Positions 1-61,210 of a stretch of 61,210 bases of DNA are shown in pieces. Positions within the stretch are counted from its first letter, which is position 1. Every line of letters begins with the position of its first letter. This DNA is from a virus. The notes under the pieces are model-generated. The model ran no database searches and was not told where the DNA came from. It worked only from the letters and a program-made list of their open reading frames with translations. The translations under genes were made by a program, and so were the position numbers. The stretch spans positions 1-61,210 of IMG/VR virus record IMGVR_UViG_3300037247_000367. One strand, written 5' to 3'.

Positions 1-126
1 ATTAAAAAAGGAGATTTAGGAGGATGGGTCTCTGGCGATGCGTGGGTCTCTGGCGATGCGTGGGTCTATGGCGATGCGGAGGTCTATGGCAATGCGAGGG
101 TCTATGGCGATGCGAGGGTCTATGGC
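1..126. repeat. Left copy of terminal direct repeat
   Basis: Bases 1-126 are identical to 61068-61193. Beyond that the two ends still align to base 143, with mismatches only at 127/61194 (A versus G) and 133/61200 (T versus A). Such an overlap is what a circular or circularly permuted genome gives when assembled as a linear contig. Confidence 0.95.
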
Positions 127-537
127 AATGCGTGGGTCTATGGCAATGCGAGGGTCTATGGCAATGCGAGGGTCTCTGGCGATGCGAGGGTCTATGGCGA
201 TGCGGAGGTCTCTGGCAATGCGAGGGTCTCTGGCGATGCGTGGGTCTATGGCGATGCGTGGGTCTATGGCGATGCGGAGGTCTATGGCAATGCGAGGGTC
301 TCTGGCAATGCGAGGGTCTATGGCGATGCGTGGGATAAATCACCTCTGCAACTTCAGGGTACAAGAGATTTTGTCAATATCTGCAAAAAAGGATATATCA
401 AAATAGGATGTTTTGAATTAACCTTTAAAGAGTGGAAGAAAAAGTATAAGGAAATAGGAGAAGAAAACGGCTATACAAAGGAGCAAATCAATGAGTATGG
501 CTTATACATTAACCTGATAATTAAACTTTATTCTTAA
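1..537 (+). CDS. Hexapeptide-repeat beta-helix protein, C-terminal part (continues from right end)
   Basis: This is the C-terminal part of a gene whose first 33 codons lie at 60969-61067; the frame joins exactly across the contig ends. It opens with KKGDLGGWV, then 17 six-residue units of the form [WRE]-V-[YS]-G-[DN]-A, then about 68 non-repetitive residues ending in IIKLYS. V at position 1 and A at position 5 of each unit fit the left-handed parallel beta-helix hexapeptide rule. Phage proteins with a KKGDLGG lead-in followed by such repeats are widespread, but I know no proven role; binding or structural functions are guesses. The stop overlaps the next start (TAATG). Confidence 0.85.
   Translation: MKKGDLGGWVSGDAWVSGDAWVYGDAEVYGNARVYGDARVYGNAWVYGNARVYGNARVSGDARVYGDAEVSGNARVSGDAWVYGDAWVYGDAEVYGNARVSGNARVYGDAWDKSPLQLQGTRDFVNICKKGYIKIGCFELTFKEWKKKYKEIGEENGYTKEQINEYGLYINLIIKLYS
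25..330 (+). repeat. 18-bp tandem repeat, 17 units
   Basis: Seventeen in-frame 18-bp units (consensus NGGGTCTMTGGCRATGCG) encode the hexapeptide repeats. Variation is limited to a few positions: the first codon (TGG, AGG or GAG), TCT or TAT, and GAT or AAT. The restricted set of variants suggests shuffling and slippage of a few unit types. Confidence 0.95.
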
Positions 538-713
538 TGACAAAAAAAGAACTCGATTATCGCACAATTATAGCTAAATTGCAAGGTAGTATAATGGGAA
601 TAATAATCAATTTAAAATTAAAAAACCCAACGATAAAATCAGAGATAAATCGCTTAGAACAAGCCGTAAAGCGATCTGAAAATCAATTAATAACCTTAAA
701 TAAAAACCAATGA
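537..713 (+). CDS. Small hypothetical protein, 58 aa
   Basis: The ATG overlaps the TAA of the repeat gene and the TGA overlaps the next ATG, so it is coupled on both sides. The product starts MTKKELDYRTIIAKLQG and is basic and helical, with an ISEINRLEQAVKRSENQL-like amphipathic C-terminal stretch that could form a short coiled coil. No family recognised. Confidence 0.65.
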   Translation: MTKKELDYRTIIAKLQGSIMGIIINLKLKNPTIKSEINRLEQAVKRSENQLITLNKNQ

Positions 714-1540
714 ACACAGAAACACCCACAATAAAACAAATACAATGGTTTGATAACAGGTATTATCGAATCGACTTTGGAAAGGATGGCATAGAATATT
801 ACCCATCTGTTACAACTAAATTAAATGCAGAGGCAAAGCCATTCTTAGCACGGTGGCGGGGCGATATTGGAAACCGAGAGGCAGATATAAGAATGAGAGA
901 AGCTGCCGACAGGGGTAGCCGTATTCATTACGGGTGGTATTTAATGACTACGCAAGGTGCAGTAATTTATAACCCCTTTCAAAACCCTAACTATACTAAA
1001 GACCAAATCAAAGAAATAGAGAGCAAAGCAAACGGCATTTTAATACTTGAAAATCAGGATGAAATGTACGATCTTTACAAATTACAGGAATGGCATAAGA
1101 TAGTACAGCCAAAGATTGAGGCATCTGAATTGATTGTTTACTCTAAAAAGAACAGAGAAGCCGGACAATTAGACAGCTTAATGTACATCAAAGAAGGAAG
1201 GTATCAGGTAAGCGGAGCAAAAGAAATACATATTGCAGAGGGTCTTTATGTAGCTGATTTAAAAACAGGGAAAGCGATGCCGGATAGCGCCTTTATGCAA
1301 ATCTCATCTTACGCTGCGTGTTATATGGAAATGACAGGGGTAAAGATCGCAGGCGGGATAGTGATACATACCGGCTCTAAAACAAAAACAGGCATAGCGG
1401 GGCTTTCTACTTTTGTCAAAACAATAGACGAATTAAAAACGGACTTTGAGAATTACAGGGCGGTTGCTAATGTTTGGGAGCGATTGTTTTCAGGCAGCCA
1501 ACCAAAGATTTTTAACTTTCCTTCAATAATTAAACTTTAA
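710..1540 (+). CDS. PD-(D/E)XK nuclease (RecB/Cas4-like phage exonuclease)
   Basis: A 276-aa protein with the core motifs of the PD-(D/E)XK superfamily: AGQLDSL at residues 151-157 (metal-binding Asp), VADLKTGK at 181-188 (the D-x-K motif) and QISSYA at 197-202, the motif IV-like Q-x-x-x-Y. RGSRIH at 68-73 is typical of the N-terminal helix in this group. Such enzymes usually serve as 5'-3' exonucleases in phage recombination or DNA processing. It begins with an ATGA overlap and is followed after 4 bases by an OB-like protein, an arrangement fitting an exonuclease plus ssDNA-binding pair. Substrate polarity cannot be read from sequence. Confidence 0.85.
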   Translation: MNTETPTIKQIQWFDNRYYRIDFGKDGIEYYPSVTTKLNAEAKPFLARWRGDIGNREADIRMREAADRGSRIHYGWYLMTTQGAVIYNPFQNPNYTKDQIKEIESKANGILILENQDEMYDLYKLQEWHKIVQPKIEASELIVYSKKNREAGQLDSLMYIKEGRYQVSGAKEIHIAEGLYVADLKTGKAMPDSAFMQISSYAACYMEMTGVKIAGGIVIHTGSKTKTGIAGLSTFVKTIDELKTDFENYRAVANVWERLFSGSQPKIFNFPSIIKL

Positions 1541-1544
1541 AATC

Positions 1545-1871
1545 ATGGAATACACTCTTGAAAAGGTAAACATCAAAGACAAGGTAACAGGCGAGACAAA
1601 AGGTCGCAAATGGTCATTAACTCCTGTTGGTTTGCTTATAAGTGGTAAATGGTACAACAGTGCCGTATTTGAAGAAAAGCAGCTAGAGGGCTTAAAAGTG
1701 GGCTTAAAAGCAGATTTAATCCTTTACGAAGAAGAATACAAGGGAAAGATGTATGACAAATTTAAGTTCCCGACAGAAAGCGATGAAATAAAATCCCGTA
1801 TTGAGAGGTTAGAAAAGGCACTTGCAACACTTTATAACAACCCAAAGATAAAAGAATTACTTAACCTTTAA
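1545..1871 (+). CDS. Putative OB-fold ssDNA-binding-like protein
   Basis: A 108-aa protein with alternating beta-type segments (LISGKWYNSAVFEEKQ, LKADLILYEEEYKGKMYDKF) and a basic helical C-terminus. The GKWYN...LKVGLKADLIL pattern resembles small phage OB-fold proteins that bind single-stranded DNA, and it directly follows an exonuclease gene. The fold call is an inference from pattern and context; it lacks the acidic C-terminal tip of classical SSB. Confidence 0.4.
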   Translation: MEYTLEKVNIKDKVTGETKGRKWSLTPVGLLISGKWYNSAVFEEKQLEGLKVGLKADLILYEEEYKGKMYDKFKFPTESDEIKSRIERLEKALATLYNNPKIKELLNL

Positions 1872-1881
1872 ATAAAACACT

Positions 1882-2493
1882 ATGAAAACAGAGCAAGTAC
1901 AAAAAGAATGTTCCATTTATCAAATTAAAATAGGAACGGCAGTAACAAGAATGAACCCAGCAAAAAGTTTACCCCCAATGCCTGATATGTTTACAGGTCA
2001 AATGGTAGAAAGGTGCGGAGATAGATCATATATGGGTGATAAATTGATTTTTATGGGTATTGCAAACGGACAAATATATCTTGAAAGGACGGGAACGGAA
2101 AAAGATATATTTGGCGACAAGTTAATTGACTTATCTCTCGACCTATGGGACGAAGGATGGGTTGAATTTATAGACCCGAAAACGCTTGCAGGTAATAATT
2201 ATTTTGCCGTATCGAAAAAGAAATTACAGCAAATGTTAAAAAAGGCAGAGATTGACGAAGATTATGAATTAGCAAGTAAACTCAAAAAAGCCATAAATAA
2301 AACTTTAACCAATGAAAAACACAATGCAAGAAAACCCGACCCAAACGACAAAGATTTTACTCTACTTAAAAGAGGGCAACAAGATCACAGGAATGGATGC
2401 TTTAAATCTATTTGGTTGCTGGAGGTTGGGTGCGAGAATCCACAATATCAGGGCAATGGGTTTCAATGTAAAAACAAAGTTAATCACTACTAA
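1882..2493 (+). CDS. UVR-motif-containing hypothetical protein, possibly frameshifted at its end
   Basis: A 203-aa ORF. Residues 112-137 (LQQMLKKAEIDEDYELASKL and following) match the UVR motif of UvrB/UvrC and McsA, a helical hairpin for protein contact. The N-terminal 110 residues are not recognised. The last 60 codons overlap the next gene by 182 bp in another frame and look like an off-frame reading of it. In the neighbouring frame a TGA at 2313-2315 would give the ATGA overlap typical here, so the natural end may lie near 2315, with a frameshift in the A-rich stretch before it. Confidence 0.55.
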   Translation: MKTEQVQKECSIYQIKIGTAVTRMNPAKSLPPMPDMFTGQMVERCGDRSYMGDKLIFMGIANGQIYLERTGTEKDIFGDKLIDLSLDLWDEGWVEFIDPKTLAGNNYFAVSKKKLQQMLKKAEIDEDYELASKLKKAINKTLTNEKHNARKPDPNDKDFTLLKRGQQDHRNGCFKSIWLLEVGCENPQYQGNGFQCKNKVNHY

Positions 2494-2560
2494 TAGTAAA
2501 AAAGTTGTTGCAGAATACGAACTCATAAAAGGTTATCATCAAACCAAATTATTTAACTAA
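2312..2560 (+). CDS. Winged-helix/HTH phage protein, 82 aa
   Basis: The central segment LLYLKEGNKITGMDALNLFG followed by WRLGARIHNIRAMGF matches a common small phage helix-turn-helix protein in which an ITGMDAL helix precedes a recognition helix RLGARIHNLR and a beta wing (VKTKLITTNSKKVVAEYEL). It probably binds DNA as a regulator or replication accessory. It overlaps the preceding ORF by 182 bp but is the better-conserved reading. Confidence 0.7.
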   Translation: MKNTMQENPTQTTKILLYLKEGNKITGMDALNLFGCWRLGARIHNIRAMGFNVKTKLITTNSKKVVAEYELIKGYHQTKLFN

Positions 2561-2572
2561 ACACAATGAATT

Positions 2573-2773
2573 ATGAGTTATTTACTTAAAGAATTTGACG
2601 AAGTCAGGAAGAATATAAAAACTGATGCAAAAGGGATAGAGGCATTAAAAGTATTTAGGAAAAGTTTAAAAAGAACAGAAAAACACTCTGATAAGTTCGG
2701 TGAATATTTTGACCGTTCATTAAATAGTGGAGAAATGTCCGATGGGTTGGCTAAAAGTATGGGATTGCTTTAA
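2573..2773 (+). CDS. Small hypothetical protein, 66 aa
   Basis: Charged, largely helical product (MSYLLKEFDEVRKNIKTDAK...), no cysteines, membrane segments or known motif. It lies in the early operon 12 bases after the HTH gene. An upstream ATG at 2566 is in another frame and stops quickly, which supports this start. Confidence 0.6.
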   Translation: MSYLLKEFDEVRKNIKTDAKGIEALKVFRKSLKRTEKHSDKFGEYFDRSLNSGEMSDGLAKSMGLL

Positions 2774-2819
2774 TGATTAACCACTTATAAACTAAAACAA
2801 TTAACTAAAAACTAAAACG

Positions 2820-3056
2820 ATGAGAACACAGGAACAAATTAAAAGACAAGTTGACGGCTTAAAAGAAGAAAAGAAATCCTTGCCGGAAATGAGCGAATTA
2901 GGCACTAATAATTGGGAATGTATTGATGCACAACTTGACATTCTCGAAGGCATAAAAGACCTATCTGATTTTGAAGATGCCTCAGATGATACCTACATGG
3001 CTGCCAATGATGCTGCAAATTGGGTAGAAGAAGAAGAAGATAACGATTTATTTTAG
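2820..3056 (+). CDS. Small acidic hypothetical protein, 78 aa
   Basis: The product is strongly acidic, ending WVEEEEDNDLF, with a DLSDFEDASDDTY segment. Acidic small phage proteins often mimic DNA or bind host proteins, but nothing specific is recognisable. Its stop codon immediately precedes the first strand of the structured RNA at 3057-3159, so the RNA could be the 3' end of this transcript. Confidence 0.6.
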   Translation: MRTQEQIKRQVDGLKEEKKSLPEMSELGTNNWECIDAQLDILEGIKDLSDFEDASDDTYMAANDAANWVEEEEDNDLF

Positions 3057-3159
3057 CACCACCGGGAGATACGTGAACCCACTGGGGATATGGTTCTCGC
3101 TGCGAGAAAGCCCCAAAACCCGTCTTAGTTAGCTGCGTAGCGCAATTTAAGGTGTGGTG
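3057..3159 (+). ncRNA. Structured RNA candidate 1
   Basis: A 103-base non-coding stretch that folds by eye into a closed multi-stem structure. CACCAC (3057-3062) pairs with GTGGTG (3154-3159). Inside it CGGG (3063-3066) pairs with CCCG (3119-3122), GGGG (3084-3087) with CCCC (3111-3114), and TTCTCG/CGAGAA (3094-3108) forms a perfect hairpin with a 3-base loop. TGCG-TAG-CGCA (3134-3144) forms another. It lies between a stop codon and the promoter of a small HTH gene. No known riboswitch or ribozyme core was recognised. Confidence 0.55.
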
Positions 3160-3190
3160 TTAATAACTTGACCATTTTGTTAAAAAGTAT

Positions 3191-3223
3191 TTGTAGGTTA
3201 TATTAAACTAATGTTTATTTTTG
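3191..3223 (+). promoter_or_regulatory. Bacteroidetes-type promoter, leaderless
   Basis: The -7 box TATTTTTG (3216-3223) matches TAnnTTTG, with a TTG at 3191-3193 as -33 element. The ATG at 3228 lies only 4 bases after the box, so the transcript would be leaderless or nearly so. Confidence 0.6.
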
Positions 3224-3227
3224 TGCC

Positions 3228-3413
3228 ATGAATGAAAAGAAAGTCAAATCAATTTTAGATGCAAGGGGCGTAAAGTACGTTTGGCTTGCTGATAAATTGG
3301 GCATAACTCGGTCATTGGTTACTCAATGGTTTAATAACGGAGTAGAAATACCCGAAAAACATCATATAAGGATTGCCGAAATTTTAAGTATGCCATTAAT
3401 TGAATTGAGGTAA
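3228..3413 (+). CDS. Small HTH (Cro/CI-type) regulator
   Basis: A 61-aa protein consisting of one helix-turn-helix domain: WLADKLGITRSLVTQWFNNG (residues 19-38) is a textbook XRE/Cro HTH with recognition helix SLVTQW, followed by the IAEILSMPLIEL C-terminal helix. Likely a transcriptional switch protein. It has its own promoter 4 bases upstream and is followed by the replication genes, so control of early or replication transcription is plausible. Confidence 0.8.
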   Translation: MNEKKVKSILDARGVKYVWLADKLGITRSLVTQWFNNGVEIPEKHHIRIAEILSMPLIELR

Positions 3414-3452
3414 CGACTTTTTTTTATTAGAGAAAGTAAACAATAGTTTAAT

Positions 3453-4166
3453 ATGGCACTTAGAGATCAACCATATATCCCGCTTTATGTTCAAGATATT
3501 ATGACAGATGAAAAGCTAAATGAATGTTCCGCATCTACACATGGAATTTATATCAAAGGAATAATGTGTTTAATGCATAAGTCAGAAGATTATGGCACTA
3601 TTTTGCTAAAGCAAAAGTATAAGCAAACAAAGAAGCAAAGTAAAAATTTTGCTTGTCAGCTTGTTAAACATTTGCCTTATACTGTTGATGAAATTAGCAA
3701 CGCAATAGATGAGTTAATAAGTGAAAAGGTGTGCTATTTTGATGGTGATAAGCTATGCCAAAAACGTATGATAAAGGACAATAAGATTAGCATCCTACGC
3801 TCAAGGTCAGGTAAAAAGGGGGGCGATAAAACAGGTAAGATATTTGCTTTAGCAAAACCACAAGCAAACCCTGAATATGAAAATGAAGATGAAATTGTAA
3901 TTGAAGTAGTAAAGTATTTAAACTTAAAAGTAAATAGTAACTATTCTTACAATGCAAGAAATATTCAGCAATTAGTAATGGATAGGTTAGAGGAAAAATT
4001 TACCCTTAATGACTTTAAAAAGGTAATTGACAATAAATGCAGAGATTGGTTAAACACTCAATACGCTAAATATCTACGACCTGAAACACTATTTAGCGTA
4101 GAACATTTCGATAGTTACTTAAACGAAAAAGCACCAAAGGGACAATCCGAAATAACAATAGTATGA
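3453..4166 (+). CDS. Phage replication initiator (Phg_2220_C-type C-terminal domain)
   Basis: A 237-aa protein. The C-terminal half (about residues 150-228) carries the conserved phage C-terminal domain seen in replisome organisers: EVVKYLNLK, then FTLNDFKKVIDNKCRDWL, then KYLRPETLF and YLNEK. The N-terminal half begins LRDQPYIPLYVQDIMTDEKL, a winged-helix type start (DUF1376-like) found in replication proteins. A KKGGDKTG basic patch links them. It probably binds the origin and loads the helicase encoded by the next gene, which overlaps it by ATGA. Confidence 0.75.
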   Translation: MALRDQPYIPLYVQDIMTDEKLNECSASTHGIYIKGIMCLMHKSEDYGTILLKQKYKQTKKQSKNFACQLVKHLPYTVDEISNAIDELISEKVCYFDGDKLCQKRMIKDNKISILRSRSGKKGGDKTGKIFALAKPQANPEYENEDEIVIEVVKYLNLKVNSNYSYNARNIQQLVMDRLEEKFTLNDFKKVIDNKCRDWLNTQYAKYLRPETLFSVEHFDSYLNEKAPKGQSEITIV

Positions 4167-5068
4167 ATTGGCATAACACACATACACTTTCAAAGCAATT
4201 AGAATACATCTACGAACATGGATTACAGAGAGGGGTGAGCGTTGGGTGGAAAGGATGGGATGAACACTATACTGTTTTAAAAGGCACTACTACATATTGG
4301 GGTGGGTTGGCATCACATGGCAAATCATACCTAATATTAAACGTCCTTAGAAACCTAACTGATCTATACGATTGGAAACACGCAATATTCAGCCCTGAAT
4401 TTGGGTACGCTAACAGGGTAATGAACAAACTCATTAAAATCCATGCCGGAAAGACGATGGGAAAAGCATCTATGAGTAAAGACGAATTTTATAAATGGAT
4501 TAAACAGCTTGAACATAACTACCATATCTTAGAACTAAAAGACGATGAGTTATATTTGGATAACTTTATTGAAGCGATTAAAAGTTTATTAGTAATGAAT
4601 GAAGTAGATACCATAACGCTTGATCCTTTTAATGAGTTAAGGCATAGTTTTGAAAAGCACGGGGGCAGAGAGGATAAATATTTAGAAGATAAGCTATCAG
4701 AGATAAGACGTATAGCATCAGAGTATGATGTTCATATAAACATAGCAGCACATTCGAGAAGCGATAGAAGCGGACAGCGTGGTACACACCCTAAAGCACC
4801 GAGTATGTATGAATTTTCAGGTGGTGAGGCATTTGCTAACAAGGCAATGAATGTTATAATTGTTCACCGACCATTTTCAGAAGTGGATGAGGACGGCAGT
4901 TTAACAGGTATGACATTCCCTCAACACAATCAATCAGAGATAGGTTTTTTAAAGATCAAGCCGGAAGAAGTTGGCAAAAGAGGCAGCTTGAGGATGAGAT
5001 ACAATTTTAGTTCAAGCAGGTTTTACGAAAAGAAATTAGGACAGGAGGTATATTGTGAAATATTATAA
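4163..5068 (+). CDS. DnaB-type replicative helicase (RecA-fold ATPase)
   Basis: A 301-aa ATPase with Walker A GGLASHGKS (residues 47-55) and Walker B ITLDPFNEL (151-159), and NIAAHSRS (about 196-203) as the sensor strand, as in DnaB/KaiC-type domains. FSPEFGYANRVMNK fits the DnaB SLEM region. It lacks the DnaB N-terminal domain (normal DnaB is about 450 aa), so it corresponds to the helicase C-terminal domain alone, as in many phages. Overlap with the initiator gene supports an initiator plus helicase module. Confidence 0.85.
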   Translation: MNWHNTHTLSKQLEYIYEHGLQRGVSVGWKGWDEHYTVLKGTTTYWGGLASHGKSYLILNVLRNLTDLYDWKHAIFSPEFGYANRVMNKLIKIHAGKTMGKASMSKDEFYKWIKQLEHNYHILELKDDELYLDNFIEAIKSLLVMNEVDTITLDPFNELRHSFEKHGGREDKYLEDKLSEIRRIASEYDVHINIAAHSRSDRSGQRGTHPKAPSMYEFSGGEAFANKAMNVIIVHRPFSEVDEDGSLTGMTFPQHNQSEIGFLKIKPEEVGKRGSLRMRYNFSSSRFYEKKLGQEVYCEIL

Positions 5069-5294
5069 AGACAAGGTATTAGTAGTGGGTTATTTAGCAG
5101 GCGTACAGGGCGACCTGGAAGGGAGGTTGGACGTATTTGAAGGCAACTTTATAATTAAGGAACCCAAAGAAGAAAGGAAAAAGACAATAGAAAACCACGT
5201 CAGAATAATGAAATTAACACAGACCTTTTTACATGAACTTTGGGACGATTATAATAAACTATTAAAGGAACACAATGAGCAAAGGCAGGTGTAA
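5055..5294 (+). CDS. Small hypothetical protein with GTG start, 79 aa
   Basis: The reading frame opens with GTG at 5055, preceded at good distance by a strong Shine-Dalgarno sequence, GGAGGT at 5044-5049, rare in this genome. The product (starts MKYYKDKVLVVGYLAG) has a beta-type N-terminal half and a helical, charged C-terminus. It overlaps the helicase end by 14 bases, suggesting translational coupling. No family recognised. Confidence 0.6.
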   Translation: MKYYKDKVLVVGYLAGVQGDLEGRLDVFEGNFIIKEPKEERKKTIENHVRIMKLTQTFLHELWDDYNKLLKEHNEQRQV

Positions 5295-5472
5295 ATGGTG
5301 TAATAAGTCAATAATAAGAGGCAAATTTTGTGGCGAATACAATCATAAGGGATTATATAAGAAATTCAGGGAAGGTTTCAGGGCAGAAATGATAAACATA
5401 CAATTAAAGCCCAAACCAAAGGGCAGCGATAAATATAGACGAATAAGAAACCAACTATTAAATGAATATTAA
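5275..5472 (+). CDS. Small zinc-ribbon-like basic protein, 65 aa
   Basis: N-terminal CKWCNKSIIRGKFCG gives Cys-x2-Cys and a third Cys, a half zinc-ribbon, followed by a strongly basic Lys/Arg-rich tail. Probably nucleic-acid binding. It overlaps both neighbours in the replication operon. Confidence 0.55.
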   Translation: MSKGRCKWCNKSIIRGKFCGEYNHKGLYKKFREGFRAEMINIQLKPKPKGSDKYRRIRNQLLNEY

Positions 5473-5917
5473 AATGCGAGGATATTTTGGAATAGGAATT
5501 GAGAATACTAAAACCAAAGCGAACATCGGTACACTTTGGCGATCAGCTTATGGATTAGGCGCAGCATTCATTTTTGTTATTGGCAACCGATATAAAAAAC
5601 AATCCAGCGATACAGTAAAGGCAATGCGACATATTCCAATGTATCATTATGATACTTTTGAACAATTCTATGAAAATATGCCAAAGGATTGTCTATTAAT
5701 AGGGGTAGAATTACATAGCCGGGCAAGGGAATTAAGCACCTATGGGCATCCTGAAAGAGCAATTTACTTACTTGGAGCAGAGGATAGCGGATTAAGCAAA
5801 AAGGCACTTGAAAAATGTCATAGTTTAATACAATTTAAAAGTAATTATTGTTTAAATGTAGCAGTTGCCGGAAGTATTATAATGTACGACAGGCAATCTA
5901 AAACCAACTCAAAATGA
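5462..5917 (+). CDS. SpoU/TrmH-family RNA 2'-O-methyltransferase
   Basis: A 151-aa SPOUT-fold enzyme with all three SpoU motifs: NIGTLWRSA (residues 21-29), LLGAEDSGLS (103-112) and YCLNVAVAGSI (129-139), which together form the knotted SAM-binding site. Its length is that of TrmL-like tRNA (Cm34/Um34) methyltransferases, so a tRNA or rRNA ribose target is likely; the exact site cannot be told. Phage copies are uncommon. It may protect tRNA from host anticodon nucleases or tune translation; that is inference. Confidence 0.85.
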   Translation: MNIKMRGYFGIGIENTKTKANIGTLWRSAYGLGAAFIFVIGNRYKKQSSDTVKAMRHIPMYHYDTFEQFYENMPKDCLLIGVELHSRARELSTYGHPERAIYLLGAEDSGLSKKALEKCHSLIQFKSNYCLNVAVAGSIIMYDRQSKTNSK

Positions 5918-6630
5918 AAAAACCAACTTTCAAAGAATACCTAAAAGACCACATCAAAAGGGCGGAAAAAGCAGGTGTGACCTGCGAGGAATTTGACAAA
6001 GTAAAAAGAGTTAAAACTCAAGGGTCTTTTCTCAAAATTCTTGCTGATAACATCAGTTATTTATATGACGAAAAAATTGTCGAATTAAAGCACTTGCAAT
6101 TTTTCGATCAAAAAGAATTGTTGAAAGTTGGAATTTACATAACCGGCAATCATTCGATTGACAAAGGTGCGGTGTTTATTGGAGGCGATGTAACGATAAA
6201 CGATGTCTGGGGCGGAACGATAAAATATGTCTGGGGCGGAACGATAAACGATGTCAGGGGCGGAACGATAAACGATGTCAGGGGCGGAACGATAAACGAT
6301 GTCAGGGGCGGAACGATAAACGATGTCTGGGGCGGAACGATAAAATATGTCTGGGGCGGAACGATAAACGATGTCTGGGGCGGAACGATAAAATATGTCT
6401 GGGGCGGAACGATAAAATATGTCTGGGGCGGAACGATAAACGATGTCAGGGGCGGAACGATAAACGATGTCTGGGGCGGAACGATAAAATATGTCTGGGG
6501 CGGAACGATAAACGATGTCTGGGGCAATATAGACAGAATTGGGAAAATCTCAAATTTGGGCGTTGTGAAATGTATGAAAGAGAATAAAATCTATGTCAAA
6601 AAGGGTAAATTTGAAATCGTGGAATTATGA
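5914..6630 (+). CDS. GGTI-repeat solenoid protein
   Basis: A 238-aa protein. Residues 1-90 are a non-repetitive, partly helical N-terminus (MKKPTFKEYLKDHIKRAEKA). Then come 13 units of eight residues, GGTI[NK][DY]V[WR], and a 36-residue C-terminal cap. Regular G-G-T-I-x-x-V-x spacing suggests a parallel beta-solenoid. The repeats are almost identical in DNA, so the array expanded recently. No function known to me; a binding surface whose size varies by repeat number is a reasonable guess. ATGA overlap with the methyltransferase gene. Confidence 0.75.
   Translation: MKKPTFKEYLKDHIKRAEKAGVTCEEFDKVKRVKTQGSFLKILADNISYLYDEKIVELKHLQFFDQKELLKVGIYITGNHSIDKGAVFIGGDVTINDVWGGTIKYVWGGTINDVRGGTINDVRGGTINDVRGGTINDVWGGTIKYVWGGTINDVWGGTIKYVWGGTIKYVWGGTINDVRGGTINDVWGGTIKYVWGGTINDVWGNIDRIGKISNLGVVKCMKENKIYVKKGKFEIVEL
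6211..6522 (+). repeat. 24-bp tandem repeat, 13 units
   Basis: Exactly 13 units of 24 bp starting GGCGGAACGATAAA. Only three unit types occur: NDVW, NDVR and KYVW, differing at two short blocks (ACGATG versus AATATG; CTGG versus CAGG). The rest is invariant, which indicates recent duplication and shuffling. Confidence 0.95.
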
Positions 6631-6806
6631 AAAAATTAACCTACAAGGGCAAGGACGTCAAGGCGGTGAAAAGAGGTAAAAATTGCGATGATTGTATTTT
6701 TTATGAATGGTGTAATAATGGTTACACGCTTACCCCAACGAGATGGGAAACGGAAAGTGAAATACGTGGATGCCAAGACACAGATAAAAAATACCTATAC
6801 AAATGA
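6627..6806 (+). CDS. Small Cys-containing protein, 59 aa
   Basis: Product MKKLTYKGKDVKAVKRGKNC... with NCDDCIFYEWC and a later GC gives four cysteines in a C-x2-C-x5-C-x(n)-C layout, a likely small zinc site. ATGA overlaps with both neighbours. Similar Cys patterns occur in other small proteins here (9047, 43594). Confidence 0.6.
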   Translation: MKKLTYKGKDVKAVKRGKNCDDCIFYEWCNNGYTLTPTRWETESEIRGCQDTDKKYLYK

Positions 6807-7207
6807 TATACGACCTCTCATCACAAATTGACCGCAAGCGAGCCGAAAAGAGGTTTGTTCAACTCATGGGTGAGGAAGTGAAAATCGAGTTAAAGAAGAA
6901 ACAAAAGCGCAGCATCCGGCAAAATTCGTATCTTCATTTGTTAATCGGATATTTTGCGATTGAGACAGGTTACACGACAGTTGAGGCAAAGCAGATATAC
7001 AAAAACTGTTCACCAGAAATTTTTGAATATGAAAACAAGGGTGTAAATTTTATCCGGTCAAGTGCCGACCTTTCAACAACTGATATGAGTAAGTCAATAG
7101 ATAAATTCAGGGATATGTCAAGTAGCGAAGCAGGCGTATATCTACCCGAAGCAAACGAGGACAAGTTTTTAGACGAGATAGAAGCCGAATTACAAAGGAA
7201 TAGATAA
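6803..7207 (+). CDS. NinB/Orf-like recombination protein (putative)
   Basis: A 134-aa protein. KKKQKRSIRQNSYLHLLIGY (about residues 31-50) resembles the RSxxQNxxYWxLL-type core of phage NinB (lambda Orf) proteins, which load recombinases on SSB-coated DNA, and the C-terminal STTDMSKSIDKFRDMSSSEA block fits the same family. Two HNH genes follow immediately, recalling the lambda ninB...ninG (orf/rap) pairing. The call rests on pattern and context only. Confidence 0.5.
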   Translation: MIYDLSSQIDRKRAEKRFVQLMGEEVKIELKKKQKRSIRQNSYLHLLIGYFAIETGYTTVEAKQIYKNCSPEIFEYENKGVNFIRSSADLSTTDMSKSIDKFRDMSSSEAGVYLPEANEDKFLDEIEAELQRNR

Positions 7208-7236
7208 AAGATTAGATGACCTTTATTTTTAATAAA

Positions 7237-7812
7237 ATGGATAGAAACCCAAAAGGGCAATTTATAAAAGGGTCAAAGTTGAGCAAGGTAAAAAAGGGAA
7301 TAGTAATAAAATGTTTAAAGTGTGAAAGGGAAAAATATATTCGTTTCAATCGTATGAAATGGGTAAACAAATTTTGTAGTAAAAAATGTTATGTTGATTT
7401 TTTAAAAGCAAATACATATAAGTTAAAATGTATAATTTGTGAAAAAGTGTTTAATTGTGCGCCTTCTGAAATAAAATGGAGAAATAGAAAAACCTGTTCT
7501 ATGGAATGCCGTAGCAAATTAGCAGTTCAAAGGGGAGAAGAAAGAAGGGAAAACCAGCCAACGGCAAAGAAAAACAGAGCATTAAGAGGTTCAAAGAAAT
7601 TTGAAGATTGGAGAAAGGCGGTATTTGAAAGAGATAATTATACTTGTCAAAAATGTGAAGCACGAAGCAAAAAGGGTAATCCAGTTTATTTAGAACCGCA
7701 CCATATAAAACAATTTGCTTTTTATCCTGAATTAAGATTCGATATAAACAACGGGCAAACATTATGCTATAAGTGTCATAAAAAAACAAAACATACAAGA
7801 GTAAAAAAATGA
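7237..7812 (+). CDS. HNH endonuclease with N-terminal zinc fingers
   Basis: About 191 aa from the ATG at 7237; an in-frame ATG exists at 7216, but MDRNPKGQFIKG is the more usual start. The N-terminal half has paired cysteines (CLKCE, CSKKC, CIICE, CSMEC) forming zinc-finger repeats as in phage-encoded group I homing enzymes. The C-terminal HNH motif runs FERDNYTCQKC, then EPHHIK, then NNGQTLCYKCHKKTK. Likely a homing or free-standing nicking endonuclease; it could also act in packaging or recombination. Confidence 0.8.
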   Translation: MDRNPKGQFIKGSKLSKVKKGIVIKCLKCEREKYIRFNRMKWVNKFCSKKCYVDFLKANTYKLKCIICEKVFNCAPSEIKWRNRKTCSMECRSKLAVQRGEERRENQPTAKKNRALRGSKKFEDWRKAVFERDNYTCQKCEARSKKGNPVYLEPHHIKQFAFYPELRFDINNGQTLCYKCHKKTKHTRVKK

Positions 7813-8174
7813 AATCTATTGATAAAGCATTGGACAATTTGTGGTCGGAACTTGTTAAGTTGAGGGCTGGCAATAAATGCGAAGTTTGTGGAAAAGTCCG
7901 CAATCTCAATAGCCACCACGTTTATTCAAGGGCAATGAAGTCTGTTAGATGGGATGTAATTAACGGGATAAGTTTATGCGTGGGATGTCATGTCGGCACA
8001 AAGTTTTCCGCTCATAAAACACCTAACGACTTTTCAGAGTGGAGTAAAAAGAAAAGGGGACAGGCATGGTTTGATTTATTACAGGCAAAGGCGCATAGTA
8101 TAAGTAAATTGCATCCTTTTGAAAAAGAATTACTGGCTAAGGAACTGAAGAAAGAGATTGATGGATTAAAATGA
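7809..8174 (+). CDS. HNH nuclease, possibly NinG/Rap-like
   Basis: A 121-aa protein with HNH elements CEVCGK (28-33), NSHHVYSRA (38-46), NGISLCVGCH (56-65) and a helical C-terminus. With the NinB-like gene two genes upstream, a recombination role similar to lambda NinG/Rap is possible, but a homing enzyme fits as well. ATGA overlaps on both sides argue it belongs to the operon rather than being a late intruder. Confidence 0.65.
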   Translation: MKSIDKALDNLWSELVKLRAGNKCEVCGKVRNLNSHHVYSRAMKSVRWDVINGISLCVGCHVGTKFSAHKTPNDFSEWSKKKRGQAWFDLLQAKAHSISKLHPFEKELLAKELKKEIDGLK

Positions 8175-8335
8175 AAATAATTGCAACAAAGAAAAACAAA
8201 ACCGAAAAAGTAATATTTGATTACCCTGATATGTCAGAAAAGGAAGCCAAAAAACGTGCTAAGGATCACATAAGGGAATTAACAAAGTCGGAGACGGGCA
8301 AGAGGATGTGGGGCTGGAAATTTAAAGTACAATGA
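8171..8335 (+). CDS. Small basic hypothetical protein, 54 aa
   Basis: Product MKIIATKKNKTEKVIFDYPD..., Lys-rich with a helical MSEKEAKKRAKDHIREL stretch. Coupled by ATGA overlaps to the genes before and after. No family recognised. Confidence 0.6.
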   Translation: MKIIATKKNKTEKVIFDYPDMSEKEAKKRAKDHIRELTKSETGKRMWGWKFKVQ

Positions 8336-8580
8336 ACTGGAAAGAAACAAAAGGCACAATAAAAGCTAATTATAGCAAAAAACACCTTAAAGAATATGGC
8401 TTTAAAAGAAGGATATATATAATTTTAGCCAACACTTATATAACGTTAAAAGCATTTTTATTAGCAATAATTGGTTGGGCTAAGGGGAGTTATCCAAAAA
8501 GCAAAAAATATCAAAATGAGAACCATATATTCAAAGCATGGTTTTGCGAGGCATGGGTTATTGAAATGCTTAAATGGTAA
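8332..8580 (+). CDS. Small protein with one membrane segment, 82 aa
   Basis: IYIILANTYITLKAFLLAII (about residues 28-47) is a probable membrane helix flanked by basic residues on the N-terminal side. The C-terminus is Trp-rich (KAWFCEAWVIEMLKW). Function unknown; small membrane proteins among early phage genes often target host envelope processes. Confidence 0.55.
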   Translation: MNWKETKGTIKANYSKKHLKEYGFKRRIYIILANTYITLKAFLLAIIGWAKGSYPKSKKYQNENHIFKAWFCEAWVIEMLKW

Positions 8581-8596
8581 ATAATTAATCTCAATT

Positions 8597-8776
8597 ATGG
8601 AAAAATCAATAGAAGAAAAGAAATGGATGCCTAAGATTGGTGGTAAATATTGGACAGTGCATAGAAACCACGTTGGTTATTCAGGTGTAAAAAAAGAAAT
8701 TTGGGAAGGCAATGAAATTGATATTTGTCTATATAAAAAAGGAGAGGTTTTTAAAACCAAGCCCCAAAGGCAATAA
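8597..8776 (+). CDS. Small hypothetical protein, 59 aa
   Basis: Product MEKSIEEKKWMPKIGGKYWT..., with the GGKYWTV start typical of small beta-barrel-like phage proteins (K-x-G-x-x-Y-W-T). No cysteines or membrane segment. Function unknown. Confidence 0.5.
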   Translation: MEKSIEEKKWMPKIGGKYWTVHRNHVGYSGVKKEIWEGNEIDICLYKKGEVFKTKPQRQ

Positions 8777-8792
8777 CTGATAACAAAATAGA

Positions 8793-9011
8793 ATGGCTAT
8801 GAAACCAAAACAGAAAGCGGAATATAGAATTGTAAAATATTATGTCGGATTTTTTACTCATTGGGCATATCGTTTAGAAAAGCGAATATATTGGTGGTTT
8901 TTTGGAAAACGGACAGGATGGGAAGATATTGCAGGTAATTCTAACACAACAGCAGTTCCAGACGATTGGAGAGAGTTGAATATAATAGAAGAAATTACAG
9001 AAGAAATTTAA
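8793..9011 (+). CDS. Small aromatic-rich protein, 72 aa
   Basis: Contains YYVGFFTHWAYRLEKRIYWW, an aromatic amphipathic stretch that could lie on a membrane, and an acidic C-terminus (IIEEITEEI). A second ATG at 8799 is an equally possible start. No family recognised. Confidence 0.45.
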   Translation: MAMKPKQKAEYRIVKYYVGFFTHWAYRLEKRIYWWFFGKRTGWEDIAGNSNTTAVPDDWRELNIIEEITEEI

Positions 9012-9046
9012 TTTTAGCAAGCCGTCAAACACGAAATAAAACAGCT

Positions 9047-9208
9047 ATGAAAAAGATTTGTAAAAACTGTATGGATTACAACACTAAAAAAGAGGAATGT
9101 ACTATAAGGTACATAATATTAAAAGACAAAACTAAAATACCAATGAAGCGAAACCCTTATCAAAAGGGCTGTTCTGTGTTTTTACTAAATGGAAATAAAA
9201 CAGGTTAA
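9047..9208 (+). CDS. Small Cys-rich protein, 53 aa
   Basis: Starts MKKICKNCMDYNTKKEEC and has a fourth Cys in QKGCSVF: a C-x2-C-x9-C plus later C layout, likely zinc-binding. An in-frame ATG at 8966 overlaps the previous gene and gives an unlikely Arg/Asn-rich extension, so 9047 is preferred. Confidence 0.55.
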   Translation: MKKICKNCMDYNTKKEECTIRYIILKDKTKIPMKRNPYQKGCSVFLLNGNKTG

Positions 9209-9219
9209 ATGAATAATAC

Positions 9220-9227
9220 TATCTTTG
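9220..9227 (+). promoter_or_regulatory. TAnnTTTG -7 box 4 bases before ATG
   Basis: TATCTTTG matches the Bacteroidetes -7 consensus. The next gene starts 4 bases after it, as at 3216-3228 and 50876-50888. No clear -33 TTG is visible. Confidence 0.5.
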
Positions 9228-9231
9228 CAAC

Positions 9232-9429
9232 ATGAGCAAAAAACAATTTCAACAGATAATGCAGGAACTCGCTGAAATAAAGCAGCGATTAACTATACTT
9301 GAAAACAATTCACCAATAGGGAGTTTTGCATTCAGTTCGGATACACCAATAGTGCTTTGTGCCAAGTGCCAAGGTTTTCCATGTATTTGCAATACACCCA
9401 TTCCCGGTACATTCGATGTGCCGGTTTAA
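9232..9429 (+). CDS. Small protein with C-terminal Cys cluster, 65 aa
   Basis: A helical N-terminus (QQIMQELAEIKQRLTILENN) likely forms a coiled coil, followed by a segment with LCAKCQGFPCICN (four Cys). It may be a small oligomeric zinc protein. It has its own leaderless-type promoter. Function unknown. Confidence 0.55.
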   Translation: MSKKQFQQIMQELAEIKQRLTILENNSPIGSFAFSSDTPIVLCAKCQGFPCICNTPIPGTFDVPV

Positions 9430-9439
9430 TAAATAATGC

Positions 9440-9447
9440 TATATTTA
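9440..9447 (+). promoter_or_regulatory. Weak -7 box (TATATTTA) 4 bases before ATG
   Basis: Seven of eight positions match TAnnTTTG, at the same 4-base distance from the start codon at 9452 seen for the better boxes. Confidence 0.35.
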
Positions 9448-9451
9448 TAGG

Positions 9452-9634
9452 ATGAAAAAAATAGAATTGGAAGTTATGATTATTATTGACAGTTTGACCA
9501 AAGCCAAAGAATGGCAAATAACAGATAGGATAAGTGGCAAGCGAGCAATAGGGGCAAATTACGATGAAACCGCTAAATCTTTTGGATTGCCAAAAAAACT
9601 TGCTAAATCTGTTTGGGATAATATTACATCATAA
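9452..9634 (+). CDS. Small hypothetical protein, 60 aa
   Basis: MKKIELEVMIIIDSLTKAKEW followed by TAKSFGLPKKLAKSVWDNI, possibly a short helix-turn-helix. No confident family. Confidence 0.45.
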   Translation: MKKIELEVMIIIDSLTKAKEWQITDRISGKRAIGANYDETAKSFGLPKKLAKSVWDNITS

Positions 9635-9677
9635 ATAATTTCTGCAACAAAGCCCTCTAAAAGGCGTAAACAACGAT

Positions 9678-10154
9678 ATGATAACTTTTGATAAAATAAT
9701 TCAAAACGAAGAGAATAAGAAAGCATTACAATTATATGGTGAATTAGTAATTAAGTCGTTTGCATTTAAAGTACAAGGCAATTTATTTGAATCTTGTAAA
9801 TATGGAATTGAAGCTGCATTATTAAATAGAGATTTTAAATTTGATGAATGGTTAGAAAACGAAACAAAACATTGCCACACAAATATAAACCCTAACAATC
9901 ATTTGTATTTTATACAAGCCGAAAACGGTGCAATTAAAATAGGTATTTCAAAAAAAGTTAAGAAACGGTTAAGGGATTTACAAACCGCTTCACCGCTTAA
10001 ATTAAAAATAATCAAAATAATGAAAGGTAAAGCGCATTTGGAAGGCGAATTGCATAAACAATTCCATGATTATAATATTCATGGGGAGTGGTTTAATCCG
10101 GCACAGGAGTTATTATATTATATCAATAGAAATAGTGATGAAAAAGTTAACTGA
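9678..10154 (+). CDS. GIY-YIG family nuclease, T5orf172 type
   Basis: A 158-aa protein. The C-terminal half is a T5orf172/MUG113-type GIY-YIG domain: HLYFIQAENGAIKIGISKKV (about 75-94) gives the YFI...IKIG core, followed by KRLRDLQTASPLKL (catalytic Arg), AHLEGELHKQF (catalytic Glu) and HGEWFN. The N-terminal 70 residues are helical and unrecognised. Such proteins are common phage nucleases of unclear role. It ends inside the start of the terminase small-subunit gene. Confidence 0.8.
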   Translation: MITFDKIIQNEENKKALQLYGELVIKSFAFKVQGNLFESCKYGIEAALLNRDFKFDEWLENETKHCHTNINPNNHLYFIQAENGAIKIGISKKVKKRLRDLQTASPLKLKIIKIMKGKAHLEGELHKQFHDYNIHGEWFNPAQELLYYINRNSDEKVN

Positions 10155-10575
10155 AAGTTGCAAAAACATAACATGGGAAGTAAATCAAGCGATTATACAA
10201 GATGCGTATATTAAATTAATTATGTCTTTAAAGCGTTGCCCTACTTTAAAGCAAGTATCAGATGAAGTAAAATTGTCAATCACCACATTAAAAAAGCATG
10301 TTGATAAATTAGAATTCAAACCATTAAAAAACCCATTGCGTTCATTAACTCCCGATGTGCTTGTTTCTATATATAATTCAGCACTTAAAGGTAGTTCTGC
10401 AAGTCAAAAATTATGGATGCAAATCATGGAAGGATGGGCAGAACGTCAAGAATTAACAGGCAAAGACGGAGAAAATTTAATGCCTGATTATTCAGCACTT
10501 TCACAAAAGGAAAAAATACAACTGCACATACTGCTCAATAAGTCATCATTAAATGGACAAGAAGCTCGGTCTTGA
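10138..10575 (+). CDS. Putative terminase small subunit
   Basis: About 145 aa from the ATG at 10138; the frame is open upstream to 10066 but that part overlaps the GIY-YIG gene. It has an N-terminal HTH (CPTLKQVSDEVKLSITTLKK) for pac or cos recognition, then LRSLTPDVLVSIYNSALKGS and KLWMQIMEGWAERQ, a pattern I associate with small terminase or DNA-packaging proteins of Bacteroidetes phages. It directly precedes and overlaps the large subunit gene. Confidence 0.65.
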   Translation: MKKLTESCKNITWEVNQAIIQDAYIKLIMSLKRCPTLKQVSDEVKLSITTLKKHVDKLEFKPLKNPLRSLTPDVLVSIYNSALKGSSASQKLWMQIMEGWAERQELTGKDGENLMPDYSALSQKEKIQLHILLNKSSLNGQEARS

Positions 10576-11941
10576 GGTTTCGTTATTCAAAGACGGCTAT
10601 TACAAGTTCATAACCGACATAGACGGCAATACCTTTCCAAAGCAAGAACAAGCATTAGACATACTCACAGACACGACAAACACTGAATTAACCTATGGTG
10701 GAGCAGCGGGTGGCAGTAAGACATGGACAGGGTGCGTATGGGAGTTGTTTTCATGTTTGGCTTATCCGGGTGTCAAGTATTTTATAGGCAGAGAGGAGCT
10801 GAAAAGGTTAAGAGAATCTACGTTATTAACATTCTTCAAGGTCTGCAAAAGGCATACCGTACAAAGAGACAGGCATTTTATTTACAACGGGCAAGACCAT
10901 TACATTGAATTCTACAATGGCTCACGGATTGATTTATTAGACCTTAAATTTCTACCCTCTGATCCTCTCTATGAAAGATATGGGTCTTCCGAATACACAG
11001 GTGGCTGGTTAGAGGAAGCAGGCGAGGTTCATTTTGGCGCATACGATACCTTAAAAAGCAGGGTAGGCAGGCATTTAAACGATCAATATGGACTGTTGAG
11101 GAAGCTGCTAAAAACCTGTAATCCTAAAAAGAACTGGTTGTATCACAACGAATACAAGCCGTTTAAAGATGGTACGCTGCCGGTAGATAAGAAGTTCATA
11201 CAAGCGTTCGTACAGGACAACCCATACAATGAAAGCGGCTATATTGATGCGCTGTTAAGCATTAAAGACAAATCGAAAAAGGAGAGATTACTTTATGGTA
11301 ATTGGGAGTATGATGATGACCCTGCCAAGTTGATGGAGTATGAGAACATCACAAATTTGTTTACCAACGATTTTGTGCAAGAAGGAGATACTTATATAAG
11401 CGGAGACATAGCCCGTTTTGGTAGTAACCTAAGCGTTTTTATGGCATGGAAGGGTTATAGGGTTGTTGAGATACAAAGCTACGAGAGAACAAGCATAACG
11501 GATAGCGCAGATAAGATAACGGAAATGGCAAATAAATATGGCGTACCACGTTCAAGGATAGTAGTAGATGAGGATGGACTGGGTGGAGGAGTGGTGGATA
11601 TATTAAAGTGCAAGGGCTTTGTGGCAAATGCAGCACCCATAGAAATCAAGGGCAAGAAAGAAAATTACAATAATTTAAAGTCCCAATGTTATTTCAGGTT
11701 AGCTGGCATGGTTAATAGAAATGAGATGTACATTGATTGCAGCGATACGGACGTTGTCAACAAGATTATAGAAGAACTGGAAGTTGTCAAACAAAAGGAC
11801 ATAGACAAGGACAATAAGATGGCAGTCATACCAAAGGACAAGGTCAAGGAACTGATAGGAAGGTCGCCTGATTTTAGCGATTGTTTAATGATGCGCTGTT
11901 TTTTGGATTTAAAAAAGACAGGAATCCTCGCCACTATTTAA
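10553..11941 (+). CDS. terL: Terminase large subunit
   Basis: A 462-aa packaging motor. The N-terminal ATPase has a deviant Walker A GGAAGGSKT (residues 49-57) and Walker B plus catalytic Glu in WLEEAGE (152-158), with the coupling TCNP motif at 188-191. The C-terminal RNase H-like nuclease shows SGDIARFG (Asp285), IVVDEDG (Asp339) and SPDFSDCL near the end, the three acidic clusters of the metal site. Length is normal. It cuts concatemeric phage DNA and drives it into the prohead through the portal (47294), here unusually far away. Confidence 0.95.
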   Translation: MDKKLGLEVSLFKDGYYKFITDIDGNTFPKQEQALDILTDTTNTELTYGGAAGGSKTWTGCVWELFSCLAYPGVKYFIGREELKRLRESTLLTFFKVCKRHTVQRDRHFIYNGQDHYIEFYNGSRIDLLDLKFLPSDPLYERYGSSEYTGGWLEEAGEVHFGAYDTLKSRVGRHLNDQYGLLRKLLKTCNPKKNWLYHNEYKPFKDGTLPVDKKFIQAFVQDNPYNESGYIDALLSIKDKSKKERLLYGNWEYDDDPAKLMEYENITNLFTNDFVQEGDTYISGDIARFGSNLSVFMAWKGYRVVEIQSYERTSITDSADKITEMANKYGVPRSRIVVDEDGLGGGVVDILKCKGFVANAAPIEIKGKKENYNNLKSQCYFRLAGMVNRNEMYIDCSDTDVVNKIIEELEVVKQKDIDKDNKMAVIPKDKVKELIGRSPDFSDCLMMRCFLDLKKTGILATI

Positions 11942-11982
11942 GGATTTAACAATTTATTGTTAATAAGTTTACTAAAAACATC

Positions 11983-12011
11983 TTGCAAACCACGATTAAA
12001 TATTAACTTTG
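11983..12011 (+). promoter_or_regulatory. Bacteroidetes-type promoter
   Basis: TTG at 11983-11985 and TAACTTTG at 12004-12011 with 18 bases between match the -33/-7 consensus. It lies in the gap after terL and should drive the small-gene block starting at 12055 with a leader of about 40 bases. Confidence 0.7.
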
Positions 12012-12054
12012 CCGTGTTCAAAAATGTTAAAAACAGCCGACTACATAAAAGGAA

Positions 12055-12246
12055 ATGGATTTATCGGTACTTAAAGATTTGCGCAGAGCGAAGAAGATAA
12101 AGCTGTATGAACTTGCTAAAAAGGTAGGTGTTTCATCGGCTCTTTTATCGAAGATTGAAAACAACAAGGGAATGAAAAGCATGGATTTGCTTGAAAAAGT
12201 CTGCAAAGAATTAGATTGTGAATTAAGAATAATCCCAAAGGCATAA
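12055..12246 (+). CDS. XRE-family HTH regulator, 63 aa
   Basis: A one-domain Cro/C1-type regulator: LKDLRRAKKIKLYELAKKVG then VSSALLSKIENNKGMKSMDL is a canonical XRE helix-turn-helix with the S-x-x-S-K-I-E recognition helix. The ending LDCELRIIPKA resembles toxin-antitoxin HigA-type or solitary XRE proteins. It has its own promoter, and AAAGGA serves as ribosome-binding site. No toxin partner is visible next to it. Confidence 0.85.
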   Translation: MDLSVLKDLRRAKKIKLYELAKKVGVSSALLSKIENNKGMKSMDLLEKVCKELDCELRIIPKA

Positions 12247-12251
12247 GTTTA

Positions 12252-12545
12252 ATGACAACAGCAATTCAGAAATATAACCCAAATTATGCAAGAGTCATGT
12301 TTGTCATAGAAAAGGCGGGTAAAATCTTGGAAGTACTTGAATTTATAAATAGATGTACAAAACGATTAAAAAGAGTTGACAGTTATCAGTGTAAAAAGAA
12401 GAAGAAAAAAGCCCAACAATTTAGATTATCATTTCTATTAGGGTTTTTAATTGCGGGGGCATGGAGCGAAATTAACATAATCAGAACTCAACCACTCCAA
12501 CCAATGCCTGTTTTTGCTAAAGGCGGAATAATATTTAAAGCATGA
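12252..12545 (+). CDS. Small membrane-associated protein, 97 aa
   Basis: A Lys run (CKKKKKKAQQ) precedes a hydrophobic helix FRLSFLLGFLIAGAWSEI (about residues 58-75), giving a probable single membrane span, and the C-terminus is short and Pro/Gly-containing. Function unknown. Confidence 0.5.
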   Translation: MTTAIQKYNPNYARVMFVIEKAGKILEVLEFINRCTKRLKRVDSYQCKKKKKKAQQFRLSFLLGFLIAGAWSEINIIRTQPLQPMPVFAKGGIIFKA

Positions 12546-12718
12546 AAACGACAACACTTAATCATATAAAAGCGTTTTATCATAATTACGCTTTACCAAA
12601 AAAGAAATTTCAAAGGGGTGGATTTGCAGCATATCTAAAAGAATACATAGAACAAAACGCTTACGTATTTAGCGGGTTAAAAGTAAAATCAAAAAATAAA
12701 ACTTATTTTTATAAATAA
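12542..12718 (+). CDS. Small basic hypothetical protein, 58 aa
   Basis: ATGA overlap with the previous gene. Product MKTTTLNHIKAFYHNYALPK..., basic, with a FAAYLKEYIEQNAYVF helix. No family recognised. Confidence 0.55.
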   Translation: MKTTTLNHIKAFYHNYALPKKKFQRGGFAAYLKEYIEQNAYVFSGLKVKSKNKTYFYK

Positions 12719-12719
12719 T

Positions 12720-13049
12720 ATGGAAGCAAACGAATTGAGGATTAATAATTATATTTTAACCGAAAGGGGTGTTACTATAATAATTGGAATTAATCCTTAC
12801 AAAACAGGCAACTACAAACCAATCCCTTTAACCGAACAATGGCTAAAGGATTTTGGGTTTGAGCAAAACATTCCAGCAGCAAGCAGAGAATATATATTTA
12901 AGGATTGTAAACTCATAAATCATTATAAGAATGGCTTTTTATTTATTATGGATATTTGGGATAGGGGTAAAATGATAAATTACGTTCATACTTTACAAAA
13001 CCTATATTTCGCATTAACTGGAAAGGAACTATTAATATGCAAGCAATAG
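12720..13049 (+). CDS. Conserved phage hypothetical protein, 109 aa
   Basis: The layout ELRINNYI..., IPLTEQWLKDFGFEQ and HTLQNLYFALTGKEL matches a small protein family that recurs in phages and prophages of Bacteroidetes. The PLTEQWLKDFGF and LQNLYFALTG blocks are its hallmark. No function is known to me. Confidence 0.65.
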   Translation: MEANELRINNYILTERGVTIIIGINPYKTGNYKPIPLTEQWLKDFGFEQNIPAASREYIFKDCKLINHYKNGFLFIMDIWDRGKMINYVHTLQNLYFALTGKELLICKQ

Positions 13050-13062
13050 ATTCTTGCCCAGG

Positions 13063-13179
13063 ATGAGCCATAAATATTATTATCATGCTGAATGTTTTAA
13101 TCATGTTGTAGAGTATGTCGCAACGCTTATGGGCAGCGGTGAAATACCCCTTGCAAACTTCAAAAAGAAATTAAAATGA
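13063..13179 (+). CDS. Very small hypothetical protein, 38 aa
   Basis: Starts MSHKYYYHAECFNHVVEYVA and is linked to the next gene by an ATGA overlap, which is the main evidence that it is real. Confidence 0.4.
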   Translation: MSHKYYYHAECFNHVVEYVATLMGSGEIPLANFKKKLK

Positions 13180-13373
13180 AAAGAGAGATTACAACAGAAG
13201 AATACCGCAAATTACTTGCTGGAAAGTTTGAGGCAGAGGCACAAAGGAATAAGTTGCTGAAATTAGCAGAGGAAATTAAAATCTTGAGTGATAACAATAA
13301 GGACTACACTATTAATATTATCTATAATGACAAAAACGAATTTGTAGATGTGTATGTAAATGAAAATGATTAA
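13176..13373 (+). CDS. Small hypothetical protein, 65 aa
   Basis: A helical N-terminus (EEYRKLLAGKFEAEAQRNKL) is followed by a beta-type C-terminus (YTINIIYNDKNEFVDVYV). The stop is directly followed by the next ATG. No family recognised. Confidence 0.5.
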   Translation: MKREITTEEYRKLLAGKFEAEAQRNKLLKLAEEIKILSDNNKDYTINIIYNDKNEFVDVYVNEND

Positions 13374-13631
13374 ATGATAACGCTCTCAGGAATAAGAACA
13401 AGTAATGAAATCAAAGCAGTAAAGAACCATCCAAATATTTATGCAAAAGGATATGAAAAAGGGGTTACTATTTACGACAAAGGATTTCCGTACAAATACT
13501 TATGTAAGGTTATGGAAAACAGATGCCTTTTTGAAAACTGCATAACAAAAGGATATTCATATACTTGCGGACTTTACGAGGGCTACAAAGAATCAGAAGA
13601 AAACGACATTAAAACAATGGATATTAATTAA
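13374..13631 (+). CDS. Small hypothetical protein, 85 aa
   Basis: Beta-type protein with a Tyr/Gly-rich core and three Cys (NRCLFENC, YTCGLY). Starts immediately after the preceding stop codon. Function unknown. Confidence 0.5.
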   Translation: MITLSGIRTSNEIKAVKNHPNIYAKGYEKGVTIYDKGFPYKYLCKVMENRCLFENCITKGYSYTCGLYEGYKESEENDIKTMDIN

Positions 13632-13982
13632 ATGACCAAGCCCCAAGCCATGAAACTGAAAACTAAATGTAAGGAATGCAATAACGAGGTAACTGTTTAC
13701 GAACAGGACATAAAAGAAGACAGGTATAAAGACAAGGGTGATATGCTTAAATTGCATACGTATGGTTATAAAATACGGGCTTGGTATCGTTGTGATTTAA
13801 GAAGAGAAGAAACGCAGCATCATAAATTATTGGCTTATGTTACAGGGAGGTATTTTGTTTGCTTATGTGGAGAAAAGAATTATCTTAACCCCTTAACAGC
13901 AGAACAAATAATTAAAAGATTCCCGACTGAATATGTAAAAGACATATCAGAAGATTGGCATATTGATCCTGATGATGAATAA
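13632..13982 (+). CDS. Putative zinc-binding protein, 116 aa
   Basis: CKECNNEV (about residues 14-21) and FVCLCGEKN near residues 80-88 form two Cys pairs separated by a long insertion with RCDL and HH, consistent with a zinc ribbon. Starts directly after the preceding stop. Function unknown. Confidence 0.5.
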   Translation: MTKPQAMKLKTKCKECNNEVTVYEQDIKEDRYKDKGDMLKLHTYGYKIRAWYRCDLRREETQHHKLLAYVTGRYFVCLCGEKNYLNPLTAEQIIKRFPTEYVKDISEDWHIDPDDE

Positions 13983-14202
13983 AAAAGAAGCTATACAAGA
14001 CGCTAAAAAGCGGATGGAAACGACCGGATTGGTTTGGATGGTTATCAAAATAAAATTGGGTATATTCAAACGTGATTATGACACGGTAAGCGAACATCAC
14101 GAAATCACGCATAAAGATTTATACAGAACAGGACATTTTAAAAAAGTGTATGTTTGCAAACCTGAAGCAGAAACAGAATTGAATTTAGAAACAGTTTATT
14201 AA
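13975..14202 (+). CDS. Small hypothetical protein, 75 aa
   Basis: Start chosen at ATG 13975 (MNKKEAIQDAKKRMETTG), just before the previous stop; the frame is open a little further upstream but only through a TTG. KRDYDTVSEHHEITHKDLY is charged and probably helical. No family recognised. Confidence 0.5.
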   Translation: MNKKEAIQDAKKRMETTGLVWMVIKIKLGIFKRDYDTVSEHHEITHKDLYRTGHFKKVYVCKPEAETELNLETVY

Positions 14203-14217
14203 TCAACCCTTATTAAA

Positions 14218-14697
14218 ATGACAAAGACAGAACAAGACGCCAAAGACCTCAAAGCTCTACAAAAGCAGAACTATGAGGAAATGCTCAAAATGATAGAGCA
14301 AATCAAAAATCCTGACGAAAAGGATGTCAATTATTTGCAAGGAGTGATGAAGGGCAAGAAATACAACCGGAAAAATCGTACTGAGCTTACAGCAAAATTG
14401 GTTGAAATGGAAGCAGCCCTAAAGCCAAAAAGTGCAGTTACCTTTGTGAAAACCCAAACAGCCAAAGAAAAGGCAGCATCCGGTGTAGTGGATAAGGCAA
14501 AGGATTTGGCAAAAGGGAAAGCTCCTGATTTGATGTCGGACAGAGCGGTCATGTTCAAGGATATGAGAGAAAAGCTGCTTGCATTGGCTGAAGAAAGTAC
14601 GGAGTATGCACGAAAGCAATCTGGCGGAGCATCCTTGCGATTGAATAACGTAGCAACCAATCTTACGAGGTTAGCTAAAAAAACACTAAGGGAGTAA
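14218..14697 (+). CDS. Basic, histone H1-like or structural helical protein, 159 aa
   Basis: Lys/Ala-rich and almost entirely helical. The C-terminal [20 protein letters not shown] followed by [14 protein letters not shown] and KKTLRE recalls Bacteroidetes histone H1-like proteins, while the N-terminal half is an acidic/basic coiled-coil type. DNA binding is a weak inference; a virion-assembly role is also possible because packaging and tail genes flank it. Confidence 0.5.
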
Positions 14698-14708
14698 AAC
14701 AAAAAACA

Positions 14709-14909
14709 ATGACAAAAGGAACAGTAAAATTCTTCAATGATACCAAAGGATTTGGCTTCATCACAAAGGAAGATGGAAAAGATATTTTCGTACACGCAAC
14801 GGGATTACTTGAACCTATTGAGAAGGACGATGAAGTAGAATTTGAAATAGGTAAGCAAAAAGACGGCAGGAGCATAGCGGAAAATGTAAGCGTATTACAG
14901 TATGGTTAA
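14709..14909 (+). CDS. Cold-shock domain protein (CspA family)
   Basis: A 66-aa single cold-shock domain of full family length: [15 protein letters not shown] with RNP1 KGFGFI (13-18) and RNP2 DIFVHA (25-30), then [16 protein letters not shown] and a C-terminal beta strand. These proteins bind single-stranded RNA or DNA and melt mRNA structure. It overlaps the following tail gene by 8 bases. A phage copy could ease translation of structured or leaderless phage mRNAs; that is inference. Confidence 0.93.
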
Positions 14910-15633
14910 AATAGACATCAGCGGAAAGGAATACAACCTACCTAATGACTGGCAGGATATTACTATGGGGCAGATGCTTGACTCCCAAAAGCTGCTCAAA
15001 GAGATGCCTGACAAGATGCGCCAGCTTACCTTCCCTGACAAAAAGAAAGCAACTCCTAAGATCACAGAGAATGATGAAATAGAGTTTTGGGAGTTCTACC
15101 GCAAATGGCTTGTATTTTGGACTGATATACCCGACAGCACATCTAAGAAAATCCAAATGGATGGATTGAAATTAGCTTACGAGGTATTACAGGTATTCAT
15201 GTTCACGCCTGCCGATATAATTCACAAAGAGAAAATCAACTTCAAAGGCGTTACATACATCTTGCCCCCCACAGAAGAATTGACAAGCGGACATACGAAG
15301 TACATGGCTGATTCTACATACGAGGAATTCGTAGAGGGGATGCAAATAACAACGATGCTTAACAAGTTAAAGAACAAAGATTTAAGCGCATTGCCGTTGC
15401 TTACAGCTACGTTTTACAGAGAACAGGTACGATGTAATAAATTCTATCAAAAGAAGCGCAAAAAGATTATTGAGTATGATGAGGAAGGCACTAAGAAAAG
15501 GGCAAAGCTATTTATGGACTTGCCGATGAGCGATGTTTGGGGAGCGTATTTTTTTTTAATCTTGCATCTCAAAAAATCGTTGAGTGGTTTGCAGACCTCT
15601 TTACCGGATCAGCTTCAGGAAATGCTCAACTGA
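14902..15633 (+). CDS. Putative tail assembly chaperone, zero-frame product
   Basis: A 243-aa protein beginning [20 protein letters not shown], the kind of start seen in phage tail-assembly chaperone (gpG-like) proteins. Near its C-terminus it crosses TAT TTT TTT TTA at 15547-15558; a -1 slip there would continue into the frame open to 15800. The identification rests on this G/G-T-type layout and on lying before tail genes, not on a recognised domain. The block is separated from the tape measure by the inserted sugar module. Confidence 0.5.
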
Positions 15634-15800
15634 AGCGGTTTAGCTGGTATTCGCTGACTAAGAACATAGCTAAAACGGGGGTATTTAACGGAAAGTATCA
15701 GGGCATCAGGGCAGTCGAAAAGGCAAATGTTTATGATGTGTTAAGGTATGCGATGGTAGAGAAGTTAGAGCAGGAAGAAATTAACAAAAAAGTCAAATGA
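14902..15800 (+). CDS. Predicted -1 frameshift fusion (gpGT-like)
   Basis: Reading frame 14902 to the slip at about 15558 and then the -1 frame to 15800 gives a product of about 300 aa. The -1 extension reads [17 protein letters not shown], then a helical segment ending [15 protein letters not shown]. The extension has no convincing independent start: its only ATG (15537) lies upstream of the slip site inside the overlap. That supports expression by frameshift. A homopolymer sequencing or assembly error in the T9 run is the alternative. Confidence 0.5.
15549..15558 (+). other. Candidate -1 ribosomal frameshift site
   Basis: T9 followed by A. In the zero frame it reads TTT TTT TTA, so the heptamer T TTT TTA fits X-XXY-YYZ and both tRNAs can re-pair after a one-base backward slip. 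Confidence 0.5.
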
Positions 15801-15976
15801 AAAACAATAAATTAATAGCATTACTACCCTTTCTTTTTCTAAGTGCGGCAACAGAAACTAACCGCAGCCCAGCACCAATGTTTAGAAGTGCTCGTTCAGC
15901 ACATGGCAGTCCTATATTCATTCCAAAACACACAAAATTAAAAGGTTGGCAGAAGGAACTTAAAAGAAAAAAATGA
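15797..15976 (+). CDS. Small secreted or membrane-anchored peptide, 59 aa
   Basis: The N-terminus [20 protein letters not shown] is a signal-peptide-like stretch (basic start, hydrophobic core, small residues before a possible cleavage after SAA). The rest is short and basic (HTKLKGWQKELKRKK). ATGA overlaps with both neighbours. Function unknown; an envelope-active peptide is conceivable. Confidence 0.55.
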   Translation: MKNNKLIALLPFLFLSAATETNRSPAPMFRSARSAHGSPIFIPKHTKLKGWQKELKRKK

Positions 15977-16488
15977 CAGAAATTTGGAAAGATATATCGG
16001 GATATGAAGGATTGTATCAAGTCAGTAATTTGGGCAGGATAAAATCTTTGAATAGAATAAACTTAGCAGAAAGGAAATTAAAAGGTAGGATAAGAAAAGT
16101 ATTTGATATTGGTGATGGCTATATACAGGTTGTTTTAAGAAAAAATAATAAACCAAAACACTTAATGGTACACAGGTTGGTTGGTATAGCTTTTATTAAA
16201 AACCCCCAAAACAAACCTCAAATAAATCATATAGATAGCAATAAGAGTAACAATATAGCCCTTAATCTTGAATGGTGTACTGCATCTGAAAATCAAATAC
16301 ATGCTATAATAAATGGTAAAGTACAATTAGGAGAGGATAGGCAGAACGCAACAATATCAAATGAACAAGCAAGATATATAAGAACATTAAATAAAAACGG
16401 GTTAAATTGTGTAGAAATAGGAAAGAAACTAAATAAAACAAGATTTTTTATTTGGGACGTTCTTAATAGAACTTATAAGTATGCTTAA
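15973..16488 (+). CDS. HNH homing endonuclease with NUMOD4 domain
   Basis: A 171-aa protein with NUMOD4 start EIWKDISGYEGLYQVSNLGR, then HRLVGIAFI (HNH_3 first His), then INHIDSNKSNNIALNLEW, the catalytic N-H-x-D...N...N core, and WCTASENQ. The C-terminal ISNEQARYIRTLNKNG...IGKKL segment is an HTH for target binding. It is a selfish free-standing homing enzyme sitting at the entry to the sugar module, and may have helped that region move. Confidence 0.9.
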   Translation: MTEIWKDISGYEGLYQVSNLGRIKSLNRINLAERKLKGRIRKVFDIGDGYIQVVLRKNNKPKHLMVHRLVGIAFIKNPQNKPQINHIDSNKSNNIALNLEWCTASENQIHAIINGKVQLGEDRQNATISNEQARYIRTLNKNGLNCVEIGKKLNKTRFFIWDVLNRTYKYA

Positions 16489-17224
16489 TATTCCAAAATT
16501 GTTGGTTGCTGCTCCAACTTCAAACTTGAAGGATTATTGTTTTAAAGAATATGCTGACCAGCTAAGGGGCTTTACCTATCCTAATTACGACACTTATCTT
16601 GTAGATAATTCAGAGGACGATAAATACATCGAAACGATTTGGGCGGAAGGCATTGATGCTGACCATGTAACACCGGGCGGATCACCTATTGAGTATATTA
16701 CATTGTGCCAAAACATCATAAGAAACAAGATGTTAGAAGGCGGTTATGCTTGGCTGTTAATGTTAGAATCAGATAACTTTGTACCGAGTAACATATTGGA
16801 ATACCTAATGGGCTATGGCAACGAAGTACATACGTTCCCTTACTTTATAATGAACGGAGCAGATACAACGCTATGTATGCAAGGAACGCCCTCTAAGCTG
16901 GGTTATAAGCTGGGCAGTAAACTCCCACCTGAAAGCTCCTTTGAGATGTTTCAGGGTAAGGTAGATTTGATAGAAAACTACACGATAGGCAATGATTATG
17001 AGTTATATGCTTCGGGTACAGGGTGTACTTTTATTCACCGTACTGTATTGGAAAAGATTGAGTTTAGAATAGACAAGCAAAAGCACAGGGCAGCATTCAG
17101 TGATACTTATTTTTACATTGATTTAAAGCGCAATGGCATACCGATAATCATGGACACGACTTTAATCCCAATTCACAAACGCAGCAACGCATGGGCAACT
17201 GACATAACAGCATTTGACAAATGA
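16481..17224 (+). CDS. GT-A-fold glycosyltransferase (GT2-like)
   Basis: A 247-aa protein. KLLVAAPTSN at the start is the first beta strand, WLLMLESDNF (91-100) supplies the acidic metal and sugar-nucleotide motif (ESD in place of DxD), and GTGCTFIHRTVLEKI then FSDTYFYIDLKRNG is the acceptor-side region seen in processive-type and Anp1-like GT-A proteins. No membrane segment. First enzyme of the sugar module. Donor and acceptor unknown. Confidence 0.75.
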   Translation: MLNIPKLLVAAPTSNLKDYCFKEYADQLRGFTYPNYDTYLVDNSEDDKYIETIWAEGIDADHVTPGGSPIEYITLCQNIIRNKMLEGGYAWLLMLESDNFVPSNILEYLMGYGNEVHTFPYFIMNGADTTLCMQGTPSKLGYKLGSKLPPESSFEMFQGKVDLIENYTIGNDYELYASGTGCTFIHRTVLEKIEFRIDKQKHRAAFSDTYFYIDLKRNGIPIIMDTTLIPIHKRSNAWATDITAFDK

Positions 17225-17307
17225 CAGATATGATTATTGCGACATTGTTTATATTAGCAATCATTGTATTGGTTGAAGTTCTTATAAATAAATACACAAA
17301 GAAATGA
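17221..17307 (+). CDS. 28-residue membrane peptide
   Basis: MTDMIIATLFILAIIVLVEV plus a short basic tail (LINKYTKK): one membrane span with positive C-terminus. ATGA overlaps on both sides strongly suggest it is translated. Function unknown. Confidence 0.5.
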   Translation: MTDMIIATLFILAIIVLVEVLINKYTKK

Positions 17308-17774
17308 GCGAACAAGCCGAAACCAAAGAGGTTAAAAAGAAGAAGCCGCCATTTAAAAAAGACATTGAATGGTTATCAGATACTATTAACATAGCTAGTA
17401 TGTATGAAATAAGAGGCTTGCAAGGGCTGTTTATGCCAAAGACAGAGACGAATAAATCAGGTTTAGTACGAATGCAACCGCTTTCTTTAGGCGATGCCTA
17501 TACGGTAAATGAGAAAACCCTTGATCCATTAGCTACAAAAGTCATTTATAAAAGCAACGGAAAAGCAATTATTTTAGCAGAGGCATTGGATAATCTACAA
17601 AAGCAATTCGATAACAAGCCAACCGGAGAGCTTGATGATGGCACAATAGATATTCTTAAAGGAGCTATTTGTCCGGGTTACCATCCATTGAAATTTAAAA
17701 GACATCATGCAAAAAAAATAATAAGCTGGTATAATGAAATAATAACAGTGATTAAAAAAACAAACGATGAATGA
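17304..17774 (+). CDS. Hypothetical protein, 156 aa
   Basis: A basic N-terminus (KEVKKKKPPFKKD), a middle with PLSLGDAYTVNEKTLDPLA and a His/Lys-rich C-terminus (HPLKFKRHHAKKIISWYNEI). No recognised family. It overlaps the next coiled-coil gene by 8 bases, so the two may work together; whether they belong to the sugar module or to tail assembly is unclear. Confidence 0.55.
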   Translation: MSEQAETKEVKKKKPPFKKDIEWLSDTINIASMYEIRGLQGLFMPKTETNKSGLVRMQPLSLGDAYTVNEKTLDPLATKVIYKSNGKAIILAEALDNLQKQFDNKPTGELDDGTIDILKGAICPGYHPLKFKRHHAKKIISWYNEIITVIKKTNDE

Positions 17775-18201
17775 ACAGATTGAAATTCAGAAGCAACTTG
17801 ATAGGTTAAGGGACAGGGTGAAGTTTTTAAGGGAATGGATAGGGCATTTAAACAGTAAACTAAATGTATCTAAAGATGTAATTGGCATAAACCAGCCATC
17901 AGAAAAGTTTGAAATAAAGGACAAAATCTTTCAACTCGAAAACGAAGTAGTGCATAAAGAGTATCTTATTGAAATGCGGGAAGGCGACCAGAAGATGTTT
18001 GAGCAGCAAAGGGAAGCCATAATAAAACAAGTTGATAGAGATATGGGCGGATTGATAAAACAATTACGTACAAAGATATTGCCGGATGTAAAGCAGACAC
18101 AGATAGCAGACGGAATTATTAAGCGCTTTTCTAAAAACAGCTATAAGAACATGGAGAATAAGATAGCTGATTTCAGCATGGCACAGCAATTATTGAAATG
18201 A
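17767..18201 (+). CDS. Coiled-coil protein, 144 aa
   Basis: Heptad-rich N-terminal half (IEIQKQLDRLRDRVKFLREW, LNSKL) and a second helical region (KDKIFQLENEVVHKEYLIEM). Soluble, charged, no cysteines. Could be an assembly or scaffold factor. No family recognised. Confidence 0.55.
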   Translation: MNEQIEIQKQLDRLRDRVKFLREWIGHLNSKLNVSKDVIGINQPSEKFEIKDKIFQLENEVVHKEYLIEMREGDQKMFEQQREAIIKQVDRDMGGLIKQLRTKILPDVKQTQIADGIIKRFSKNSYKNMENKIADFSMAQQLLK

Positions 18202-18293
18202 TAACAACAGGACAATATTTTAATTACAATTTCGGCAAGTTATTAGCTTTGTTGGTTTTAACAGCCAGCTTATTATATGCCATATTTTCTTAA
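18198..18293 (+). CDS. 31-residue membrane peptide
   Basis: MITTGQYFNYNFGKLLALLV followed by LTASLLYAIFS: one C-terminal membrane span. ATGA overlap with the preceding gene. Second such micropeptide in the module. Confidence 0.45.
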   Translation: MITTGQYFNYNFGKLLALLVLTASLLYAIFS

Positions 18294-18298
18294 AGCAA

Positions 18299-18853
18299 AT
18301 GATATATACATTCATACCATACTCCATTGAAAAGAACCTGTACGATGAGTACAATCGTTATATGAACCTATTGCCTAACGATGACGATTTCGCTTGTTTA
18401 TTAGACCACGACATAATGCTCACTACGTATGATTGGTATATTCAAATGACCGAGATAACAAAAAACCAACCCGAATGCGGGTGTTTTGTAGCCACAACAA
18501 ATAGGGTAGGCGGTGAACGGCAGATAGCAGACGTGAAGGTGGATGATGATATAAGATATAACCGGCAAGCAGGGGAGCGAATAAAACAAGAACATGGAAC
18601 GCAGGTAGAGGATTTTACTATCAACAAGCCGCATGACCTTTGCGGATTTCTCATACTGCTGAAAAAGGAAACATGGAAGAAGATAGGCGGTTTTGAGGCA
18701 TGGGATAAGGGTAACGGGTTGCTTGGCGTAGATTCAAAATTGCACAGAAAATTAATAGCAGTTAACGAGAAAGTGTATATAATGAAAGGCGTTTTTTTAT
18801 ATCACTGGTATCGTGGCGGATCAAATGATAAAAGCCATTTAATATTAAAATAG
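18299..18853 (+). CDS. GT-A-fold glycosyltransferase (GT2-like)
   Basis: A 184-aa protein with ACLLDHDIML (32-41; DHD as the DxD motif), a Gly/Asp-rich middle and CGFLILLKKETWKKIGGF, then LLGVDSKLHRKLI, the ED-like acceptor region of GT2 enzymes. The N-terminus MIYTFIPYSIEKNLYDEYNR is typical of phage and capsule GT2 proteins that start directly at the fold. Soluble. Confidence 0.8.
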   Translation: MIYTFIPYSIEKNLYDEYNRYMNLLPNDDDFACLLDHDIMLTTYDWYIQMTEITKNQPECGCFVATTNRVGGERQIADVKVDDDIRYNRQAGERIKQEHGTQVEDFTINKPHDLCGFLILLKKETWKKIGGFEAWDKGNGLLGVDSKLHRKLIAVNEKVYIMKGVFLYHWYRGGSNDKSHLILK

Positions 18854-18861
18854 TATATTTG
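18854..18861 (+). promoter_or_regulatory. -7 box of homing endonuclease gene
   Basis: TATATTTG, a perfect TAnnTTTG match, lies 14 bases before the ATG at 18876. This selfish gene seems to carry its own promoter. Confidence 0.5.
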
Positions 18862-18875
18862 CAGAAAAGTATATT

Positions 18876-19397
18876 ATGGAAAAATTATGGAATCCAATCC
18901 CTAAATTTGAATTATATTATTCAGTTAATAAATCAGGCGATGTTTATAGTCATAGGTATAAAAGAATATTACATCCAATAAAACAAAAGCACGGGTATTT
19001 AAGAGTGAGGTTATATAATAGCAAAGAATATAAATGGTATTTAGTTCATAGATTAATAGCATTAACGTTTATCCCGAATCCTGAAAATAAAAAAACTGTT
19101 AATCATAAAGACGGTAATCCATCAAATAATCATATAAGCAATTTAGAATGGATGACACAGAGACAACAAATGTTACATGCTTATAAAACAGGATTAAGAA
19201 AAAAGTCATTAGGATCGAATCATCCCAATAGTAAATTTAACGAAAAAGATATTGTAAAAATAAAAGAAATGTGTTTTAATGGTGTTAGCCAAAGAAAAGT
19301 AGCTGCTATATATAATGTTCATTATTCTACAATAAATCATATTATTAAAAAAAGAACCTGGGTAGAAGTAATGACAAATCACACTTGTTATGATTGA
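18876..19397 (+). CDS. HNH homing endonuclease with NUMOD4 domain
   Basis: A 173-aa protein: NUMOD4 start LWNPIPKFELYYSVNKSGDV, HRLIALTFIPNPENKKTVNH, then KDGNPSNNHISNLEWMT (HNH core), and an HTH C-terminus FNEKDIVKIKEMCFNGVSQR. Same architecture as 15973 but different sequence, so an independent arrival. Inserted between two glycosyltransferase genes. Confidence 0.9.
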   Translation: MEKLWNPIPKFELYYSVNKSGDVYSHRYKRILHPIKQKHGYLRVRLYNSKEYKWYLVHRLIALTFIPNPENKKTVNHKDGNPSNNHISNLEWMTQRQQMLHAYKTGLRKKSLGSNHPNSKFNEKDIVKIKEMCFNGVSQRKVAAIYNVHYSTINHIIKKRTWVEVMTNHTCYD

Positions 19398-20178
19398 CTT
19401 AATAATCTTCAGTAAAGATAGAGCCATGCAATTACAGGGCTTGCTTAGTAGCTTAAAAGCTAACTGTAACATCTTCAACAGGATAGTTGTCATTTATGAC
19501 TTTTCAGATAAAGAATACGAGCAAGCATATAATGAACTTAAAAACGAGCAAGGTATAATATGGTTGTACGGTAACATTTCATTTAAAGACAGGGTTTTGT
19601 CTGCATTCGGAGATACAAAATATACCTGTTTCATGGTAGACGATTTGATAGCTTATACGGAGATTGAGAAAGAGCCAATAAAGGAAATGAAAATGTTAAT
19701 GGAAACAGGTAACATTTTCAGTTTACGGATTGGAAAAAATATAGGAAAATATCAGCAAGGAGAATTTATGCAAGATAATCATTATGAACATAGTTTTATA
19801 TTTGACTGGACGCAACAGAAGAAGTATTGGGGTTATCCTTTCAGCGTAGATGGTCATGTATTTAGAACCGATTTTATTAAAACCATAATTCAAAACGGTG
19901 AATTCCATAATCCTAACAAATTAGAAATAATTTTACAGCGAGGTAAGGACATAGCTCCTAAATACATGAGCTGCTTCAATCAAAGCGTTGTCGTAAGCAT
20001 TCCGATTAATAGGGTAAGCATTACCGCAAGTGCAAGTTTTGGTGAGAGATACCCGCATACTGCAAAGGAATTGAACGATAAGTTTTTAGCAGGAGAGCGT
20101 ATGGATTGGCAAGCAATGGATTTTAGCGACATAAAATCATCGCACCAGGAAGTGGAATTAAAATTCAAAACCATATGA
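19390..20178 (+). CDS. GT-A-fold glycosyltransferase
   Basis: A 262-aa protein starting MIDLIIFSKDRAMQLQGLLS, the nucleotide-binding start of GT2-like enzymes (F-S-K-D-R-A-x-Q-L). TCFMVDDLIAYT (79-90) carries the acidic pair of the metal site, and a WGYPFSVDGHVFRTDFI acceptor region follows. No membrane segment. It follows the homing gene with an ATG overlap. Confidence 0.75.
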   Translation: MIDLIIFSKDRAMQLQGLLSSLKANCNIFNRIVVIYDFSDKEYEQAYNELKNEQGIIWLYGNISFKDRVLSAFGDTKYTCFMVDDLIAYTEIEKEPIKEMKMLMETGNIFSLRIGKNIGKYQQGEFMQDNHYEHSFIFDWTQQKKYWGYPFSVDGHVFRTDFIKTIIQNGEFHNPNKLEIILQRGKDIAPKYMSCFNQSVVVSIPINRVSITASASFGERYPHTAKELNDKFLAGERMDWQAMDFSDIKSSHQEVELKFKTI

Positions 20179-20444
20179 GTTGGAAACAAAACAAAGAATG
20201 GAAACACTTCAAGCAAGTCAACACTGGCAAGATGGGTGTCATTGTCGTCAAGGTAGCGGAAATAATAATGAAAGAACTGGACAAGGACGTAGATATTGAC
20301 AAGATTAATGCAAAACAACTGATTAAGGACGCAGATAAATATGGAGAAGTAACCCGTATGATGGAGACATTCATTACGCAAGCAGTAAATGACTTCCATC
20401 CGAAAGGGAAAGCGTTTTTAGAGAACCGGGAAAATGCTGATTGA
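20175..20444 (+). CDS. Hypothetical protein, 89 aa
   Basis: Helical, charged product (starts MSWKQNKEWKHFKQVNTGKM). ATGA overlap with the glycosyltransferase gene. No family recognised. Confidence 0.5.
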   Translation: MSWKQNKEWKHFKQVNTGKMGVIVVKVAEIIMKELDKDVDIDKINAKQLIKDADKYGEVTRMMETFITQAVNDFHPKGKAFLENRENAD

Positions 20445-20462
20445 ACCAAAACATAAAAAACC

Positions 20463-20600
20463 ATGAGCGGAAAAAGAGCAAAACAACTTCGCAATAAGGC
20501 AAGAGATTTGACAGTCGGTATGCCAGAAGCGGAAACAAGGCGCATCTATAAGATATTAAAAAGCAATTATAAATTAGAAAAACAATTTCCACAATGTTAA
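20463..20600 (+). CDS. Small basic protein, 45 aa
   Basis: MSGKRAKQLRNKARDLTVGM then RRIYKILKSNYK. Starts of the form SGKRAKxLR are frequent in small phage proteins linked to virion or late regions. It overlaps the next start. Confidence 0.5.
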   Translation: MSGKRAKQLRNKARDLTVGMPEAETRRIYKILKSNYKLEKQFPQC

Positions 20601-21220
20601 TACCACTGATTGACCTAAAGAACAAATACAACCTTGACATAAGAGGCGTTATCCATATCGGAATGTATAATGCAGAGGAGTTACCTGCTTATCGGGAGTG
20701 CGGAGTTGAAAAGGTAATATGGATTGAGGCATTAAAAAAGCTGGCAGATGCAGCTAAATTGAAGTTTGAAAGCGATCCATCACAATGGGTCATAGAGGCT
20801 GTCATATCTGACAAAGAGGAAACGGTTGATTTTATGGTTACCAACAATGAAGCGTCAAGCTCTATTCTAAATTTAGGCACTCATTTGCAGCATCATCCGA
20901 GAGTGTGGGAAGAAAAACGGATTAAAGTCGTAACCTGCACAATGGAAAGCATCATAAACGGTTATGGAATTGATATGGTTGATTACAATTTCCTCAATAT
21001 AGATATACAGGGAGCGGAATTGAAGGCGTTAAAGGGTATGAAATATTATTTACAATACATTGATTACCTTTATTTAGAAGTAAACGAGGAAGAGATTTAT
21101 GAGAAATGCTGTTTAGTGGAGGAATTAGATGAATTTTTGTCTTATTTTAAACGAGTAGAAACCAAAATGACCAAATACAACTGGGGTGATGCGATGTACA
21201 TCCGTAAAACATTATTATGA
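20594..21220 (+). CDS. FkbM-family methyltransferase
   Basis: A 208-aa SAM-dependent O-methyltransferase. RGVIHIGMYNAEELPAYREC is the SAM-binding loop, and FLNIDIQGAELKALKGMKYY (about 132-151) is the FkbM hallmark (N-I-D-I-Q-G-x-E). Family members methylate sugar or polyketide hydroxyls. Context suggests O-methylation of a sugar in the glycan made by this module. Confidence 0.88.
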   Translation: MLIPLIDLKNKYNLDIRGVIHIGMYNAEELPAYRECGVEKVIWIEALKKLADAAKLKFESDPSQWVIEAVISDKEETVDFMVTNNEASSSILNLGTHLQHHPRVWEEKRIKVVTCTMESIINGYGIDMVDYNFLNIDIQGAELKALKGMKYYLQYIDYLYLEVNEEEIYEKCCLVEELDEFLSYFKRVETKMTKYNWGDAMYIRKTLL

Positions 21221-22029
21221 GACACTTTACAACCGTATGCGATAGTAACTATTTGGCTCAAGGGCTGGCTTTGTATCTCTCATTGATGAAAGTTAATCCT
21301 GATTTTATTTTATTTTGGTTATGTATAGACCAAAAGGCATACGAGATAGTGTCTAAACTCAATCTAAAGAATGTTATTTTAGATATTGCAGAGCCGTTTT
21401 TTCCTGTTAATGGATTTAATCACAAAGAATATTGTTGGTCGCTGGCTTCACGTTATACTGATTTTATATTTAAACTACATGGTATGCCTAACATAGTTTA
21501 TCTTGATGCTGACCTTTATTTTTATCAGGATTACGAACACATTTATAAAGAGATAGGCGATAAAAGCATAGGGATAATTGAACATAGAATACCTAATTAC
21601 AAAACCGTAGGCAAATACAATGTAGCTTTTAATTATTTTAAAAACGATGAACCGGGTAAGGAGTGTTTGAATACGTGGCAGCGATTAGCAAGTGATAAAA
21701 ACAATGAATATTTTAAGGAATATGGCAGTTGTGGAGATCAGAAATATCTTGAATTATTTATGAAATGGTATCCGTTGGACGTTCATATAATTGATTGCGG
21801 ACACGGGGCATGGTGGAATAATCGCAGCAATAGATTTTATGATGAATGTGTTATATATGATGGAAAAGATAAAAAACTAATCTTCATGCACTATTCGCAT
21901 TTTAACTTAACCAAAGATGGATATACGCATGATGAAATGAAAGAAATGTCGCCACGATTAAGGGAGTATTACGATAACTACGAAAAAGAAGTAAGGAAAT
22001 GCGAACAACAAATACAATCTATTAATTAA
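21217..22029 (+). CDS. GT-A glycosyltransferase (GT8-like)
   Basis: A 270-aa protein with MRHFTTVCDSNYLAQGLALY, the start typical of GT8 and related nucleotide-sugar transferases, and IVYLDADLYFYQD (93-105) holding the DxD metal motif (Asp97/Asp99). SCGDQKYLELF and IIDCGHGAWW follow as in family members that close the active site with a D-Q-x-x-L and a His/Gly motif. Retaining chemistry would be expected if the GT8 link is right. Confidence 0.82.
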   Translation: MRHFTTVCDSNYLAQGLALYLSLMKVNPDFILFWLCIDQKAYEIVSKLNLKNVILDIAEPFFPVNGFNHKEYCWSLASRYTDFIFKLHGMPNIVYLDADLYFYQDYEHIYKEIGDKSIGIIEHRIPNYKTVGKYNVAFNYFKNDEPGKECLNTWQRLASDKNNEYFKEYGSCGDQKYLELFMKWYPLDVHIIDCGHGAWWNNRSNRFYDECVIYDGKDKKLIFMHYSHFNLTKDGYTHDEMKEMSPRLREYYDNYEKEVRKCEQQIQSIN

Positions 22030-22039
22030 AACTGATACG

Positions 22040-22351
22040 ATGAAATCAAACGCAGATTACAAGCCGATTTTAGAATCGCTGAAAACCCTGAAAGCATCAG
22101 GCAAGGTGGATATTATATGGGAGGGTCGCGACTTTCGGGCAGAGGCTGAAGGGCACGAAACACAGCAAGTTGAGTTTTACGAATCAACTTGCCGGATAAG
22201 ATTGACTATTTATAAAAGCGATACTTTAAAAAGTTTGGGTGAAAAGGTAATTAAGGCAGAGGAATTAATGGATGATCTCGAAATGCACATTGTCTATAAG
22301 AAACAAAATCCTAATATGTACGAATTTCTTCATGCTAATTTAGAATTATGA
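22040..22351 (+). CDS. Hypothetical protein, 103 aa
   Basis: Alpha/beta protein with EATHQ-free, charged composition; segments KVDIIWEGRDFRAEAEGHET and YESTCRIRLTIYKSDTLK look like beta strands, followed by a helix. ATG overlap with the next glycosyltransferase gene. Function unknown. Confidence 0.5.
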   Translation: MKSNADYKPILESLKTLKASGKVDIIWEGRDFRAEAEGHETQQVEFYESTCRIRLTIYKSDTLKSLGEKVIKAEELMDDLEMHIVYKKQNPNMYEFLHANLEL

Positions 22352-23178
22352 AAATAGCTTTTGGTATTATAGTTTACAACGGGGATTTCGTTCTAAAGGA
22401 ATGTATCGAATCAATATATCCTTATGCAAGCGAAATATTGATTAGCGAGGGTTGTGTACAGCATTTCAAAGATAAGGGCTTTACGACATCCACAGACCGT
22501 ACCAATGAGATTATAGACAACTTCCCTGACCCTGACAATAAGATTAAAGTATTTCACGGCACATATAAAGAAAAGACCGAACAGTGCAACGCTTATATGC
22601 CTATTGATGCTGATTATCTTTGGTGTGTTGATGCCGATGAGATATACAAGCCCGAAGACATCGACAAAATCATAATGCGATTAGAAATAGAGGAGCCGAC
22701 ATCGGTAGGTTTTAAAAGCAAAACATTCTTTGGTGGCTTTGACAACGTGATAGGCGGCTTTGAGGCACGGGCAGAGTACAGGCGCATATTCAAGATCAAC
22801 AAAGAATCAAAGTGGGCGAATCACAGACCGCCACAGATAGATAATATTGAGGATGCAAAGCATATATCCGGTCAGTCATTAGCAGACAAAGGGGTATATA
22901 TGTACCATTACAGCTACGTATGGGACAGGCAGGTAAGGGATAAGGTTGAGTATTACAAAGCTAAGATCAGCAAGGACAACTGCATAGACGACTATTATGA
23001 GACAGTATTTAAGAAATGGGTAGATGGAGATATAATGACACGGAATATAATTGAGGCAAAAAATAATGGGGTACATGAATTTAAAACAAGTTACAGGGGC
23101 GATGCCTATACTGAAATATTTACAGGCGAACATCCTGAAATAATGCAACAATGTATAGCAAGAGAGAAGCAAAATTAA
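22348..23178 (+). CDS. Glycosyltransferase family 2-like enzyme
   Basis: A 276-aa protein: MKIAFGIIVYNGDFVLKECI is the classical GT2 start, CNAYMPIDADYLWCVDADEI (80-99) includes the DAD metal motif, and FFGGFDNVIGG then RIFKINKESKWANHRPPQI form the acceptor side. Resembles GT2 enzymes that work on lipopolysaccharide cores and capsule. Soluble. Confidence 0.85.
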   Translation: MKIAFGIIVYNGDFVLKECIESIYPYASEILISEGCVQHFKDKGFTTSTDRTNEIIDNFPDPDNKIKVFHGTYKEKTEQCNAYMPIDADYLWCVDADEIYKPEDIDKIIMRLEIEEPTSVGFKSKTFFGGFDNVIGGFEARAEYRRIFKINKESKWANHRPPQIDNIEDAKHISGQSLADKGVYMYHYSYVWDRQVRDKVEYYKAKISKDNCIDDYYETVFKKWVDGDIMTRNIIEAKNNGVHEFKTSYRGDAYTEIFTGEHPEIMQQCIAREKQN

Positions 23179-23606
23179 TAGAGCCGTATTTAACAAGTGG
23201 TGCAAGCGTTTTGGAATACGGAAGCGGTGAATCTACTTTTGAGGTAGCAGCAAAAGTAAAGTTATTGATTACAGTTGAACATCAATTAGAATGGTTTAAT
23301 AAAATAAAAGCCAAGCTGCCGAAAAATACTGTGATATTATTTGAACCGCCAACGTGCTTAAAGTGGGGAACGGATGGAACGTATGAGCAATTTAAAAACT
23401 ACATAGAAGCACCTAAAGGAATATTTAATGTTATAATAATAGACGGCAGGGCAAGGGTAGGATGTGCGAAGTATTGTAAGAATGTAGCAAACGAAAACAC
23501 TATTATCTTCGTGCATGATTATCAAAGAGAGGAATACAAAGAGATTGAAACTCATTTACAATTAATCGAAGTCGTTGAAACAATGGCTAAATTCAAATTA
23601 AAATAA
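23151..23606 (+). CDS. Class I SAM-dependent methyltransferase
   Basis: A 151-aa protein. VLEYGSGESTFEVA (about 20-33) is motif I, with V-E-H-Q as the acidic residue after strand 2, and FNVIIIDGRARVGCAKYC is the motif II region. It overlaps the previous gene by 28 bases. Small methyltransferases of this type accompany surface-glycan genes in many phages. Confidence 0.78.
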   Translation: MYSKREAKLIEPYLTSGASVLEYGSGESTFEVAAKVKLLITVEHQLEWFNKIKAKLPKNTVILFEPPTCLKWGTDGTYEQFKNYIEAPKGIFNVIIIDGRARVGCAKYCKNVANENTIIFVHDYQREEYKEIETHLQLIEVVETMAKFKLK

Positions 23607-24043
23607 TGCCTGTTTGCCATAAAAGAAAAATAGTTTTTTGCCATGTTCCGAGAACTGGCGGGGTAAGCATCTGCTTGACATTAGAGTTAGCAATAGAAGA
23701 TAGGCACGAAAAAGCAAGCTATTTAAGGGGTAAATATCCCGGCTATCATTTATTTTCAATATATAGACCTTACAAAGACAGGATTGAAAGCGCACTTGGA
23801 TATTCAAAAGAAACAGCTGGTGTACATTCGACAAAAAAAGAATCATACGAAGATATAGTTGACAGTATTATCATAGCTAAAGGCAATGGAATTTCAGTTA
23901 AACCAAATGATTATTTTTTAGATGTTCCTGTTGACACCTTGTTACAATATAATGATTTAGAAAACGAACTTAATAAGATGCTTGTAAAACTTGGACATAA
24001 GGCAGTAAAATTAATTCAATCAAATTCAAGGAGGAAAAAATAA
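23606..24043 (+). CDS. Sulfotransferase-family protein
   Basis: A 145-aa protein. KIVFCHVPRTGGVSI (8-22) matches the 5'-phosphosulfate-binding loop (F-x-H-x-P-R-T-G-G-T-S), and FSIYRPYKDRIES (about 50-62) matches the 3'-phosphate-binding R-x-P-x-x-R-x-x-S motif with one change. It would transfer sulfate from PAPS to a sugar hydroxyl. It is shorter than most relatives (200 aa or more), so it is a minimal version. Sulfation would give the glycan negative charge. Confidence 0.72.
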   Translation: MPVCHKRKIVFCHVPRTGGVSICLTLELAIEDRHEKASYLRGKYPGYHLFSIYRPYKDRIESALGYSKETAGVHSTKKESYEDIVDSIIIAKGNGISVKPNDYFLDVPVDTLLQYNDLENELNKMLVKLGHKAVKLIQSNSRRKK

Positions 24044-24852
24044 TGGAAACCCTATCAGATTACGGAAACAATGTAACAAGTCAAGCCGGTGAGGATGGAA
24101 TTATTAAAGAGATATTCAAACGTCTGGAAATAGACAAAGGGGTGTTCTGTGAGTTTGGGGCTTTGGATGGCATAATGTTTAGCAATTCCAAAGAACTTGC
24201 AGACAAGGGCTGGATAGGGTTATACATCGAGGCTGGAAGAGAATGTGGTAAATGTGTCGAAAACTTCAAAGACAACCCACGTATAACTGTCTTAAAGGAA
24301 TATGTGGGAGAGTTTGATGCAATGGGTAAAACCTCAAAGGTGATGGAAAAATCATTTGATACTATTTGTAAAAAAAGTTTTGACAAAGAACTTGATTTTT
24401 TAGTTATTGATGTTGACGGTGGCGACTACGAGATAATGAGAGGCATTAAAAAGTATCTCCCGAAAGTATTAATGATCGAGTGTAATCCTTTCCGGCATCC
24501 ATTGGATGAAACATATTACGGATATGTGATAGGTGATGTGCAGGAATCTTTAACGGTTATGAACCAACTTGGTGAGAAGATGGGCTACAAGATGCTGTGC
24601 TGGACACAAAACATCTTCTTTATCAAAGAGGAATATTACCATTTGTTTGATGTTGAAACCGATATGATGGAAATATTCAAGCAGGGGTTTAAGGGATATA
24701 TCCAAAGAGACGAGGCTGCCGTAGGGCGTATGATCGCAAGAATGGGTAGCAAGCGATTCGGAGAGCAGGAAACTGACTTTATTAAACAAACACATGCTTT
24801 GTGTGTAGAAGAAATGAAAGCGGACGGAACATATACGCCTCAAATAATATGA
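24043..24852 (+). CDS. FkbM-like methyltransferase
   Basis: A 269-aa protein. VTSQAGEDGIIKEIFKRL (about 11-28) is the conserved S-Q-x-G-E-D-G-I start, FCEFGALDGIMFSNS is the SAM-binding loop, KGWIGLYIEAG follows, and DFLVIDVDGGDYEIMRGI is the I-D-x-D-G-x-D-Y signature. This architecture is seen in glycan-associated FkbM-type enzymes. Starts on the stop codon of the sulfotransferase (AATGG). Confidence 0.82.
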   Translation: METLSDYGNNVTSQAGEDGIIKEIFKRLEIDKGVFCEFGALDGIMFSNSKELADKGWIGLYIEAGRECGKCVENFKDNPRITVLKEYVGEFDAMGKTSKVMEKSFDTICKKSFDKELDFLVIDVDGGDYEIMRGIKKYLPKVLMIECNPFRHPLDETYYGYVIGDVQESLTVMNQLGEKMGYKMLCWTQNIFFIKEEYYHLFDVETDMMEIFKQGFKGYIQRDEAAVGRMIARMGSKRFGEQETDFIKQTHALCVEEMKADGTYTPQII

Positions 24853-25580
24853 GAATAAAAATGAAATCTGTAAAAAACTATAATGAGGAGAATCACTATA
24901 AGGGTGAATGCTGGAGGCAGGAATCCGGGGCAAATAATATGTTATCCAAACACAATGAAGCATCTATTGTTTTGGATTTTAATAATAATATTGATGTTAT
25001 CGGCAAGAGTCTATCAAAAATAACAGACATTGATTTATCAAATATAACTGCGATAGATTTAGGGTGTGGAAATGCCTCGTATCTTAGTTATTACATCAAG
25101 TGTACTGGAGCAGATTTACCATTTATAATAAGTAATTATTCTAAAATATTAAATCCGGGAATGGATTTTATTGAATGTGATGTGATGGAGAGCGATTTAT
25201 CTTTTTTAAAAGAGTTTGATTTAGTTTTAATAAGTGGACTATTAACGGTAATGAAAGAGCCGCTAATTATATTGAATAAAGTTCTAAGCAATAGCAGCAA
25301 TTACGTTTTAATTAACAGAAACCAATTAACAAAACAGCCGACCACCACTTCAAAGAATTGGGCTTATTGTGGATGGACATACGAAACTCAAATTAATATA
25401 GATGACTTTAATTACTTGTTGGAAAAGAATGGGTTTGATATAATATGTAAGGAAGAGCTTATTATTGGTTCAGGCATTATTGACAGTTATTGCCATCTTG
25501 TTAAACGGAGTTATGTTGAAAAAAACAACAGGTTGCTATCAAAAAAAGGGATTTATAAATTTAATGGTCAGAATAATTAA
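24849..25580 (+). CDS. Class I SAM-dependent methyltransferase
   Basis: About 243 aa from the ATG at 24849 (ATGA overlap); the frame is open further up inside the previous gene. TAIDLGCGNASYLSYYIK is motif I, FDLVLISGLLTVMKEPLIIL the post-II region and NYVLINRNQL the strand 5 region. TTTSKNWAYCGWTYETQINI is shared in style with the methyltransferase at 31614 (NPSYGGWTWHSIINRKDF), so the two may be paralogues. Confidence 0.78.
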   Translation: MRIKMKSVKNYNEENHYKGECWRQESGANNMLSKHNEASIVLDFNNNIDVIGKSLSKITDIDLSNITAIDLGCGNASYLSYYIKCTGADLPFIISNYSKILNPGMDFIECDVMESDLSFLKEFDLVLISGLLTVMKEPLIILNKVLSNSSNYVLINRNQLTKQPTTTSKNWAYCGWTYETQINIDDFNYLLEKNGFDIICKEELIIGSGIIDSYCHLVKRSYVEKNNRLLSKKGIYKFNGQNN

Positions 25581-26360
25581 ATGATTAACATACACCCAAA
25601 AGGACGTTTAGGCAATCAGATGTTTCAATACTGTTTGGCACGTATAATATCCGAGCAGTTGGATTATGCAACCGATATGGAATTGCCTTTTAAAAACGCT
25701 AAAATACTAAAGGGCAAGATCGTAAAATCACCTGTTGAACAATTAAACGGACATGAAATTGATTTGAAAGGGGTGTTGAGTAATAAAAAAAACCGTAGGA
25801 TATATCTAAACGGGTACTTCCAACAATATGAATATTACAAAGACTATAAAAAAGAGATACAAAAATGGTTTGAGATCACAGAAGGTTACAAAAAGCCCGG
25901 TATAAACGACTTAGTTGTTCATGTGAGGGGCGGTGATTTGTATAATAAAGGCGGGAATACGCAGCACACTCCTTGTCCTTTGAGTTATTATACATCAATA
26001 ATACAACAAACATATTATAGGAGATTATTTATAGTAACTGAAAACCCGGATGACATAATAGTTCAAGCTATTCAAAAGCGACATTCATGTAAAATTATCA
26101 GCCAATCCGTGATAGAAGATTATTATTTTATGTTTCATGCTACTAAGTTGGTATTATCGGTGTGTACAATAGCATGGTGGGCTGGGTGGCTCGGAAACGC
26201 AACAGAGGTACATTACCCCTTATTAGGGTATTGGCATCATGACAGCGTAAGAAACGAGATTAATTTAAGGGTTAGTGAACAGCGATATATTTATTATGAT
26301 TTAGGAGTACAAGATAACTGGCAGGCAAGCGATGAACAAATTGAAAACTTACTGAAATGA
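25581..26360 (+). CDS. Glycosyltransferase family 11 (fucosyltransferase-like)
   Basis: A 259-aa GT-B enzyme. GRLGNQMFQYCLAR (8-21) is the GT11 signature, and DLVVHVRGGDLY (about 109-120) is the H-x-R-R-x-D-type GDP-sugar-binding motif. A C-terminal AWWAGWLGNA block follows. GT11 enzymes usually form alpha-1,2-linked L-fucose from GDP-L-fucose. Because a GDP-mannose 3,5-epimerase is encoded nearby, GDP-L-galactose is an alternative donor; that is inference. Confidence 0.88.
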   Translation: MINIHPKGRLGNQMFQYCLARIISEQLDYATDMELPFKNAKILKGKIVKSPVEQLNGHEIDLKGVLSNKKNRRIYLNGYFQQYEYYKDYKKEIQKWFEITEGYKKPGINDLVVHVRGGDLYNKGGNTQHTPCPLSYYTSIIQQTYYRRLFIVTENPDDIIVQAIQKRHSCKIISQSVIEDYYFMFHATKLVLSVCTIAWWAGWLGNATEVHYPLLGYWHHDSVRNEINLRVSEQRYIYYDLGVQDNWQASDEQIENLLK

Positions 26361-26385
26361 AAAGATTTTGTATATTAGCAATGAA

Positions 26386-27063
26386 ATGCAGAATTCAATT
26401 AATTACGTTTATTTATATTTAGACCCAACAAAACCGGGTATTTATAATTATGGGAAATATGTAACATTATATTACGAACCATTTTATGTAGGGAAAGGAC
26501 AAGGTAAGCGCAAAGAAGACCATTTAGAAGCTGCGAAGAAAGGAAAATCAACCGGAAATAGACATTTATATTTTAAAATAAAAAAGATTCTTATACAAGG
26601 ATTAGAGCCTATAATAAAGATAGCAGGACGCTGGGATGAAGCAAAAATAGCATTTAATTACGAAAAGCATTTAATAAAACTAATTGGAAGAACAGATAAA
26701 AAGACAGGTGTTTTAACAAATATGACAAATGGTGGCGATGGTGCTATTAATCCATCGGTTGAAACAAGAAAAAAAATATCAAATAGCTTAAAAGGTAATA
26801 TTCCGTGGAACAAAGGCAAAACAGGAATTTATAGTAAAAAAACAAGGGACAATATTAGCAAAACATTGACTGGTCGAAAGGGTATACCTTTAACGGATTA
26901 TCAAAAAGAATGTATTTCTAAAGTGCATAAGGGTAAAGTTGTTTCAAAAGAAACGAGACAAAAACAATCATTAGCGCACTTAGGACATACGCCTTGGAAT
27001 AAAGGAACAAAAGGGATTTGTAAAGCATGGAATAAGGGGCTATGCAAACAAAACAGTTATTAA
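26386..27063 (+). CDS. GIY-YIG homing endonuclease with NUMOD3 motifs
   Basis: About 225 aa from ATG 26386; a TTG 18 bases upstream keeps the frame open. YVYLYLDPTKPGIY and PFYVGKGQGKR form the GIY-YIG core (YVYL...YVGKG), with NYEKHLIKLIG carrying the catalytic Glu and NMTNGGDGAINPS following. C-terminal NUMOD3 motifs (NIPWNKGKTG, HTPWNKGTKG and KAWNKGLC) wrap the target DNA. Inserted between the fucosyltransferase and epimerase genes. Confidence 0.9.
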   Translation: MQNSINYVYLYLDPTKPGIYNYGKYVTLYYEPFYVGKGQGKRKEDHLEAAKKGKSTGNRHLYFKIKKILIQGLEPIIKIAGRWDEAKIAFNYEKHLIKLIGRTDKKTGVLTNMTNGGDGAINPSVETRKKISNSLKGNIPWNKGKTGIYSKKTRDNISKTLTGRKGIPLTDYQKECISKVHKGKVVSKETRQKQSLAHLGHTPWNKGTKGICKAWNKGLCKQNSY

Positions 27064-27067
27064 AAGC

Positions 27068-28024
27068 ATGAAAAAAATTTGTATTGCAGGGGGAAATGGT
27101 TTCATCGGTCATTCATTAGGTCGCAAATTAAGAAGCGAGGGGCACTGGGTACGAACTGTTGATATACAAGAATATACGTTTGGAAAAATAGATTATACAG
27201 ATAATTATATAATTGGTGATTTACGAAATATTGATTTATGCAAAATGGTTTTAAATGATATGGAATTTGACGAAGTATATGTTTTGGCTTGTTTAATGGG
27301 TGGGGCTGGATTTATTTTTACAGGCGATAATGATGCCGATATTATGCACGATTCAGCGTTAATTAATATCAATATAATAGAGTGTCTTAAAAATTCAAAA
27401 GCTAAAGTATTTTACAGTTCATCCGCTTGTATTTACCCTAAACACAATCAACTTGACCCTGACAATCCAAATTGTGCTGAAAATTCTGCTTATCCAGCCG
27501 ACCCCGACAGCCCCTATGGATTAGAAAAGATATTTAGCGAAAGTTTATATGAAGCATATCATAGGAATTATGGACTTGACATAAGGGTTGCCCGCTTCCA
27601 TAATATTTTCGGAGCAGAGGGGGCGTATAATAATGGCAAAGAAAAAGCACCGGCAGCACTATGTAGAAAGGTCGCAGAGGCAGATAAAGAAATTGAAGTA
27701 TGGGGGGACGGCAAGCAGACACGCTCATTTCTTTATATTGATGAATGTTTAGATGGAATAGAGAAATTAATGAACTCCGATTGTACATTTCCTTTAAACA
27801 TAGGCAGCGATGAAATGATAAGCATTAACGACTTGGCTAAAATGGTAATTGACATATCAGGCAAGGATTTAACGATTAAGAACATCGAAGGTGCAGAGGG
27901 TGTGAGAGGACGCAATTCTGACAATAAACTAATTTATGAAACATTGGGCTGGAAACCTACCCAACCATTGAGAGAGGGCATGGAAAAGCTATATAGGTGG
28001 GTTAATACGCAAGTAAATGGATAA
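27068..28024 (+). CDS. GDP-mannose 3,5-epimerase (extended SDR)
   Basis: A 318-aa NAD-dependent sugar-nucleotide epimerase. GGNGFIG (8-14) binds NAD and Y150-G-L-E-K154 is the catalytic pair. Cys121 in SSACIYP and Lys193 in KEKAPAALCRK match the two acid/base residues known for plant GDP-mannose 3,5-epimerase. LMGGAGFIFTG, RFHNIFGAEGAY, WGDGKQTRSFLYIDEC and EGVRGRNSDN further mark this subfamily. It converts GDP-D-mannose to GDP-L-galactose or GDP-L-gulose. A rare gene in a phage and the clearest clue to the sugar made. Confidence 0.9.
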   Translation: MKKICIAGGNGFIGHSLGRKLRSEGHWVRTVDIQEYTFGKIDYTDNYIIGDLRNIDLCKMVLNDMEFDEVYVLACLMGGAGFIFTGDNDADIMHDSALININIIECLKNSKAKVFYSSSACIYPKHNQLDPDNPNCAENSAYPADPDSPYGLEKIFSESLYEAYHRNYGLDIRVARFHNIFGAEGAYNNGKEKAPAALCRKVAEADKEIEVWGDGKQTRSFLYIDECLDGIEKLMNSDCTFPLNIGSDEMISINDLAKMVIDISGKDLTIKNIEGAEGVRGRNSDNKLIYETLGWKPTQPLREGMEKLYRWVNTQVNG

Positions 28025-28736
28025 GATGATATTAGATATAAGTTTCAATGGATTGGGCGATAGCTTGGCTTTCAGCACCTTGCCGGAGCGTTGCCATGAA
28101 AATGGAATTGACTTTTATTTATCAAATTCCGTAAGGAAATTACATGAAAGGAACACGCAAGTATTTGATATTGTTTGGAAAGCAAACCCATATTTCAAAG
28201 GATTTTCGGATGGAGAAATAAATGCTGGAAATATGTATAAGTCAAAGACATCACTTGAAGAATCTATTGTCTATCAAATGGAGCGAATGCACGGTTTTAA
28301 TCCCATAAACAAGTACCCTAAAATCTATATCGAACTAAAAGAGATGCCTGAAATTAAAGACATAACGCTAATAGACCTTAATAGTTTTGCAGTATGTAAA
28401 GAATTGTGGGAGAAAAGAGATTTGCTTGTTAAAAAGGTAGATGAGTTAATAGATAGTAATGAGAATATTTATTATACATACCTACAAGACAAGCCCAGCA
28501 AAATAAATGATGTAAACGCTATATTGTTAAAGAAGTTTCAGCCGTTTCCGATAGATTCCTTATTGCATTATTGTCATGTATTGAACAGCGTAAAGAATTT
28601 TGTTACGGTATTATCAGGGGCAAACGTATTGGCATCTGCGATAAAACAAGATAGGGATAAACAAATCGACACAATTATATGGGATTGGCTCAAGGGGACA
28701 TATTATTTTGAAAACATAAACTATCATACGATATGA
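28017..28736 (+). CDS. Putative GT9/heptosyltransferase-like GT-B protein
   Basis: A 239-aa protein. ISFNGLGDSLAFSTLPERCH at the N-terminus resembles the G-x-G-D motif region of heptosyltransferase-like GT-B enzymes, and VKNFVTVLSGANVLASAI near the end resembles their donor-site strand-helix. The middle is less typical, so this is a fold-level guess. It overlaps the epimerase and the following SDR genes, in line with a sugar pathway. Confidence 0.5.
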   Translation: MDKMILDISFNGLGDSLAFSTLPERCHENGIDFYLSNSVRKLHERNTQVFDIVWKANPYFKGFSDGEINAGNMYKSKTSLEESIVYQMERMHGFNPINKYPKIYIELKEMPEIKDITLIDLNSFAVCKELWEKRDLLVKKVDELIDSNENIYYTYLQDKPSKINDVNAILLKKFQPFPIDSLLHYCHVLNSVKNFVTVLSGANVLASAIKQDRDKQIDTIIWDWLKGTYYFENINYHTI

Positions 28737-29374
28737 AAATTCTAATCACAGGAGCGACAGGAGCATTTGGCAGTGAATTAGCTAAAGCATTTAAAGGGCA
28801 CGATCTTATCTTGCACGGAAGGAATAAAGATAAATTCCCAAATGTGAAAGCTGGAAAAATAAGCGGAGATATTAATGACCAATTAACCAGAATTAACATA
28901 ATAGGTCAATGTGAAGACATTGATGTATTTATAAATAATGCTGCGGTGTTTCAAAATTGCCCGTTAGATGAATTAAACATTTTGGATATTGAAACTATAA
29001 TCGAAACCAATTTAACATCTCCTATTATTTTATTAAAAGAAGTCATTGAGATATTCAAAAAAAGGGGTAGTGGGACGATAATAAACATCAACTCTGTGGC
29101 TGGCAAGATGGGTAATGCAATGGAAGCTGTTTATTGTGCAACTAAATACGGAATGAAAGGGTTTATGGATTCGGTAAGGTTTGATTGTATTCAAAAAGGA
29201 GTGAGAGTAATAGAGTTGTTTCCCGGAGCGATGAGTACAGGCATGGCAGCGTATAGAGAGGATTCGGAAAACTTCACCGATGCAAAAGAATTGGCGGAAT
29301 TTGTTACACATATAGTAGATACAAAAACATTTTTCCCGACAGGGATAGAAATACACAGAGCGATTTATGAATAA
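28733..29374 (+). CDS. Short-chain dehydrogenase/reductase
   Basis: A 213-aa classical SDR: TGATGAFG (6-13) nucleotide-binding loop, NNAA at 68-71, catalytic Ser121 (INSVAG), Tyr134 and Lys138 (YCATK), and PGAMSTGM after the active site. Likely reduces a keto sugar or a sugar-derived intermediate. It sits just before the transketolase genes and overlaps them by 8 bases, so it could reduce the two-carbon ketol product; that is inference. Confidence 0.85.
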   Translation: MKILITGATGAFGSELAKAFKGHDLILHGRNKDKFPNVKAGKISGDINDQLTRINIIGQCEDIDVFINNAAVFQNCPLDELNILDIETIIETNLTSPIILLKEVIEIFKKRGSGTIININSVAGKMGNAMEAVYCATKYGMKGFMDSVRFDCIQKGVRVIELFPGAMSTGMAAYREDSENFTDAKELAEFVTHIVDTKTFFPTGIEIHRAIYE

Positions 29375-30086
29375 GCGAAGCAAACAGGTACGAAGGGATG
29401 CGATAAAGCTATCTAAAGCCAACGGTGGGTATCATTGGGGCGGTAGTTTCTCATGTGCAGAAATACTTATTAGCTTGTATGATGAAGTTCTAACCGATGA
29501 TGATGTGTTTATTCTAAGCAAGGGACACGGCTGTTGGTGTTACTACGTCTTATTACGTGAAAAAGGGTTTAATCCTGTACTTGAAGGGCATCCAAGCTAC
29601 GATCCTGTAAATGGAGTACACGCAACTACCGGGAGCATGGGACATGGTTTTCCTTTTGGGATAGGGATAGCATTGGCAAAAAAGATGAAAGGAGAACCCG
29701 GAAAGGTTTATGTTCTAATGGGTGATGGAGAATGCCAAGAGGGTACTACATGGGAATCGTTGTTATTAGCGGTAAAGTTAGACCTTAAGAATTTAGTTGT
29801 CATTATTGATAACAACAAGATACAAGGTTCGGGATTTACGGATGATATAAATTCTATTCAAAGCATTTATAAAGTAGCTGAAAATATTGGATGGGAAACA
29901 TTTGGTATAGATGGACAAACTTATATGTTTGAATTTTTACCCCGCCAATCCAAGCAACCCATATTTATTATAGCCAACACAGTAAAGGGCAAAGGCGTAT
30001 CATTCATGGAAAACAAACCTGAATGGCATTCTAAATGGCTAACAGATGAAATGGAACAAAAAGCACTAAAGGAATTATGCGAGTAG
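29367..30086 (+). CDS. Transketolase-like enzyme, N-terminal (ThDP pyrophosphate) subunit
   Basis: A 239-aa protein with the ThDP fold: GDGECQEGTTWE (119-130) and DNNKIQ (148-153) form the metal-diphosphate motif, preceded by SKGHGCWCYYVLL and GHPSYDPVNGVHATTGSMGHG-type loops of transketolase. Split transketolase subunits of this size occur in bacterial secondary pathways and surface-sugar clusters, where they add two-carbon units to sugar nucleotides. The partner subunit is the next gene. Confidence 0.87.
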   Translation: MNKRSKQVRRDAIKLSKANGGYHWGGSFSCAEILISLYDEVLTDDDVFILSKGHGCWCYYVLLREKGFNPVLEGHPSYDPVNGVHATTGSMGHGFPFGIGIALAKKMKGEPGKVYVLMGDGECQEGTTWESLLLAVKLDLKNLVVIIDNNKIQGSGFTDDINSIQSIYKVAENIGWETFGIDGQTYMFEFLPRQSKQPIFIIANTVKGKGVSFMENKPEWHSKWLTDEMEQKALKELCE

Positions 30087-30565
30087 AATTTGGAAAAACA
30101 ATAGTAAGATTAGCCGAAAAGGATAGTAAAATTATTCTTATCACCGGAGATGTGGAACAGGAAATGAATGAATTTAAGAAGTTATTTCCTGACAGGTTTT
30201 TTAATATGGGCTTGTGTGAGCAGTCAATCGTTAGCATAGCCGGAGGGCTGGCATCGAGAGGGTTTAAGCCCGTTGTGTATTCGATAACCCCTTTTCTTAT
30301 CGAGAGGGCATTTGAGCAGATTAAAATAGACATTGATTACAATAATTTGCCTGTTATGTTAATCGGTTACAGCGATTACCCTACGCATGGGATAACACAC
30401 AGACCCTTAGATGCTGAAGGGCTAATAAAGATATTGCCTAATACAACAGGGTATTTCCCACGCAATGAAAAAGAAACCAGCAAGGCAATGATAGATGCTT
30501 ATTTAATGAACAAACCGGCAATTATTTGCTTAAAAAAGAATCCTAATAATGAACAATTTATATAA
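30077..30565 (+). CDS. Transketolase-like enzyme, pyrimidine-binding subunit, lacking C-terminal domain
   Basis: A 162-aa protein matching the ThDP pyrimidine domain: Glu48 in NMGLCEQS is the cofactor-activating Glu, followed by IAGGLASRGFKPVVYSITPF and YSDYPTHGITHRPLDAEGL (with the His-containing loops). Normal C-terminal subunits are about 300 aa and end with a third alpha/beta domain. This one stops after the pyrimidine domain, which is unusual. It overlaps its partner gene. Confidence 0.85.
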   Translation: MRVEFGKTIVRLAEKDSKIILITGDVEQEMNEFKKLFPDRFFNMGLCEQSIVSIAGGLASRGFKPVVYSITPFLIERAFEQIKIDIDYNNLPVMLIGYSDYPTHGITHRPLDAEGLIKILPNTTGYFPRNEKETSKAMIDAYLMNKPAIICLKKNPNNEQFI

Positions 30566-31614
30566 TGAACAAATACAGCAATTATAAAATAGCATGGTTT
30601 CCTGAAAAATTACAGTCATTTAAAGCTGGTCGCATTACTGCACCTATCTTTGTAAGGATAAAGCCAACAAATAGATGTAACCACGACTGCCCGACTTGTA
30701 TATATGAACCAAGTTTTATCGGGATGCACTCTTCAATGAGCAGGAATGATGAATTATCTGAAGAAAAACTATTTGAAGTCATAAGGGATTTACATGAAAT
30801 GGAAGTGAAAGCGGTATTATGGAGTGGTGGTGGTGAGCCACTTATGCATCCTTATATTTTAAATGCCTTTAAAAAAACAAGAGAATATGGAATGCAACAG
30901 GCACTTGTTACCAACGGACACAAATTAAAAGACAAGATAATTGAAGAAGTGGCAAACTTTGATTGGATAAGAGTATCATTTGATTATTACAATAAAGAAT
31001 CTTTTATAAAAGTAAGAAAAGCCAGCGAATCAGGGTTTGATAAAATACTAAAGAACTCAAAAGAGTTTGCTAAACAAAAAAATCCTAATTGTGATTTCGG
31101 CTCAAACTTTATTGTCAGCAAAGAAAACTATATGTATATGTTTGAAATGGCTTCTATGTTAAAAGATATTGGATTTGAGAATATAAGATTTTGTCCTTTA
31201 TGGATTACAAATTTAGTGGAATATCATAGCAGAATAAAATCAGATGTTTTAACCCAAATTAATAAATGCAGGGAAAGACTTGAAGATGATAATTTTAAAG
31301 TTTATGACAGTTATAATACCGACCCCTCATTTCAGTATTCATCATATAAGAAGTGTTATGTGATGCAGACCGTTCCGGTAATTGCTGCTGATTATAATGT
31401 ATATGCCTGCCATAACAAGGCGTATGACCATAGAGGGCTGATAGGGTCTATAAAAGATCAAAGTTTTAAGGAGTTATGGTTCAGCGAAGATGCTAAAGAA
31501 AGATTTGAAACGCTTAATCCTTTAACAGCTTGTAACGGACATCAATGTTCAAGCAATAAAAGGAATATTCTAATAACGGACATCATGGATGCTGGGGGTA
31601 TAAATTTTATATAA
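30565..31614 (+). CDS. Radical SAM enzyme with SPASM-like C-terminus
   Basis: A 349-aa protein. Cys38-x3-Cys42-x2-Cys45 (RCNHDCPTC) binds the 4Fe-4S cluster, and WSGGGEPLMHP (87-97) is the G-G-E-P SAM motif. The C-terminal Cys residues (KKCYVMQ, YACHNKAYDH, ACNGHQCSS) fit a SPASM or twitch auxiliary cluster. Such enzymes modify peptides or sugars (for example dehydrogenation or epimerisation). In this context a sugar or glycoside substrate is likely; a peptide substrate cannot be excluded. Confidence 0.85.
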   Translation: MNKYSNYKIAWFPEKLQSFKAGRITAPIFVRIKPTNRCNHDCPTCIYEPSFIGMHSSMSRNDELSEEKLFEVIRDLHEMEVKAVLWSGGGEPLMHPYILNAFKKTREYGMQQALVTNGHKLKDKIIEEVANFDWIRVSFDYYNKESFIKVRKASESGFDKILKNSKEFAKQKNPNCDFGSNFIVSKENYMYMFEMASMLKDIGFENIRFCPLWITNLVEYHSRIKSDVLTQINKCRERLEDDNFKVYDSYNTDPSFQYSSYKKCYVMQTVPVIAADYNVYACHNKAYDHRGLIGSIKDQSFKELWFSEDAKERFETLNPLTACNGHQCSSNKRNILITDIMDAGGINFI

Positions 31615-32201
31615 TGGAGTGCTGGCACGAAAACATATATCAGGCAATGATTGATGCGGCTAATAAAAGACCGCTATTATCTACTTATCAGGGTAAGCTA
31701 TTAAAGTCAATGATTGATAGTGTTGAATATGAAACTTGTTTAGATATTGGTTGCGGTACAGGACAAGTAAGTCAATTAATAAAAGGTATATATCATGGTG
31801 CAGATTTGTTTAATATCATTGCTAATGTAGCTGAAAAATCAGGATTTAAACAAATATATTTAGGAATTAATGTGGAAAAATATGATATGATATTTGTAAA
31901 TAGTTACGATCTTGTTATTATGAGTGCCTTTGTTGATGTTATGGAAAAGCCCTTAGAAAAGTTAGAAAGCATTTTAAAATATTGCAGTAAATATGTTATC
32001 ATTCACCGACAGGAAATATCACAGGAGAAGCCAACGCAATCTATTAAAAATCCGTCTTATGGCGGATGGACATGGCACTCAATAATCAACCGTAAAGATT
32101 TTGATAAAGCGATAAAGGGCTTTGAAATTCTAAAATTAACAACTTGTAAATACGAAAATTGGGAGGATGGGGGTACAAGCGTACTGCTAAAAAGAAAATG
32201 A
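31614..32201 (+). CDS. Class I SAM-dependent methyltransferase
   Basis: A 195-aa protein. CLDIGCGTGQVSQLIKG is motif I, and YDLVIMSAFVDVMEKPLEKL and KYVIIHRQEI are later strands. YGGWTWHSIINRKDF resembles a stretch of the methyltransferase at 24849. Starts on the stop codon of the radical SAM gene (TAATGG). Confidence 0.78.
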   Translation: MECWHENIYQAMIDAANKRPLLSTYQGKLLKSMIDSVEYETCLDIGCGTGQVSQLIKGIYHGADLFNIIANVAEKSGFKQIYLGINVEKYDMIFVNSYDLVIMSAFVDVMEKPLEKLESILKYCSKYVIIHRQEISQEKPTQSIKNPSYGGWTWHSIINRKDFDKAIKGFEILKLTTCKYENWEDGGTSVLLKRK

Positions 32202-33217
32202 TTAAATTATTTCATATACCGGATCATAAGATAGACACTTCAAAGTTCAGCAATTTGATATTTGATAAGATCGTTACTGAATTTGAACAGGCATTTGCTA
32301 AATACGTTGGTGCTGAATATGCGGTTGCGGTTAATAGCTGCACTAATGGCATCTTCTTAGCGTTGAAAAGTTTGCAAGAGAAGGTTGTCTGTACTGTTCC
32401 TACGCTTATGACAACAAGATTTTTAAGTGCTATTGAAATGGCAAATTGTGATTATGAATTTAGAGATATTCCTGAATGGGTGGGTGGGCAATATGTTTTA
32501 TGGGAACAATATCCTAAATTAGACCATAGCCCAAATCCTTTAATATTAGATTGCGCTCAAAAAGTAGAACCGAATATGTATTATCATTTAACAGATGTAG
32601 ATTACGGCTGTGATAAAGATATAATGGTATTTTCTTTTTATCCTACAAAGCCCGTAGGCGGAATACAAGGCGGAATGATAGTAAGTAATGACAAAGATCG
32701 TATTGATTGGATAAGACAAGCTGCACACTTTGGAGAAACGTTATCAGATAGCACAAATAGTTGGGAATCAACAACTGATTTTAAGGGATGGCAGATGTTC
32801 ATGGGTACTATTCCGGCTTACGTTGCTTTTGAGAACCTAAAAAAATACCCGGAGAAAAGGGCAAAACTTGACCATGTTCGTAATTATTATAACATCTATT
32901 TAGATAATGTAGTTACAAATAACTCATATCATTTATATAGAATAAGAACCCCTAACAACGATGAATTTCTAAAAAAGATGTACAGGGATGGAGTTGTTTG
33001 CGGTATTCATTATAAGCCCGCTCACTTGAATAAACTATATGGTGATATTTTTTATCCAACAATAAACTATTCCTGTGATAATGAACCATATACTCAAAGT
33101 TTACCTAACAGCGAAAAGGACGGCAGGGAGGTTGTAAGCATCCCATTTCACGAAAAACTAACCGACAAAGAGATAGACAAAATTATAAAATTATGTATTC
33201 AACACACGACCCTTTGA
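32198..33217 (+). CDS. DegT/DnrJ/EryC1 family PLP aminotransferase
   Basis: About 339 aa from ATG 32198 (ATGA overlap). Fold type I PLP enzyme: YAVAVNSCTNGIFLALKSL phosphate-binding region, LDCAQ (Asp118), and the PLP lysine Lys151 in FSFYPTKPVGGIQGGMI. Family members aminate keto sugar nucleotides to amino sugars such as perosamine or 3-aminoquinovose. It implies that the module also makes an amino sugar. Confidence 0.88.
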   Translation: MIKLFHIPDHKIDTSKFSNLIFDKIVTEFEQAFAKYVGAEYAVAVNSCTNGIFLALKSLQEKVVCTVPTLMTTRFLSAIEMANCDYEFRDIPEWVGGQYVLWEQYPKLDHSPNPLILDCAQKVEPNMYYHLTDVDYGCDKDIMVFSFYPTKPVGGIQGGMIVSNDKDRIDWIRQAAHFGETLSDSTNSWESTTDFKGWQMFMGTIPAYVAFENLKKYPEKRAKLDHVRNYYNIYLDNVVTNNSYHLYRIRTPNNDEFLKKMYRDGVVCGIHYKPAHLNKLYGDIFYPTINYSCDNEPYTQSLPNSEKDGREVVSIPFHEKLTDKEIDKIIKLCIQHTTL

Positions 33218-33234
33218 GAAGGCAGGTTTTAAGA

Positions 33235-33813
33235 ATGGATATTATCAATATACTCATTGAGAAATGTGGCTATAAAACCTATTTAGAGATTGGGGTTGCG
33301 AACAGCGATTGTTATAGATTGATAAATTGCGAACAAAAGACAGCGGTTGATCCTGAATCGTTATCAAAAGCCACATTTGAATTAACTTCAGACGAGTTTT
33401 TTAAAACCAATAAAGAATTATATCATCACAAATACGATATTATATTTATAGATGGGCTTCATCATTCAGGACAGGTATATAAAGACATTCTAAATGCTTT
33501 AAAAGTGCTTAATAAGGGCGGTACAATAGTATGCCATGATATGAACCCGCAAGGGTTTCAGCAGCAATATGTACCCCGTCAAGTCATGTGCTGGAATGGT
33601 GATTGTTGGAAGGCATGGGTTAAATTAAGAACGGAACGAAAGGATTTGGAAATGTTTGTTTTGCAATTAGATGAGGGCACGGCAATAATAAGAAAGGGCA
33701 AGCAGAAAAGATTGGTATTAAAAGAGAAAATGACCTATGATAATCTTGTTAAAAACAGGCAGGAATGGTTGAATTTGCAATCTGTTGAATACTTTTTGAA
33801 ATGGATAAAATAA
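33235..33813 (+). CDS. SAM-dependent methyltransferase (Methyltransf_24-like)
   Basis: About 192 aa from ATG 33235 (MDIINILIEKCGYKTYLEIG); an in-frame ATG at 33193 overlaps the previous gene and is a possible longer start. TYLEIGVANSDCY is motif I, and DIIFIDGLHHSGQVYKDILN followed by GGTIVCHDMNP is the pattern of macrocin-O-methyltransferase and cephalosporin-hydroxylase-like families, common in glycan clusters. Confidence 0.78.
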   Translation: MDIINILIEKCGYKTYLEIGVANSDCYRLINCEQKTAVDPESLSKATFELTSDEFFKTNKELYHHKYDIIFIDGLHHSGQVYKDILNALKVLNKGGTIVCHDMNPQGFQQQYVPRQVMCWNGDCWKAWVKLRTERKDLEMFVLQLDEGTAIIRKGKQKRLVLKEKMTYDNLVKNRQEWLNLQSVEYFLKWIK

Positions 33814-34013
33814 TTTTTTATATTTTAAATATTATTAATTGCTGTTGCGATAAAGAAGGGTATCCGTATTGGAAACAAGGAGCACGGGGCGGATGGTATC
33901 AGGTACACTGGATAGAACCAAATGAAGCATGGCAAGCCCTAATTGTTGGGGTTGTGTGTACTGTAATTTTTGTTTTATTAACTTATTGGATTGTAAGAAA
34001 ATGGATAAAGTGA
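33801..34013 (+). CDS. Small membrane protein, 70 aa
   Basis: A C-terminal membrane helix (ALIVGVVCTVIFVLLTYWIV) with basic tail RKWIK, and an N-terminal hydrophobic stretch with three adjacent Cys (NCCCDKEG). The middle, YWKQGARGGWYQVHWIEPNE, is Trp-rich. Function unknown. Confidence 0.5.
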   Translation: MDKIIFYILNIINCCCDKEGYPYWKQGARGGWYQVHWIEPNEAWQALIVGVVCTVIFVLLTYWIVRKWIK

Positions 34014-34645
34014 TTTACACAGCAATCATGGGCAATTACGATCAACTTAAACTGCCTCAATATATAAGCGAGGGCTGGGATTATATTTGCTTCACTGATA
34101 ACTACGATCTAAAAAACGATTTTTGGAAAATACGATACATTGATTCGAGTGAATACGGAGCAGCAAAGACCGCAAGGTGGATTAAAATTTGTCCTGAAAT
34201 ATTTTTAGATTGCGATTTGAGCGTATGGGTGGACGGAAATTTTGAGATAAAATGTTATCTGGATGCATTTATAGAGGAATATCATAAGGGTAATTTTTCT
34301 GTATCTTCTCACGGCAGGGATTGCACCTATGATGAAGCCCACGCCTGCATAACTTATGGCAAAGACAGGGATGAAATAATAAAAAGCCAAATGAAAGGGT
34401 ACAGGAATCAAGGCTTTCCTGAACATTTCGGAATGGTAGCCACAGGATTAACAATAAGAAATCACGGTATTAAAAATAATATTAAATTTGCACAGAATTG
34501 GTGGAAGGAGGTTAGGTTAGGAAGCAAAAGAGACCAGTTAAGTTTCAATTACACACTTTGGAAACACCCTATTGACATTAACATAATGGATTTTAACAGC
34601 GTAATAAACAAATATTTTATGTGGGGCAAACATTGTAACGTATGA
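34001..34645 (+). CDS. DUF616-type glycosyltransferase-like protein
   Basis: About 214 aa from ATG 34001. The order VIYTAIMGNYDQL, WDYICFTD, TARWIKICPEIFL, LSVWVDGN (73-80), GRDCTYDEA and SKRDQLSFNYTLW is that of Pfam DUF616 (TOD1/MUCI70 type), a family regarded as GT-A-like glycosyltransferases. The frame upstream to 33929 lies inside the previous gene. Soluble. Confidence 0.8.
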   Translation: MDKVIYTAIMGNYDQLKLPQYISEGWDYICFTDNYDLKNDFWKIRYIDSSEYGAAKTARWIKICPEIFLDCDLSVWVDGNFEIKCYLDAFIEEYHKGNFSVSSHGRDCTYDEAHACITYGKDRDEIIKSQMKGYRNQGFPEHFGMVATGLTIRNHGIKNNIKFAQNWWKEVRLGSKRDQLSFNYTLWKHPIDINIMDFNSVINKYFMWGKHCNV

Positions 34646-34806
34646 GATTAAAATTCAAATCTAAAATAGGAATATGTCCTTGCAGTAAACCGAAAGAGGC
34701 GTTTATAGTTAAAATGCACGATGGAAAAGAAACAGGCAGGGAAAGGATAGGCGAACCCTCGCCCGCTGTATGCCCATATTGTAATAAATATTGGAATGAA
34801 CATTAA
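34642..34806 (+). CDS. Small zinc-ribbon-like protein, 54 aa
   Basis: Two Cys pairs, ICPCSK near residues 11-16 and VCPYCNKYW near the end, in the layout of a minimal zinc ribbon. ATG overlap with the preceding gene. Function unknown. Confidence 0.55.
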   Translation: MRLKFKSKIGICPCSKPKEAFIVKMHDGKETGRERIGEPSPAVCPYCNKYWNEH

Positions 34807-34809
34807 ACT

Positions 34810-35028
34810 ATGTACACCGAAAAAGAAATACAATATTTAAAAGCAACGATTAATCTATCCCGTGTTAATCCTGAATGGATAAAAGCATTTGAGTATTGGA
34901 ATAAACGAAATACAACTCAATTAAAAGTAACTTGCAGGCAATGTTATTATAAAGTATTACAATACATAATACATGAAACTAAAAAACATAACACCGGAAA
35001 TGGTAAGCCGAAACGAGGCGACAGGTAA
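34810..35028 (+). CDS. Hypothetical protein, 72 aa
   Basis: Starts MYTEKEIQYLKATINLSRVN, a helical protein with TCRQCYYKVLQYI containing a Cys pair. The pattern IKAFEYWNKRNTTQLKVTCRQCY recalls small phage proteins annotated as tail or virion accessory. The last 18 codons overlap the next gene. Confidence 0.5.
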   Translation: MYTEKEIQYLKATINLSRVNPEWIKAFEYWNKRNTTQLKVTCRQCYYKVLQYIIHETKKHNTGNGKPKRGDR

Positions 35029-35695
35029 ATGGTCAATTCAGGGCTTAGAAAGTGAGCCGACTTACGAAAAAATACTCTATAACTTAGAGCATCAAATACC
35101 TTTTTCGTTGAGCAGGTATGGAGATGGAGAATGGAATGCTATTTTCAACAAGGCAGGGAACAACTGTGATGGACATGAATACTTTACTGATATGGGTGCG
35201 GAATTAAAACAAGCTGTACTATCAGAACCAGAATACTTGATGGGCATTCAACCATTAACCATGTCGCATTACAGGGATAAGGTTGTAGATTTTGCAGGGG
35301 ACTTAGATATTGATTGGGTAAATTCGGATGTTCTACATGACGCAAATATCAAGGAGCAACTAAAACGATTTTTTAACGTACTAAGAGACCAGCCCGTGAT
35401 AATGATAGCACCTACCAGGTTACAAGATGTACCATTTCATTATGGCAGATTTGTAGAAGTACCTTTAAAAAATTGTTGGTTAGAAAAAAGCAGAATTGAA
35501 AAAGAGTTATTTGAGGTATTGCCACAGGTAGGATATGCGGTTTTGTTATTTTGTGCTTCAATGGCAACCAATGTAATGATACATGACCTTTATAAATACT
35601 ACGGAACGCAGGTTACGATGATAGATGCCGGCAGTATATTTGACCCATATTGCGGTTTTAATACTCGGAGATACCACGAAAAAATGAAAATATGA
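34973..35695 (+). CDS. GT-D-fold glycosyltransferase-like protein (DUF1792-like)
   Basis: A 240-aa protein. FSLSRYGDGEWNAIF (44-58) holds the R-[FY]-G-D-G-E motif that defines GT-D glycosyltransferases (DUF1792 and relatives). VLLFCASMATNVMIHDLYKY and TMIDAGSIFDPYCGF near the C-terminus match the donor-site and D-x-G segments of this fold. An internal ATG at 35000 is an alternative start. It closes the sugar module, just before the tail-completion genes. Confidence 0.75.
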   Translation: MKLKNITPEMVSRNEATGKWSIQGLESEPTYEKILYNLEHQIPFSLSRYGDGEWNAIFNKAGNNCDGHEYFTDMGAELKQAVLSEPEYLMGIQPLTMSHYRDKVVDFAGDLDIDWVNSDVLHDANIKEQLKRFFNVLRDQPVIMIAPTRLQDVPFHYGRFVEVPLKNCWLEKSRIEKELFEVLPQVGYAVLLFCASMATNVMIHDLYKYYGTQVTMIDAGSIFDPYCGFNTRRYHEKMKI

Positions 35696-36189
35696 GCACC
35701 AATATTAAAGAAATAATAGACGAACTTGAAACCATTGCAGATGCTTTTACATCTGTAAATACTTTTAATTTTGGCAAGGTATCAGAGATAAATGACCAAC
35801 CCGAAAAAAGCTATCCTGCTATCTATATTAACAGCGTTATCGAAGGCAGAACAATAGAAAGGGATAGCAATTCACATTTACCAAAAATAAAAAGCTATCC
35901 TATTGAGATAATATTTTGGGATTTATATTTAACAGCAGAACAAGCCACGACAGATATTCAAAGCAAATATTCAGCTTTAGAGATAATCGCAGATAAATAT
36001 TTCGCAGAAGTCAATCGAAGGACGATAGAAGACCCTGCAAGTACAAGACAGTTTTATATTGACAACTTTGAGGATTTAACAGGAACTTACGTAACCCATG
36101 AACACACAGACGACTTAGTGGGAATACGATATAGACCAATATTTAAAGCAGACAATATTGCCTGTAATACGGGTACGTTTAATTATTAG
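35692..36189 (+). CDS. Putative tail terminator/completion protein
   Basis: A 165-aa protein. MSTNIKEIIDELETIADAFT, YPAIYINSVIEGRT and PIEIIFWDLYLTAEQATTDI fit small tail-terminator-type proteins, which have an alpha/beta fold and gene position next to tail completion proteins. The following gene is of HK97 gp10 type. ATGA overlap with the GT-D gene shows that sugar and virion genes are transcriptionally joined. Confidence 0.5.
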   Translation: MSTNIKEIIDELETIADAFTSVNTFNFGKVSEINDQPEKSYPAIYINSVIEGRTIERDSNSHLPKIKSYPIEIIFWDLYLTAEQATTDIQSKYSALEIIADKYFAEVNRRTIEDPASTRQFYIDNFEDLTGTYVTHEHTDDLVGIRYRPIFKADNIACNTGTFNY

Positions 36190-36310
36190 TCGGTAGATGT
36201 GTGGCGCATCGCTTGATTGACGAATCGAGCAGCCGGCTAATAAGCCACAAACGCCACAATACCAGCCACAAGCCACACAACGCCACGTTTTCGCCACGAA
36301 AACAGTTGAT
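36190..36310. promoter_or_regulatory. Non-coding gap with GCCAC repeats
   Basis: This 121-base gap holds six direct copies of GCCAC starting at 36244, 36253, 36265, 36272, 36282 and 36293, spaced 7-12 bases (about one helical turn), plus one inverted copy (GTGGC at 36211). GCCAC copies are mostly followed by AA, AC or G. It may be an array of protein-binding sites or iterons. It lies between two tail-completion genes. Confidence 0.5.
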
Positions 36311-36802
36311 ATGGCTATTGATTTCAACAGAATAGGACAGAAAGCTATTGACTTGCTTGGTGATTCCATCAGGGCACAAGGGCATTATTTTACAGGTAAA
36401 CTTGTAAGGGGTTTTGAGACACGATTTAAGCCCGCAGAAGTACAGATATGGGGAGATTTCTATGCTAAATTTTTGGAACGTGGAGTAAAGAGGAGTAGGA
36501 TACCATATCGCAAGGGTAAAAGAAGGGGCGGGGTATCTAAATATATACAGGCATTAATAGCTTATTTTCAAGCAAAGGGCAAGGGGTCAATGTCAAAGAA
36601 TTTAGCATTTGCCACAGCCAACACTCATGTAAAGGAAGGGATGCCAACAAGTGCGTCAAGGCGTTTTAGTTCCACAGGCAAAAGAACTGGCTTTATAGAA
36701 GAAGCATTAAAAAAAAGCGATCAGATTTTTAAAGTGGCGATTGACGAAAAGAAAAGAGAATACGAGGTTAGTATTGGCAATTTAATCAAAGCGGTAAAAT
36801 AA
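36311..36802 (+). CDS. HK97 gp10-like tail completion protein
   Basis: A 163-aa basic protein: HYFTGKLVRGFETRF and FYAKFLERGVKRSRIPYRKG correspond to the tG-L-x-x-S and Y-A-x-x-x-E-x-G-x-x motifs of HK97 gp10/head-tail joining proteins. The family builds the tail-to-head joint. Its stop overlaps the next ATG. Confidence 0.6.
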   Translation: MAIDFNRIGQKAIDLLGDSIRAQGHYFTGKLVRGFETRFKPAEVQIWGDFYAKFLERGVKRSRIPYRKGKRRGGVSKYIQALIAYFQAKGKGSMSKNLAFATANTHVKEGMPTSASRRFSSTGKRTGFIEEALKKSDQIFKVAIDEKKREYEVSIGNLIKAVK

Positions 36803-37947
36803 TGGCAATTACAATCACGGACACGCCTGATGCGATCAGTGCTGCTTATCGTCCTGTTATTTGGACAGCGACAAGCAATACGGGTAGTAAAGTGCGTATG
36901 ATAGCAGACGTAAAAATAGACGGCACTATTAGGGCAAACATTGATAAAGACCCACGCTTAGGAACGGCAGATACTTTTGATTTTGATGTGCAAAGTGTTC
37001 TTCAGGACTATCTCACATATAATCTTCAATCAATATCAGGTAATATTAACATAGTAGCGGGTTCAAGCGAAGTAAGTGTTTTGGTGGATTTATATGATGT
37101 AATAAGTTCAGGAGGATTGCTTTCGACAGCATGGGAAGAGGATGGTTCCGGTACTCCTGACAAAACAAGTAGCGCTATTCATGCTGTAAATGCAACGCTT
37201 CAGCATTTAGAAACGCAAGACATGGATATTTATACGGTTGACGACACAACTAAGAAATTTCTAACTAACGCACCATTAATACAAAGAATAGGCGAAAACG
37301 AAACAATACAATTACATTATGTAACAAATTTATCAAATACAAGATTCCGACTTATACAATATAATAGTGCGGGGGCATCAATAAGCGATGTGCTTTCATC
37401 AAGCATTGTTGTTACAGACAAAGCAGGAATCTTGCTTTTAGACGAAGCATCAATGCTTTCAAATGCTGTAAAGTTCGAGGTCATACTTCATCGCAATCCG
37501 GGCGATCCTCGTTCAGAAACCCGTACCTTTAATATAGATACTCAATGTTATGATAATGCGGTGAGATTAAAATGGCTTAATCCTTTGGGCGGGTTTGATA
37601 GTTATACGTTTGTTTCTAAAAAGGAGCAATCATTAAGACATCGGGCAAAGATATTTGATAAATTATTGGATTCGGATTTTAGCATAGAAGATAGGGGAGC
37701 AACTGTGATTAGTGTTGATGCAACAGATGAATTTACCATATTCAGTCAAGCCGAACCCAGAGCAACAATATTATGGTTAGCAGAATTAGATGCTAATAAA
37801 GTTAATGTATGGATTGATGACGGAACAAATTTCATTCCTATCATTATAACAAGCAGAAAGACCAAAATACTTGATACTGAAAGTGCGATTTTGCAAAAAG
37901 AAATTAAATTCAGATATGCTAATCCGAGAGAATCACAACGTAACTAA
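36802..37947 (+). CDS. Tail tip/baseplate-type virion protein
   Basis: A 381-aa beta-rich protein. The segment NAVRLKWLNPLGGFDSYTFV (about 250-270) and the N-terminal YRPVIWTATSNTGSKVRMIA typify a protein found beside the tape measure in Bacteroidetes siphoviruses. It is coupled to the 891-aa gene that follows. Tail-tip location is inferred from gene position; no enzymatic motif. Confidence 0.55.
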   Translation: MAITITDTPDAISAAYRPVIWTATSNTGSKVRMIADVKIDGTIRANIDKDPRLGTADTFDFDVQSVLQDYLTYNLQSISGNINIVAGSSEVSVLVDLYDVISSGGLLSTAWEEDGSGTPDKTSSAIHAVNATLQHLETQDMDIYTVDDTTKKFLTNAPLIQRIGENETIQLHYVTNLSNTRFRLIQYNSAGASISDVLSSSIVVTDKAGILLLDEASMLSNAVKFEVILHRNPGDPRSETRTFNIDTQCYDNAVRLKWLNPLGGFDSYTFVSKKEQSLRHRAKIFDKLLDSDFSIEDRGATVISVDATDEFTIFSQAEPRATILWLAELDANKVNVWIDDGTNFIPIIITSRKTKILDTESAILQKEIKFRYANPRESQRN

Positions 37948-40622
37948 TGGCAAAGGTTGAAATAGAAATAAGGGATAGTTCAAACAGCGTAGAAGGCGTT
38001 TTAGAGATCGGTAGCGACCTATCATTTCCGTTATCTCTTACAAAGTCGATAGCATCTTTAAACTCATTAGCAAAACGAGGCGGGGTATTTTCAAAAACAT
38101 TCAAGATTCCAGCTACTAAAAACAATAATAAACTATTAGTTAATCTTTATTCAGCCAATCAGCGCAATATCAAAGCAATGAAACAAAAAAAAGATGCTTT
38201 GATTTTGGTTGATGGAGTGATTATAGAAAGGGGATATATTAAGATATTAGATTCCTTGGTGGGCAAAAGACCAGAAAAATATACACTTAAATTCTTCGGT
38301 GATAACTTGGATTGGGTAACCCAATTAGGTGAATTAGATTTACATAATGTTTATTCGGAAGCCAATGCCTTAGCTTTCCCTATTCCCGGTGCGGTAACCG
38401 ATACACAAACATATTCCCAAAATGCCATACAACTGCTTTGGTCAAACACTTGGGATCAGGGGAGGGACTTCGTATATCCTTGGATAAGTTACGGACAATA
38501 TATTAATGGTTTGGGCGTAACAGTTGAGGATATGCGCCTTGCTATAAGATGGCGGGGGATAATTGAAAGGGGTTTAGTGCAAACTGGATATACATTGGTT
38601 TCAGATTTTATGGATACTGATGATTTTAAACAACTGATATTTCCTCACGTTGGCGATGGGTTTAAATATTCGCAAGCTATAAGGGATGAAGAAGCTATTT
38701 ATGTAACATTACCTACAAGCACTCCGGCAAATCTATTTAATGGATTAAGCCCTGCAATATTAAGATTTATAGGTGGAACTGTTACGGGAAGCGGTGCAAG
38801 TAATTATGTTACAGCTACCGGGGTATATACAATACCTCGTACTGCGATGTTTAATTTTAAATTTAATTTTACATTCACGCCACTTGCCAGTATGCTTGAT
38901 TTCCCAATAGAATTAAAAAGATTTGTAAACGGGGTTGAAGATACCCCAACAGCAACGTTTACTTCATGCGACACTAATTCGATACTTACTTTTAATGCAA
39001 GGAATTTAGTGCTTTGTTCGCAAGGATTTTCAAATAATGTAATAGATAATCCTGGTGAACCTGATGATGGAAATCGCATTCCGATTACCAATGTAGAAAC
39101 GGAAACAGGATTTCAAAGGTATAATACAGGTGATACGGTGGAGTTTTATTTTGTATATCAGAACACAAATCCACAGGGAAATACCTTGCCAATAGGTAAT
39201 TTTACTATAACAACTGATTCGTGGATGAAAGTAGAAATGAGCGATAGAATAATAGAGAACGGAACATATAAAGTAAGCGATATTGTAAAAAGAGATATGC
39301 CTGTTTTGGATTTATTTAATGATTTGACAAAATGCTTTAATCTTTATTGGAGAACAGATGTAAAAACCAAACAGGTATTTGTAGAACCAAGAGATACGTT
39401 TTATAAACCAATTACCGATGCAATAGATTGGAGCGACAAATTAGACATTAAGAAAACGCCTAAATTAATGTTTATCACAGAAGCGTATAAAAGGGAATTA
39501 ATTTTTAAATATGTAGGCGATTTAAACGATGAATTTGTAAAAGCCCGTAATGAAGAAAAACAGAATGAATTAGGTAGTTATGTACACACTTTCCCTGACA
39601 GGTTTATAAAAGGCAGGCAAGCACTTTCGACAAAACAAATTTCACCTACTTATTGGATGCAGGATGATAATGCGATAACAACACTTGGAATACATACCGC
39701 TCCTGTAACAGCAAGATTATGGAATGAAGTTTTACCAAATAATTCACCACCACCAGCTTTCTACGACTATAACCCACGCATTTTAAATTTCAGATATGGA
39801 GGACAAACGGGGGAGAATGGTCAATTATTAGCTTGGAAATGGGAAAATGTAGAAAGCCCTGTTATTCCTTATGCTATAATGTCGCCTATTTATGGAGGGA
39901 ATGTCAGTGCTGCATATAATCTTTCTTTTAATGGCAGTGATGGATTGTTTGAAACCTATTATGGTAGAAGCATAAAGTTAATTGAGGATGGAATAAGATT
40001 AGAGGCATTTTTTCATTTAAAAAGCACAGATATAAGAACAGATTTAAGAACGCCTATTTATTTGAGTAAGCCCGATGAATTACAAGGATATTGGGTAATA
40101 GATAAAATACATGATTGGTCGCCTGTAAAAGACAAGACAACAAGAGTAACTCTAATAAAATTAATTAATTACGATTCTGTTACTGCCGATACAGGACAAA
40201 CACCAACTGACCCTGAAAAAGTACCTATTGATAAAGGTGGGGGTAGGTCGTTACCGGGAGGCGGCACAACAGAAACAGATACAGCATCAAAGGAGGGACG
40301 ATCAAGTATTGTGGCTGCAAATGGAACAGGTAATATGGCAGCAAAGGGTTCAGGTTCAATAGCTTTTGGGCAAGGATGTATTGCACCGGGCAAAAATCAA
40401 TCAATAGTAGGGCGTTATCCCAAAATAAACGATACGGATGTGTATGCTATTGGTGTAGGAGAAGATGAGAATAGCAGATTGACAGCTTTTAAAATTGATA
40501 AAGATGGTAATCCGCAGACTTATGGCGGTGAAGTACAAATAGCAGATTCTGATGGAAGAATAGTACCGATTTTTATCACAGGGACAGACGATAAGGTTAA
40601 AAAGGTATATCTAAAATCATAA
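37947..40622 (+). CDS. Large tail tip/fibre protein, 891 aa
   Basis: The N-terminal domain (EIRDSSNSVEGVLEIGSDLS, FSKTFKIPATKNNNKLL) resembles the first domain of Bacteroidetes phage tail-tip proteins. Beta-rich middle with ADW-type repeats. The C-terminus has NMAAKGSGSIAFGQGCIAPG, a trimeric-autotransporter head-like repeat, then AIGVGEDENSRLTAFKIDKD, typical of trimeric fibres. It probably forms the adsorption tip. ATG overlaps on both sides. Confidence 0.6.
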   Translation: MAKVEIEIRDSSNSVEGVLEIGSDLSFPLSLTKSIASLNSLAKRGGVFSKTFKIPATKNNNKLLVNLYSANQRNIKAMKQKKDALILVDGVIIERGYIKILDSLVGKRPEKYTLKFFGDNLDWVTQLGELDLHNVYSEANALAFPIPGAVTDTQTYSQNAIQLLWSNTWDQGRDFVYPWISYGQYINGLGVTVEDMRLAIRWRGIIERGLVQTGYTLVSDFMDTDDFKQLIFPHVGDGFKYSQAIRDEEAIYVTLPTSTPANLFNGLSPAILRFIGGTVTGSGASNYVTATGVYTIPRTAMFNFKFNFTFTPLASMLDFPIELKRFVNGVEDTPTATFTSCDTNSILTFNARNLVLCSQGFSNNVIDNPGEPDDGNRIPITNVETETGFQRYNTGDTVEFYFVYQNTNPQGNTLPIGNFTITTDSWMKVEMSDRIIENGTYKVSDIVKRDMPVLDLFNDLTKCFNLYWRTDVKTKQVFVEPRDTFYKPITDAIDWSDKLDIKKTPKLMFITEAYKRELIFKYVGDLNDEFVKARNEEKQNELGSYVHTFPDRFIKGRQALSTKQISPTYWMQDDNAITTLGIHTAPVTARLWNEVLPNNSPPPAFYDYNPRILNFRYGGQTGENGQLLAWKWENVESPVIPYAIMSPIYGGNVSAAYNLSFNGSDGLFETYYGRSIKLIEDGIRLEAFFHLKSTDIRTDLRTPIYLSKPDELQGYWVIDKIHDWSPVKDKTTRVTLIKLINYDSVTADTGQTPTDPEKVPIDKGGGRSLPGGGTTETDTASKEGRSSIVAANGTGNMAAKGSGSIAFGQGCIAPGKNQSIVGRYPKINDTDVYAIGVGEDENSRLTAFKIDKDGNPQTYGGEVQIADSDGRIVPIFITGTDDKVKKVYLKS

Positions 40623-43594
40623 TGGCAGAGCAAAAAGAACTCATATTATCGTTAAGAATTACCGGCACAAAAGCACAGGAAGCCGCTTTAACTACTCTGA
40701 AGCGTAGGATGCTTGAAACGCAAGCCGCTACGAAAAACCTGCGCCAATCCACAAAGAATAATATATCCGCACAAAAAGCCGCTGCCAGTAGTTTTAAGAA
40801 GCTCGAACTTCAACTAAAGCAAGATCGAGTAGCTTATAACCAACTCAATAAACAGATCGCCATTAACAATGGCGTAATGAAAAAAACCTCTGGGCTTACA
40901 AAAGGTGTTGCAGCGGGATTTAAAACGGTTGCTTTGCAATTTATAGGCGTTATGGCTGCCTTTGCTTTAGTCAAAAATGTAATTGGCATATTTAAGGATT
41001 TTCAACAAGCTAACGCAGACCTCGCTGCCGTACTTGGCAAATCAAGAAACGAAATAAAAGCACTTACCGAAGATGCTAAAAGATTAGGCGCCTCGACTGT
41101 TTTCACCGCCACCCAAGTGTCAAAACTTCAAAAAGAATTTGCAAAATTAGGATTTAGCGAAAGAGAGATTTTAGACGCAACCGAAGCGACTTTGAGTTTA
41201 GCGGCTGCAACGAATACGGAATTAGCTGAAGCCGCAAGGGTTGCTGGTGCAACCGTCAGAGGGTTTGGTTTAGATGCAAGTGAAACGCAAAGAGTTGTTG
41301 ATGTAATGGCGAAGTCATTTAGTAGTTCTGCGCTTGACATGGTGAAATTTAGCACTGCGATGGGCAAGGTTGCACCAGTAGCTAAAGCCGTAGGATTGTC
41401 AATCGAAGAAACCACTGCTTTAATGGGGACGCTTTCCGATGCGGGAGTTGAGGCTTCTATTTCAGGGACTTCACTAAGGAAAATATTTATTGAACTGGCA
41501 AGGAAGGGTCTTTCTTTGGATGAGGCACTTGAACGAATAAACACCTCACAGGACAAACTAACAACCGCTACTGAATTATTTGGTGTGAGGGCTGCAACTG
41601 CTGGGCTTGTGTTGGCTGAAAATACTGACCGAACAGCATTATTGGAAGCGAAATTAAATTTAGCTGCGGGTGCTGCTGAAAGAATGGCTAAAGAGCAATT
41701 AAATACACTACAAGGTAAGTTAACCATATTAAATAGCGCATGGGAAGGATGGATATTAAGTATTGACGATGGGGACGGGGTGATGACGAATGTTTTAAGC
41801 ACGTTGGCAGAAATGGCAACAGGATTATTGCGTTTTGCTTCTGGTGTGGAAACAGCAACAGAACAATTCGATCAACAAACAAGGGTGGTAAATAACCTTG
41901 AAAAAAATATAGTTCCTTTAATTGATAGACATGAAGAACTTGCTAATAAGACAGAGTTAAGTAAAGATGAGCAGATAGAACTTGATGCTATAATTGAATT
42001 GCTTGCAGAGAATATTCCAATAGCAGTAACAGAATTTGATAAATATGGTAAGGCATTAGGAATATCAACGGAAGCTGCACAGGCATTTATTAAGGAACAG
42101 AAAAATATATTAAAAGTAAAAAATAAAGAAGCTATTGAGGAACAGCAAGAAGCAATTTCTGATCTCGGTGATGAATTGAATTTATTTTCATTACAACTGG
42201 ACAAGGTGAATGGGAAATTTGTAGAACAAGAAGTGATTTTTACAAAAACTGGCACTGCAATAAAGAAAATAACAGAATTAACCAATGAGGAAATACAAGC
42301 ACGGATAGATAGAAGAAAAGAAATTGGAGAAGAAATAAAAGCCAGAGATGCGATTATAGCAGGATTAAAAGGAGAACAAACAGAGGCGGAGAAATTACTT
42401 GAACAACAAAAGAAAACAACAGAAGAAAGCGTTGGATTAACTACTTCAGAACAAAAAGCAAAGACGAAAGAAATAAAAAAAGCTCAAGATGAACGAACAA
42501 AATTAGTAGAAGAAAATGCTAAGATACGAATGCAGATAGAAAGAGATGCTATTGATGCAGCCATAGCAGAAGAAATAAGATTATTCAATGAAACAATATC
42601 TTTATCTGACAGGAAAGTAAAAGCCCTGGTTTCCGAAATGGACATAAAGGCAAAATTAAGATTATTAGAAGCCGGTACAATAAACGAGGAAAGAGATGCA
42701 GAAATAGAGGCAGAAGAAGCAAAGTTTCAAAAAGAATTAATGTTGTTAACGATAGCTAATAATGCTACCGAAGAAGAAACCGCAGCACATTTAGCAAGAA
42801 CAGAATTATTAGTAAAACAGCATGAAAATAATAAAACAAAAATTGAACAGGATGCAACTGATAAAAGAATAAAGATCGCACAGGAAGCTGGGGATATAAT
42901 AAATAGTTTAACCAATTCATTAGCTGATATTTTTGAGGCATCAAAGCAAAGGGAATTGAGTGCTGCCGGAGACAATGCGGACAAAAGAGAAAAAATTGAA
43001 GAAAAGTTTTTCAAAAAACAACAAGACCTTGCCGTAAGTCAAGCAATAATAAGTGGAGCACTGGCTGTTCTACGTATTGCCGCTGATGTACCTAAACAGG
43101 ATTATGGCATTGCAACGGCTTTATTAATAGCCGCACAGATTATTGCAACTGCCGCAGAGGTAGCGGTTATAAAAAGCGAGAGTTTAGCAAAGGGTGGGGT
43201 TCTAAAAGGCAAATCACATGCAAGGGGTGGTATTCCTACGGCAGACGGACAAATGGAATTTGAGGGCGGAGAGGCGGTGATAAACAAACGATCTACGGCT
43301 ATGTTTGGACGACAGTTGTCTGCTATTAATCAAGCAGGCGGAGGGGTTGCTTTTGGAAGGGGCGGACAAACACCAATACATAAATTTCAGGGTGGCAGTA
43401 TAACGCCTGTACCTTCGTTTACAGGACAAACAATTTCAAGACAAGTAGAATTTAATGTTGATGCAATGGCTGAAAGAATAGGCGAAGAAATAGCTGGACA
43501 AATAGGAGATTTAAGAGTTATTAATGTAGTTAGCGATACCACAGAGGGACAATTAGATATTGAAAACACAGAGAGTGAAGCATCATTTGGGTAA
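40622..43594 (+). CDS. Tail tape measure protein, 990 aa
   Basis: Classic tape measure: coiled-coil N-terminus, hydrophobic helix AAGFKTVALQFIGVMAAFAL (about 98-117), the TP901-type core LGASTVFTATQVSKLQKEFA ... GLSIEETTALMGTLSDAGVE ... GTSLRKIFIEL, a long charged coiled coil (about 470-760) and a second hydrophobic region (LLIAAQIIATAAEVAVI). C-terminal KGGVLKGKSHARGGIPTADG segment is typical of phage TMP ends. With about 990 residues a tail of roughly 150 nm is expected by the usual 1.5 Angstrom per residue rule. Confidence 0.93.
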   Translation: MAEQKELILSLRITGTKAQEAALTTLKRRMLETQAATKNLRQSTKNNISAQKAAASSFKKLELQLKQDRVAYNQLNKQIAINNGVMKKTSGLTKGVAAGFKTVALQFIGVMAAFALVKNVIGIFKDFQQANADLAAVLGKSRNEIKALTEDAKRLGASTVFTATQVSKLQKEFAKLGFSEREILDATEATLSLAAATNTELAEAARVAGATVRGFGLDASETQRVVDVMAKSFSSSALDMVKFSTAMGKVAPVAKAVGLSIEETTALMGTLSDAGVEASISGTSLRKIFIELARKGLSLDEALERINTSQDKLTTATELFGVRAATAGLVLAENTDRTALLEAKLNLAAGAAERMAKEQLNTLQGKLTILNSAWEGWILSIDDGDGVMTNVLSTLAEMATGLLRFASGVETATEQFDQQTRVVNNLEKNIVPLIDRHEELANKTELSKDEQIELDAIIELLAENIPIAVTEFDKYGKALGISTEAAQAFIKEQKNILKVKNKEAIEEQQEAISDLGDELNLFSLQLDKVNGKFVEQEVIFTKTGTAIKKITELTNEEIQARIDRRKEIGEEIKARDAIIAGLKGEQTEAEKLLEQQKKTTEESVGLTTSEQKAKTKEIKKAQDERTKLVEENAKIRMQIERDAIDAAIAEEIRLFNETISLSDRKVKALVSEMDIKAKLRLLEAGTINEERDAEIEAEEAKFQKELMLLTIANNATEEETAAHLARTELLVKQHENNKTKIEQDATDKRIKIAQEAGDIINSLTNSLADIFEASKQRELSAAGDNADKREKIEEKFFKKQQDLAVSQAIISGALAVLRIAADVPKQDYGIATALLIAAQIIATAAEVAVIKSESLAKGGVLKGKSHARGGIPTADGQMEFEGGEAVINKRSTAMFGRQLSAINQAGGGVAFGRGGQTPIHKFQGGSITPVPSFTGQTISRQVEFNVDAMAERIGEEIAGQIGDLRVINVVSDTTEGQLDIENTESEASFG

Positions 43595-43791
43595 TGAAAA
43601 TCGAACTGTTTACAAATAAAGAAGAGGAAAAGAGACGATTGAAAATCTGTAAAGGTTGTCCGTCTTATAGAAAAGATTTAACTTTTTTATGGATATTCAA
43701 ACTAAAAGGAACGGCACAATGCGCTGAATGCAAGTGTCCAGTTATTAACAAAATCACAGTGCTTAATCCGCACTGCAAAAAACACGACTAA
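43594..43791 (+). CDS. Small Cys-rich protein, 65 aa
   Basis: Five or more Cys: KICKGCPSY, QCAECKCPV and PHCKKH, a double zinc-knuckle layout (C-x2-C ... C-x2-C-x-C ... C). Similar C-x2-C-x(n)-C-x2-C-x-C small proteins follow tape-measure genes in other Bacteroidetes phages. Function unknown. Confidence 0.6.
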   Translation: MKIELFTNKEEEKRRLKICKGCPSYRKDLTFLWIFKLKGTAQCAECKCPVINKITVLNPHCKKHD

Positions 43792-44052
43792 ATGAGTTTA
43801 CCAAAAACATCAGACATGAGCTATGAAGAAAAAGCCAACAAAATCCCACAGGATTCAAAAGACAAAATAATAACGGCATCTAATAATGTCGGAGAAAAAT
43901 TACATCCACCCGAAAGCGATGTGGTATTTCTATTTGAGATGTTTCACGAGTATATTACGTACTATCCTTTAAAGAAGAATATAAACTGTAATAGTTGTAG
44001 GGTAATGGTGCGAGATTTCTGGAAACGAATAGTAAATGAATCATGGATATAG
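43792..44052 (+). CDS. Hypothetical protein, 86 aa
   Basis: Product starts MSLPKTSDMSYEEKANKIPQ. The C-terminal half has KKNINCNSCRVMVRDFWKRI with a Cys pair. Directly after the preceding stop and overlapping the next gene by 10 bases. Function unknown. Confidence 0.5.
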   Translation: MSLPKTSDMSYEEKANKIPQDSKDKIITASNNVGEKLHPPESDVVFLFEMFHEYITYYPLKKNINCNSCRVMVRDFWKRIVNESWI

Positions 44053-44312
44053 CAGACGGGATAACATTTAGCGGCATTATAGATAATTATCTCCTTGAGT
44101 TCAAGGACAATATGAGTATAAAGGATGTCGTATATAAAGTCGTTAAAGACAATTTGATAAACAAAAAGGCATTACGCAATAAATGTATAGTTCAGGATTT
44201 TGATGCGGCAGTGAAAAAAAATAGCAGGTCGATAATTTCAATATATGACGATCTCGCTTATAAATACAACCTTTCTTATGCGATGATTCGAGGTATCGTA
44301 GCCCAAAGATAG
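44043..44312 (+). CDS. Putative HTH-like protein, 89 aa
   Basis: Helical protein. The C-terminal YDDLAYKYNLSYAMIRGIVA looks like a helix-turn-helix (regulator or small-terminase type). Last gene before a 108-base gap, so it closes a transcription block. Confidence 0.45.
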   Translation: MDIADGITFSGIIDNYLLEFKDNMSIKDVVYKVVKDNLINKKALRNKCIVQDFDAAVKKNSRSIISIYDDLAYKYNLSYAMIRGIVAQR

Positions 44313-44347
44313 AACTTTCTTGAAATTCATATTTACAAGTTTTGCAT

Positions 44348-44370
44348 TATTGCTAATAAAGTTAGCAATA
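44348..44370. promoter_or_regulatory. 9-bp inverted repeat before capsid operon
   Basis: TATTGCTAA - TAAAG - TTAGCAATA, a perfect 9-bp palindrome in the gap before the protease gene. A half site (TATTGCAA) recurs at 44392-44399. It could be an operator or a weak terminator, as only a short T-rich stretch follows. Confidence 0.45.
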
Positions 44371-44420
44371 TTTCGATTTCCTATGTTTTATTATTGCAAA
44401 AAATTTAATATCTATCCTTA

Positions 44421-45488
44421 ATGAAACATTTTAATATACACGCTTCAAAAGATGGCAAAACCGAGATTGATATTTTTGGTCAAATCGGGGATAGTTTTTT
44501 TGAGGAAGGGAATACTCTTGAAAATATAAAAGCTCAAATTGAAGACATTGAAACGGAACTTGTTATAAATGTTGCGTCTTTAGGAGGAAATGTATTTGAA
44601 GGACTGGCAATTCACGATCTTATCGCTAATCACAAACCAAAAACTACTACAAATATAGTTGGAACGACCGCAAGTGCTGGAGCAGTTATCGCAGACGGAA
44701 GTGACGAAGTAAACATTACCGAAAATTCACTATTTCTTATTCATAATTCAAGAGGAGGTGTTTTAGGTACAGCGAAAGAAATGGAAGAGATGGCAGAGGA
44801 TATGAATAAGATTGATAATAGAATGGCTGCAATCTTTGCTAAAAAAACCGGCAAAACAGAAAAGAAGATTAAAGATTTAATGGCAGAAGATAAATTTTTA
44901 GATGCCAAAGAAGCTAAAGAATTCGGTTTTGTAAATAATATTACCAAGCCGAAAAAGATAGCTGCAAGTATTGATTATGATAAAATAAAGGCATCGAAAG
45001 AACTTACTGACAATCAGAAAAAACAACTTAGTCCAGAAACCCAACCAAAAAATAGCATCATGGATTTAACACCTATCACTAATTTGATAACCGAGTTAAA
45101 AGAAACGGTTACAAATTTCATCAGTGCCAATAAAGATGAAAAGAAGGACATTAAAATCCTTGACAATAAAGAATATCAGGACAAACTCAGCGAGATAGAA
45201 ACATCTATTGAGGAAATGAGTGAAGAAAATACAACCCTTGCAGGAGAAATTGAAACCTTGAAAGCTGGAAGCGGAACTATTGAAACAGAAAACACAACCC
45301 TAAAAGCCGAAAAAGAAACATTAAAAGAAGAAAAACAGGCATTGCAGGATGAAAATAATAGGTTAAAAGGCACATCTACCAAACCCAAAGCAAGCGAAGA
45401 CGATGACCCTGAAGAAGATAAAACAAGTGATGTGGGTGCTTTCGGAAGACAGGTTATAGCAAAAGCAAAACAACGCAAACGACTTTAA
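44421..45488 (+). CDS. Prohead protease (ClpP/S14-like) fused to scaffold
   Basis: A 355-aa protein. The N-terminal 200 residues form a ClpP-like serine protease with SLGGNVFEGLAIHDLI (53-68), nucleophile Ser85 in TTASAGA and His108 in FLIHNSRGG. The C-terminal 130 residues are a coiled coil (ENTTLAGEIETLKAGSGTIE and on) that acts as scaffold and is cut away during maturation. It precedes the major capsid gene by 18 bases, as usual. Confidence 0.88.
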   Translation: MKHFNIHASKDGKTEIDIFGQIGDSFFEEGNTLENIKAQIEDIETELVINVASLGGNVFEGLAIHDLIANHKPKTTTNIVGTTASAGAVIADGSDEVNITENSLFLIHNSRGGVLGTAKEMEEMAEDMNKIDNRMAAIFAKKTGKTEKKIKDLMAEDKFLDAKEAKEFGFVNNITKPKKIAASIDYDKIKASKELTDNQKKQLSPETQPKNSIMDLTPITNLITELKETVTNFISANKDEKKDIKILDNKEYQDKLSEIETSIEEMSEENTTLAGEIETLKAGSGTIETENTTLKAEKETLKEEKQALQDENNRLKGTSTKPKASEDDDPEEDKTSDVGAFGRQVIAKAKQRKRL

Positions 45489-45506
45489 TTTTAAAACTCA
45501 ATTATT

Positions 45507-46523
45507 ATGGCAAACGCTGTTCAAACGTCATTTTCGCACACTTACGCAGGTAAGGAGTTCTTAACAGAACTATTCTACAAGCCCCAAGAGGGATCAGATG
45601 ACATTTTCGCTGATTACAAAGTAATGCAAGTGGCGGACAAGTCCAATCTGTATATTCCGGGCAACCTCACCAAAATATTAAAAGAATATTCCGGCTGTGG
45701 ATTTTCAGCATCAGGTAACTTAACCATTTCTGACCGGGTAATATCAACCGAAAAATGCAAGGTCAATCTTGAACAATGCGAGGACGCATGGGACGACACC
45801 GTATTCGAGGAAGCATTGAGAACAGGCGTTGATATTGATGATCTACGTGGAACTATTGTAGAGGATATAATCCGCAGAAAGATGATCGAAGCCATGCGCT
45901 CCGACATCGGACGTATGCAATGGTTCAACAAGAACGGACATTCCGATTCTGACTATGCTCATTATGATGGCTGGTTGCAATTAGCATTTGATACAAGTGC
46001 GAATTTAGGTTACGTATTCAACATGGGGGGTGATTCTTCCATCGAAACATCCAGCGTGGACGACACATTGGTAACTGACGGAGCTTTAACAGCTTTCAGG
46101 AGAATTTGGACGAATCAATCTAAAACATTAAGGTCAGTCCCACGACAGGACAAGAGATTGTATGTAACTGCAACGATTATGGACAATTACCTCGTTTCTT
46201 TAGAGGACACTCAAAATGAAACAGGGCAGGCAAGGTTGGAAGATGGGAAATTGAACATAACATTCCGGGGCGTTCCGGTTGTTGAGGTAATGGGTTGGGA
46301 TACGCATCTTGCAGACAGCGGTAATCCGCAGGCAACGAAAATCGGTGATAACCTTATTGTATTATCAACACCTGATAACCTAATTGTTGGTTCTGATATA
46401 ACCAATCCTGACAACGAAATTAAGACCTGGTACTCGGAAGACAACGAGACATTAAGGTTCAAAGCTAAACTGAAATTGGGCGCACAAATCCTGCACCCTG
46501 AATTTATGTCAATCTTATATTAA
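45507..46523 (+). CDS. Major capsid protein (HK97 fold)
   Basis: A 338-aa protein with EALRTGVDIDDLRGTIVEDI (E-loop to spine helix region), MQWFNKNGH, and a C-terminal P-domain with RLYVTATIMDNYLVSLEDTQ, TFRGVPVVEVMGWD and LRFKAKLKLGAQILHPEF. This matches capsid proteins of Bacteroidetes siphoviruses. It follows the protease-scaffold gene. No N-terminal delta domain, consistent with a separate scaffold. Confidence 0.85.
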   Translation: MANAVQTSFSHTYAGKEFLTELFYKPQEGSDDIFADYKVMQVADKSNLYIPGNLTKILKEYSGCGFSASGNLTISDRVISTEKCKVNLEQCEDAWDDTVFEEALRTGVDIDDLRGTIVEDIIRRKMIEAMRSDIGRMQWFNKNGHSDSDYAHYDGWLQLAFDTSANLGYVFNMGGDSSIETSSVDDTLVTDGALTAFRRIWTNQSKTLRSVPRQDKRLYVTATIMDNYLVSLEDTQNETGQARLEDGKLNITFRGVPVVEVMGWDTHLADSGNPQATKIGDNLIVLSTPDNLIVGSDITNPDNEIKTWYSEDNETLRFKAKLKLGAQILHPEFMSILY

Positions 46524-46524
46524 A

Positions 46525-47085
46525 ATGGGTTTATCAAATGACGAAACCATAAGTTGTGATAAGCAAGATCGTGCTGCATTGGCACGTATCTTTCTTATTG
46601 AGAAATGCGATATAGATAGCTTTACAACCGGCTCTTTGCAGGACTTCACGGCTGTTACTTTAACCACTACCGCAAAGGTATGGTTTGAATACGAGGGAGA
46701 ATTTAAGACCAAATCCCTTAACTCGGAAGGCACTAATGAGCAAGGAACAGCCACCTTTGTTAATACTGTTGAATTTAAGGTAAGGGGTATTGACAAAACC
46801 GTAGGAAAGAGAATGCAGGAACTCATTGATTCCAGAAAAGTAGTTGCAATAATTGAAGGCACTAATAAAATTAGTTCTGATAAGATCGCTTTTGTAATTG
46901 GATGGGATGACATCCTTAAAGGAGAAGCCGCTGCAATACCTAATGTAAGCGGAGTGATAGAAGGAGAATTAAGCGGTGCAAATGAATTTATCATACAACT
47001 TGTAGCGGAACACGCTGAAATAATGAGGGAGTTTGTGGGTAGCATAGACACCAATAGCAGCGGTTCAGTGAGCTTTGGAAGCTAA
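46525..47085 (+). CDS. Putative major tail (tube) protein
   Basis: A 186-aa beta-rich protein. KVWFEYEGEFKTKSLNSEGT, TVEFKVRGIDKTVGKRMQEL and GEAAAIPNVSGVIEGELSGA fit a tail-tube-like fold. The product has an acidic-neutral, Ser/Thr-rich end. It sits directly after the capsid gene and before a strong terminator, so it should be highly expressed. A capsid decoration role is the alternative. Confidence 0.5.
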   Translation: MGLSNDETISCDKQDRAALARIFLIEKCDIDSFTTGSLQDFTAVTLTTTAKVWFEYEGEFKTKSLNSEGTNEQGTATFVNTVEFKVRGIDKTVGKRMQELIDSRKVVAIIEGTNKISSDKIAFVIGWDDILKGEAAAIPNVSGVIEGELSGANEFIIQLVAEHAEIMREFVGSIDTNSSGSVSFGS

Positions 47086-47110
47086 ATAAATTATTAATCT
47101 ATTATATAGA

Positions 47111-47142
47111 GGGGCAAGGGTAAAAACCCTTCGCTCCTTTTT
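47111..47142 (+). terminator. Rho-independent terminator after capsid/tail genes
   Basis: GGGG-C-AAGGG, loop TAAAAA, CCCTT-CG-CTCC, then TTTTT: a two-part stem with a small internal loop and a T run. It ends the protease-capsid-tail protein transcript. Confidence 0.75.
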
Positions 47143-47154
47143 AATTTAAAAGCC

Positions 47155-47322
47155 ATGACAAAACAAAAAGAAAAAACCCCGAAATACCAAGTTATTGAAA
47201 AATACATTAAATGTGTAGTTACGGATAGCGAAGGCAGGCACGTACTCGCAGGGGCAAGCCAAAAAACACTCAAACACTTATACGAAACAGGGCATGAAGA
47301 CAAAATTAGTAAAAACGAATAA
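47155..47322 (+). CDS. Small hypothetical protein, 55 aa
   Basis: Basic start MTKQKEKTPKYQVIEKYIKC followed by VVTDSEGRHVLAGASQKTLK. It lies after the terminator and overlaps the portal gene by 29 bases in another frame. Similar small genes sit between capsid and connector genes in related phages; function unknown. Confidence 0.5.
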   Translation: MTKQKEKTPKYQVIEKYIKCVVTDSEGRHVLAGASQKTLKHLYETGHEDKISKNE

Positions 47323-48574
47323 AGGCAAGATACTGGCTTCCGTTACGGGTGTGCAAGCTCCTAATCCGACAAGGGAAAATGTTGATATAAAAGACAGTCG
47401 CAGTAAATGGCTACTATTCTTTAAGGGATCGAACAATGTTTATATCAATGACCTTGCTAAAAGGAAACGAAGAAGCCCTACGCATTCAGCTGTCCTGAAA
47501 AGCAAGTTAGTGTTTACTGCGGGATTGGGCATTATATACAGGCAAAATGGGGAAGTGATAAAACTAAACGACAAACAAAAGAAATACGTAGATAACATAA
47601 ATGCAAACGGAGAGACATTGTACGAAGTGTACAAAAAAGTGCAGGGGGATTTTATTGATTTCGGGAATGCTTATCCGCAAGTGGTGAAAGAAGGGCAAAG
47701 ATCAAATATATTTCATTCAGATGCAACCACAGTAAGAATATCTAAGAATAAGGAAACGGCATATATAAGTAATTTCTGGAGGGATATAGGCAACGAGGAT
47801 GTATTTCCTCGCAAGGATTTTGAGATTAAAGACATTGATCTAACGGGTAAGGAGAGCAACTATCTCGTACATATAATGAATTATGAGCCGGAATATAACA
47901 TATACGGGGTTATAGACCACACGGCAGCACTAAAAGACGCAGACATAGAATATAAAATCTCAACCTTTAACCTCGATAAGTTAGATAATGGCTTTTTCCC
48001 TTCGGTGATGATACAGATGTATGGTGATCCACCTGATGGGAAAACACCAGAGGAATACGCAGAAAGTATAGCAACGAATTTCACAGGAGAGGGTAAATCA
48101 AGGAAATTCCTTTTACAACTTTTAGAACAAGGCGTAGATGGAGCAGAGATACATGAGTTCGAGGGTGCAGCGGAAGGGGAGTTTAGAGAATTAAAGCAAC
48201 TGGCAAAAGAAAGCATCATAGAAGCACATAGGTGGCATCCTGCACTTATGATGCTCACACCCGGAAAACTCGCTAACTCAAGTGATATACGAACGGCTTA
48301 TGAGATGGTAAAAAATACGGTGATTCCTGATTACAGGATACCCGTTTTGAAAGTATTTGAAAACATCTTAAACGATACAGAATTATTTACAGACATAGAA
48401 TTAAGCATCAAGCCCGTTGTGCCCGTAAGTGCTGCGGATGAAATAGACGTTGGTAAGATATGGACAGTTGATGAACAGAGGGAGGAGACGGGTAAATTAC
48501 CTTTTGACGATAAAGCAATAGGCGAATCACTTTTAAAAGGCGGTAATGTAAATATATCAACAGATGGCGTTTAA
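47294..48574 (+). CDS. Portal protein
   Basis: A 426-aa protein of PBSX/SPP1-type portal: SPTHSAVLKSKLVFTAGLGI, VYKKVQGDFIDFGNAYPQVV, YGVIDHTAALKDADIEYKIS, HRWHPALMMLTPGKLANSSD (the wing-to-stem region that includes the P-x-x-L-M/G element) and YEMVKNTVIPDYRIPVLKVF (stem helix). It forms the dodecameric DNA channel used by TerL. Located after the capsid gene, the reverse of the usual order. Confidence 0.85.
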   Translation: MKTKLVKTNKGKILASVTGVQAPNPTRENVDIKDSRSKWLLFFKGSNNVYINDLAKRKRRSPTHSAVLKSKLVFTAGLGIIYRQNGEVIKLNDKQKKYVDNINANGETLYEVYKKVQGDFIDFGNAYPQVVKEGQRSNIFHSDATTVRISKNKETAYISNFWRDIGNEDVFPRKDFEIKDIDLTGKESNYLVHIMNYEPEYNIYGVIDHTAALKDADIEYKISTFNLDKLDNGFFPSVMIQMYGDPPDGKTPEEYAESIATNFTGEGKSRKFLLQLLEQGVDGAEIHEFEGAAEGEFRELKQLAKESIIEAHRWHPALMMLTPGKLANSSDIRTAYEMVKNTVIPDYRIPVLKVFENILNDTELFTDIELSIKPVVPVSAADEIDVGKIWTVDEQREETGKLPFDDKAIGESLLKGGNVNISTDGV

Positions 48575-49109
48575 CACAGAACTCATAACAAGCGCAGACG
48601 TAGTAACGGAGTGTATTCCGAATGTTTCATTCGATACTGCAAGATTGGATAAATTTATTCTGCCTGCACAGCGTCAGTATGTAGAAGATGCGGTAGGAGA
48701 GACATTTTATGAGACGCTTTTGGATGAAAAGGATAATAGTTTCAGCACAGAAAACCAACTATTATATGACAACTTTCTAAAGCCGATGCTATGCTGGTTT
48801 GTGCTTTTTGATGCACTGCCATTTATAAGGAATCACATCACGCCTAAAGGCATAATGGTAAACGACAGCGAGTTTGCGCAACAAAGCTCAAAGGACGACT
48901 ATGCGGGCATGAGAAACGCCATAGAGACAAGAGCAGAGAGGTGGAAAAAAGACCTGAATAACTATATTAGAGATGTACAGGAAGATGATGGTTCTGCATT
49001 TCCTGACTATACCCGTTGCAAAGACAAACATCAGAACAAAATGGGATTTGTAATATATGGAAATCATCGCCATCATCGTAATATAGATCATGGCGATGAA
49101 TGTAATTAA
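48564..49109 (+). CDS. Head-tail connector/adaptor protein
   Basis: A 181-aa protein. ITSADVVTECIPNVSFDTAR and FILPAQRQYVEDAVGETFYE begin it, and LKPMLCWFVLFDALPFIRNH with ITPKGIMV follow, the pattern of DUF6712-type head completion proteins of Bacteroidetes phages. A His-rich tail (GNHRHHRNIDHGDE) is unusual. It overlaps the portal gene by 11 bases, as connectors often do. Confidence 0.75.
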   Translation: MAFNTELITSADVVTECIPNVSFDTARLDKFILPAQRQYVEDAVGETFYETLLDEKDNSFSTENQLLYDNFLKPMLCWFVLFDALPFIRNHITPKGIMVNDSEFAQQSSKDDYAGMRNAIETRAERWKKDLNNYIRDVQEDDGSAFPDYTRCKDKHQNKMGFVIYGNHRHHRNIDHGDECN

Positions 49110-50053
49110 TGGCTTTAGACAGATACATATTAAAAGGTTACGATCTTTCAGGTGGAAATAACAACTGGACATCTGATAGTATTCCCGGATATGCTAGTTA
49201 TACGGTAGAATATATATGGTCTAACGTAACAGGAACATTAGACGGTGAATTAGTAGTGAGAGAGACAGACGATGATATTGTTTATGATTCGATAAAAACC
49301 ACAACTGTAAGCGTAGCAAATAAGACCCATATCGTTTCAAATGTAAACCTGACATCGGACAAGATAAATGTAAAATTTACTGCTAATGGTATCACAGGTG
49401 GTAGGTTAAGCATAAGAATAAAAGGAACGGAAAGAACGAGTTTAATAGGAAATATTTACGCTGCTGCTACCGATGCGATTATAAGTTTAGGCAGTATATC
49501 GCGAAGATTTAAAGACTTGTATTTGAGCCGGGAGTTAAGAATTGGAAGCGGTAATGATGTCGCACAAATTAAAAACGGTAATATATTATTTTTTGGTAAT
49601 ACGGGTATGGCTTTTGGAGAGATAACCGTAAACGGAAACACAACCCAAACAGCAATATCAAGTTCAGGACAAAATAACAAAGTTCAGTTTGCATTGTTTG
49701 ACACAAATAGCCCGGCTATTAATATTGCACCCGATCATACTCAAAACCATATTGTAATAGAGAGAAAAGGTATATATTTTGTTTCTTCTTGTATTCATGC
49801 GGATAGTGTAAGCGGGGCAGGGGCGAGATTTGGCTTTAGTATTTATAAAAATAACGGAACGACAGAGATAACTAACTTACATTTTCATCGCGATTTTTCA
49901 GGTGGTGGTAGCGAGGCGGGTGCGGGGAGTATATGTGGACTTGGGAGTTTTAATGTCGGTGATACGATAGAATTATGGGTATGGAATGAAAGTAATTCTC
50001 AAAATATAATTCTTTCAGATATTGGAATATTTTTATTACAAATAGGTGGATAA
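49109..50053 (+). CDS. Virion fibre protein with C1q/TNF-like C-terminal domain
   Basis: A 314-aa beta-rich protein. The middle (IISLGSISRRFKDLYLSREL) matches the repeat before C-terminal fibre domains. The last 130 residues, with HIVIERKGIYFVSSCIHADS, RFGFSIYKNNGTTEITNLHF and FNVGDTIELWVWNESN, have the jelly-roll pattern of trimeric C1q-like heads (ITIx-x-x-GxYxV...; GDxVxLxV). Probable adsorption fibre. Confidence 0.65.
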   Translation: MALDRYILKGYDLSGGNNNWTSDSIPGYASYTVEYIWSNVTGTLDGELVVRETDDDIVYDSIKTTTVSVANKTHIVSNVNLTSDKINVKFTANGITGGRLSIRIKGTERTSLIGNIYAAATDAIISLGSISRRFKDLYLSRELRIGSGNDVAQIKNGNILFFGNTGMAFGEITVNGNTTQTAISSSGQNNKVQFALFDTNSPAINIAPDHTQNHIVIERKGIYFVSSCIHADSVSGAGARFGFSIYKNNGTTEITNLHFHRDFSGGGSEAGAGSICGLGSFNVGDTIELWVWNESNSQNIILSDIGIFLLQIGG

Positions 50054-50833
50054 ATGAGCGAAACATTACATCCTGACATACCAGATAATCAGCTTCATCC
50101 CTGTAAAGGGTTTGCTGATTCTGTAAAAAACAATATGCTTGTTAAAGATGAGCAGGGTGCTTTGTTATGGGAAGATCGTTATTTATTACCTCCGGCTAAA
50201 AACTTTGTATTGGCTTCGAGTGCGCCACCCACAGAGAGCAATGGAGATATATATGTGATAGTGGATTCAACTGCGCCTCATGCTGATTGGGATGGTGCAG
50301 CCGAAGATTCATGGGTGAGGTTTGATACAAGCGCAGATACATGGTTTAGTATAAATCCGGTAGAAGGAATAAGATGCTATGATAAAACTTTAAACGGATA
50401 TTGGGAATATGATGGTAATAACTGGATAAGCGGGGCGTTTTCTGCTGAATTAACCATCGCAACGAGTGATGTATTGACCTTAAACGGAACACCTATTGAG
50501 TTAGTGGCTGCACCCGGAAGTGGTAAAGTAATAGAGCTAATAAGCTGGGCAACAAGGCTGGTATTTGTATCGGCTGCTTATGATACTAACACAGAACTTG
50601 AATTAAAAACCGATACCGCAGATCAATCGCAAGGCAGCGATATAGGCATTTTACTCTCAACAGTAACCAGAACAATAAAAGGCGGGTTCAATGTTTCCGG
50701 TGCGCCTTGGACTGCTGCACATACACAAAGCATTGAGAACAAAGCATTACAAGTAACTGTAAAGTCGGGCAATCCGGGTACAGGCGATTCCGACATAACG
50801 ATTTATGCGACATATAGAATAATCCAATTATAA
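50054..50833 (+). CDS. Tail fibre-like protein (DUF2793-like region)
   Basis: A 259-aa protein. NGDIYVIVDSTAPHADWDGA followed by DSWVRFDTSADTWFSINPVE and YWEYDGNNWISG resembles the DUF2793 tail-fibre domain (W-x-x-W-x-W pattern). The C-terminal half is a beta domain with repeated Thr/Ser. Starts one base after the preceding stop. Confidence 0.6.
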   Translation: MSETLHPDIPDNQLHPCKGFADSVKNNMLVKDEQGALLWEDRYLLPPAKNFVLASSAPPTESNGDIYVIVDSTAPHADWDGAAEDSWVRFDTSADTWFSINPVEGIRCYDKTLNGYWEYDGNNWISGAFSAELTIATSDVLTLNGTPIELVAAPGSGKVIELISWATRLVFVSAAYDTNTELELKTDTADQSQGSDIGILLSTVTRTIKGGFNVSGAPWTAAHTQSIENKALQVTVKSGNPGTGDSDITIYATYRIIQL

Positions 50834-50875
50834 TAAATATTTAAAGAAAAAATGTTTTTATTTAAAATTATATTG

Positions 50876-50883
50876 TATATTTG
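50876..50883 (+). promoter_or_regulatory. -7 box of tnpB
   Basis: TATATTTG, a perfect TAnnTTTG match, 4 bases before the tnpB ATG at 50888, the same spacing as at 3216 and 9220. Confidence 0.5.
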
Positions 50884-50887
50884 TTTC

Positions 50888-52030
50888 ATGTTAAAGGCGT
50901 ATAAATATGAACTTTTGCCAACGGTAGAACAAGCGAGCCAAATTAATCAAATAGTTGGCAGTTGCCGATATATTTATAATTTGGCTTTGGAAACAAAAAT
51001 ATATGCTTATCAATCACATAAAAAATCCATAAGTTGTTTTGATTTAATGAGCCAATTGCCTGAATTAAAAAGAGATAAAAAAACGAAATGGTTAAATGAA
51101 GCACCTGCTCAAAGTTTACAACAAACAATATCAAATTTAGACACTGCCTTTTCAAACTTTTTCAGAGGCAAAGCAAAATTCCCAACTTTCAAAAAAAGAA
51201 CATATAAACAAACATTCAGAATATTACAGGGAATAAAAGTAAATTTTGAAAATTGGCAAGTATTTATCCCCAAATTAAAATGGGTAGAATTTTGCAGAGA
51301 TAGGCAGTTTGAAGGCGAAATAAGGCAAGCAACAATTTTAAAGACACCTACAAATAGATATTTCATTTCAATACTTGTACAGGACGGTAAAGAAGTTCCA
51401 AAGAAAAAACCTGTAAAAGAAAGTACAGCCGTTGGTATTGATGTAGGGTTAAAGCATTTTGCAACGCTTTCAAATGGCACTAAAATTGAAAATCCAAAAT
51501 TCTTATTTCAATCGTTAAGGCGATTAAGAATTGAACAAAGAACACTACAAAGACGGTATAAAAAAGGACTAAAATACGATGAACAAAGCAATGGGTATAA
51601 AAAACAGAAATTAATTGTTGCTAAGTTGCACGAAAAAATAGCATTTCAACGTAAGGACTTTTTGCATAAATTAAGTACAGATATTGTCAATAGCCACGAT
51701 AGTATTTGTGTAGAAAATTTGAATATAGCAGGAATGCTAAAAAACAAGAAGTTAAGTCGGAGTATTTCAGATGTAGCTTGGGGGCGATTTTTATCTTATT
51801 TACAATATAAAAGCGACTGGTATGGTAAAAATCTTTTACAGATAGGCAGATTTGAGCCAAGCAGTAAAATGTGTTCCTGTGGTAAAATTAATTCTGAATT
51901 AAAATTATCTGATAGGCAATGGACTTGTAAGCATTGCGGAACAACACATGATAGAGACGAATTAGCAGCTAATAATATAAAAACATTCGGGCTTCGGGCA
52001 AAGCCCTTATCCGCTAACGTGAAGCATTAG
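50888..52030 (+). CDS. tnpB: TnpB (IS200/IS605 OrfB), RNA-guided nuclease
   Basis: A 380-aa complete TnpB: N-terminal HTH-like helices (PTVEQASQINQIVGSCRYIY), RuvC catalytic Asp185 (GIDVGLKHFATLSNG), Glu276 (CVENLNIAGM) and Asp357 (THDRDELAANNI), and a zinc finger CSCGK...CKHCG between the last two. All catalytic residues are present, so it should be active as an omega-RNA-guided DNA cutter. The frame is open upstream to 50852 but ATG 50888 is the natural start. No tnpA is present. It sits between two fibre genes. Confidence 0.93.
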   Translation: MLKAYKYELLPTVEQASQINQIVGSCRYIYNLALETKIYAYQSHKKSISCFDLMSQLPELKRDKKTKWLNEAPAQSLQQTISNLDTAFSNFFRGKAKFPTFKKRTYKQTFRILQGIKVNFENWQVFIPKLKWVEFCRDRQFEGEIRQATILKTPTNRYFISILVQDGKEVPKKKPVKESTAVGIDVGLKHFATLSNGTKIENPKFLFQSLRRLRIEQRTLQRRYKKGLKYDEQSNGYKKQKLIVAKLHEKIAFQRKDFLHKLSTDIVNSHDSICVENLNIAGMLKNKKLSRSISDVAWGRFLSYLQYKSDWYGKNLLQIGRFEPSSKMCSCGKINSELKLSDRQWTCKHCGTTHDRDELAANNIKTFGLRAKPLSANVKH

Positions 52031-52044
52031 CTTGTGCGTTGGAT
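51989..52044 (+). ncRNA. Probable omega-RNA 3' region / right end of TnpB element
   Basis: Overlapping the tnpB end are a perfect hairpin GGGCTT-CGGGCA-AAGCCC (51989-52006) and a longer imperfect one from ATCC (52009) to GGAT (52044), with inner stems AACG/CGTT and AAGC/GCTT. Omega-RNAs are made from exactly this position and end at the element's right end. The guide would then be the sequence right after 52044. Confidence 0.6.
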
Positions 52045-52113
52045 AAAAATCATTATTGAATGTCAGCGTATAATTAAATTATAATTAGTATTTTTAACCA
52101 AAATTTAGAAATC

Positions 52114-52695
52114 ATGGCTTCAACTTTAGAGGAGATTAGGGTATTATTAGATTCGTTAGACAACGCAATAGACGGCAACGAGATGCAAGTGGATATAGTT
52201 GCACCATTACCCGCAGGTGAAAACCATATCGGAGCAATTGGCGGTAATACAGACAAGATTTCAAATACTATCATCACTACAAATAGTAGTGCTTACACAG
52301 CCGAAGATAATGTCGGTGGAATAAATACAATAGCAAACGCTTTACGTGTAAGTGGGGGAACAGAAATACTAATGGATGTTCTTATTTGGGATAAAGATAA
52401 ACAAGATGCAGCGTTACAATTAGATTATTGGGATGCAAGCCCGTCTGGTACTTACACAAATGATGCAGGACAAGTAATAGCAGGAGATTCAGGTAAATGG
52501 CTTGGAACAGTAGAAATACTTGCATCAGACTATAAAGATACCGGAGCAGTAGGCAAGGCATCTATAAAAAATATAGGTCTTAGCTTAAAAGGCAATGGCT
52601 CACGAAATATATTTTTCACAATTAAAACAACAGGAACGCCAACTTATACCAGCACAAGTGGGTTAATTATTAAGCACGGGTTCTTACAGGACTAA
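52114..52695 (+). CDS. Putative virion structural protein, 193 aa
   Basis: Beta-rich, Thr/Ser/Gly-rich product; ADNVGGINTIANALRVSGGT, GKWLGTVEILASDYKDTGAV and NIFFTIKTTGTPTYTSTSGL look like a baseplate or head fibre jelly-roll. It lies directly behind the TnpB element and in the fibre block, suggesting that TnpB entered between cotranscribed virion genes. Confidence 0.55.
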   Translation: MASTLEEIRVLLDSLDNAIDGNEMQVDIVAPLPAGENHIGAIGGNTDKISNTIITTNSSAYTAEDNVGGINTIANALRVSGGTEILMDVLIWDKDKQDAALQLDYWDASPSGTYTNDAGQVIAGDSGKWLGTVEILASDYKDTGAVGKASIKNIGLSLKGNGSRNIFFTIKTTGTPTYTSTSGLIIKHGFLQD

Positions 52696-52696
52696 T

Positions 52697-53488
52697 ATGC
52701 CAAATCCTAACATATTACGTAAGGTTATTTTTCCGGGTTCAGGAATAGAGTTTTTACCTACTAACTTATCAGCCGTAGTTGCCGATTTTGATTCTGATAA
52801 TACAGGAACTACATACATAACAAAAGACGGCAGTAATAATGTAAGTGCATGGGTAGATATAACAGGTAACCGAAATGTAGTACAGGGCACAGGGTCAAAT
52901 CAACCCAACTGGAACGAAAATCAAATAAACGGACATCCTACTATTGATTTTAATGGAACAGGTGATTTGTTAAAAGAAATGATTGCTGATTATCTTATTG
53001 GCTCTAATACAGGAACAATATTTTCAGTTTGTATATCTAATAATAATAGTGATGAGAATATAATTTCTTCGGGTAATGAGGGGGGTACTACTGATTATGT
53101 TATTATTAATAAATCACCAGCAGCACAGAATACAATAAAAATCGCAGTAAATAATGCAGGAGCAGTGGATCAAGTTCGAGGTGATATTAATTTATCTGAT
53201 AATTCCCCTCATATTTTAACATATAACAGTAATGGTTCAAGTTATGGATTAAGAATTGATGGGGGAGAACAAACAGTTAATGAATCGATAGGTGGGGATG
53301 ATTCGGGGATTTGGTTTGGAGATATATCAAACAGAGATAATTTGGGTTTAGGGGCATTAATTAGAAGTTCAACTTCTTTTCAGGTTTCAAGATTTGCAAG
53401 AATAATAATTTGCGATAGTATATTATCTGATGTTGACGAGGCATTGGTAGAAAGGTTTTTAGCAACAAGATATAATATAAGTATATAA
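52697..53488 (+). CDS. LamG/concanavalin-like lectin virion protein
   Basis: A 263-aa protein. NVSAWVDITGNRNVVQGTGS, then INGHPTIDFNGTGDLL, and the alternation of beta strands after it fit a concanavalin-A-like/LamG jelly roll, as often found in secreted and virion proteins that bind sugars (W-x-D-x-x-G-N-x-x-x-x-Q and G-x-P-x-x-x-F-x-G). Likely an adsorption or decoration protein. C-terminal DVDEALVERFLATRY is typical of the family's last helix. Confidence 0.65.
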   Translation: MPNPNILRKVIFPGSGIEFLPTNLSAVVADFDSDNTGTTYITKDGSNNVSAWVDITGNRNVVQGTGSNQPNWNENQINGHPTIDFNGTGDLLKEMIADYLIGSNTGTIFSVCISNNNSDENIISSGNEGGTTDYVIINKSPAAQNTIKIAVNNAGAVDQVRGDINLSDNSPHILTYNSNGSSYGLRIDGGEQTVNESIGGDDSGIWFGDISNRDNLGLGALIRSSTSFQVSRFARIIICDSILSDVDEALVERFLATRYNISI

Positions 53489-53763
53489 TGAAAGGCATAC
53501 CATGTAATAGTGCTGAATTTGATTTATTGCAAACTGCGGTTCACAATGAATTGAAAAAATCCATAAAAGGGTACAAAAAAAACACTGTTAAGTGGGCAGA
53601 TAAGAAACTTGTACCATTTAATAAATCAACTAATAAATATCTTTTCCCTGTTAGCAAAGGTATGAGATGGGGGGTTATAAAAAAACTATTATCTTCGCCT
53701 CAAAAAACAAGGATTATAGAAGTATTACCTAACGATAAAAACTGGTTTAATGGAACACCTTAA
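53488..53763 (+). CDS. Hypothetical protein, 91 aa
   Basis: Basic protein starting MKGIPCNSAEFDLLQTAVHN, with KRGMRWGVIKKLLSSPQKTR-type basic helix (KGMRWGVIKKLLSSPQKTR). It lies between the lectin-like gene and the holin. Function unknown. Confidence 0.5.
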   Translation: MKGIPCNSAEFDLLQTAVHNELKKSIKGYKKNTVKWADKKLVPFNKSTNKYLFPVSKGMRWGVIKKLLSSPQKTRIIEVLPNDKNWFNGTP

Positions 53764-53911
53764 ATCATCATTATTAGGATATATCTTTACAACTGTTACC
53801 TTTGGGGTCATTGGTGATCTTGGAATGGCGTTTCTTTTAGGCTTTATCGGTGCTTTGGGTGGGTTGTGTGCTAAGTTATTATATGATCTTGTTAAAAAGA
53901 AAAGAAAATGA
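53750..53911 (+). CDS. Holin-like membrane protein, 53 aa
   Basis: Two short membrane helices (LLGYIFTTVTFGVIGDLG and MAFLLGFIGALGGLCAKLLY) and a basic tail KKKRK. Small size, Gly-rich helices, basic C-terminus, and an ATGA overlap with the endolysin gene fit a class II holin that releases the endolysin or lets it pass the inner membrane. Position is the main evidence. Confidence 0.65.
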   Translation: MEHLKSSLLGYIFTTVTFGVIGDLGMAFLLGFIGALGGLCAKLLYDLVKKKRK

Positions 53912-54405
53912 AGGTAGCAACTAATTTTGATATAAGGGAATTTGTACCTAAGTCAATTTGGGATAGGTTCGGAACGTCAAGTGTTTGGTTTATTAATAAA
54001 AGAGTTATAAATTTAGCACAATTCTACAAGGATTTTTTCACTAAGTATTATAAGAACCAATTAGACAATGTAAAAACCGTATTAATAGTTGTCAATACCT
54101 GGCACTATATAAAAGGCGGACATCAATATAGGGGTTTCAGACCTCCGGCATATACTAAAGGTGCGAAATTATCACAGCATCGTTTCGGAAAAGGATTTGA
54201 TTGCGACATTATAATAGTGTTCGAGGACGGCACACGACAGGAAGTTAATTACAGCGAGATACACGACATTATCAACGAATATGAGGAAATGTTCATTGAG
54301 GCAGGTTTAACGACCTTAGAGAGCGTAAAAGATGCCCCTACGTGGTTACATTCAGATTGCAGATGGATTATAAATCAAGTACATATATTAACCGTAGGAG
54401 TTTAA
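53908..54405 (+). CDS. Peptidase M15-like endolysin
   Basis: A 165-aa protein with the M15/D-Ala-D-Ala carboxypeptidase zinc motif SQHRFGKGFD (89-98; ligands His91 and Asp98) and WLHSD (146-150; His148 with Asp150). These cleave peptide stems of peptidoglycan. No signal peptide is visible, so the holin would be needed. Forms the lysis cassette with the previous gene. Confidence 0.85.
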   Translation: MKVATNFDIREFVPKSIWDRFGTSSVWFINKRVINLAQFYKDFFTKYYKNQLDNVKTVLIVVNTWHYIKGGHQYRGFRPPAYTKGAKLSQHRFGKGFDCDIIIVFEDGTRQEVNYSEIHDIINEYEEMFIEAGLTTLESVKDAPTWLHSDCRWIINQVHILTVGV

Positions 54406-54430
54406 TTATAAACAACCAATAATCTTTATT

Positions 54431-54760
54431 ATGACAAAATTCAGAGACACTAAGTTCTTCAACTTTTTCACGAAGAACGCAGCTAATCCGACAGAAGGAT
54501 TGATAAACACAGCCCTTTCTTTGATAAAGGACAAGACAAGAGATACTGAGACGTCTTTTATACGCGATGTGGTGAGGAAAGGTGTAAGCATTAGTTCAAA
54601 GAGGGTGCTGAATTTGACGGGTACAGGTGCGATTTTAACTATTGCCTTGTTTCTTATTCAAAAAAACGGCTTAGATAAATGGACTTTAATACTTGTGGGA
54701 ATAGGCGTTTTATATTCTTTGGGTATGAGTTTCATTACAAGCTGGAAGGAAAAGGATTAA
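54431..54760 (+). CDS. Membrane protein next to lysis cassette, 109 aa
   Basis: An amphipathic, basic N-terminus, then two predicted membrane helices (VLNLTGTGAILTIALFLI and WTLILVGIGVLYSLGMSFIT) and a charged end (SWKEKD). Probably a second holin or antiholin. No lipobox, so a spanin is less likely. Confidence 0.55.
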   Translation: MTKFRDTKFFNFFTKNAANPTEGLINTALSLIKDKTRDTETSFIRDVVRKGVSISSKRVLNLTGTGAILTIALFLIQKNGLDKWTLILVGIGVLYSLGMSFITSWKEKD

Positions 54761-54796
54761 CCTAAAAGGTTTCCCATCCTCGAATACATTTCGAGT

Positions 54797-54820
54797 AGCC
54801 CCTTAATTGGGGCTTATTTC
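54797..54820 (+). terminator. Terminator at end of late region
   Basis: AGCCCC-TTAATT-GGGGCT followed by TATTTC. A second hairpin CTCGAA-TACAT-TTCGAG (54779-54795) precedes it. It should stop transcription from the lysis genes before the accessory island. Confidence 0.65.
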
Positions 54821-54829
54821 AGATATATT

Positions 54830-54849
54830 ATCTAAAATACGCAAGTCTC
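54830..54849. repeat. 20-bp inverted repeat, left copy
   Basis: ATCTAAAATACGCAAGTCTC is a perfect reverse complement of 58152-58171. Between the copies lies a 3.3-kb segment with the only minus-strand gene, the transposase, an ncRNA and two lipoproteins. Weaker similarity extends a few bases inward (CAA, AAATAA). Confidence 0.9.
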
Positions 54850-54882
54850 CTCAAGGGTAAAATAAATGAAAATAAACACGGA

Positions 54883-55389
54883 TTAAATCGAATCTTTTAA
54901 ATAAATAATTTCGGCTGGAATCTTTTTAATGCTATCAAGTTGATGATGAAGATTGTTTATTTCATTTTCCTGTGATTCAATTATGTCGTCTTTATTATAT
55001 TTTATCCAACCGAATATAAAATTGATAATTATGGACACAATAGCAATACCTATAGGAATAACTATAATAAGTGCCTTTCTTATTGTATATCTTCTTTGGG
55101 CATTACGTGAGAATCTTAAAGAAGATAAATAACTATCATCTTTTATAAAATTTCTTCCTCCCGGAGTTATCCATACGCTTTTATCTTTAGGATATATTTC
55201 AATGGAGTGTTCTCTGGTTTCTACAAAATTACCTTCATTTTCTAATTGCCCAATAGCTACATAACAGGCATCAAACGTGCTGTTTAATTCTTTAAATATT
55301 CTGCTAATATCAAGGTAATCATCTTGTTTCCGGCTGGCTAAAAGTCTAAGAATCTCATCTTTTAGTTCTGCTTTTTGTTCTTCATTCAT
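54883..55389 (-). CDS. Single-span membrane protein with N-terminal winged-helix-like domain
   Basis: The only convincing minus-strand gene, 168 aa. Residues 1-85 (LKDEILRLLASRKQDDYLDI, AIGQLENEGNF) look like a small winged helix with wing up to WITPGGRNFI. ALIIVIPIGIAIVSIIINFI (about 106-125) is a membrane helix, and a short coiled coil (ESQENEINNLHHQLDSIKKI) follows. It might sense or tether at the membrane. TATATTTTG on the minus strand about 25 bases before its start resembles a -7 box. Opposite orientation suggests a moron, for example superinfection exclusion; inference. Confidence 0.7.
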   Translation of the reverse strand: MNEEQKAELKDEILRLLASRKQDDYLDISRIFKELNSTFDACYVAIGQLENEGNFVETREHSIEIYPKDKSVWITPGGRNFIKDDSYLSSLRFSRNAQRRYTIRKALIIVIPIGIAIVSIIINFIFGWIKYNKDDIIESQENEINNLHHQLDSIKKIPAEIIYLKDSI

Positions 55390-55446
55390 CCGTCAAATGT
55401 AAATAATCTCCCAAAATATACTGTTAATAACTTTTTGTGATTTTAC

Positions 55447-55477
55447 TTGCATCGTATTTTGAATGTGTATATATTTG
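55447..55477 (+). promoter_or_regulatory. Promoter upstream of transposase
   Basis: TTG at 55447-55449, 20 bases, then TATATTTG at 55470-55477, a good Bacteroidetes promoter on the + strand. It points to the transposase gene at 55603. Confidence 0.6.
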
Positions 55478-55520
55478 ATACTCAATTACTTATATTAATT
55501 AATTCAACAATAACTTTATG

Positions 55521-55558
55521 TAAAACAAAAAAGGGCAGTTGCTACAAACAACCACCCT
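55521..55558 (-). terminator. Minus-strand rho-independent terminator
   Basis: Read on the minus strand: AGGGTGGTTG-TTTGTAG-CAACTGCCCT followed by TTTTTTGTTTT. On the minus strand two positions pair as G-U wobbles, while on the + strand they are mismatches, so it works in the minus direction. It would shield the minus-strand gene from antisense read-through from the right, or insulate the transposase region. Confidence 0.6.
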
Positions 55559-55602
55559 AACAAATGTCAATTAATCGGGTACTAACCAAATAATCAAACA
55601 TC

Positions 55603-56841
55603 ATGCTTGCAAAGATAACAAAAAGTAATAAGAAAATAAACCCTTTCGGGGGAATATTTTTCGCAATAAAAGCCATCCGAAACAAAAATATCCACAAACT
55701 TATAGACAAACACTTGGGGCAGAGGGTGAAACAAGCCAAATACTCTTATTCCGATGTAGTCCTCAACTGGATATTCTCAAACCTCTGCGGTGCTGAAAGA
55801 TTAGAGGATATTAATACTAAGATGAAATACTACTTCGATAATACGATTATGAATCTACCATCACCGGACAGGGTTGCGGGAGTGCTGAAATCATTTACAA
55901 CGAAAAATATACTAACAAAAGACAAAGCAAGACATCAATTTAATATAAATATGTCTTTGAACAAATTGATGCTAAACATCGCAATTAAGTTAGGATTATT
56001 AAATACCAAACAAAGCTATACGCTGGATTATGATAATACAATAATAGAAACCCTTAAATATGATGTAACTAAGACCTATAAGTTTAATTACGGCTATCAA
56101 CCCGGAGTGTCCTTTATAGGAAAGATACCTGTTTACATTGAAGGCAGAAACGGAAACAGCAATGCAGTTTACAAGATCACAGAAACAATAGAGCGAAGCA
56201 TTGAATTACTAAAGGAATCGGGAATAAAAATAAACAAGTTCAGGAGCGATTCAGCAGCTTACAGGAATGATCTTTTTAAATTAATGGATGACAATAATAT
56301 AGATTTTTTCGTAAGGGCAAAAAATAACAAAACCCTGACAGATTATTTTGCCGACCCTTTCGGATGGACAGACATTATACTTTATGATTTAAAATATCAA
56401 ATGAAAAGTATTGATTATGGACTACACGGAAACGATACTAAATACAGGTTGGTAATGTATCGCACAGAGAAAGATGATAAATTGAAGTATCTTGCTGTTA
56501 TCACTAACAACTGGACTATGAGCGAACATGAAATAATAAGATTCTATAACCAAAGGGGCGCAATAGAAAAGAACTTCGATATGCTGAAAAATGATTTTAA
56601 CTGGAAGCGGTTGCCTTTTTCTTTTCTCAACGAGAATACTGTTTTTATGATAATCAGCGCAATGGGTTCAATCGTCTATCAATATCTCATACAAGAATTC
56701 AGCAAGAAAGTTGACTTTGTAAAATGCAAATTCCGGCTAAAGAATTTCATCTATCATTTTGTTATAGTGCCTGTTATATGGGAGAAAGAGACGCAATTAA
56801 AAATATTTACCGACAAAGATTACGGCATTCTATTGGAATGA
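55603..56841 (+). CDS. IS1380-family DDE transposase
   Basis: A 412-aa protein with YSYSDVVLNWIFSNLCGAER (48-67), the conserved IS1380 N-terminal block, and catalytic Asp142 or Asp144 (TLDYDNTIIE), Asp216 (KFRSDSAAY) and Glu322 (NQRGAIEKNFDMLKNDF). GYQPGVSFIGKIPVYIEGRN is another family block. Size and motifs look complete, so the enzyme may be active. I could not find convincing terminal inverted repeats flanking it; the nearest match (ATTTTACTT about 55441 against 56911-56919 inverted) is only 9 bp. Confidence 0.85.
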   Translation: MLAKITKSNKKINPFGGIFFAIKAIRNKNIHKLIDKHLGQRVKQAKYSYSDVVLNWIFSNLCGAERLEDINTKMKYYFDNTIMNLPSPDRVAGVLKSFTTKNILTKDKARHQFNINMSLNKLMLNIAIKLGLLNTKQSYTLDYDNTIIETLKYDVTKTYKFNYGYQPGVSFIGKIPVYIEGRNGNSNAVYKITETIERSIELLKESGIKINKFRSDSAAYRNDLFKLMDDNNIDFFVRAKNNKTLTDYFADPFGWTDIILYDLKYQMKSIDYGLHGNDTKYRLVMYRTEKDDKLKYLAVITNNWTMSEHEIIRFYNQRGAIEKNFDMLKNDFNWKRLPFSFLNENTVFMIISAMGSIVYQYLIQEFSKKVDFVKCKFRLKNFIYHFVIVPVIWEKETQLKIFTDKDYGILLE

Positions 56842-56843
56842 AG

Positions 56844-56861
56844 TTGCGTAGTTTTACGCAA
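56844..56861. promoter_or_regulatory. Palindrome TTGCGTA-GTTT-TACGCAA
   Basis: A perfect 7-bp inverted repeat starting 3 bases after the transposase stop. Related sequences follow: ATTATACGT (56872-56880) and ATTATGCGT (56885-56893) as direct copies, so several GCGTA-type half sites cluster just before the ncRNA promoter. They may be operator sites or an element end. Confidence 0.5.
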
Positions 56862-56903
56862 AAAATGCGGGATTATACGTGAAAATTATGCGTAGATTTA
56901 CTC

Positions 56904-56934
56904 TTGTTTTATTAAAGTAAAATACTTAATTTTG
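56904..56934 (+). promoter_or_regulatory. Strong Bacteroidetes promoter for ncRNA
   Basis: TTG (56904-56906), 20-base spacer, TAATTTTG (56927-56934). Transcription should start at about 56939, with no open reading frame before the terminator at 57080. Confidence 0.7.
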
Positions 56935-56938
56935 CCTA

Positions 56939-57109
56939 TTGTTCTTTGAATCTTACGAGAGTAAGAAAAAGTATTAATCTGGTTTTGTACTAAAATCGCC
57001 TTTTATAAATTATCCAACCAGGAGGAATAGCGTAGGTTGTTCCTGTGGATATATGGGTGTTTGGCGATACCTTGTACAAGCAGGATGCAGTCCTGCGCTT
57101 TTTTATTTT
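56939..57109 (+). ncRNA. Stand-alone structured RNA, about 170 nt
   Basis: Bounded by a promoter and a rho-independent terminator. Predicted stems: CTTAC-GAGA-GTAAG (about 56952-56965), ATCC-AAC-CAGGA ... TCCTG-T-GGAT (around 57009-57047), GGTGT-TTGGCG-ATACC (about 57055-57070) and the terminator stem. No convincing ORF; the frame through ATG 57053 simply runs into the lipoprotein gene. It could be a 6S-like, antisense or sponge RNA; no known family recognised. Confidence 0.6.
57080..57109 (+). terminator. Terminator of ncRNA
   Basis: GCAGGA-TGCAG-TCCTGC, then GC and TTTTTTATTTT: a perfect 6-bp stem with 5-base loop and strong T tail. Confidence 0.8.
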
Positions 57110-57169
57110 ATAAAGACAAAGATAAAAAATTCATCGCAACATAACACTAATAATTTAAAACTCCAAATT

Positions 57170-57598
57170 ATGAAAACAACAATTTTATTTTTACTGTTAT
57201 CTTTTCTTAGTTGCAAAAAAGAAGAAGCAACTCCTCCGGCAGCGGTGGTTACTCCCCCACCAGTTGTAACTCCACCCCCACCTTTACCTGATAAGATATT
57301 CAGCGTGAGGATGTATGAAACACAGACTAAACCGTGGATGGATTCATTTAGTCAAGATTGGTTTGTAACCTATAATCTTACAACAATAGGCATACCAGCC
57401 ACAGCAATAGATATGTATTGGTTAAAGGAAAATGAAACTATAACAATAGACGGGGAGTTTAAGCCTGCATATCCTTATAGTGGAATATATGCCTATGTAA
57501 GAAGTTGGGTAGATTTAACGGATACAGTACCAACAACAATAGTAGTACCCGTAACTGTTACAGCTAACATATTCAGCTATACCTTTACTTATAATTAA
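57170..57598 (+). CDS. Lipoprotein, 142 aa
   Basis: Start chosen at ATG 57170 because MKTTILFLLLSFLSC is a lipoprotein signal with Cys15 (L-S-F-L-S-C), although the lipobox is loose. A Pro/Thr/Val linker (TPPPVVTPPPPLPD) separates the anchor from a beta-type domain (Ig-like pattern, YAYVRSWVDLTDTVPTTIVV). A surface or periplasmic protein, probably made to alter the host envelope. No SD. Paired with the next lipoprotein gene. Confidence 0.75.
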   Translation: MKTTILFLLLSFLSCKKEEATPPAAVVTPPPVVTPPPPLPDKIFSVRMYETQTKPWMDSFSQDWFVTYNLTTIGIPATAIDMYWLKENETITIDGEFKPAYPYSGIYAYVRSWVDLTDTVPTTIVVPVTVTANIFSYTFTYN

Positions 57599-57604
57599 GA
57601 AGCT

Positions 57605-58075
57605 ATGAAAACGAAAATCTTAATATTAAGTGTAAGTATGATTTTATTAACCATAATTGGTTGTACAAAAAGAAAAGGCTGTACAAGTACGTGGGCAGAT
57701 AATTATGATTCGCAGGCAGAAACCAATGATGGGTCTTGCTATAAATATGCTTGTACAAGCCCAGATGCAACAAATTATTGGGTAAAGGCAACAGATGATT
57801 GTTGTTGTAAATATGATGTACAATATCTTTTGTCTTGTTCAAGTTGCGATATAACTTATGAAAATAGTAGCGGGGGAGTTTCACAGCAAGGTAATGTAGG
57901 CAGTTCATGGTCATACTCTTTTACCGGAAATACAGGAGATTTCGTTTATATATCCGCACAAAATCAGAATGATTATGGTAGCATAACCGTTACAATAAAG
58001 CGTGGGAATACTGTTTATAAGACATCTACAAGTTCAGGGGCTTATGTTATTGCTACGGCAAGTGGGTCTATTTAA
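57605..58075 (+). CDS. Cys-rich lipoprotein, 156 aa
   Basis: MKTKILILSVSMILLTIIGC is a good lipobox signal (I-I-G-C). Next GCTSTWADNYDSQAETNDGS is the A-D-N-Y-D...N-D-G-S-C motif repeated in many Bacteroidetes secreted proteins, then DDCCCKYD and SCSSCDI, and a Ser/Gly/Tyr-rich C-terminal beta domain. Host-like sequence suggests capture of a host gene. A receptor-masking (superinfection-blocking) role is plausible. Confidence 0.8.
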   Translation: MKTKILILSVSMILLTIIGCTKRKGCTSTWADNYDSQAETNDGSCYKYACTSPDATNYWVKATDDCCCKYDVQYLLSCSSCDITYENSSGGVSQQGNVGSSWSYSFTGNTGDFVYISAQNQNDYGSITVTIKRGNTVYKTSTSSGAYVIATASGSI

Positions 58076-58151
58076 TTTATATCTTCAATACATTTTAAAG
58101 AAGCAGCACCCAAAGTAAACAAAGAGGAATTTGACATTATTTTTGTTTGCA

Positions 58152-58171
58152 GAGACTTGCGTATTTTAGAT
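58152..58171. repeat. 20-bp inverted repeat, right copy
   Basis: GAGACTTGCGTATTTTAGAT, the exact reverse complement of 54830-54849. It lies 77 bases after the second lipoprotein stop. Confidence 0.9.
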
Positions 58172-58260
58172 ATTATTGTTAAAACTCTCCTCGAAATAAC
58201 AAAAACAATACCCTTATAACCCTTTAAAATCAACACATTTGCAAATTCTACTAAAAATAA

Positions 58261-58307
58261 GCAACATTTATGTTGCACGTTAAATATATATGCAACACTT
58301 TTGTTGC
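58261..58307. promoter_or_regulatory. Twin palindromic operator
   Basis: GCAACA-TTTA-TGTTGC (58261-58276) and GCAACA-CTTT-TGTTGC (58292-58307) are 16-bp palindromes 31 bp apart (three helical turns). The following sequence GTTAAATATATAT / GTTAATATTTAT is also repeated, so this is a direct duplication of palindrome plus AT-rich flank. It lies directly before the 58357 gene, as expected for a dimeric repressor acting on that promoter. Confidence 0.75.
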
Positions 58308-58324
58308 GTTAATATTTATAACGG

Positions 58325-58338
58325 CTGGGCGAACCCAG
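58325..58338 (+). promoter_or_regulatory. Leader hairpin CTGGG-CGAA-CCCAG
   Basis: A 5-bp GC-rich stem with a CGAA (GNRA-like) loop, 18 bases before the ATG at 58357. It may stabilise the mRNA or expose the start. Confidence 0.45.
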
Positions 58339-58356
58339 AAACCAAAACTTAGCATT

Positions 58357-58587
58357 ATGAAAACACAAACAGTTACGATTGGCAATTATTCGGTAGATAT
58401 TATTAAAGATGAGCATGGATACTACTTTAAAACAGCCGAAGGTGAAGATTGGTACGATGTATTAAAGGATGCAATAGTGGCTTGTAAGGCATCTATGAAG
58501 TACATTATATCGGGTAAATTTTACAAAGACATTGAGGCTGATAAAAGGTACGCCCAACAGGAAAGACACGCCTGTGGTAATTTTTAA
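58357..58587 (+). CDS. Small hypothetical protein under the twin operator, 76 aa
   Basis: Start at ATG 58357 (MKTQTVTIGNYSVDIIKDEH), well placed after the operator and hairpin; the upstream open frame would include the operator itself. Alpha/beta product with a GEDWYDVLKDAIVACKASMK helix and basic end. No DNA-binding motif recognised. Being the first gene after the control region, it may be an early regulator or host-takeover protein. Confidence 0.6.
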   Translation: MKTQTVTIGNYSVDIIKDEHGYYFKTAEGEDWYDVLKDAIVACKASMKYIISGKFYKDIEADKRYAQQERHACGNF

Positions 58588-58594
58588 GCATCCT

Positions 58595-58672
58595 GCGAGG
58601 GTTGCTAAGTCCCAAGCGGGGAAAGGGTTGTCAGGAATGACCTGTTAATCGGAGCAACACCGAGCAACCCGC
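58595..58672 (+). ncRNA. Structured RNA candidate 2 with alternative pairings
   Basis: GGGTTGCT (58599-58606) pairs perfectly with AGCAACCC (58663-58670), closing hairpins CCC-AAGC-GGG (58611-58620), GTCA-GGAA-TGAC (58630-58641) and CGG-AGCAACA-CCG (58650-58662). A second GGGTTG (58625-58630) and a second AGCAAC (58653-58658) allow the mutually exclusive pairings expected of an attenuator or riboswitch. It lies between the 58357 gene and a small HTH gene. No known class recognised. Confidence 0.6.
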
Positions 58673-58702
58673 TAAACCGATCAGAATCTTAAAACCAAAA
58701 AG

Positions 58703-58867
58703 ATGACATACAAAACAAAATTAAATAAGATGCTAAGGAAATCAGGCAGGAAACGAAATTGGATTGCTGACCAGCTTAACATGCACCGGATAACATTTTG
58801 GCGCAAGGTCAATTCCGACACTTTGTCAAATATGGAAAAGAGGAAGATAGAAGCACTATTAAAATAA
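58703..58867 (+). CDS. Small HTH protein, 54 aa
   Basis: RNWIADQLNMHRITFWRKVN (19-38) fits a helix-turn-helix with ITFWRKV as recognition helix. The protein (MTYKTKLNKMLRKSGRKRNW...) resembles phage Cro-type or small XRE regulators. It follows the structured RNA by 30 bases and may itself bind the twin operator; inference. Confidence 0.65.
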   Translation: MTYKTKLNKMLRKSGRKRNWIADQLNMHRITFWRKVNSDTLSNMEKRKIEALLK

Positions 58868-58892
58868 GGTACAAAAACCAAACCAAAACGCT

Positions 58893-59129
58893 ATGAAAAA
58901 AGAAACGCAAATAATTAGAGATGGGTTTACAGTGCGAAAAAAGAAAAAACGCAATATTAACTTCTCTTTTGAAATAGGGGGGTTAGATGCAAATTTAAAT
59001 AAGGATATGCTAAGAAATAAAAAATTAGTAATCGCCCTACAAGACGTGGCAGAAACATTGATGAAGCAATTAGATTGTGATGGGATTATATTAAACTCTA
59101 TTAAATTTCAAAGAATGTGGCAAAGATAA
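58893..59129 (+). CDS. Small basic hypothetical protein, 78 aa
   Basis: Lys-rich N-terminus (GFTVRKKKKRNINFSFEIGG), then helical DVAETLMKQLDCDGIILN. No family recognised. First of a run of small early-type genes. Confidence 0.5.
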   Translation: MKKETQIIRDGFTVRKKKKRNINFSFEIGGLDANLNKDMLRNKKLVIALQDVAETLMKQLDCDGIILNSIKFQRMWQR

Positions 59130-59153
59130 TTTAACCCCTCAAACCAATAAACC

Positions 59154-59291
59154 ATGAAAACAAAATGTGCAAGATGCGGAAAGCCCATGAAATATAATGG
59201 GGCTAAATGGTGGCTGCATGAAAAATGTAAAACCAAAGGCGAAATAAAAGTTGCTAAAAAACTAAACCAACGATTAAATCAAACACTATGA
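59154..59291 (+). CDS. Small zinc-finger-like protein, 45 aa
   Basis: MKTKCARCGKPMKYNGAKWW then HEKCK: C-x2-C ... H-x2-C, a likely zinc site, followed by a basic helix. ATGA overlap with the next gene. Confidence 0.55.
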   Translation: MKTKCARCGKPMKYNGAKWWLHEKCKTKGEIKVAKKLNQRLNQTL

Positions 59292-59473
59292 CACATTTAG
59301 ATTTACAGCCGAATGATAAGGTGATGTATCAGGACGGAGACGAAAAGGTACAAGCCACTGTCTTAAAAATTGACACTGATAAAGAATTGGTGTATTTCAA
59401 AGATTGGGAAGATTTTGAATGGGAAGAAAAGTTTGAAGACATACCAGAAGTAGTAAAAAGAATAATTAATTAA
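59288..59473 (+). CDS. Small acidic hypothetical protein, 61 aa
   Basis: LQPNDKVMYQDGDEKVQATV and KELVYFKDWEDFEWEEKFED look like a small SH3/Tudor-like beta barrel with an acidic tail. No family recognised. Confidence 0.5.
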   Translation: MTHLDLQPNDKVMYQDGDEKVQATVLKIDTDKELVYFKDWEDFEWEEKFEDIPEVVKRIIN

Positions 59474-59500
59474 CCCCCACTAAAAAAACAACTAAAGACA

Positions 59501-59959
59501 ATGGCACTAAAAAAAGAAACTCGAATCAAACAAGGTTGCGAAATGATTACAGAAATTCGTACTCCAAGAAATAACATTATTAGAATTGGCGATCCTGTTA
59601 AACGTATAGAATCAAAAGAAACTGGTTACGAATTTTTTGTAAGGGGATTTTTTATTGCCACAGACGGGGATTTGTGTATGTATAAAACGAATAGGTTAGG
59701 AAAATATTGGGGAAATAGCAACAGTGTCCGTAAATATAAAAGGGTAGCAGAATGCGATGAATCCCGCAATCTTTTAGACAATGTACTTGCTAAAGCATTA
59801 AAGGCAGAGACAGATCGGGATAAATGTATAGAGGCGTTGAAAGAAATAGCGAAAGGTGAAGGACGTTACGATATGGATAAATTGAAACATGCTGAAAATA
59901 CTATTGAGGACATGAAGCAAATAGCCAATGATATAATCAATCAACCCCTACGACAATGA
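59501..59959 (+). CDS. Hypothetical protein, 152 aa
   Basis: A beta-type N-terminal half (IRIGDPVKRIESKETGYEFF, CMYKTNRLGKYWG) and a helical C-terminal half (KALKAETDRDKCIEALKEIA). An in-frame ATG at 59543 (MITEIRT) is a possible alternative start. ATGA overlap with the next gene. Confidence 0.5.
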   Translation: MALKKETRIKQGCEMITEIRTPRNNIIRIGDPVKRIESKETGYEFFVRGFFIATDGDLCMYKTNRLGKYWGNSNSVRKYKRVAECDESRNLLDNVLAKALKAETDRDKCIEALKEIAKGEGRYDMDKLKHAENTIEDMKQIANDIINQPLRQ

Positions 59960-60219
59960 CTGATAAAGAACGAATAGGAATATTGGAGAAGGCAAAGATT
60001 AGAATTGATAAGAATGAGGATTGTTTTATTTGCCCCTCATTAGATCGTCTAATTAAATCTGATATATTTACTGATGTATTTAAAGTATTTCCCGAATTAA
60101 AAAAGTATAAGCCACTGGGTTGCCATTTACACGGTGCTTGGTTTGGCGGACAAGAGGGCAAATATATCCGCATCAAAGTATTAAACAACGTAATAGCCGA
60201 GATAAAAGCTAAACTATGA
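59956..60219 (+). CDS. Hypothetical protein, 87 aa
   Basis: Starts MTDKERIGILEKAKIRIDKN, with EDCFICPSL (Cys pair) and GCHLHGAWFGG (Cys-His pair), which could form a metal site. ATGA overlaps on both sides. Confidence 0.5.
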   Translation: MTDKERIGILEKAKIRIDKNEDCFICPSLDRLIKSDIFTDVFKVFPELKKYKPLGCHLHGAWFGGQEGKYIRIKVLNNVIAEIKAKL

Positions 60220-60437
60220 CTGATATAATAGATGCCGATATATTTGACAACAGAAACTACCAACCCCGTTACGAGGCAGAGGAATCGGACGAAATTGATT
60301 GCGAATGCGAAAACGGCTTAGACAGAGACGGAAATATTTGTTATTACTGCAACGGTGAGGGCGTAGTATCTGAAAGGGAATACAAACACACAAAGGAATT
60401 AGAGCAACAGGAATTTAACGTAAATTTAGAATTATGA
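60216..60437 (+). CDS. Small zinc-binding (DnaJ-knuckle-like) protein, 73 aa
   Basis: DCECENGLDRDGNICYYCNG has C-x-C and C-x2-C-x-G spacing like half of the DnaJ cysteine-rich repeat (C-x2-C-x-G-x-G). The rest is acidic. Coupled by ATGA overlaps. Confidence 0.55.
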   Translation: MTDIIDADIFDNRNYQPRYEAEESDEIDCECENGLDRDGNICYYCNGEGVVSEREYKHTKELEQQEFNVNLEL

Positions 60438-60853
60438 AAACACTTGAACTAAAACATTTAGCTCCTTATTTGCCGTATGATTTGCAGTTAATTGATAAAG
60501 AGGGGAATATTAGATATTTGAGAGCAAAAGCAGAAGGGTTTGAAGATATAAGTATTGATTATGTTGAATACTGGAAAGCAAAACCTATCCTGCGCCCTCT
60601 CTCCGACCTTATCAAGCAGCTTGAATATCGTGGAAAATTACATACATATAGCGAAATACTTGAAAAAATAAACTTAGAAGAAGTAGGCGGTTATGCTATG
60701 ATTGATTTTTCTTATTGGCTATCTTTAGCAAATACTAAAATTTTATCTGGTGGTTGTCCATATTGGATGATGGAAAAGTTCTTTGAATGGCATTTTGACG
60801 TATTTGGATTAATTCCAGCGGGTTTAGCAATAGACATCAATACAATAAAATGA
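60434..60853 (+). CDS. Conserved phage hypothetical protein, 139 aa
   Basis: ELKHLAPYLPYDLQLIDKEG and KPILRPLSDLIKQLEYRGKL followed by FFEWHFDVFGLIPAGLAIDI matches a protein frequently seen in Bacteroidetes phages and prophages (start L-K-x-L-A-P-Y-L-P-Y, end F-E-W-H-F-D-V-F-x-L-I-x-x-G-L-A). Function unknown. Confidence 0.7.
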   Translation: MKTLELKHLAPYLPYDLQLIDKEGNIRYLRAKAEGFEDISIDYVEYWKAKPILRPLSDLIKQLEYRGKLHTYSEILEKINLEEVGGYAMIDFSYWLSLANTKILSGGCPYWMMEKFFEWHFDVFGLIPAGLAIDINTIK

Positions 60854-60972
60854 AATTTACCCAACTATACAAAGAGATAGAAAGAATGGGAATACCGATC
60901 AATTCCCGCAACTTTCGGGTATTAATCGAAAATTATAAACTGAAACAAAAACTAATCTCACTATCAAAATGA
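60850..60972 (+). CDS. Very small basic protein, 40 aa
   Basis: Product MKFTQLYKEIERMGIPINSR... with ATGA overlaps to both the previous gene and the repeat gene. No family recognised. Confidence 0.5.
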   Translation: MKFTQLYKEIERMGIPINSRNFRVLIENYKLKQKLISLSK

Positions 60973-61210
60973 AAACAAAAAAGAGTTTTAAACTGACAGC
61001 CGAAACAAAAATTAATTTATTTGGCATTAAATTATTTCGCATTCAAGCAACCGTTTCTTTTGGAACAATTAAAAAAGGAGATTTAGGAGGATGGGTCTCT
61101 GGCGATGCGTGGGTCTCTGGCGATGCGTGGGTCTATGGCGATGCGGAGGTCTATGGCAATGCGAGGGTCTATGGCGATGCGAGGGTCTATGGCGATGCGA
61201 GGGTCTATGG
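60969..61210 (+). CDS. Hexapeptide-repeat beta-helix protein, N-terminal part (continues at base 1)
   Basis: The N-terminal 33 residues (starts MKTKKSFKLTAETKINLFGI) form the cap seen in many phage proteins of this type (KLFRIQAT...FGTIKKGDLGGWV), followed by the hexapeptide repeats. Joined with 1-537, the full protein has about 211 residues. The start overlaps the previous stop (ATGA). Confidence 0.85.
   Translation, partial: MKTKKSFKLTAETKINLFGIKLFRIQATVSFGTIKKGDLGGWVSGDAWVSGDAWVYGDAEVYGNARVYGDARVYGDARVY
61068..61193. repeat. Right copy of terminal direct repeat
   Basis: Identical to bases 1-126; the last 17 bases of the window continue the alignment with two mismatches. Confidence 0.95.
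61092..61210 (+). repeat. 18-bp tandem repeat, right-end portion
   Basis: Six complete units plus 11 bases of the hexapeptide-coding array. Unit 6 is D-type here and N-type in the left copy; the next unit starts with AGG here and TGG in the left copy. Confidence 0.9.

Follow-up and report, generated by a model that had tools for sequence, protein, structure and literature searches.

Why does a phage carry a large block of sugar-enzyme genes inside its tail operon, and on what would these enzymes act? The question is raised by the IMG/VR record IMGVR_UViG_3300037247_000367, which was analysed here as a single window of 61,210 nucleotides. The record is a phage, with genes for TerL (10553-11941), tape measure (40622-43594), protease (44421-45488) and portal (47294-48574); its tail genes are siphovirus-like and its TerL relatives are Bacteroidota phages. 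The two ends of the record have a 143-bp repeat in common (two mismatches between the copies), located in a short-repeat array; completeness of the record is therefore likely but not certain. An earlier note on this DNA had described a 19-kb glycan module, about a third of the genome, between presumed tail chaperones and tail-completion genes. The location in the tail operon was confirmed and the size and borders were revised, as given by the following features.

14902-15633, plus strand: tail assembly chaperone, upstream product (left flank, core; 43-49% identity in relatives)
15537-15800, plus strand: -1 frame extension of the tail chaperone (an ORF at the same offset in relatives)
15973-16488, plus strand: NUMOD4/HNH homing endonuclease (Pfam NUMOD4 1.9e-16)
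16481-17224, plus strand: core tail-operon GT-A glycosyltransferase (in every compared relative having this operon)
17767-18201, plus strand: small core gene, left edge of the variable site (also in the empty-site relatives L116 and L117)
18202-35691, plus strand: variable glycan island, 17,490 bp (empty in eight relatives, differing contents and sizes in nine)
35692-36189, plus strand: tail-completion-type gene (right flank, core; conserved in relatives)

The tail-chaperone reading of 14902-15800 is borne out by a -1 frameshift heptamer, T_TTT_TTA at 15552, which lies in the right frame and is kept in four relatives. The left border was moved to 18202 because 16481 and 17767 are core genes, present in relatives without the block, and the block as now drawn makes up 28.6% of the record and is 96% coding. 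Relatives of the 35692 gene were found by alignment search and none by single-sequence search; where the site is empty, a gene of this type lies near or overlaps the left core gene. On the two sides of the block lie the frameshift chaperone and tail genes, in the same orientation as the block and with overlapping junctions, and the tight packing reported earlier was confirmed, 22 of the 29 junctions between 16481 and 35695 overlapping or being at most 10 bp apart; this packing supports the earlier proposal that sugar and virion genes are probably cotranscribed. The 327-bp gap ahead of 34973 is occupied by two short ORFs, and the Bacteroidota promoter pattern gave four matches, which is the chance level. 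Small ORFs of no assigned family, overlooked earlier, were also recorded at 17304, 20175 and 22040.

At the same junction, eight measured relatives have nothing, five further ones have glycan islands of 5.4-8.2 kb and four carry genes unrelated to glycans, which makes the block a swappable locus and not an assembly chimera. The chimera explanation, by which bacterial glycan genes were joined to a phage, could be entertained for a metagenomic record whose DNA has no match in the named-phage collection, but it is effectively refuted by the sister islands: both junctions of one are visible in an independent contig (L114/L154), related islands are present in other contigs as well, and GC is even throughout (about 0.33-0.37). 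The empty-site phages form one clade with support 100 in an unrooted tree, a pattern that fits one loss or several gains. No comparable island was found around TerL in the stretches examined of the named Bacteroidota phages Versailles, 11b, P12002L, phi10:1 and BS-TP3; in BS-TP3 the genes from TerL to the tail are ordered in a similarly compact way, with no island. The claim that such a set is unusual in a 61-kb genome fits the relatives, in which this site has 0-8.2 kb; large glycan clusters are, on the other hand, already known from cyanophages.

Besides the endonuclease gene at 15973, which is absent from the gene order of the relatives compared, two further homing endonucleases lie in the block; all three had been overlooked.

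18876-19397, plus strand: HNH/NUMOD4 homing endonuclease (Pfam HNH_3 1e-11)
26368-27063, plus strand: GIY-YIG/NUMOD3 homing endonuclease (Pfam), immediately before the GDP-mannose 3,5-epimerase (GME) gene

These genes suggest that the block may be filler DNA or selfish cargo that homing has spread, without present function for the phage, the more so as the GIY-YIG/GME pair recurs in other phages (a 53% copy in L239, a remnant in L234) and 'stuffer DNA' has been considered for cyanophages (PMC3037559). Selection weakens this explanation and makes it very unlikely: in the L201/L162 pair dN/dS is 0.022-0.072 in the island genes and 0.010-0.042 in most of the tail genes beside them, so that the island genes are under strong purifying selection like the tail genes, and module composition is conserved across phages.

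The transferase-type proteins of the island are as follows.

18299-18853, plus strand: glycosyltransferase, island core module (PHROG 14179 glycosyltransferase 1.5e-19; homologues in sister islands)
19390-20178, plus strand: conserved island protein (36-39% to sister-island copies)
20594-21220, plus strand: FkbM methyltransferase (Pfam 1.9e-11)
21217-22029, plus strand: possible glycosyltransferase, weak (Nucleotid_trans E 0.058, sub-threshold)
22348-23178, plus strand: GT2 glycosyltransferase (Pfam 2.7e-8)
23606-24043, plus strand: putative small sulfotransferase (PHROG galactose-3-O-sulfotransferase 2.8e-4 over 22 residues)
24043-24852, plus strand: FkbM methyltransferase (Pfam 1.9e-8)
24849-25580, plus strand: weak class I methyltransferase (Methyltransf_31 0.0022, TIGR04325 8.6e-6, both below cut-off)
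25581-26360, plus strand: GT11, alpha-1,2-fucosyltransferase family (Pfam 2.2e-7)
28017-28736, plus strand: protein once claimed as a glycosyltransferase (no glycosyltransferase-family match)
31614-32201, plus strand: class I methyltransferase (Methyltransf_11 1.3e-4, above cut-off)
33193-33813, plus strand: Methyltransf_24, island core module (Pfam 2.7e-11; recurs with GT and GT-D genes)
33929-34645, plus strand: TOD1/MUCI70 glycosyltransferase, island core module (Pfam 4e-16)
34973-35695, plus strand: GT-D glycosyltransferase, island core module, right edge (24-member profile)

Nine glycosyltransferases had been counted earlier; 16481, 18299, 22348, 25581, 33929 and 34973 stand, 21217 stays below threshold, and 28017 and 19390 drop out, the latter matching no family and no glycosyltransferase in Pfam, PHROG and other profiles (its structure model, pLDDT 48, was discarded). 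Among the six methyltransferases proposed, 20594, 24043, 31614 and 33193 pass the Pfam cut-offs, 24849 is weak and 23151 has no convincing match, while the sulfotransferase call on 23606 is weak, its match covering 22 residues; homologues of this protein in sister islands are 45-60% identical.

Two of the glycosyltransferases were studied more closely, and protein search of named phages returned no homologue of either. The AF2 model of 16481 (pLDDT 88.5) was matched by Foldseek in the PDB to mimivirus R699, COLGALT1/LH3 and CgT with E down to 1.4e-10, mostly at TM 0.5-0.67, matches that do not fix the acceptor. D98 and H232 are invariant in 19 sequences, and a metal-binding D-x-D-type motif, here E-S/T-D, is conserved with the C-terminal His; on modelled fold and motif the protein is classed as a predicted GT-A glycosyltransferase. 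For 34973, a GT-D enzyme not recognised before, the 24-member family profile matches GalT1 (4phr/4pfx, 5e-7) and 5v4a (8e-6), Pfam GT-D is matched by 10 of the 24 members with the 34973 protein alone below cut-off, and the D-x-E motif D51-G52-E53 is invariant in all 24. Profile match to solved enzymes and motif together place it among predicted GT-D glycosyltransferases.

All six sugar-metabolism enzymes named earlier were confirmed.

27068-28024, plus strand: GDP-mannose 3,5-epimerase (GME) (2c59, plant GME, 1.6e-86)
28733-29374, plus strand: short-chain dehydrogenase, SDR (Pfam adh_short 2.7e-35)
29367-30086, plus strand: transketolase N subunit, tktN (Pfam 1.3e-22)
30077-30565, plus strand: transketolase C (pyrimidine-binding) subunit, tktC (Pfam 4e-19)
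30565-31614, plus strand: radical SAM/SPASM enzyme (Pfam 3.6e-16 and 1.2e-6)
32198-33217, plus strand: DegT/DnrJ/EryC1 aminotransferase (Pfam 6.7e-31)

The identity of 27068 had escaped the earlier note; from full-length similarity and the retained catalytic motifs SSACIYP, YGLEK, EKAPAALCRK and EGVRGRNSDN it is predicted to be a GME of the plant type. The description of the set as a nearly self-contained pathway goes too far, since no nucleotidyltransferase or sugar kinase was identified and donors such as GDP-mannose and PAPS must therefore be supplied by the host. The transketolase genes recur in other phages: tktN occurs in 32 phage contigs at up to 64% identity, with tktC in 28 of the 32 and an SDR after tktN-tktC in 16, and the radical SAM gene adjoins tktN in L088 and L108 and has a 46% match in a 735-kb phage. 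Radical SAM, split transketolase and DegT genes suggest an unusual product, and a secondary-metabolite function has been proposed for cyanophage clusters (PMC7824862), so the product might instead be a small metabolite derived from sugar, or the target a protein outside the virion, the structural operon being the expression site only. We consider this improbable, for the presence of six or more glycosyltransferases, with several methyltransferases, indicates a polymer or conjugate as product, and the transketolase and radical SAM genes are missing from the sister islands. Structural operons of phages are also seen to bear non-virion morons, which counts against a virion target.

A different set recurs, namely the glycosyltransferase 18299, the TOD1-type 33929, the GT-D 34973 and the Methyltransf_24 33193, which adjoins virion genes in unrelated phages, with the order TerL-module-portal in L158 and L159. 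A virion gene was recognisable within 6 kb, always on the same strand, at 17 of 79 GT-D loci, against 1 of 41 GME loci and 2 of 32 tktN loci; at the other 62 GT-D loci none was recognised with the limited query set. The GT-D family is largely viral: slightly different search patterns found 82 stretches in IMG/VR and 5 among 84,980 cellular genomes. PHROG 26101 is a fusion whose first half matches the 33929 protein and whose second half matches 18299, and in the Cellulophaga phages phi12:1, phi17:1 and phi18:1 a Methyltransf_24 gene lies beside such a fused gene in the head block, in the cultured phi12:1 between the minor capsid and protease genes. Unlike the present phage, these phages have two such genes only, of predicted function, and belong to another phage group.

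The best reading, which we favour at slightly better than even chances, is cytosolic glycosylation of virion proteins by the island enzymes. The hypervariable island, at its fixed tail-operon site in a Bacteroidota-type phage group with siphovirus-like tail genes, would be expressed late with the virion proteins, and soluble glycosyltransferases would build a glycan sugar by sugar on one or more tail or head proteins in the host cytosol, much as streptococcal serine-rich adhesins are O-glycosylated. The core GT-A 16481, which relatives with an empty site retain, may initiate the chain; 18299, 33929, 34973 and 33193 would extend and cap it, methyl- and sulfotransferases would cap the glycan, and accessory cassettes would alter the sugars. 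GME would convert host GDP-mannose to GDP-L-galactose (or GDP-L-gulose), which the neighbouring GT11 might use as donor, and the SDR, transketolase, radical SAM and DegT set would yield some modified sugar. A swap of kits would alter the particle coat and hence adsorption, stability or recognition. What the sequences show directly is the gene location, the alleles with and without an island, the selection and the enzyme families; we infer a virion protein as acceptor, as we do its identity, the sugar structure and the benefit.

This reading is argued from several observations. The predicted glycosyltransferases are soluble enzymes encoded by the phage, and nothing in the block is a convincing transmembrane protein; the GT-D has its match in dGT1/GalT1, an enzyme that glucosylates a protein adhesin, and 16481 is similar to collagen glycosyltransferases and to CgT, which forms the other half of dGT1; the core set adjoins virion genes, GT-D more often than GME or tktN; and the site is swappable within the tail operon while its genes are under purifying selection. 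Against it, no strongly Ser/Thr-rich or C-terminally extended acceptor was recognised among the tail genes.

The main rival, clearly less probable, is remodelling of the host surface, LPS or capsule being changed during infection to exclude competitors or hide receptors. It is the prevailing view of large glycan clusters in cyanophages and pelagiphages (PMC7029224, PMC7824862, PMC9602691); pelagimyophage glycan genes also lie near tail fibres, and FkbM, DegT, SDR, GT2 and epimerase families are common in surface-polysaccharide loci too. Yet no membrane glycosyltransferase, flippase, polymerase or polyprenol enzyme was detected in the block, the core module sits in head and tail operons of unrelated phages, and the late operon position would leave little time for a surface change. 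Host transport machinery could supply the membrane steps. Gtr-type O-antigen conversion (gtrABC) was rejected separately, as the block showed neither a GtrA flippase, a GtrB polyprenol glucosyltransferase or a membrane glucosyltransferase family nor a convincing transmembrane protein. DNA hypermodification has the lowest standing of the functional alternatives, slightly below that of selfish cargo: phage glycosyltransferases can glycosylate DNA (Pyle 2024, as cited in PMC12619734), but no hydroxymethylase or base-modification gene was seen among the window ORFs scanned, some small ones left out, and the island lies among tail genes, not replication genes.

Among known systems the T4-like cyanophage clusters (P-SSM2, S-SSM7, S-SCSM1) are similar in having many glycosyltransferases, methyltransferases and epimerases, and the present island, with its several contiguous glycosyltransferases and sugar-modifying enzymes, is of that type in gene content; P-SSM2 carries a 15-gene cluster (PMC7824862), and S-SCSM1 has GME and fucosyltransferases (PMC9602691), its GME (50% to the present one) being accompanied by a GT11-like fucosyltransferase and a TOD1-type GT. 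Unlike the island, they lie mostly in genomes of ~175-245 kb, near hli/phoH and tRNA genes and not in a tail operon (PMC3037559), and no split transketolase or radical SAM gene was found in the stretch examined; the present phage is no large T4-like myovirus. Fap1 glycosylation, with dGT1, is cytosolic and sequential with GT-D and GT-A domains (PMC5063993), as proposed for the island, but it serves a bacterial adhesin with dedicated secretion. No secretion gene was found in the block, so the likeness is an analogy at family or fold level. Virion glycosylation in mycobacteriophages uses few enzymes. Glycosylation of capsid and tail-tube proteins by phage enzymes is established in them (PMC12619734 and PMC12363180, citing Freeman 2023), and for Che8, Corndog and Myrna capsid and tail-tube proteins are the targets of phage-encoded glycosyltransferases (PMC12363180); the present phage differs in its large island with donor-sugar synthesis.

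No description of a fixed tail-operon hotspot or of a recurrent virion-operon core was found in the literature consulted. A fuller proposal, which we put forward tentatively and at somewhat less than even chances, is a modular virion-glycosylation locus in which whole kits (0-17.5 kb) are exchanged at a fixed site to give a lineage-specific coat, with predicted use of L-galactose through the phage GME, and with the core module placed separately in head operons of unrelated phages.

Large phage glycan clusters have so far mostly been read as host-surface tools on gene content alone. Gene position now adds evidence, through the variably filled tail-operon site and the core module in head operons including those of cultured Cellulophaga phages, and the target of such clusters becomes answerable with virions already in culture. 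A sugar-gene island that sits in the tail operon and differs among relatives suggests that the phage makes and varies the sugar coat of its own particle; if the particle is indeed the target, phages would have interchangeable coats, comparable to the O-antigens of bacteria.

Relatives of this phage keep the gene order TerL, chaperone, 16481-type, (17767-type), 35692-type, 36311, 36802, 37947 and tape measure, where genes are named by start coordinate, and since both types stand in that order, 16481 and 17767 belong to the tail-operon core, outside the extra DNA. The glycan block which the earlier note had placed in the tail operon at 16481-35695 is thus retained with narrower borders, 18202-35691 (17,490 bp, 28.6% of the record; listed ORFs cover 16,863 bp). 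Its tight junctions were confirmed, 22 of the 29 between 16481 and 35695 overlapping or lying at most 10 bp apart, and the proposed tail chaperones at 14902-15800 were borne out by a -1 frameshift heptamer, T_TTT_TTA, which joins ORFs 14902 and 15537, as is typical of a tail assembly chaperone, and is kept in four relatives.

The site of the block is a variable locus. Spacing from the 16481-type to the 35692-type (tail-completion-type) gene was measured in 17 contigs: the site is empty in eight (-4 to 472 bp, larger values reflecting the 17767-type gene), carries glycan islands of 5.4-8.2 kb in five (L154, the same contig as L114; L201; L162; L137; L141) and holds another insert in four (L138, which includes a 1,129-residue protein; L140; L142; L143). 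An unrooted tree built from five tail-region proteins groups the empty-site contigs into one clade (support 100). A sixth glycan-island contig, L115, is truncated on the left. L137 and L141 have a different kit, assigned by sequence reading and not by family search, of glycosyltransferases, sulfotransferase-like and acyltransferase-like genes and a split asparagine-synthase-like pair (L137 13869-15288, L141 13968-15407). Assembly chimerism, by which the block would be bacterial DNA joined to the phage, was ruled out because an independent contig contains both junctions of a sister island.

Between the close relatives L201 and L162 (the same contigs as L132 and L133, respectively), dN/dS by Nei-Gojobori was 0.022-0.072 for island genes, 0.010-0.042 for tail genes and 0.083 for the 17767-type gene; the island is maintained and not decaying. 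Its gene turnover is fast, because L162 has an extra FkbM gene missing in L201.

The 61,210-base IMG/VR virus record has TerL, tape measure, protease and portal genes, and is probably a near-complete genome because a 143-bp repeat (two mismatches), within a short-repeat array, is common to both ends. These ends (1-537 and 61068-61210) fall in a gene made up of GDARVYGNA-type repeats, and the assembly may have broken there for that reason. The host is likely to be Bacteroidota, since the best named-phage TerL relatives are chiefly phages of Bacteroides, Flavobacterium, Cellulophaga and Polaribacter. The right arm has a TnpB-type gene (OrfB_IS605/Cas12f1-like TNB, 50852-52030). It also has a DDE transposase (55603-56841); phage genomes seldom carry insertion sequences. 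The early region has a SpoU-type rRNA methylase domain (5462-5917), and six endonuclease-like genes occur in this one phage.

Endonuclease-like genes (HNH type or GIY-YIG/T5orf172 type)
7216-7812
7809-8174 (score under the Pfam cut-off)
9678-10154
15973-16488
18876-19397
26368-27063

The earlier note had counted nine glycosyltransferase-like genes, six methyltransferases, a sulfotransferase and six sugar-metabolism enzymes; this set holds for the families listed below, but those of 19390, 21217, 28017 and 23151 were not established and the assignments of 23606 and 24849 are weak.

Enzymes of the block (confident families, with 18299 assigned by PHROG)
18299, glycosyltransferase (PHROG)
20594 and 24043, FkbM methyltransferases
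22348, GT2
25581, GT11
28733, SDR
29367 and 30077, split transketolase (tktN, tktC)
30565, radical SAM/SPASM
31614, Methyltransf_11
32198, DegT
33193, Methyltransf_24
33929, TOD1/MUCI70

In addition, 27068 (GME) aligns along its length with plant GDP-mannose 3,5-epimerase and keeps the signature motifs of that enzyme, and 34973 is a GT-D enzyme by a 24-member profile. The product of the core gene 16481 is predicted to adopt a GT-A fold (pLDDT 88.5), and the solved structures closest to its model include mimivirus R699, COLGALT1/LH3 and CgT.

The block has two layers. The first is a core set of 18299, 33929, 34973, 33193 and at times 23606, whose order recurs in other phages: TerL and a portal-type gene flank it in two contigs (L158, L159), and the cultured phage Cellulophaga phi12:1 has, in the stretch between its minor capsid and protease genes, one Methyltransf_24 gene and one gene that fuses the TOD1 and 18299 types. 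A recognisable virion gene lies within 6 kb of 17 of 79 GT-D loci, on the same strand in all 17, several of which are near-duplicates and not independent events. The second layer consists of donor-sugar cassettes, elsewhere mostly away from recognisable virion genes. GME occurs in 41 contigs and tktN in 32 (L082-L113, IMG/VR; identity up to 64%), 28 of which also have tktC, with an SDR following the pair in 16. In this phage and in L239 the gene directly before GME encodes a GIY-YIG endonuclease, and L234 keeps a remnant of one, which suggests endonuclease-linked spread. A 735-kb uncultured phage has a radical SAM/SPASM homologue (46%; L281 9001-10041) near an epimerase.

Precedents exist for large glycan clusters in phages, for phage-encoded GME and for glycosylated virions, capsid and tail-tube glycosylation being described in mycobacteriophages (PMC12363180, PMC12619734). 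Neither a fixed site in the tail operon whose alleles are empty or swapped nor a core module that recurs in virion operons was found in the open-access literature searched, which does not prove their absence.

The main rival reading is that the block enzymes remodel the host surface, as published for similar clusters (PMC7029224, PMC7824862, PMC9602691); we consider it rather unlikely here. No convincing gene for a transmembrane protein or lipid carrier was found in the block, virion genes adjoin the core set in phages that are unrelated, and among GT-D/GT-A relatives are enzymes that act on proteins (PMC5063993). For these reasons we lean, with slightly better than even confidence, towards glycosylation of virion proteins, with acceptor, sugar and benefit inferred; the block enzymes would then decorate the virion proteins of this phage in the cytosol.

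What the first reader, a model, noticed from the sequence alone, without database searches (positions are those of the whole stretch)
56904..57109. Stand-alone phage ncRNA with own promoter and terminator
A near-consensus promoter and a textbook terminator enclose about 170 nt with no convincing ORF and several stems. It is the best-delimited RNA gene in the window. Its place between transposase and lipoproteins suggests a regulator of host or of the island. A 6S-like mimic of promoter DNA or a sponge RNA are options.
Basis: partly seen in the sequence, partly recalled or inferred. Interest (0 to 1): 0.72.

Follow-up and report, generated by a model that had tools for sequence, protein, structure and literature searches.

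The report
Phage boxA leader RNA switch candidate
A virus of Bacteroidota bacteria carries a strongly conserved, folded RNA of about 166 bases that starts with the same short signal bacteria use in their ribosomal RNA leaders and can fold either into a stop signal or into a shape that blocks it, so it probably decides whether the phage's neighbouring surface-protein gene is read.

Summary
In detail: promoter, folded RNA without an ORF, and intrinsic terminator are real. The promoter is a Bacteroidota one (TTG-N20-TAnnTTTG), not the E. coli type. A second phage contig (G001/L002) carries the RNA at 98% identity in its core, while the promoter spacer is 50% and the downstream lipoprotein gene 85% identical. 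(1) Three palindromes (TGCGTA-n4-TACGCA type) at ~22-bp steps abut the -33 element in both phages. (2) The transcript begins UUGUUCUUUGAA; GTTCTTTGA is the most widespread 9-mer in Bacteroidota rRNA leaders (13 of 25; none in controls), i.e. boxA. (3) A stretch in the RNA (57030-57046) can form 17 pairs with both arms of the terminator (0 of 5000 shuffles as good): an antiterminator. (4) In both phages the same lipoprotein gene follows ~65 nt on, with no recognizable promoter of its own. Best reading: not a stand-alone ncRNA but the leader/attenuator of a moron-like lipoprotein operon, giving a short RNA by default and mRNA on read-through. A trans-acting sRNA is not excluded; 6S-like mimicry has no support. 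Signal, switching and function are inferred; only two copies are known.

The parts
56845..56860 (.). Palindromic site 1, TGCGTAGTTTTACGCA (perfect)
   Evidence: counterpart in L002 at 5085-5100
56867..56882 (.). Palindromic site 2, degenerate (TGCGGGATTATACGTG), 22 bp from site 1
   Evidence: sequence; counterpart L002 5107-5122 is near-perfect; 50% identity
56889..56904 (.). Palindromic site 3, TGCGTAGATTTACTCT, 22 bp from site 2, touching the -33 element, centre near -42
   Evidence: counterpart L002 5130-5145
56904..56906 (+). -33 element TTG of a Bacteroidota sigma-A promoter
56927..56934 (+). -7 box TAATTTTG (TAnnTTTG); start site expected at 56938/56939
   Evidence: consensus position from PMC9723704 and PMC7366714
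56939..56950 (+). boxA UUGUUCUUUGAA at the 5' end of the transcript
   Evidence: 12/12 identical in L002; GTTCTTTGA in 13 of 25 Bacteroidota rRNA leaders, none in controls
56951..56966 (+). Hairpin 1; stem covaries, loop GAGA replaced by UUAU in the relative
56985..57079 (+). Core domain closed by UUGUAC/GUACAA (56985-56990 with 57074-57079), with AUCGCC/GGCGAU and an inner bulged hairpin; 98% identical in the relative
57030..57046 (+). Antiterminator strand GCGUAGGUUGUUCCUGU, can form 17 pairs with 57080-57098
57080..57104 (+). Intrinsic terminator GCAGGAUGCAGUCCUGC-GC-UUUUUU
   Evidence: identical in L002
57170..57598 (+). Downstream lipoprotein gene (142 aa), probably the controlled gene; unknown family
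   Evidence: 89% aa identity in L002, no Pfam or PHROG match
57605..58075 (+). Second putative lipoprotein gene, possibly in the same operon
   Evidence: no family; a different secreted-protein gene is at this place in G001

Best explanation
This is the regulated leader of a small cargo ('moron') operon of a Bacteroidota phage. A Bacteroidota sigma-A promoter, probably activated by a protein that binds three evenly spaced upstream palindromes, makes a transcript that starts with a boxA, followed by a hairpin and a highly conserved multi-helix domain, and normally ends at the intrinsic terminator about 165 nt on. If the inner helix of that domain is disturbed (by a ligand, a protein, or a Nus complex loaded at boxA), the freed strand 57030-57046 captures both arms of the terminator, polymerase reads on, and the downstream lipoprotein gene or genes are expressed. 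Shown from sequence: promoter footprint, conserved fold, boxA identity with host-phylum rRNA leaders, significant terminator/antiterminator complementarity, conserved linkage to the lipoprotein gene. Inferred: the activator, that the switch is used, its signal, that boxA recruits NusB/S10 here, and the lipoprotein's role (perhaps a surface change of the infected cell).
For: Core plus terminator: 127 of 129 ungapped positions identical, against 85% for the lipoprotein gene and 50% for the promoter spacer. The 17-pair antiterminator is better than all 5000 dinucleotide shuffles and than all but 16 of 5000 shuffles that keep the terminator-state structure; every one of its 17 pairs is kept in the second copy, and both substitutions in the core keep pairs elsewhere in the alternative fold. 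GTTCTTTGA is in 13 of 25 Bacteroidota rRNA leaders, 0 of 19 far-upstream controls, never reversed in leaders; boxA is 12/12 conserved while the hairpin next to it is 56%. The same lipoprotein gene follows in two phages that otherwise share only patches, and in G001 the unit lies antisense to the neighbouring structural genes. No TAnnTTTG lies between terminator and ATG in either copy (sequence).
Against: Only two sequences, so covariation is thin (one double change, one paired insertion). The energy gap between the two states (2.0 and 2.6 kcal/mol) is not unusual against shuffles (85 and 113 of 300 as small; 53 of 400). A helix that would mask boxA in the alternative state is not significant. 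A lipoprotein promoter with a degenerate -7 box cannot be excluded. boxA as known from E. coli rRNA acts against Rho, not against intrinsic terminators. The RNA is more conserved than its gene, which also fits an RNA with a function of its own.
Confidence: 0.5

Rival explanations
1. A stand-alone small RNA that acts in trans (by base pairing or protein binding); the lipoprotein gene is merely a stable neighbour with its own weak promoter.
For: Own promoter and strong terminator; RNA core (98%) more conserved than the neighbouring gene (85%); very stable fold. Independent transcripts of about this length (median 176 bp) are common in a Bacteroidota species (PMC9723704).
Against: Same gene downstream in both copies, no recognizable promoter between; significant antiterminator for its own terminator; no copy found without the lipoprotein gene.
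Confidence: 0.25
2. A passive attenuator: a leader with a leaky terminator that simply sets a low level of the lipoprotein, with no signal-dependent switch; the antiterminator pairing is a by-product of similar helix sequences.
For: Energy gap between states ordinary against shuffles; inner helix strand UUCCUGU and terminator arm UCCUGC resemble each other.
Against: The complementarity spans both terminator arms (17 pairs) and exceeds structure-preserving shuffles (16 of 5000); a passive terminator would not need a 98% conserved 130-nt domain.
Confidence: 0.14
3. A Nus-factor element: boxA plus hairpin forms a nut/put-like antitermination site, or the short RNA is a decoy that titrates NusB/S10.
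For: boxA identical to the host-phylum rRNA leader motif, at the very 5' end, directly followed by a covarying hairpin.
Against: Hairpin loop not conserved, unlike boxB; no N-like protein recognized; does not explain the conserved core or the antiterminator; a single boxA in the window.
Confidence: 0.07
4. A 6S-like mimic of promoter DNA that binds RNA polymerase.
For: Length near 6S RNA and a long bulged hairpin.
Against: No match to any 6S or 6S-Flavo model up to E = 10; no large symmetric bubble in the predicted fold; conserved antiterminator and linkage to a gene argue for cis action.
Confidence: 0.03

Closest known systems
Transcription attenuators / riboswitch-type leaders with mutually exclusive terminator and antiterminator
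   Same: Structured leader, intrinsic terminator, upstream strand able to pair with both terminator arms, gene downstream
   Different: No match to any Rfam family; ligand or factor unknown; sits in a phage cargo unit; begins with boxA
rRNA-operon boxA leaders (NusB/S10 loading site) and boxA-regulated genes such as suhB (PMC5725501)
   Same: Same boxA sequence as in Bacteroidota rRNA leaders, in a 5' leader
   Different: boxA at the first transcribed bases and an intrinsic terminator within 165 nt; no other rRNA-leader feature tested or seen
Lambdoid nut sites (boxA-boxB) and HK022 put RNA
   Same: Phage leader with boxA directly followed by a small hairpin, ahead of a terminator
   Different: Hairpin loop not conserved between the two copies; no N-like protein identified; Bacteroidota phage
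6S RNA (including 6S-Flavo)
   Same: Length and general hairpin shape only
   Different: No covariance-model match; terminator/antiterminator and boxA instead of an open-promoter-like bubble
Phage morons
   Same: Cargo with own promoter at different places and orientations in two phages, predicted surface lipoprotein
   Different: Headed by a conserved RNA with a terminator rather than a bare promoter

Membership tests
Terminator/antiterminator attenuator leader | Intrinsic terminator in the leader of a coding gene | tested here: inconclusive
   Terminator 57080-57104, gene at 57170, no TAnnTTTG in between in either copy; that the gene is read from this promoter is not shown
Terminator/antiterminator attenuator leader | Upstream strand complementary to the terminator beyond chance, and conserved | tested here: met
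   0 of 5000; 16 of 5000 with structure kept; all 17 pairs kept
Terminator/antiterminator attenuator leader | Read-through that responds to a signal | not testable with these tools
   Needs transcription assays
Known riboswitch or other Rfam family | Match to a curated covariance model | tested here: not met
boxA leader (NusB/S10) | boxA sequence as found in rRNA leaders of the host phylum | tested here: met
boxA leader (NusB/S10) | Binding of NusB/S10 and effect on elongation | not testable with these tools
   Biochemistry needed
Lambdoid nut site | boxB hairpin with a conserved loop recognized by an N-type protein | tested here: not met
   Loop differs completely between the copies while the stem covaries
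6S RNA | Match to 6S or 6S-Flavo models | tested here: not met
   No such match up to E = 10
6S RNA | Binds RNA polymerase and templates pRNA | not testable with these tools
   Needs pull-down and pRNA assay
Stand-alone phage sRNA | Downstream gene has its own promoter | tested here: inconclusive
   No clear promoter downstream, but degenerate ones cannot be excluded
Leader-peptide attenuator | Conserved short ORF in the leader | tested here: not met
   No shared start codon and frame upstream of the antiterminator

The most novel reading that the evidence does not exclude
A new class of phage-borne RNA switch: a boxA-led leader whose conserved domain senses a ligand or an infection-state protein and, through a 17-pair antiterminator, decides between a short RNA and expression of a surface lipoprotein in Bacteroidota cells carrying the phage.
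Probability: 0.3. Interest if true: 0.68.

Novelty: new variant of a known kind. Interest (0 to 1): 0.47.

Why it matters
Regulatory RNAs of Bacteroidota phages are hardly described. A compact unit with activator-like sites, a host-type boxA, a conserved domain and a terminator/antiterminator pair would show how such phages time expression of surface cargo, would be a tractable test of whether boxA works outside rRNA in this phylum, and may hide a new ligand-binding RNA.

Tried and rejected
Rfam at gathering and relaxed thresholds: nothing. Phage and plasmid record collections by blastn and tblastn: nothing relevant. A structural pattern over about 85,000 species genomes gave 13 hits, about the number expected by chance by my estimate; the Fibrivirga hit, one Paraburkholderia hit and the one new viral contig (L018) were read and lack the flanking sequence, the others were not read. 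Covariance model over 396 Bacteroidota genomes and 98 genomes of one order: nothing. Lipoprotein profile over 396 genomes: two marginal matches only. Tandem-palindrome pattern in viral contigs: seven contigs; L172 shows a similar layout but beside a repressor-like gene and without the RNA; none in 396 genomes. Energy gap as proof of two states: dropped, ordinary against shuffles. Pairing of boxA with GAGGAAUA in the alternative fold: not significant. Leader peptide: no conserved frame. Lipoprotein structure model too poor to search (mean pLDDT 53). TnpB omega RNA: the TnpB gene is 5 kb away and none is seen in L002.

Full report
Observation. The region was re-read and scanned. A terminator (57080-57096 and six T) is present; the generic sigma-70 scan gives no promoter at 56904, but the Bacteroidota form TTG-N20-TAnnTTTG is there (TTG 56904-56906, TAATTTTG 56927-56934). 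The -7 consensus TAnnTTTG lies at -12 to -5 in Flavobacterium (PMC9723704) and is combined with a TTTG-like -33 element in Bacteroides (PMC7366714), which puts the start site at about 56938/56939. The 164-nt RNA folds much better than shuffles (z -3.7). Rfam gives no family.

A second copy. One IMG/VR contig, IMGVR_UViG_3300005663_000145 (L002, whole record G001), carries the RNA followed by a homologue of the same lipoprotein gene. The two phages share only patches. In G001 the unit lies on the strand opposite to the neighbouring structural genes and has no transposase upstream. The transposase of the window is therefore a bystander, and RNA plus lipoprotein behave like a cargo unit (moron).

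What is conserved. By segment: palindromes 1 and 3 81%, TTG 3/3, 20-nt spacer 50%, -7 box 7/8 with the one change at an n position, first 12 transcribed bases 12/12, the hairpin after them 56%, core plus terminator 127/129 with two further gap columns, spacer to the gene 83%, gene 85% (35 synonymous and 18 non-synonymous codon changes). The RNA core is the most constrained long segment. The changes in the stem of the diverged hairpin keep its pairs (UA to CG, UA to UG) while its loop is replaced, and the two one-base insertions in the core face each other in a helix. With two sequences this is support, not proof, of the fold.

Upstream sites. Three 16-bp sites of type TGCGTA-n4-TACGCA start at 56845, 56867 and 56889 (22-bp steps); in L002 at 5085, 5107 and 5130. 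The first is perfect in the window; the second is degenerate there and near-perfect in L002. The last touches the -33 element in both, its centre near -42, the place of a class-II activator of the CRP/FNR kind (established knowledge). Which protein binds is unknown, and no such tandem was found in 396 Bacteroidota genomes.

boxA. The RNA starts UUGUUCUUUGAA. To test whether this is boxA, leaders of 25 16S genes from a phylum-wide sample were taken. GTTCTTTGA is the 9-mer present in most of them (13 of 25; the next reaches 9 and is an overlapping form or rRNA-proximal). It is absent from 19 far-upstream stretches and from the 16S genes, and never appears reversed in the leaders. So the phage RNA carries the rRNA-leader boxA of its presumed host phylum. 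The gammaproteobacterial consensus is GYTCTTTAANA, and boxA regulation outside rRNA is known for suhB and others; the authors note that non-coding RNAs were not considered (PMC5725501). Names of the sampled genomes are hidden; they are the phylum of Fibrivirga algicola (L010).

Terminator and antiterminator. Constrained folding showed an alternative state in which 57030-57046 (GCGUAGGUUGUUCCUGU) pairs with 57080-57098, taking both arms of the terminator, 17 pairs with two bulges. The duplex energy is -23.9 kcal/mol against a mean of -13.6 (sd 2.5) in shuffles, 0 of 5000 as good; with shuffles that keep the terminator-state structure, 16 of 5000. All 17 pairs are the same in L002, and the only two substitutions in the core keep pairs elsewhere in the alternative fold. 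The energy gap between the states (2.0 and 2.6 kcal/mol) is ordinary against shuffles, so the case rests on the specific complementarity, not on overall energies. In order of synthesis the inner helix forms first and hides the antiterminator strand, so termination should be the default.

Reading. No TAnnTTTG lies between terminator and lipoprotein ATG in either copy, no short ORF is conserved, and the same gene follows in both. The simplest account is a leader with a conditional terminator that controls a lipoprotein cargo operon. What disturbs the domain, and whether Nus factors loaded at boxA take part, is inferred. A trans-acting RNA remains possible. 6S-like mimicry is not supported.

Rarity. 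Nothing in phage and plasmid records, in 396 Bacteroidota genomes, in 98 genomes of one order, or elsewhere in IMG/VR by exact pieces of the RNA or by the lipoprotein. Exact-piece searches miss diverged copies, so the true range may be wider.

Verdict. A real, conserved regulatory RNA, reinterpreted as a boxA-led attenuator of a lipoprotein cargo operon: new as a family, of a known kind in mechanism. Interest is moderate, limited by two copies and no expression data.

Noticed in passing
window 50852-52030: TnpB/OrfB of the IS605 type with a Cas12f1-like TNB domain beside tail-region genes; its guide RNA was not looked for.
   Followed up: no
window 55603-56841: DDE transposase (Pfam DDE_Tnp_1_4) ending 4 bp before the first palindrome, with no clear terminal inverted repeats found; absent from the related phage at this place.
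   Followed up: partly
window 53746-53911, 54467-54760, 59154-59275: Further patches at 80-86% DNA identity with G001, the first mostly between two listed genes; the two phages look like mosaic relatives.
   Followed up: partly
L174 (IMGVR_UViG_3300043013_000026), about 1550-2050: A 109-kb viral contig with many copies of the palindrome TGCGTAnnnnTACGCA in a short stretch.
   Followed up: no
L172 1140-1230: A similar tandem-palindrome layout touching a TTG, beside a repressor-like gene; no copy of the RNA.
   Followed up: partly
window 24-406 and 5914-6630: Short in-frame repeats (WRCxGLW- and GGTINDVW-like units) seen in the ORF list.
   Followed up: no
rRNA leaders in L142-L171: About half of the sampled Bacteroidota rRNA leaders carry GTTCTTTGA roughly 80-220 nt before 16S: a handy phylum-level boxA form.
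   Followed up: yes
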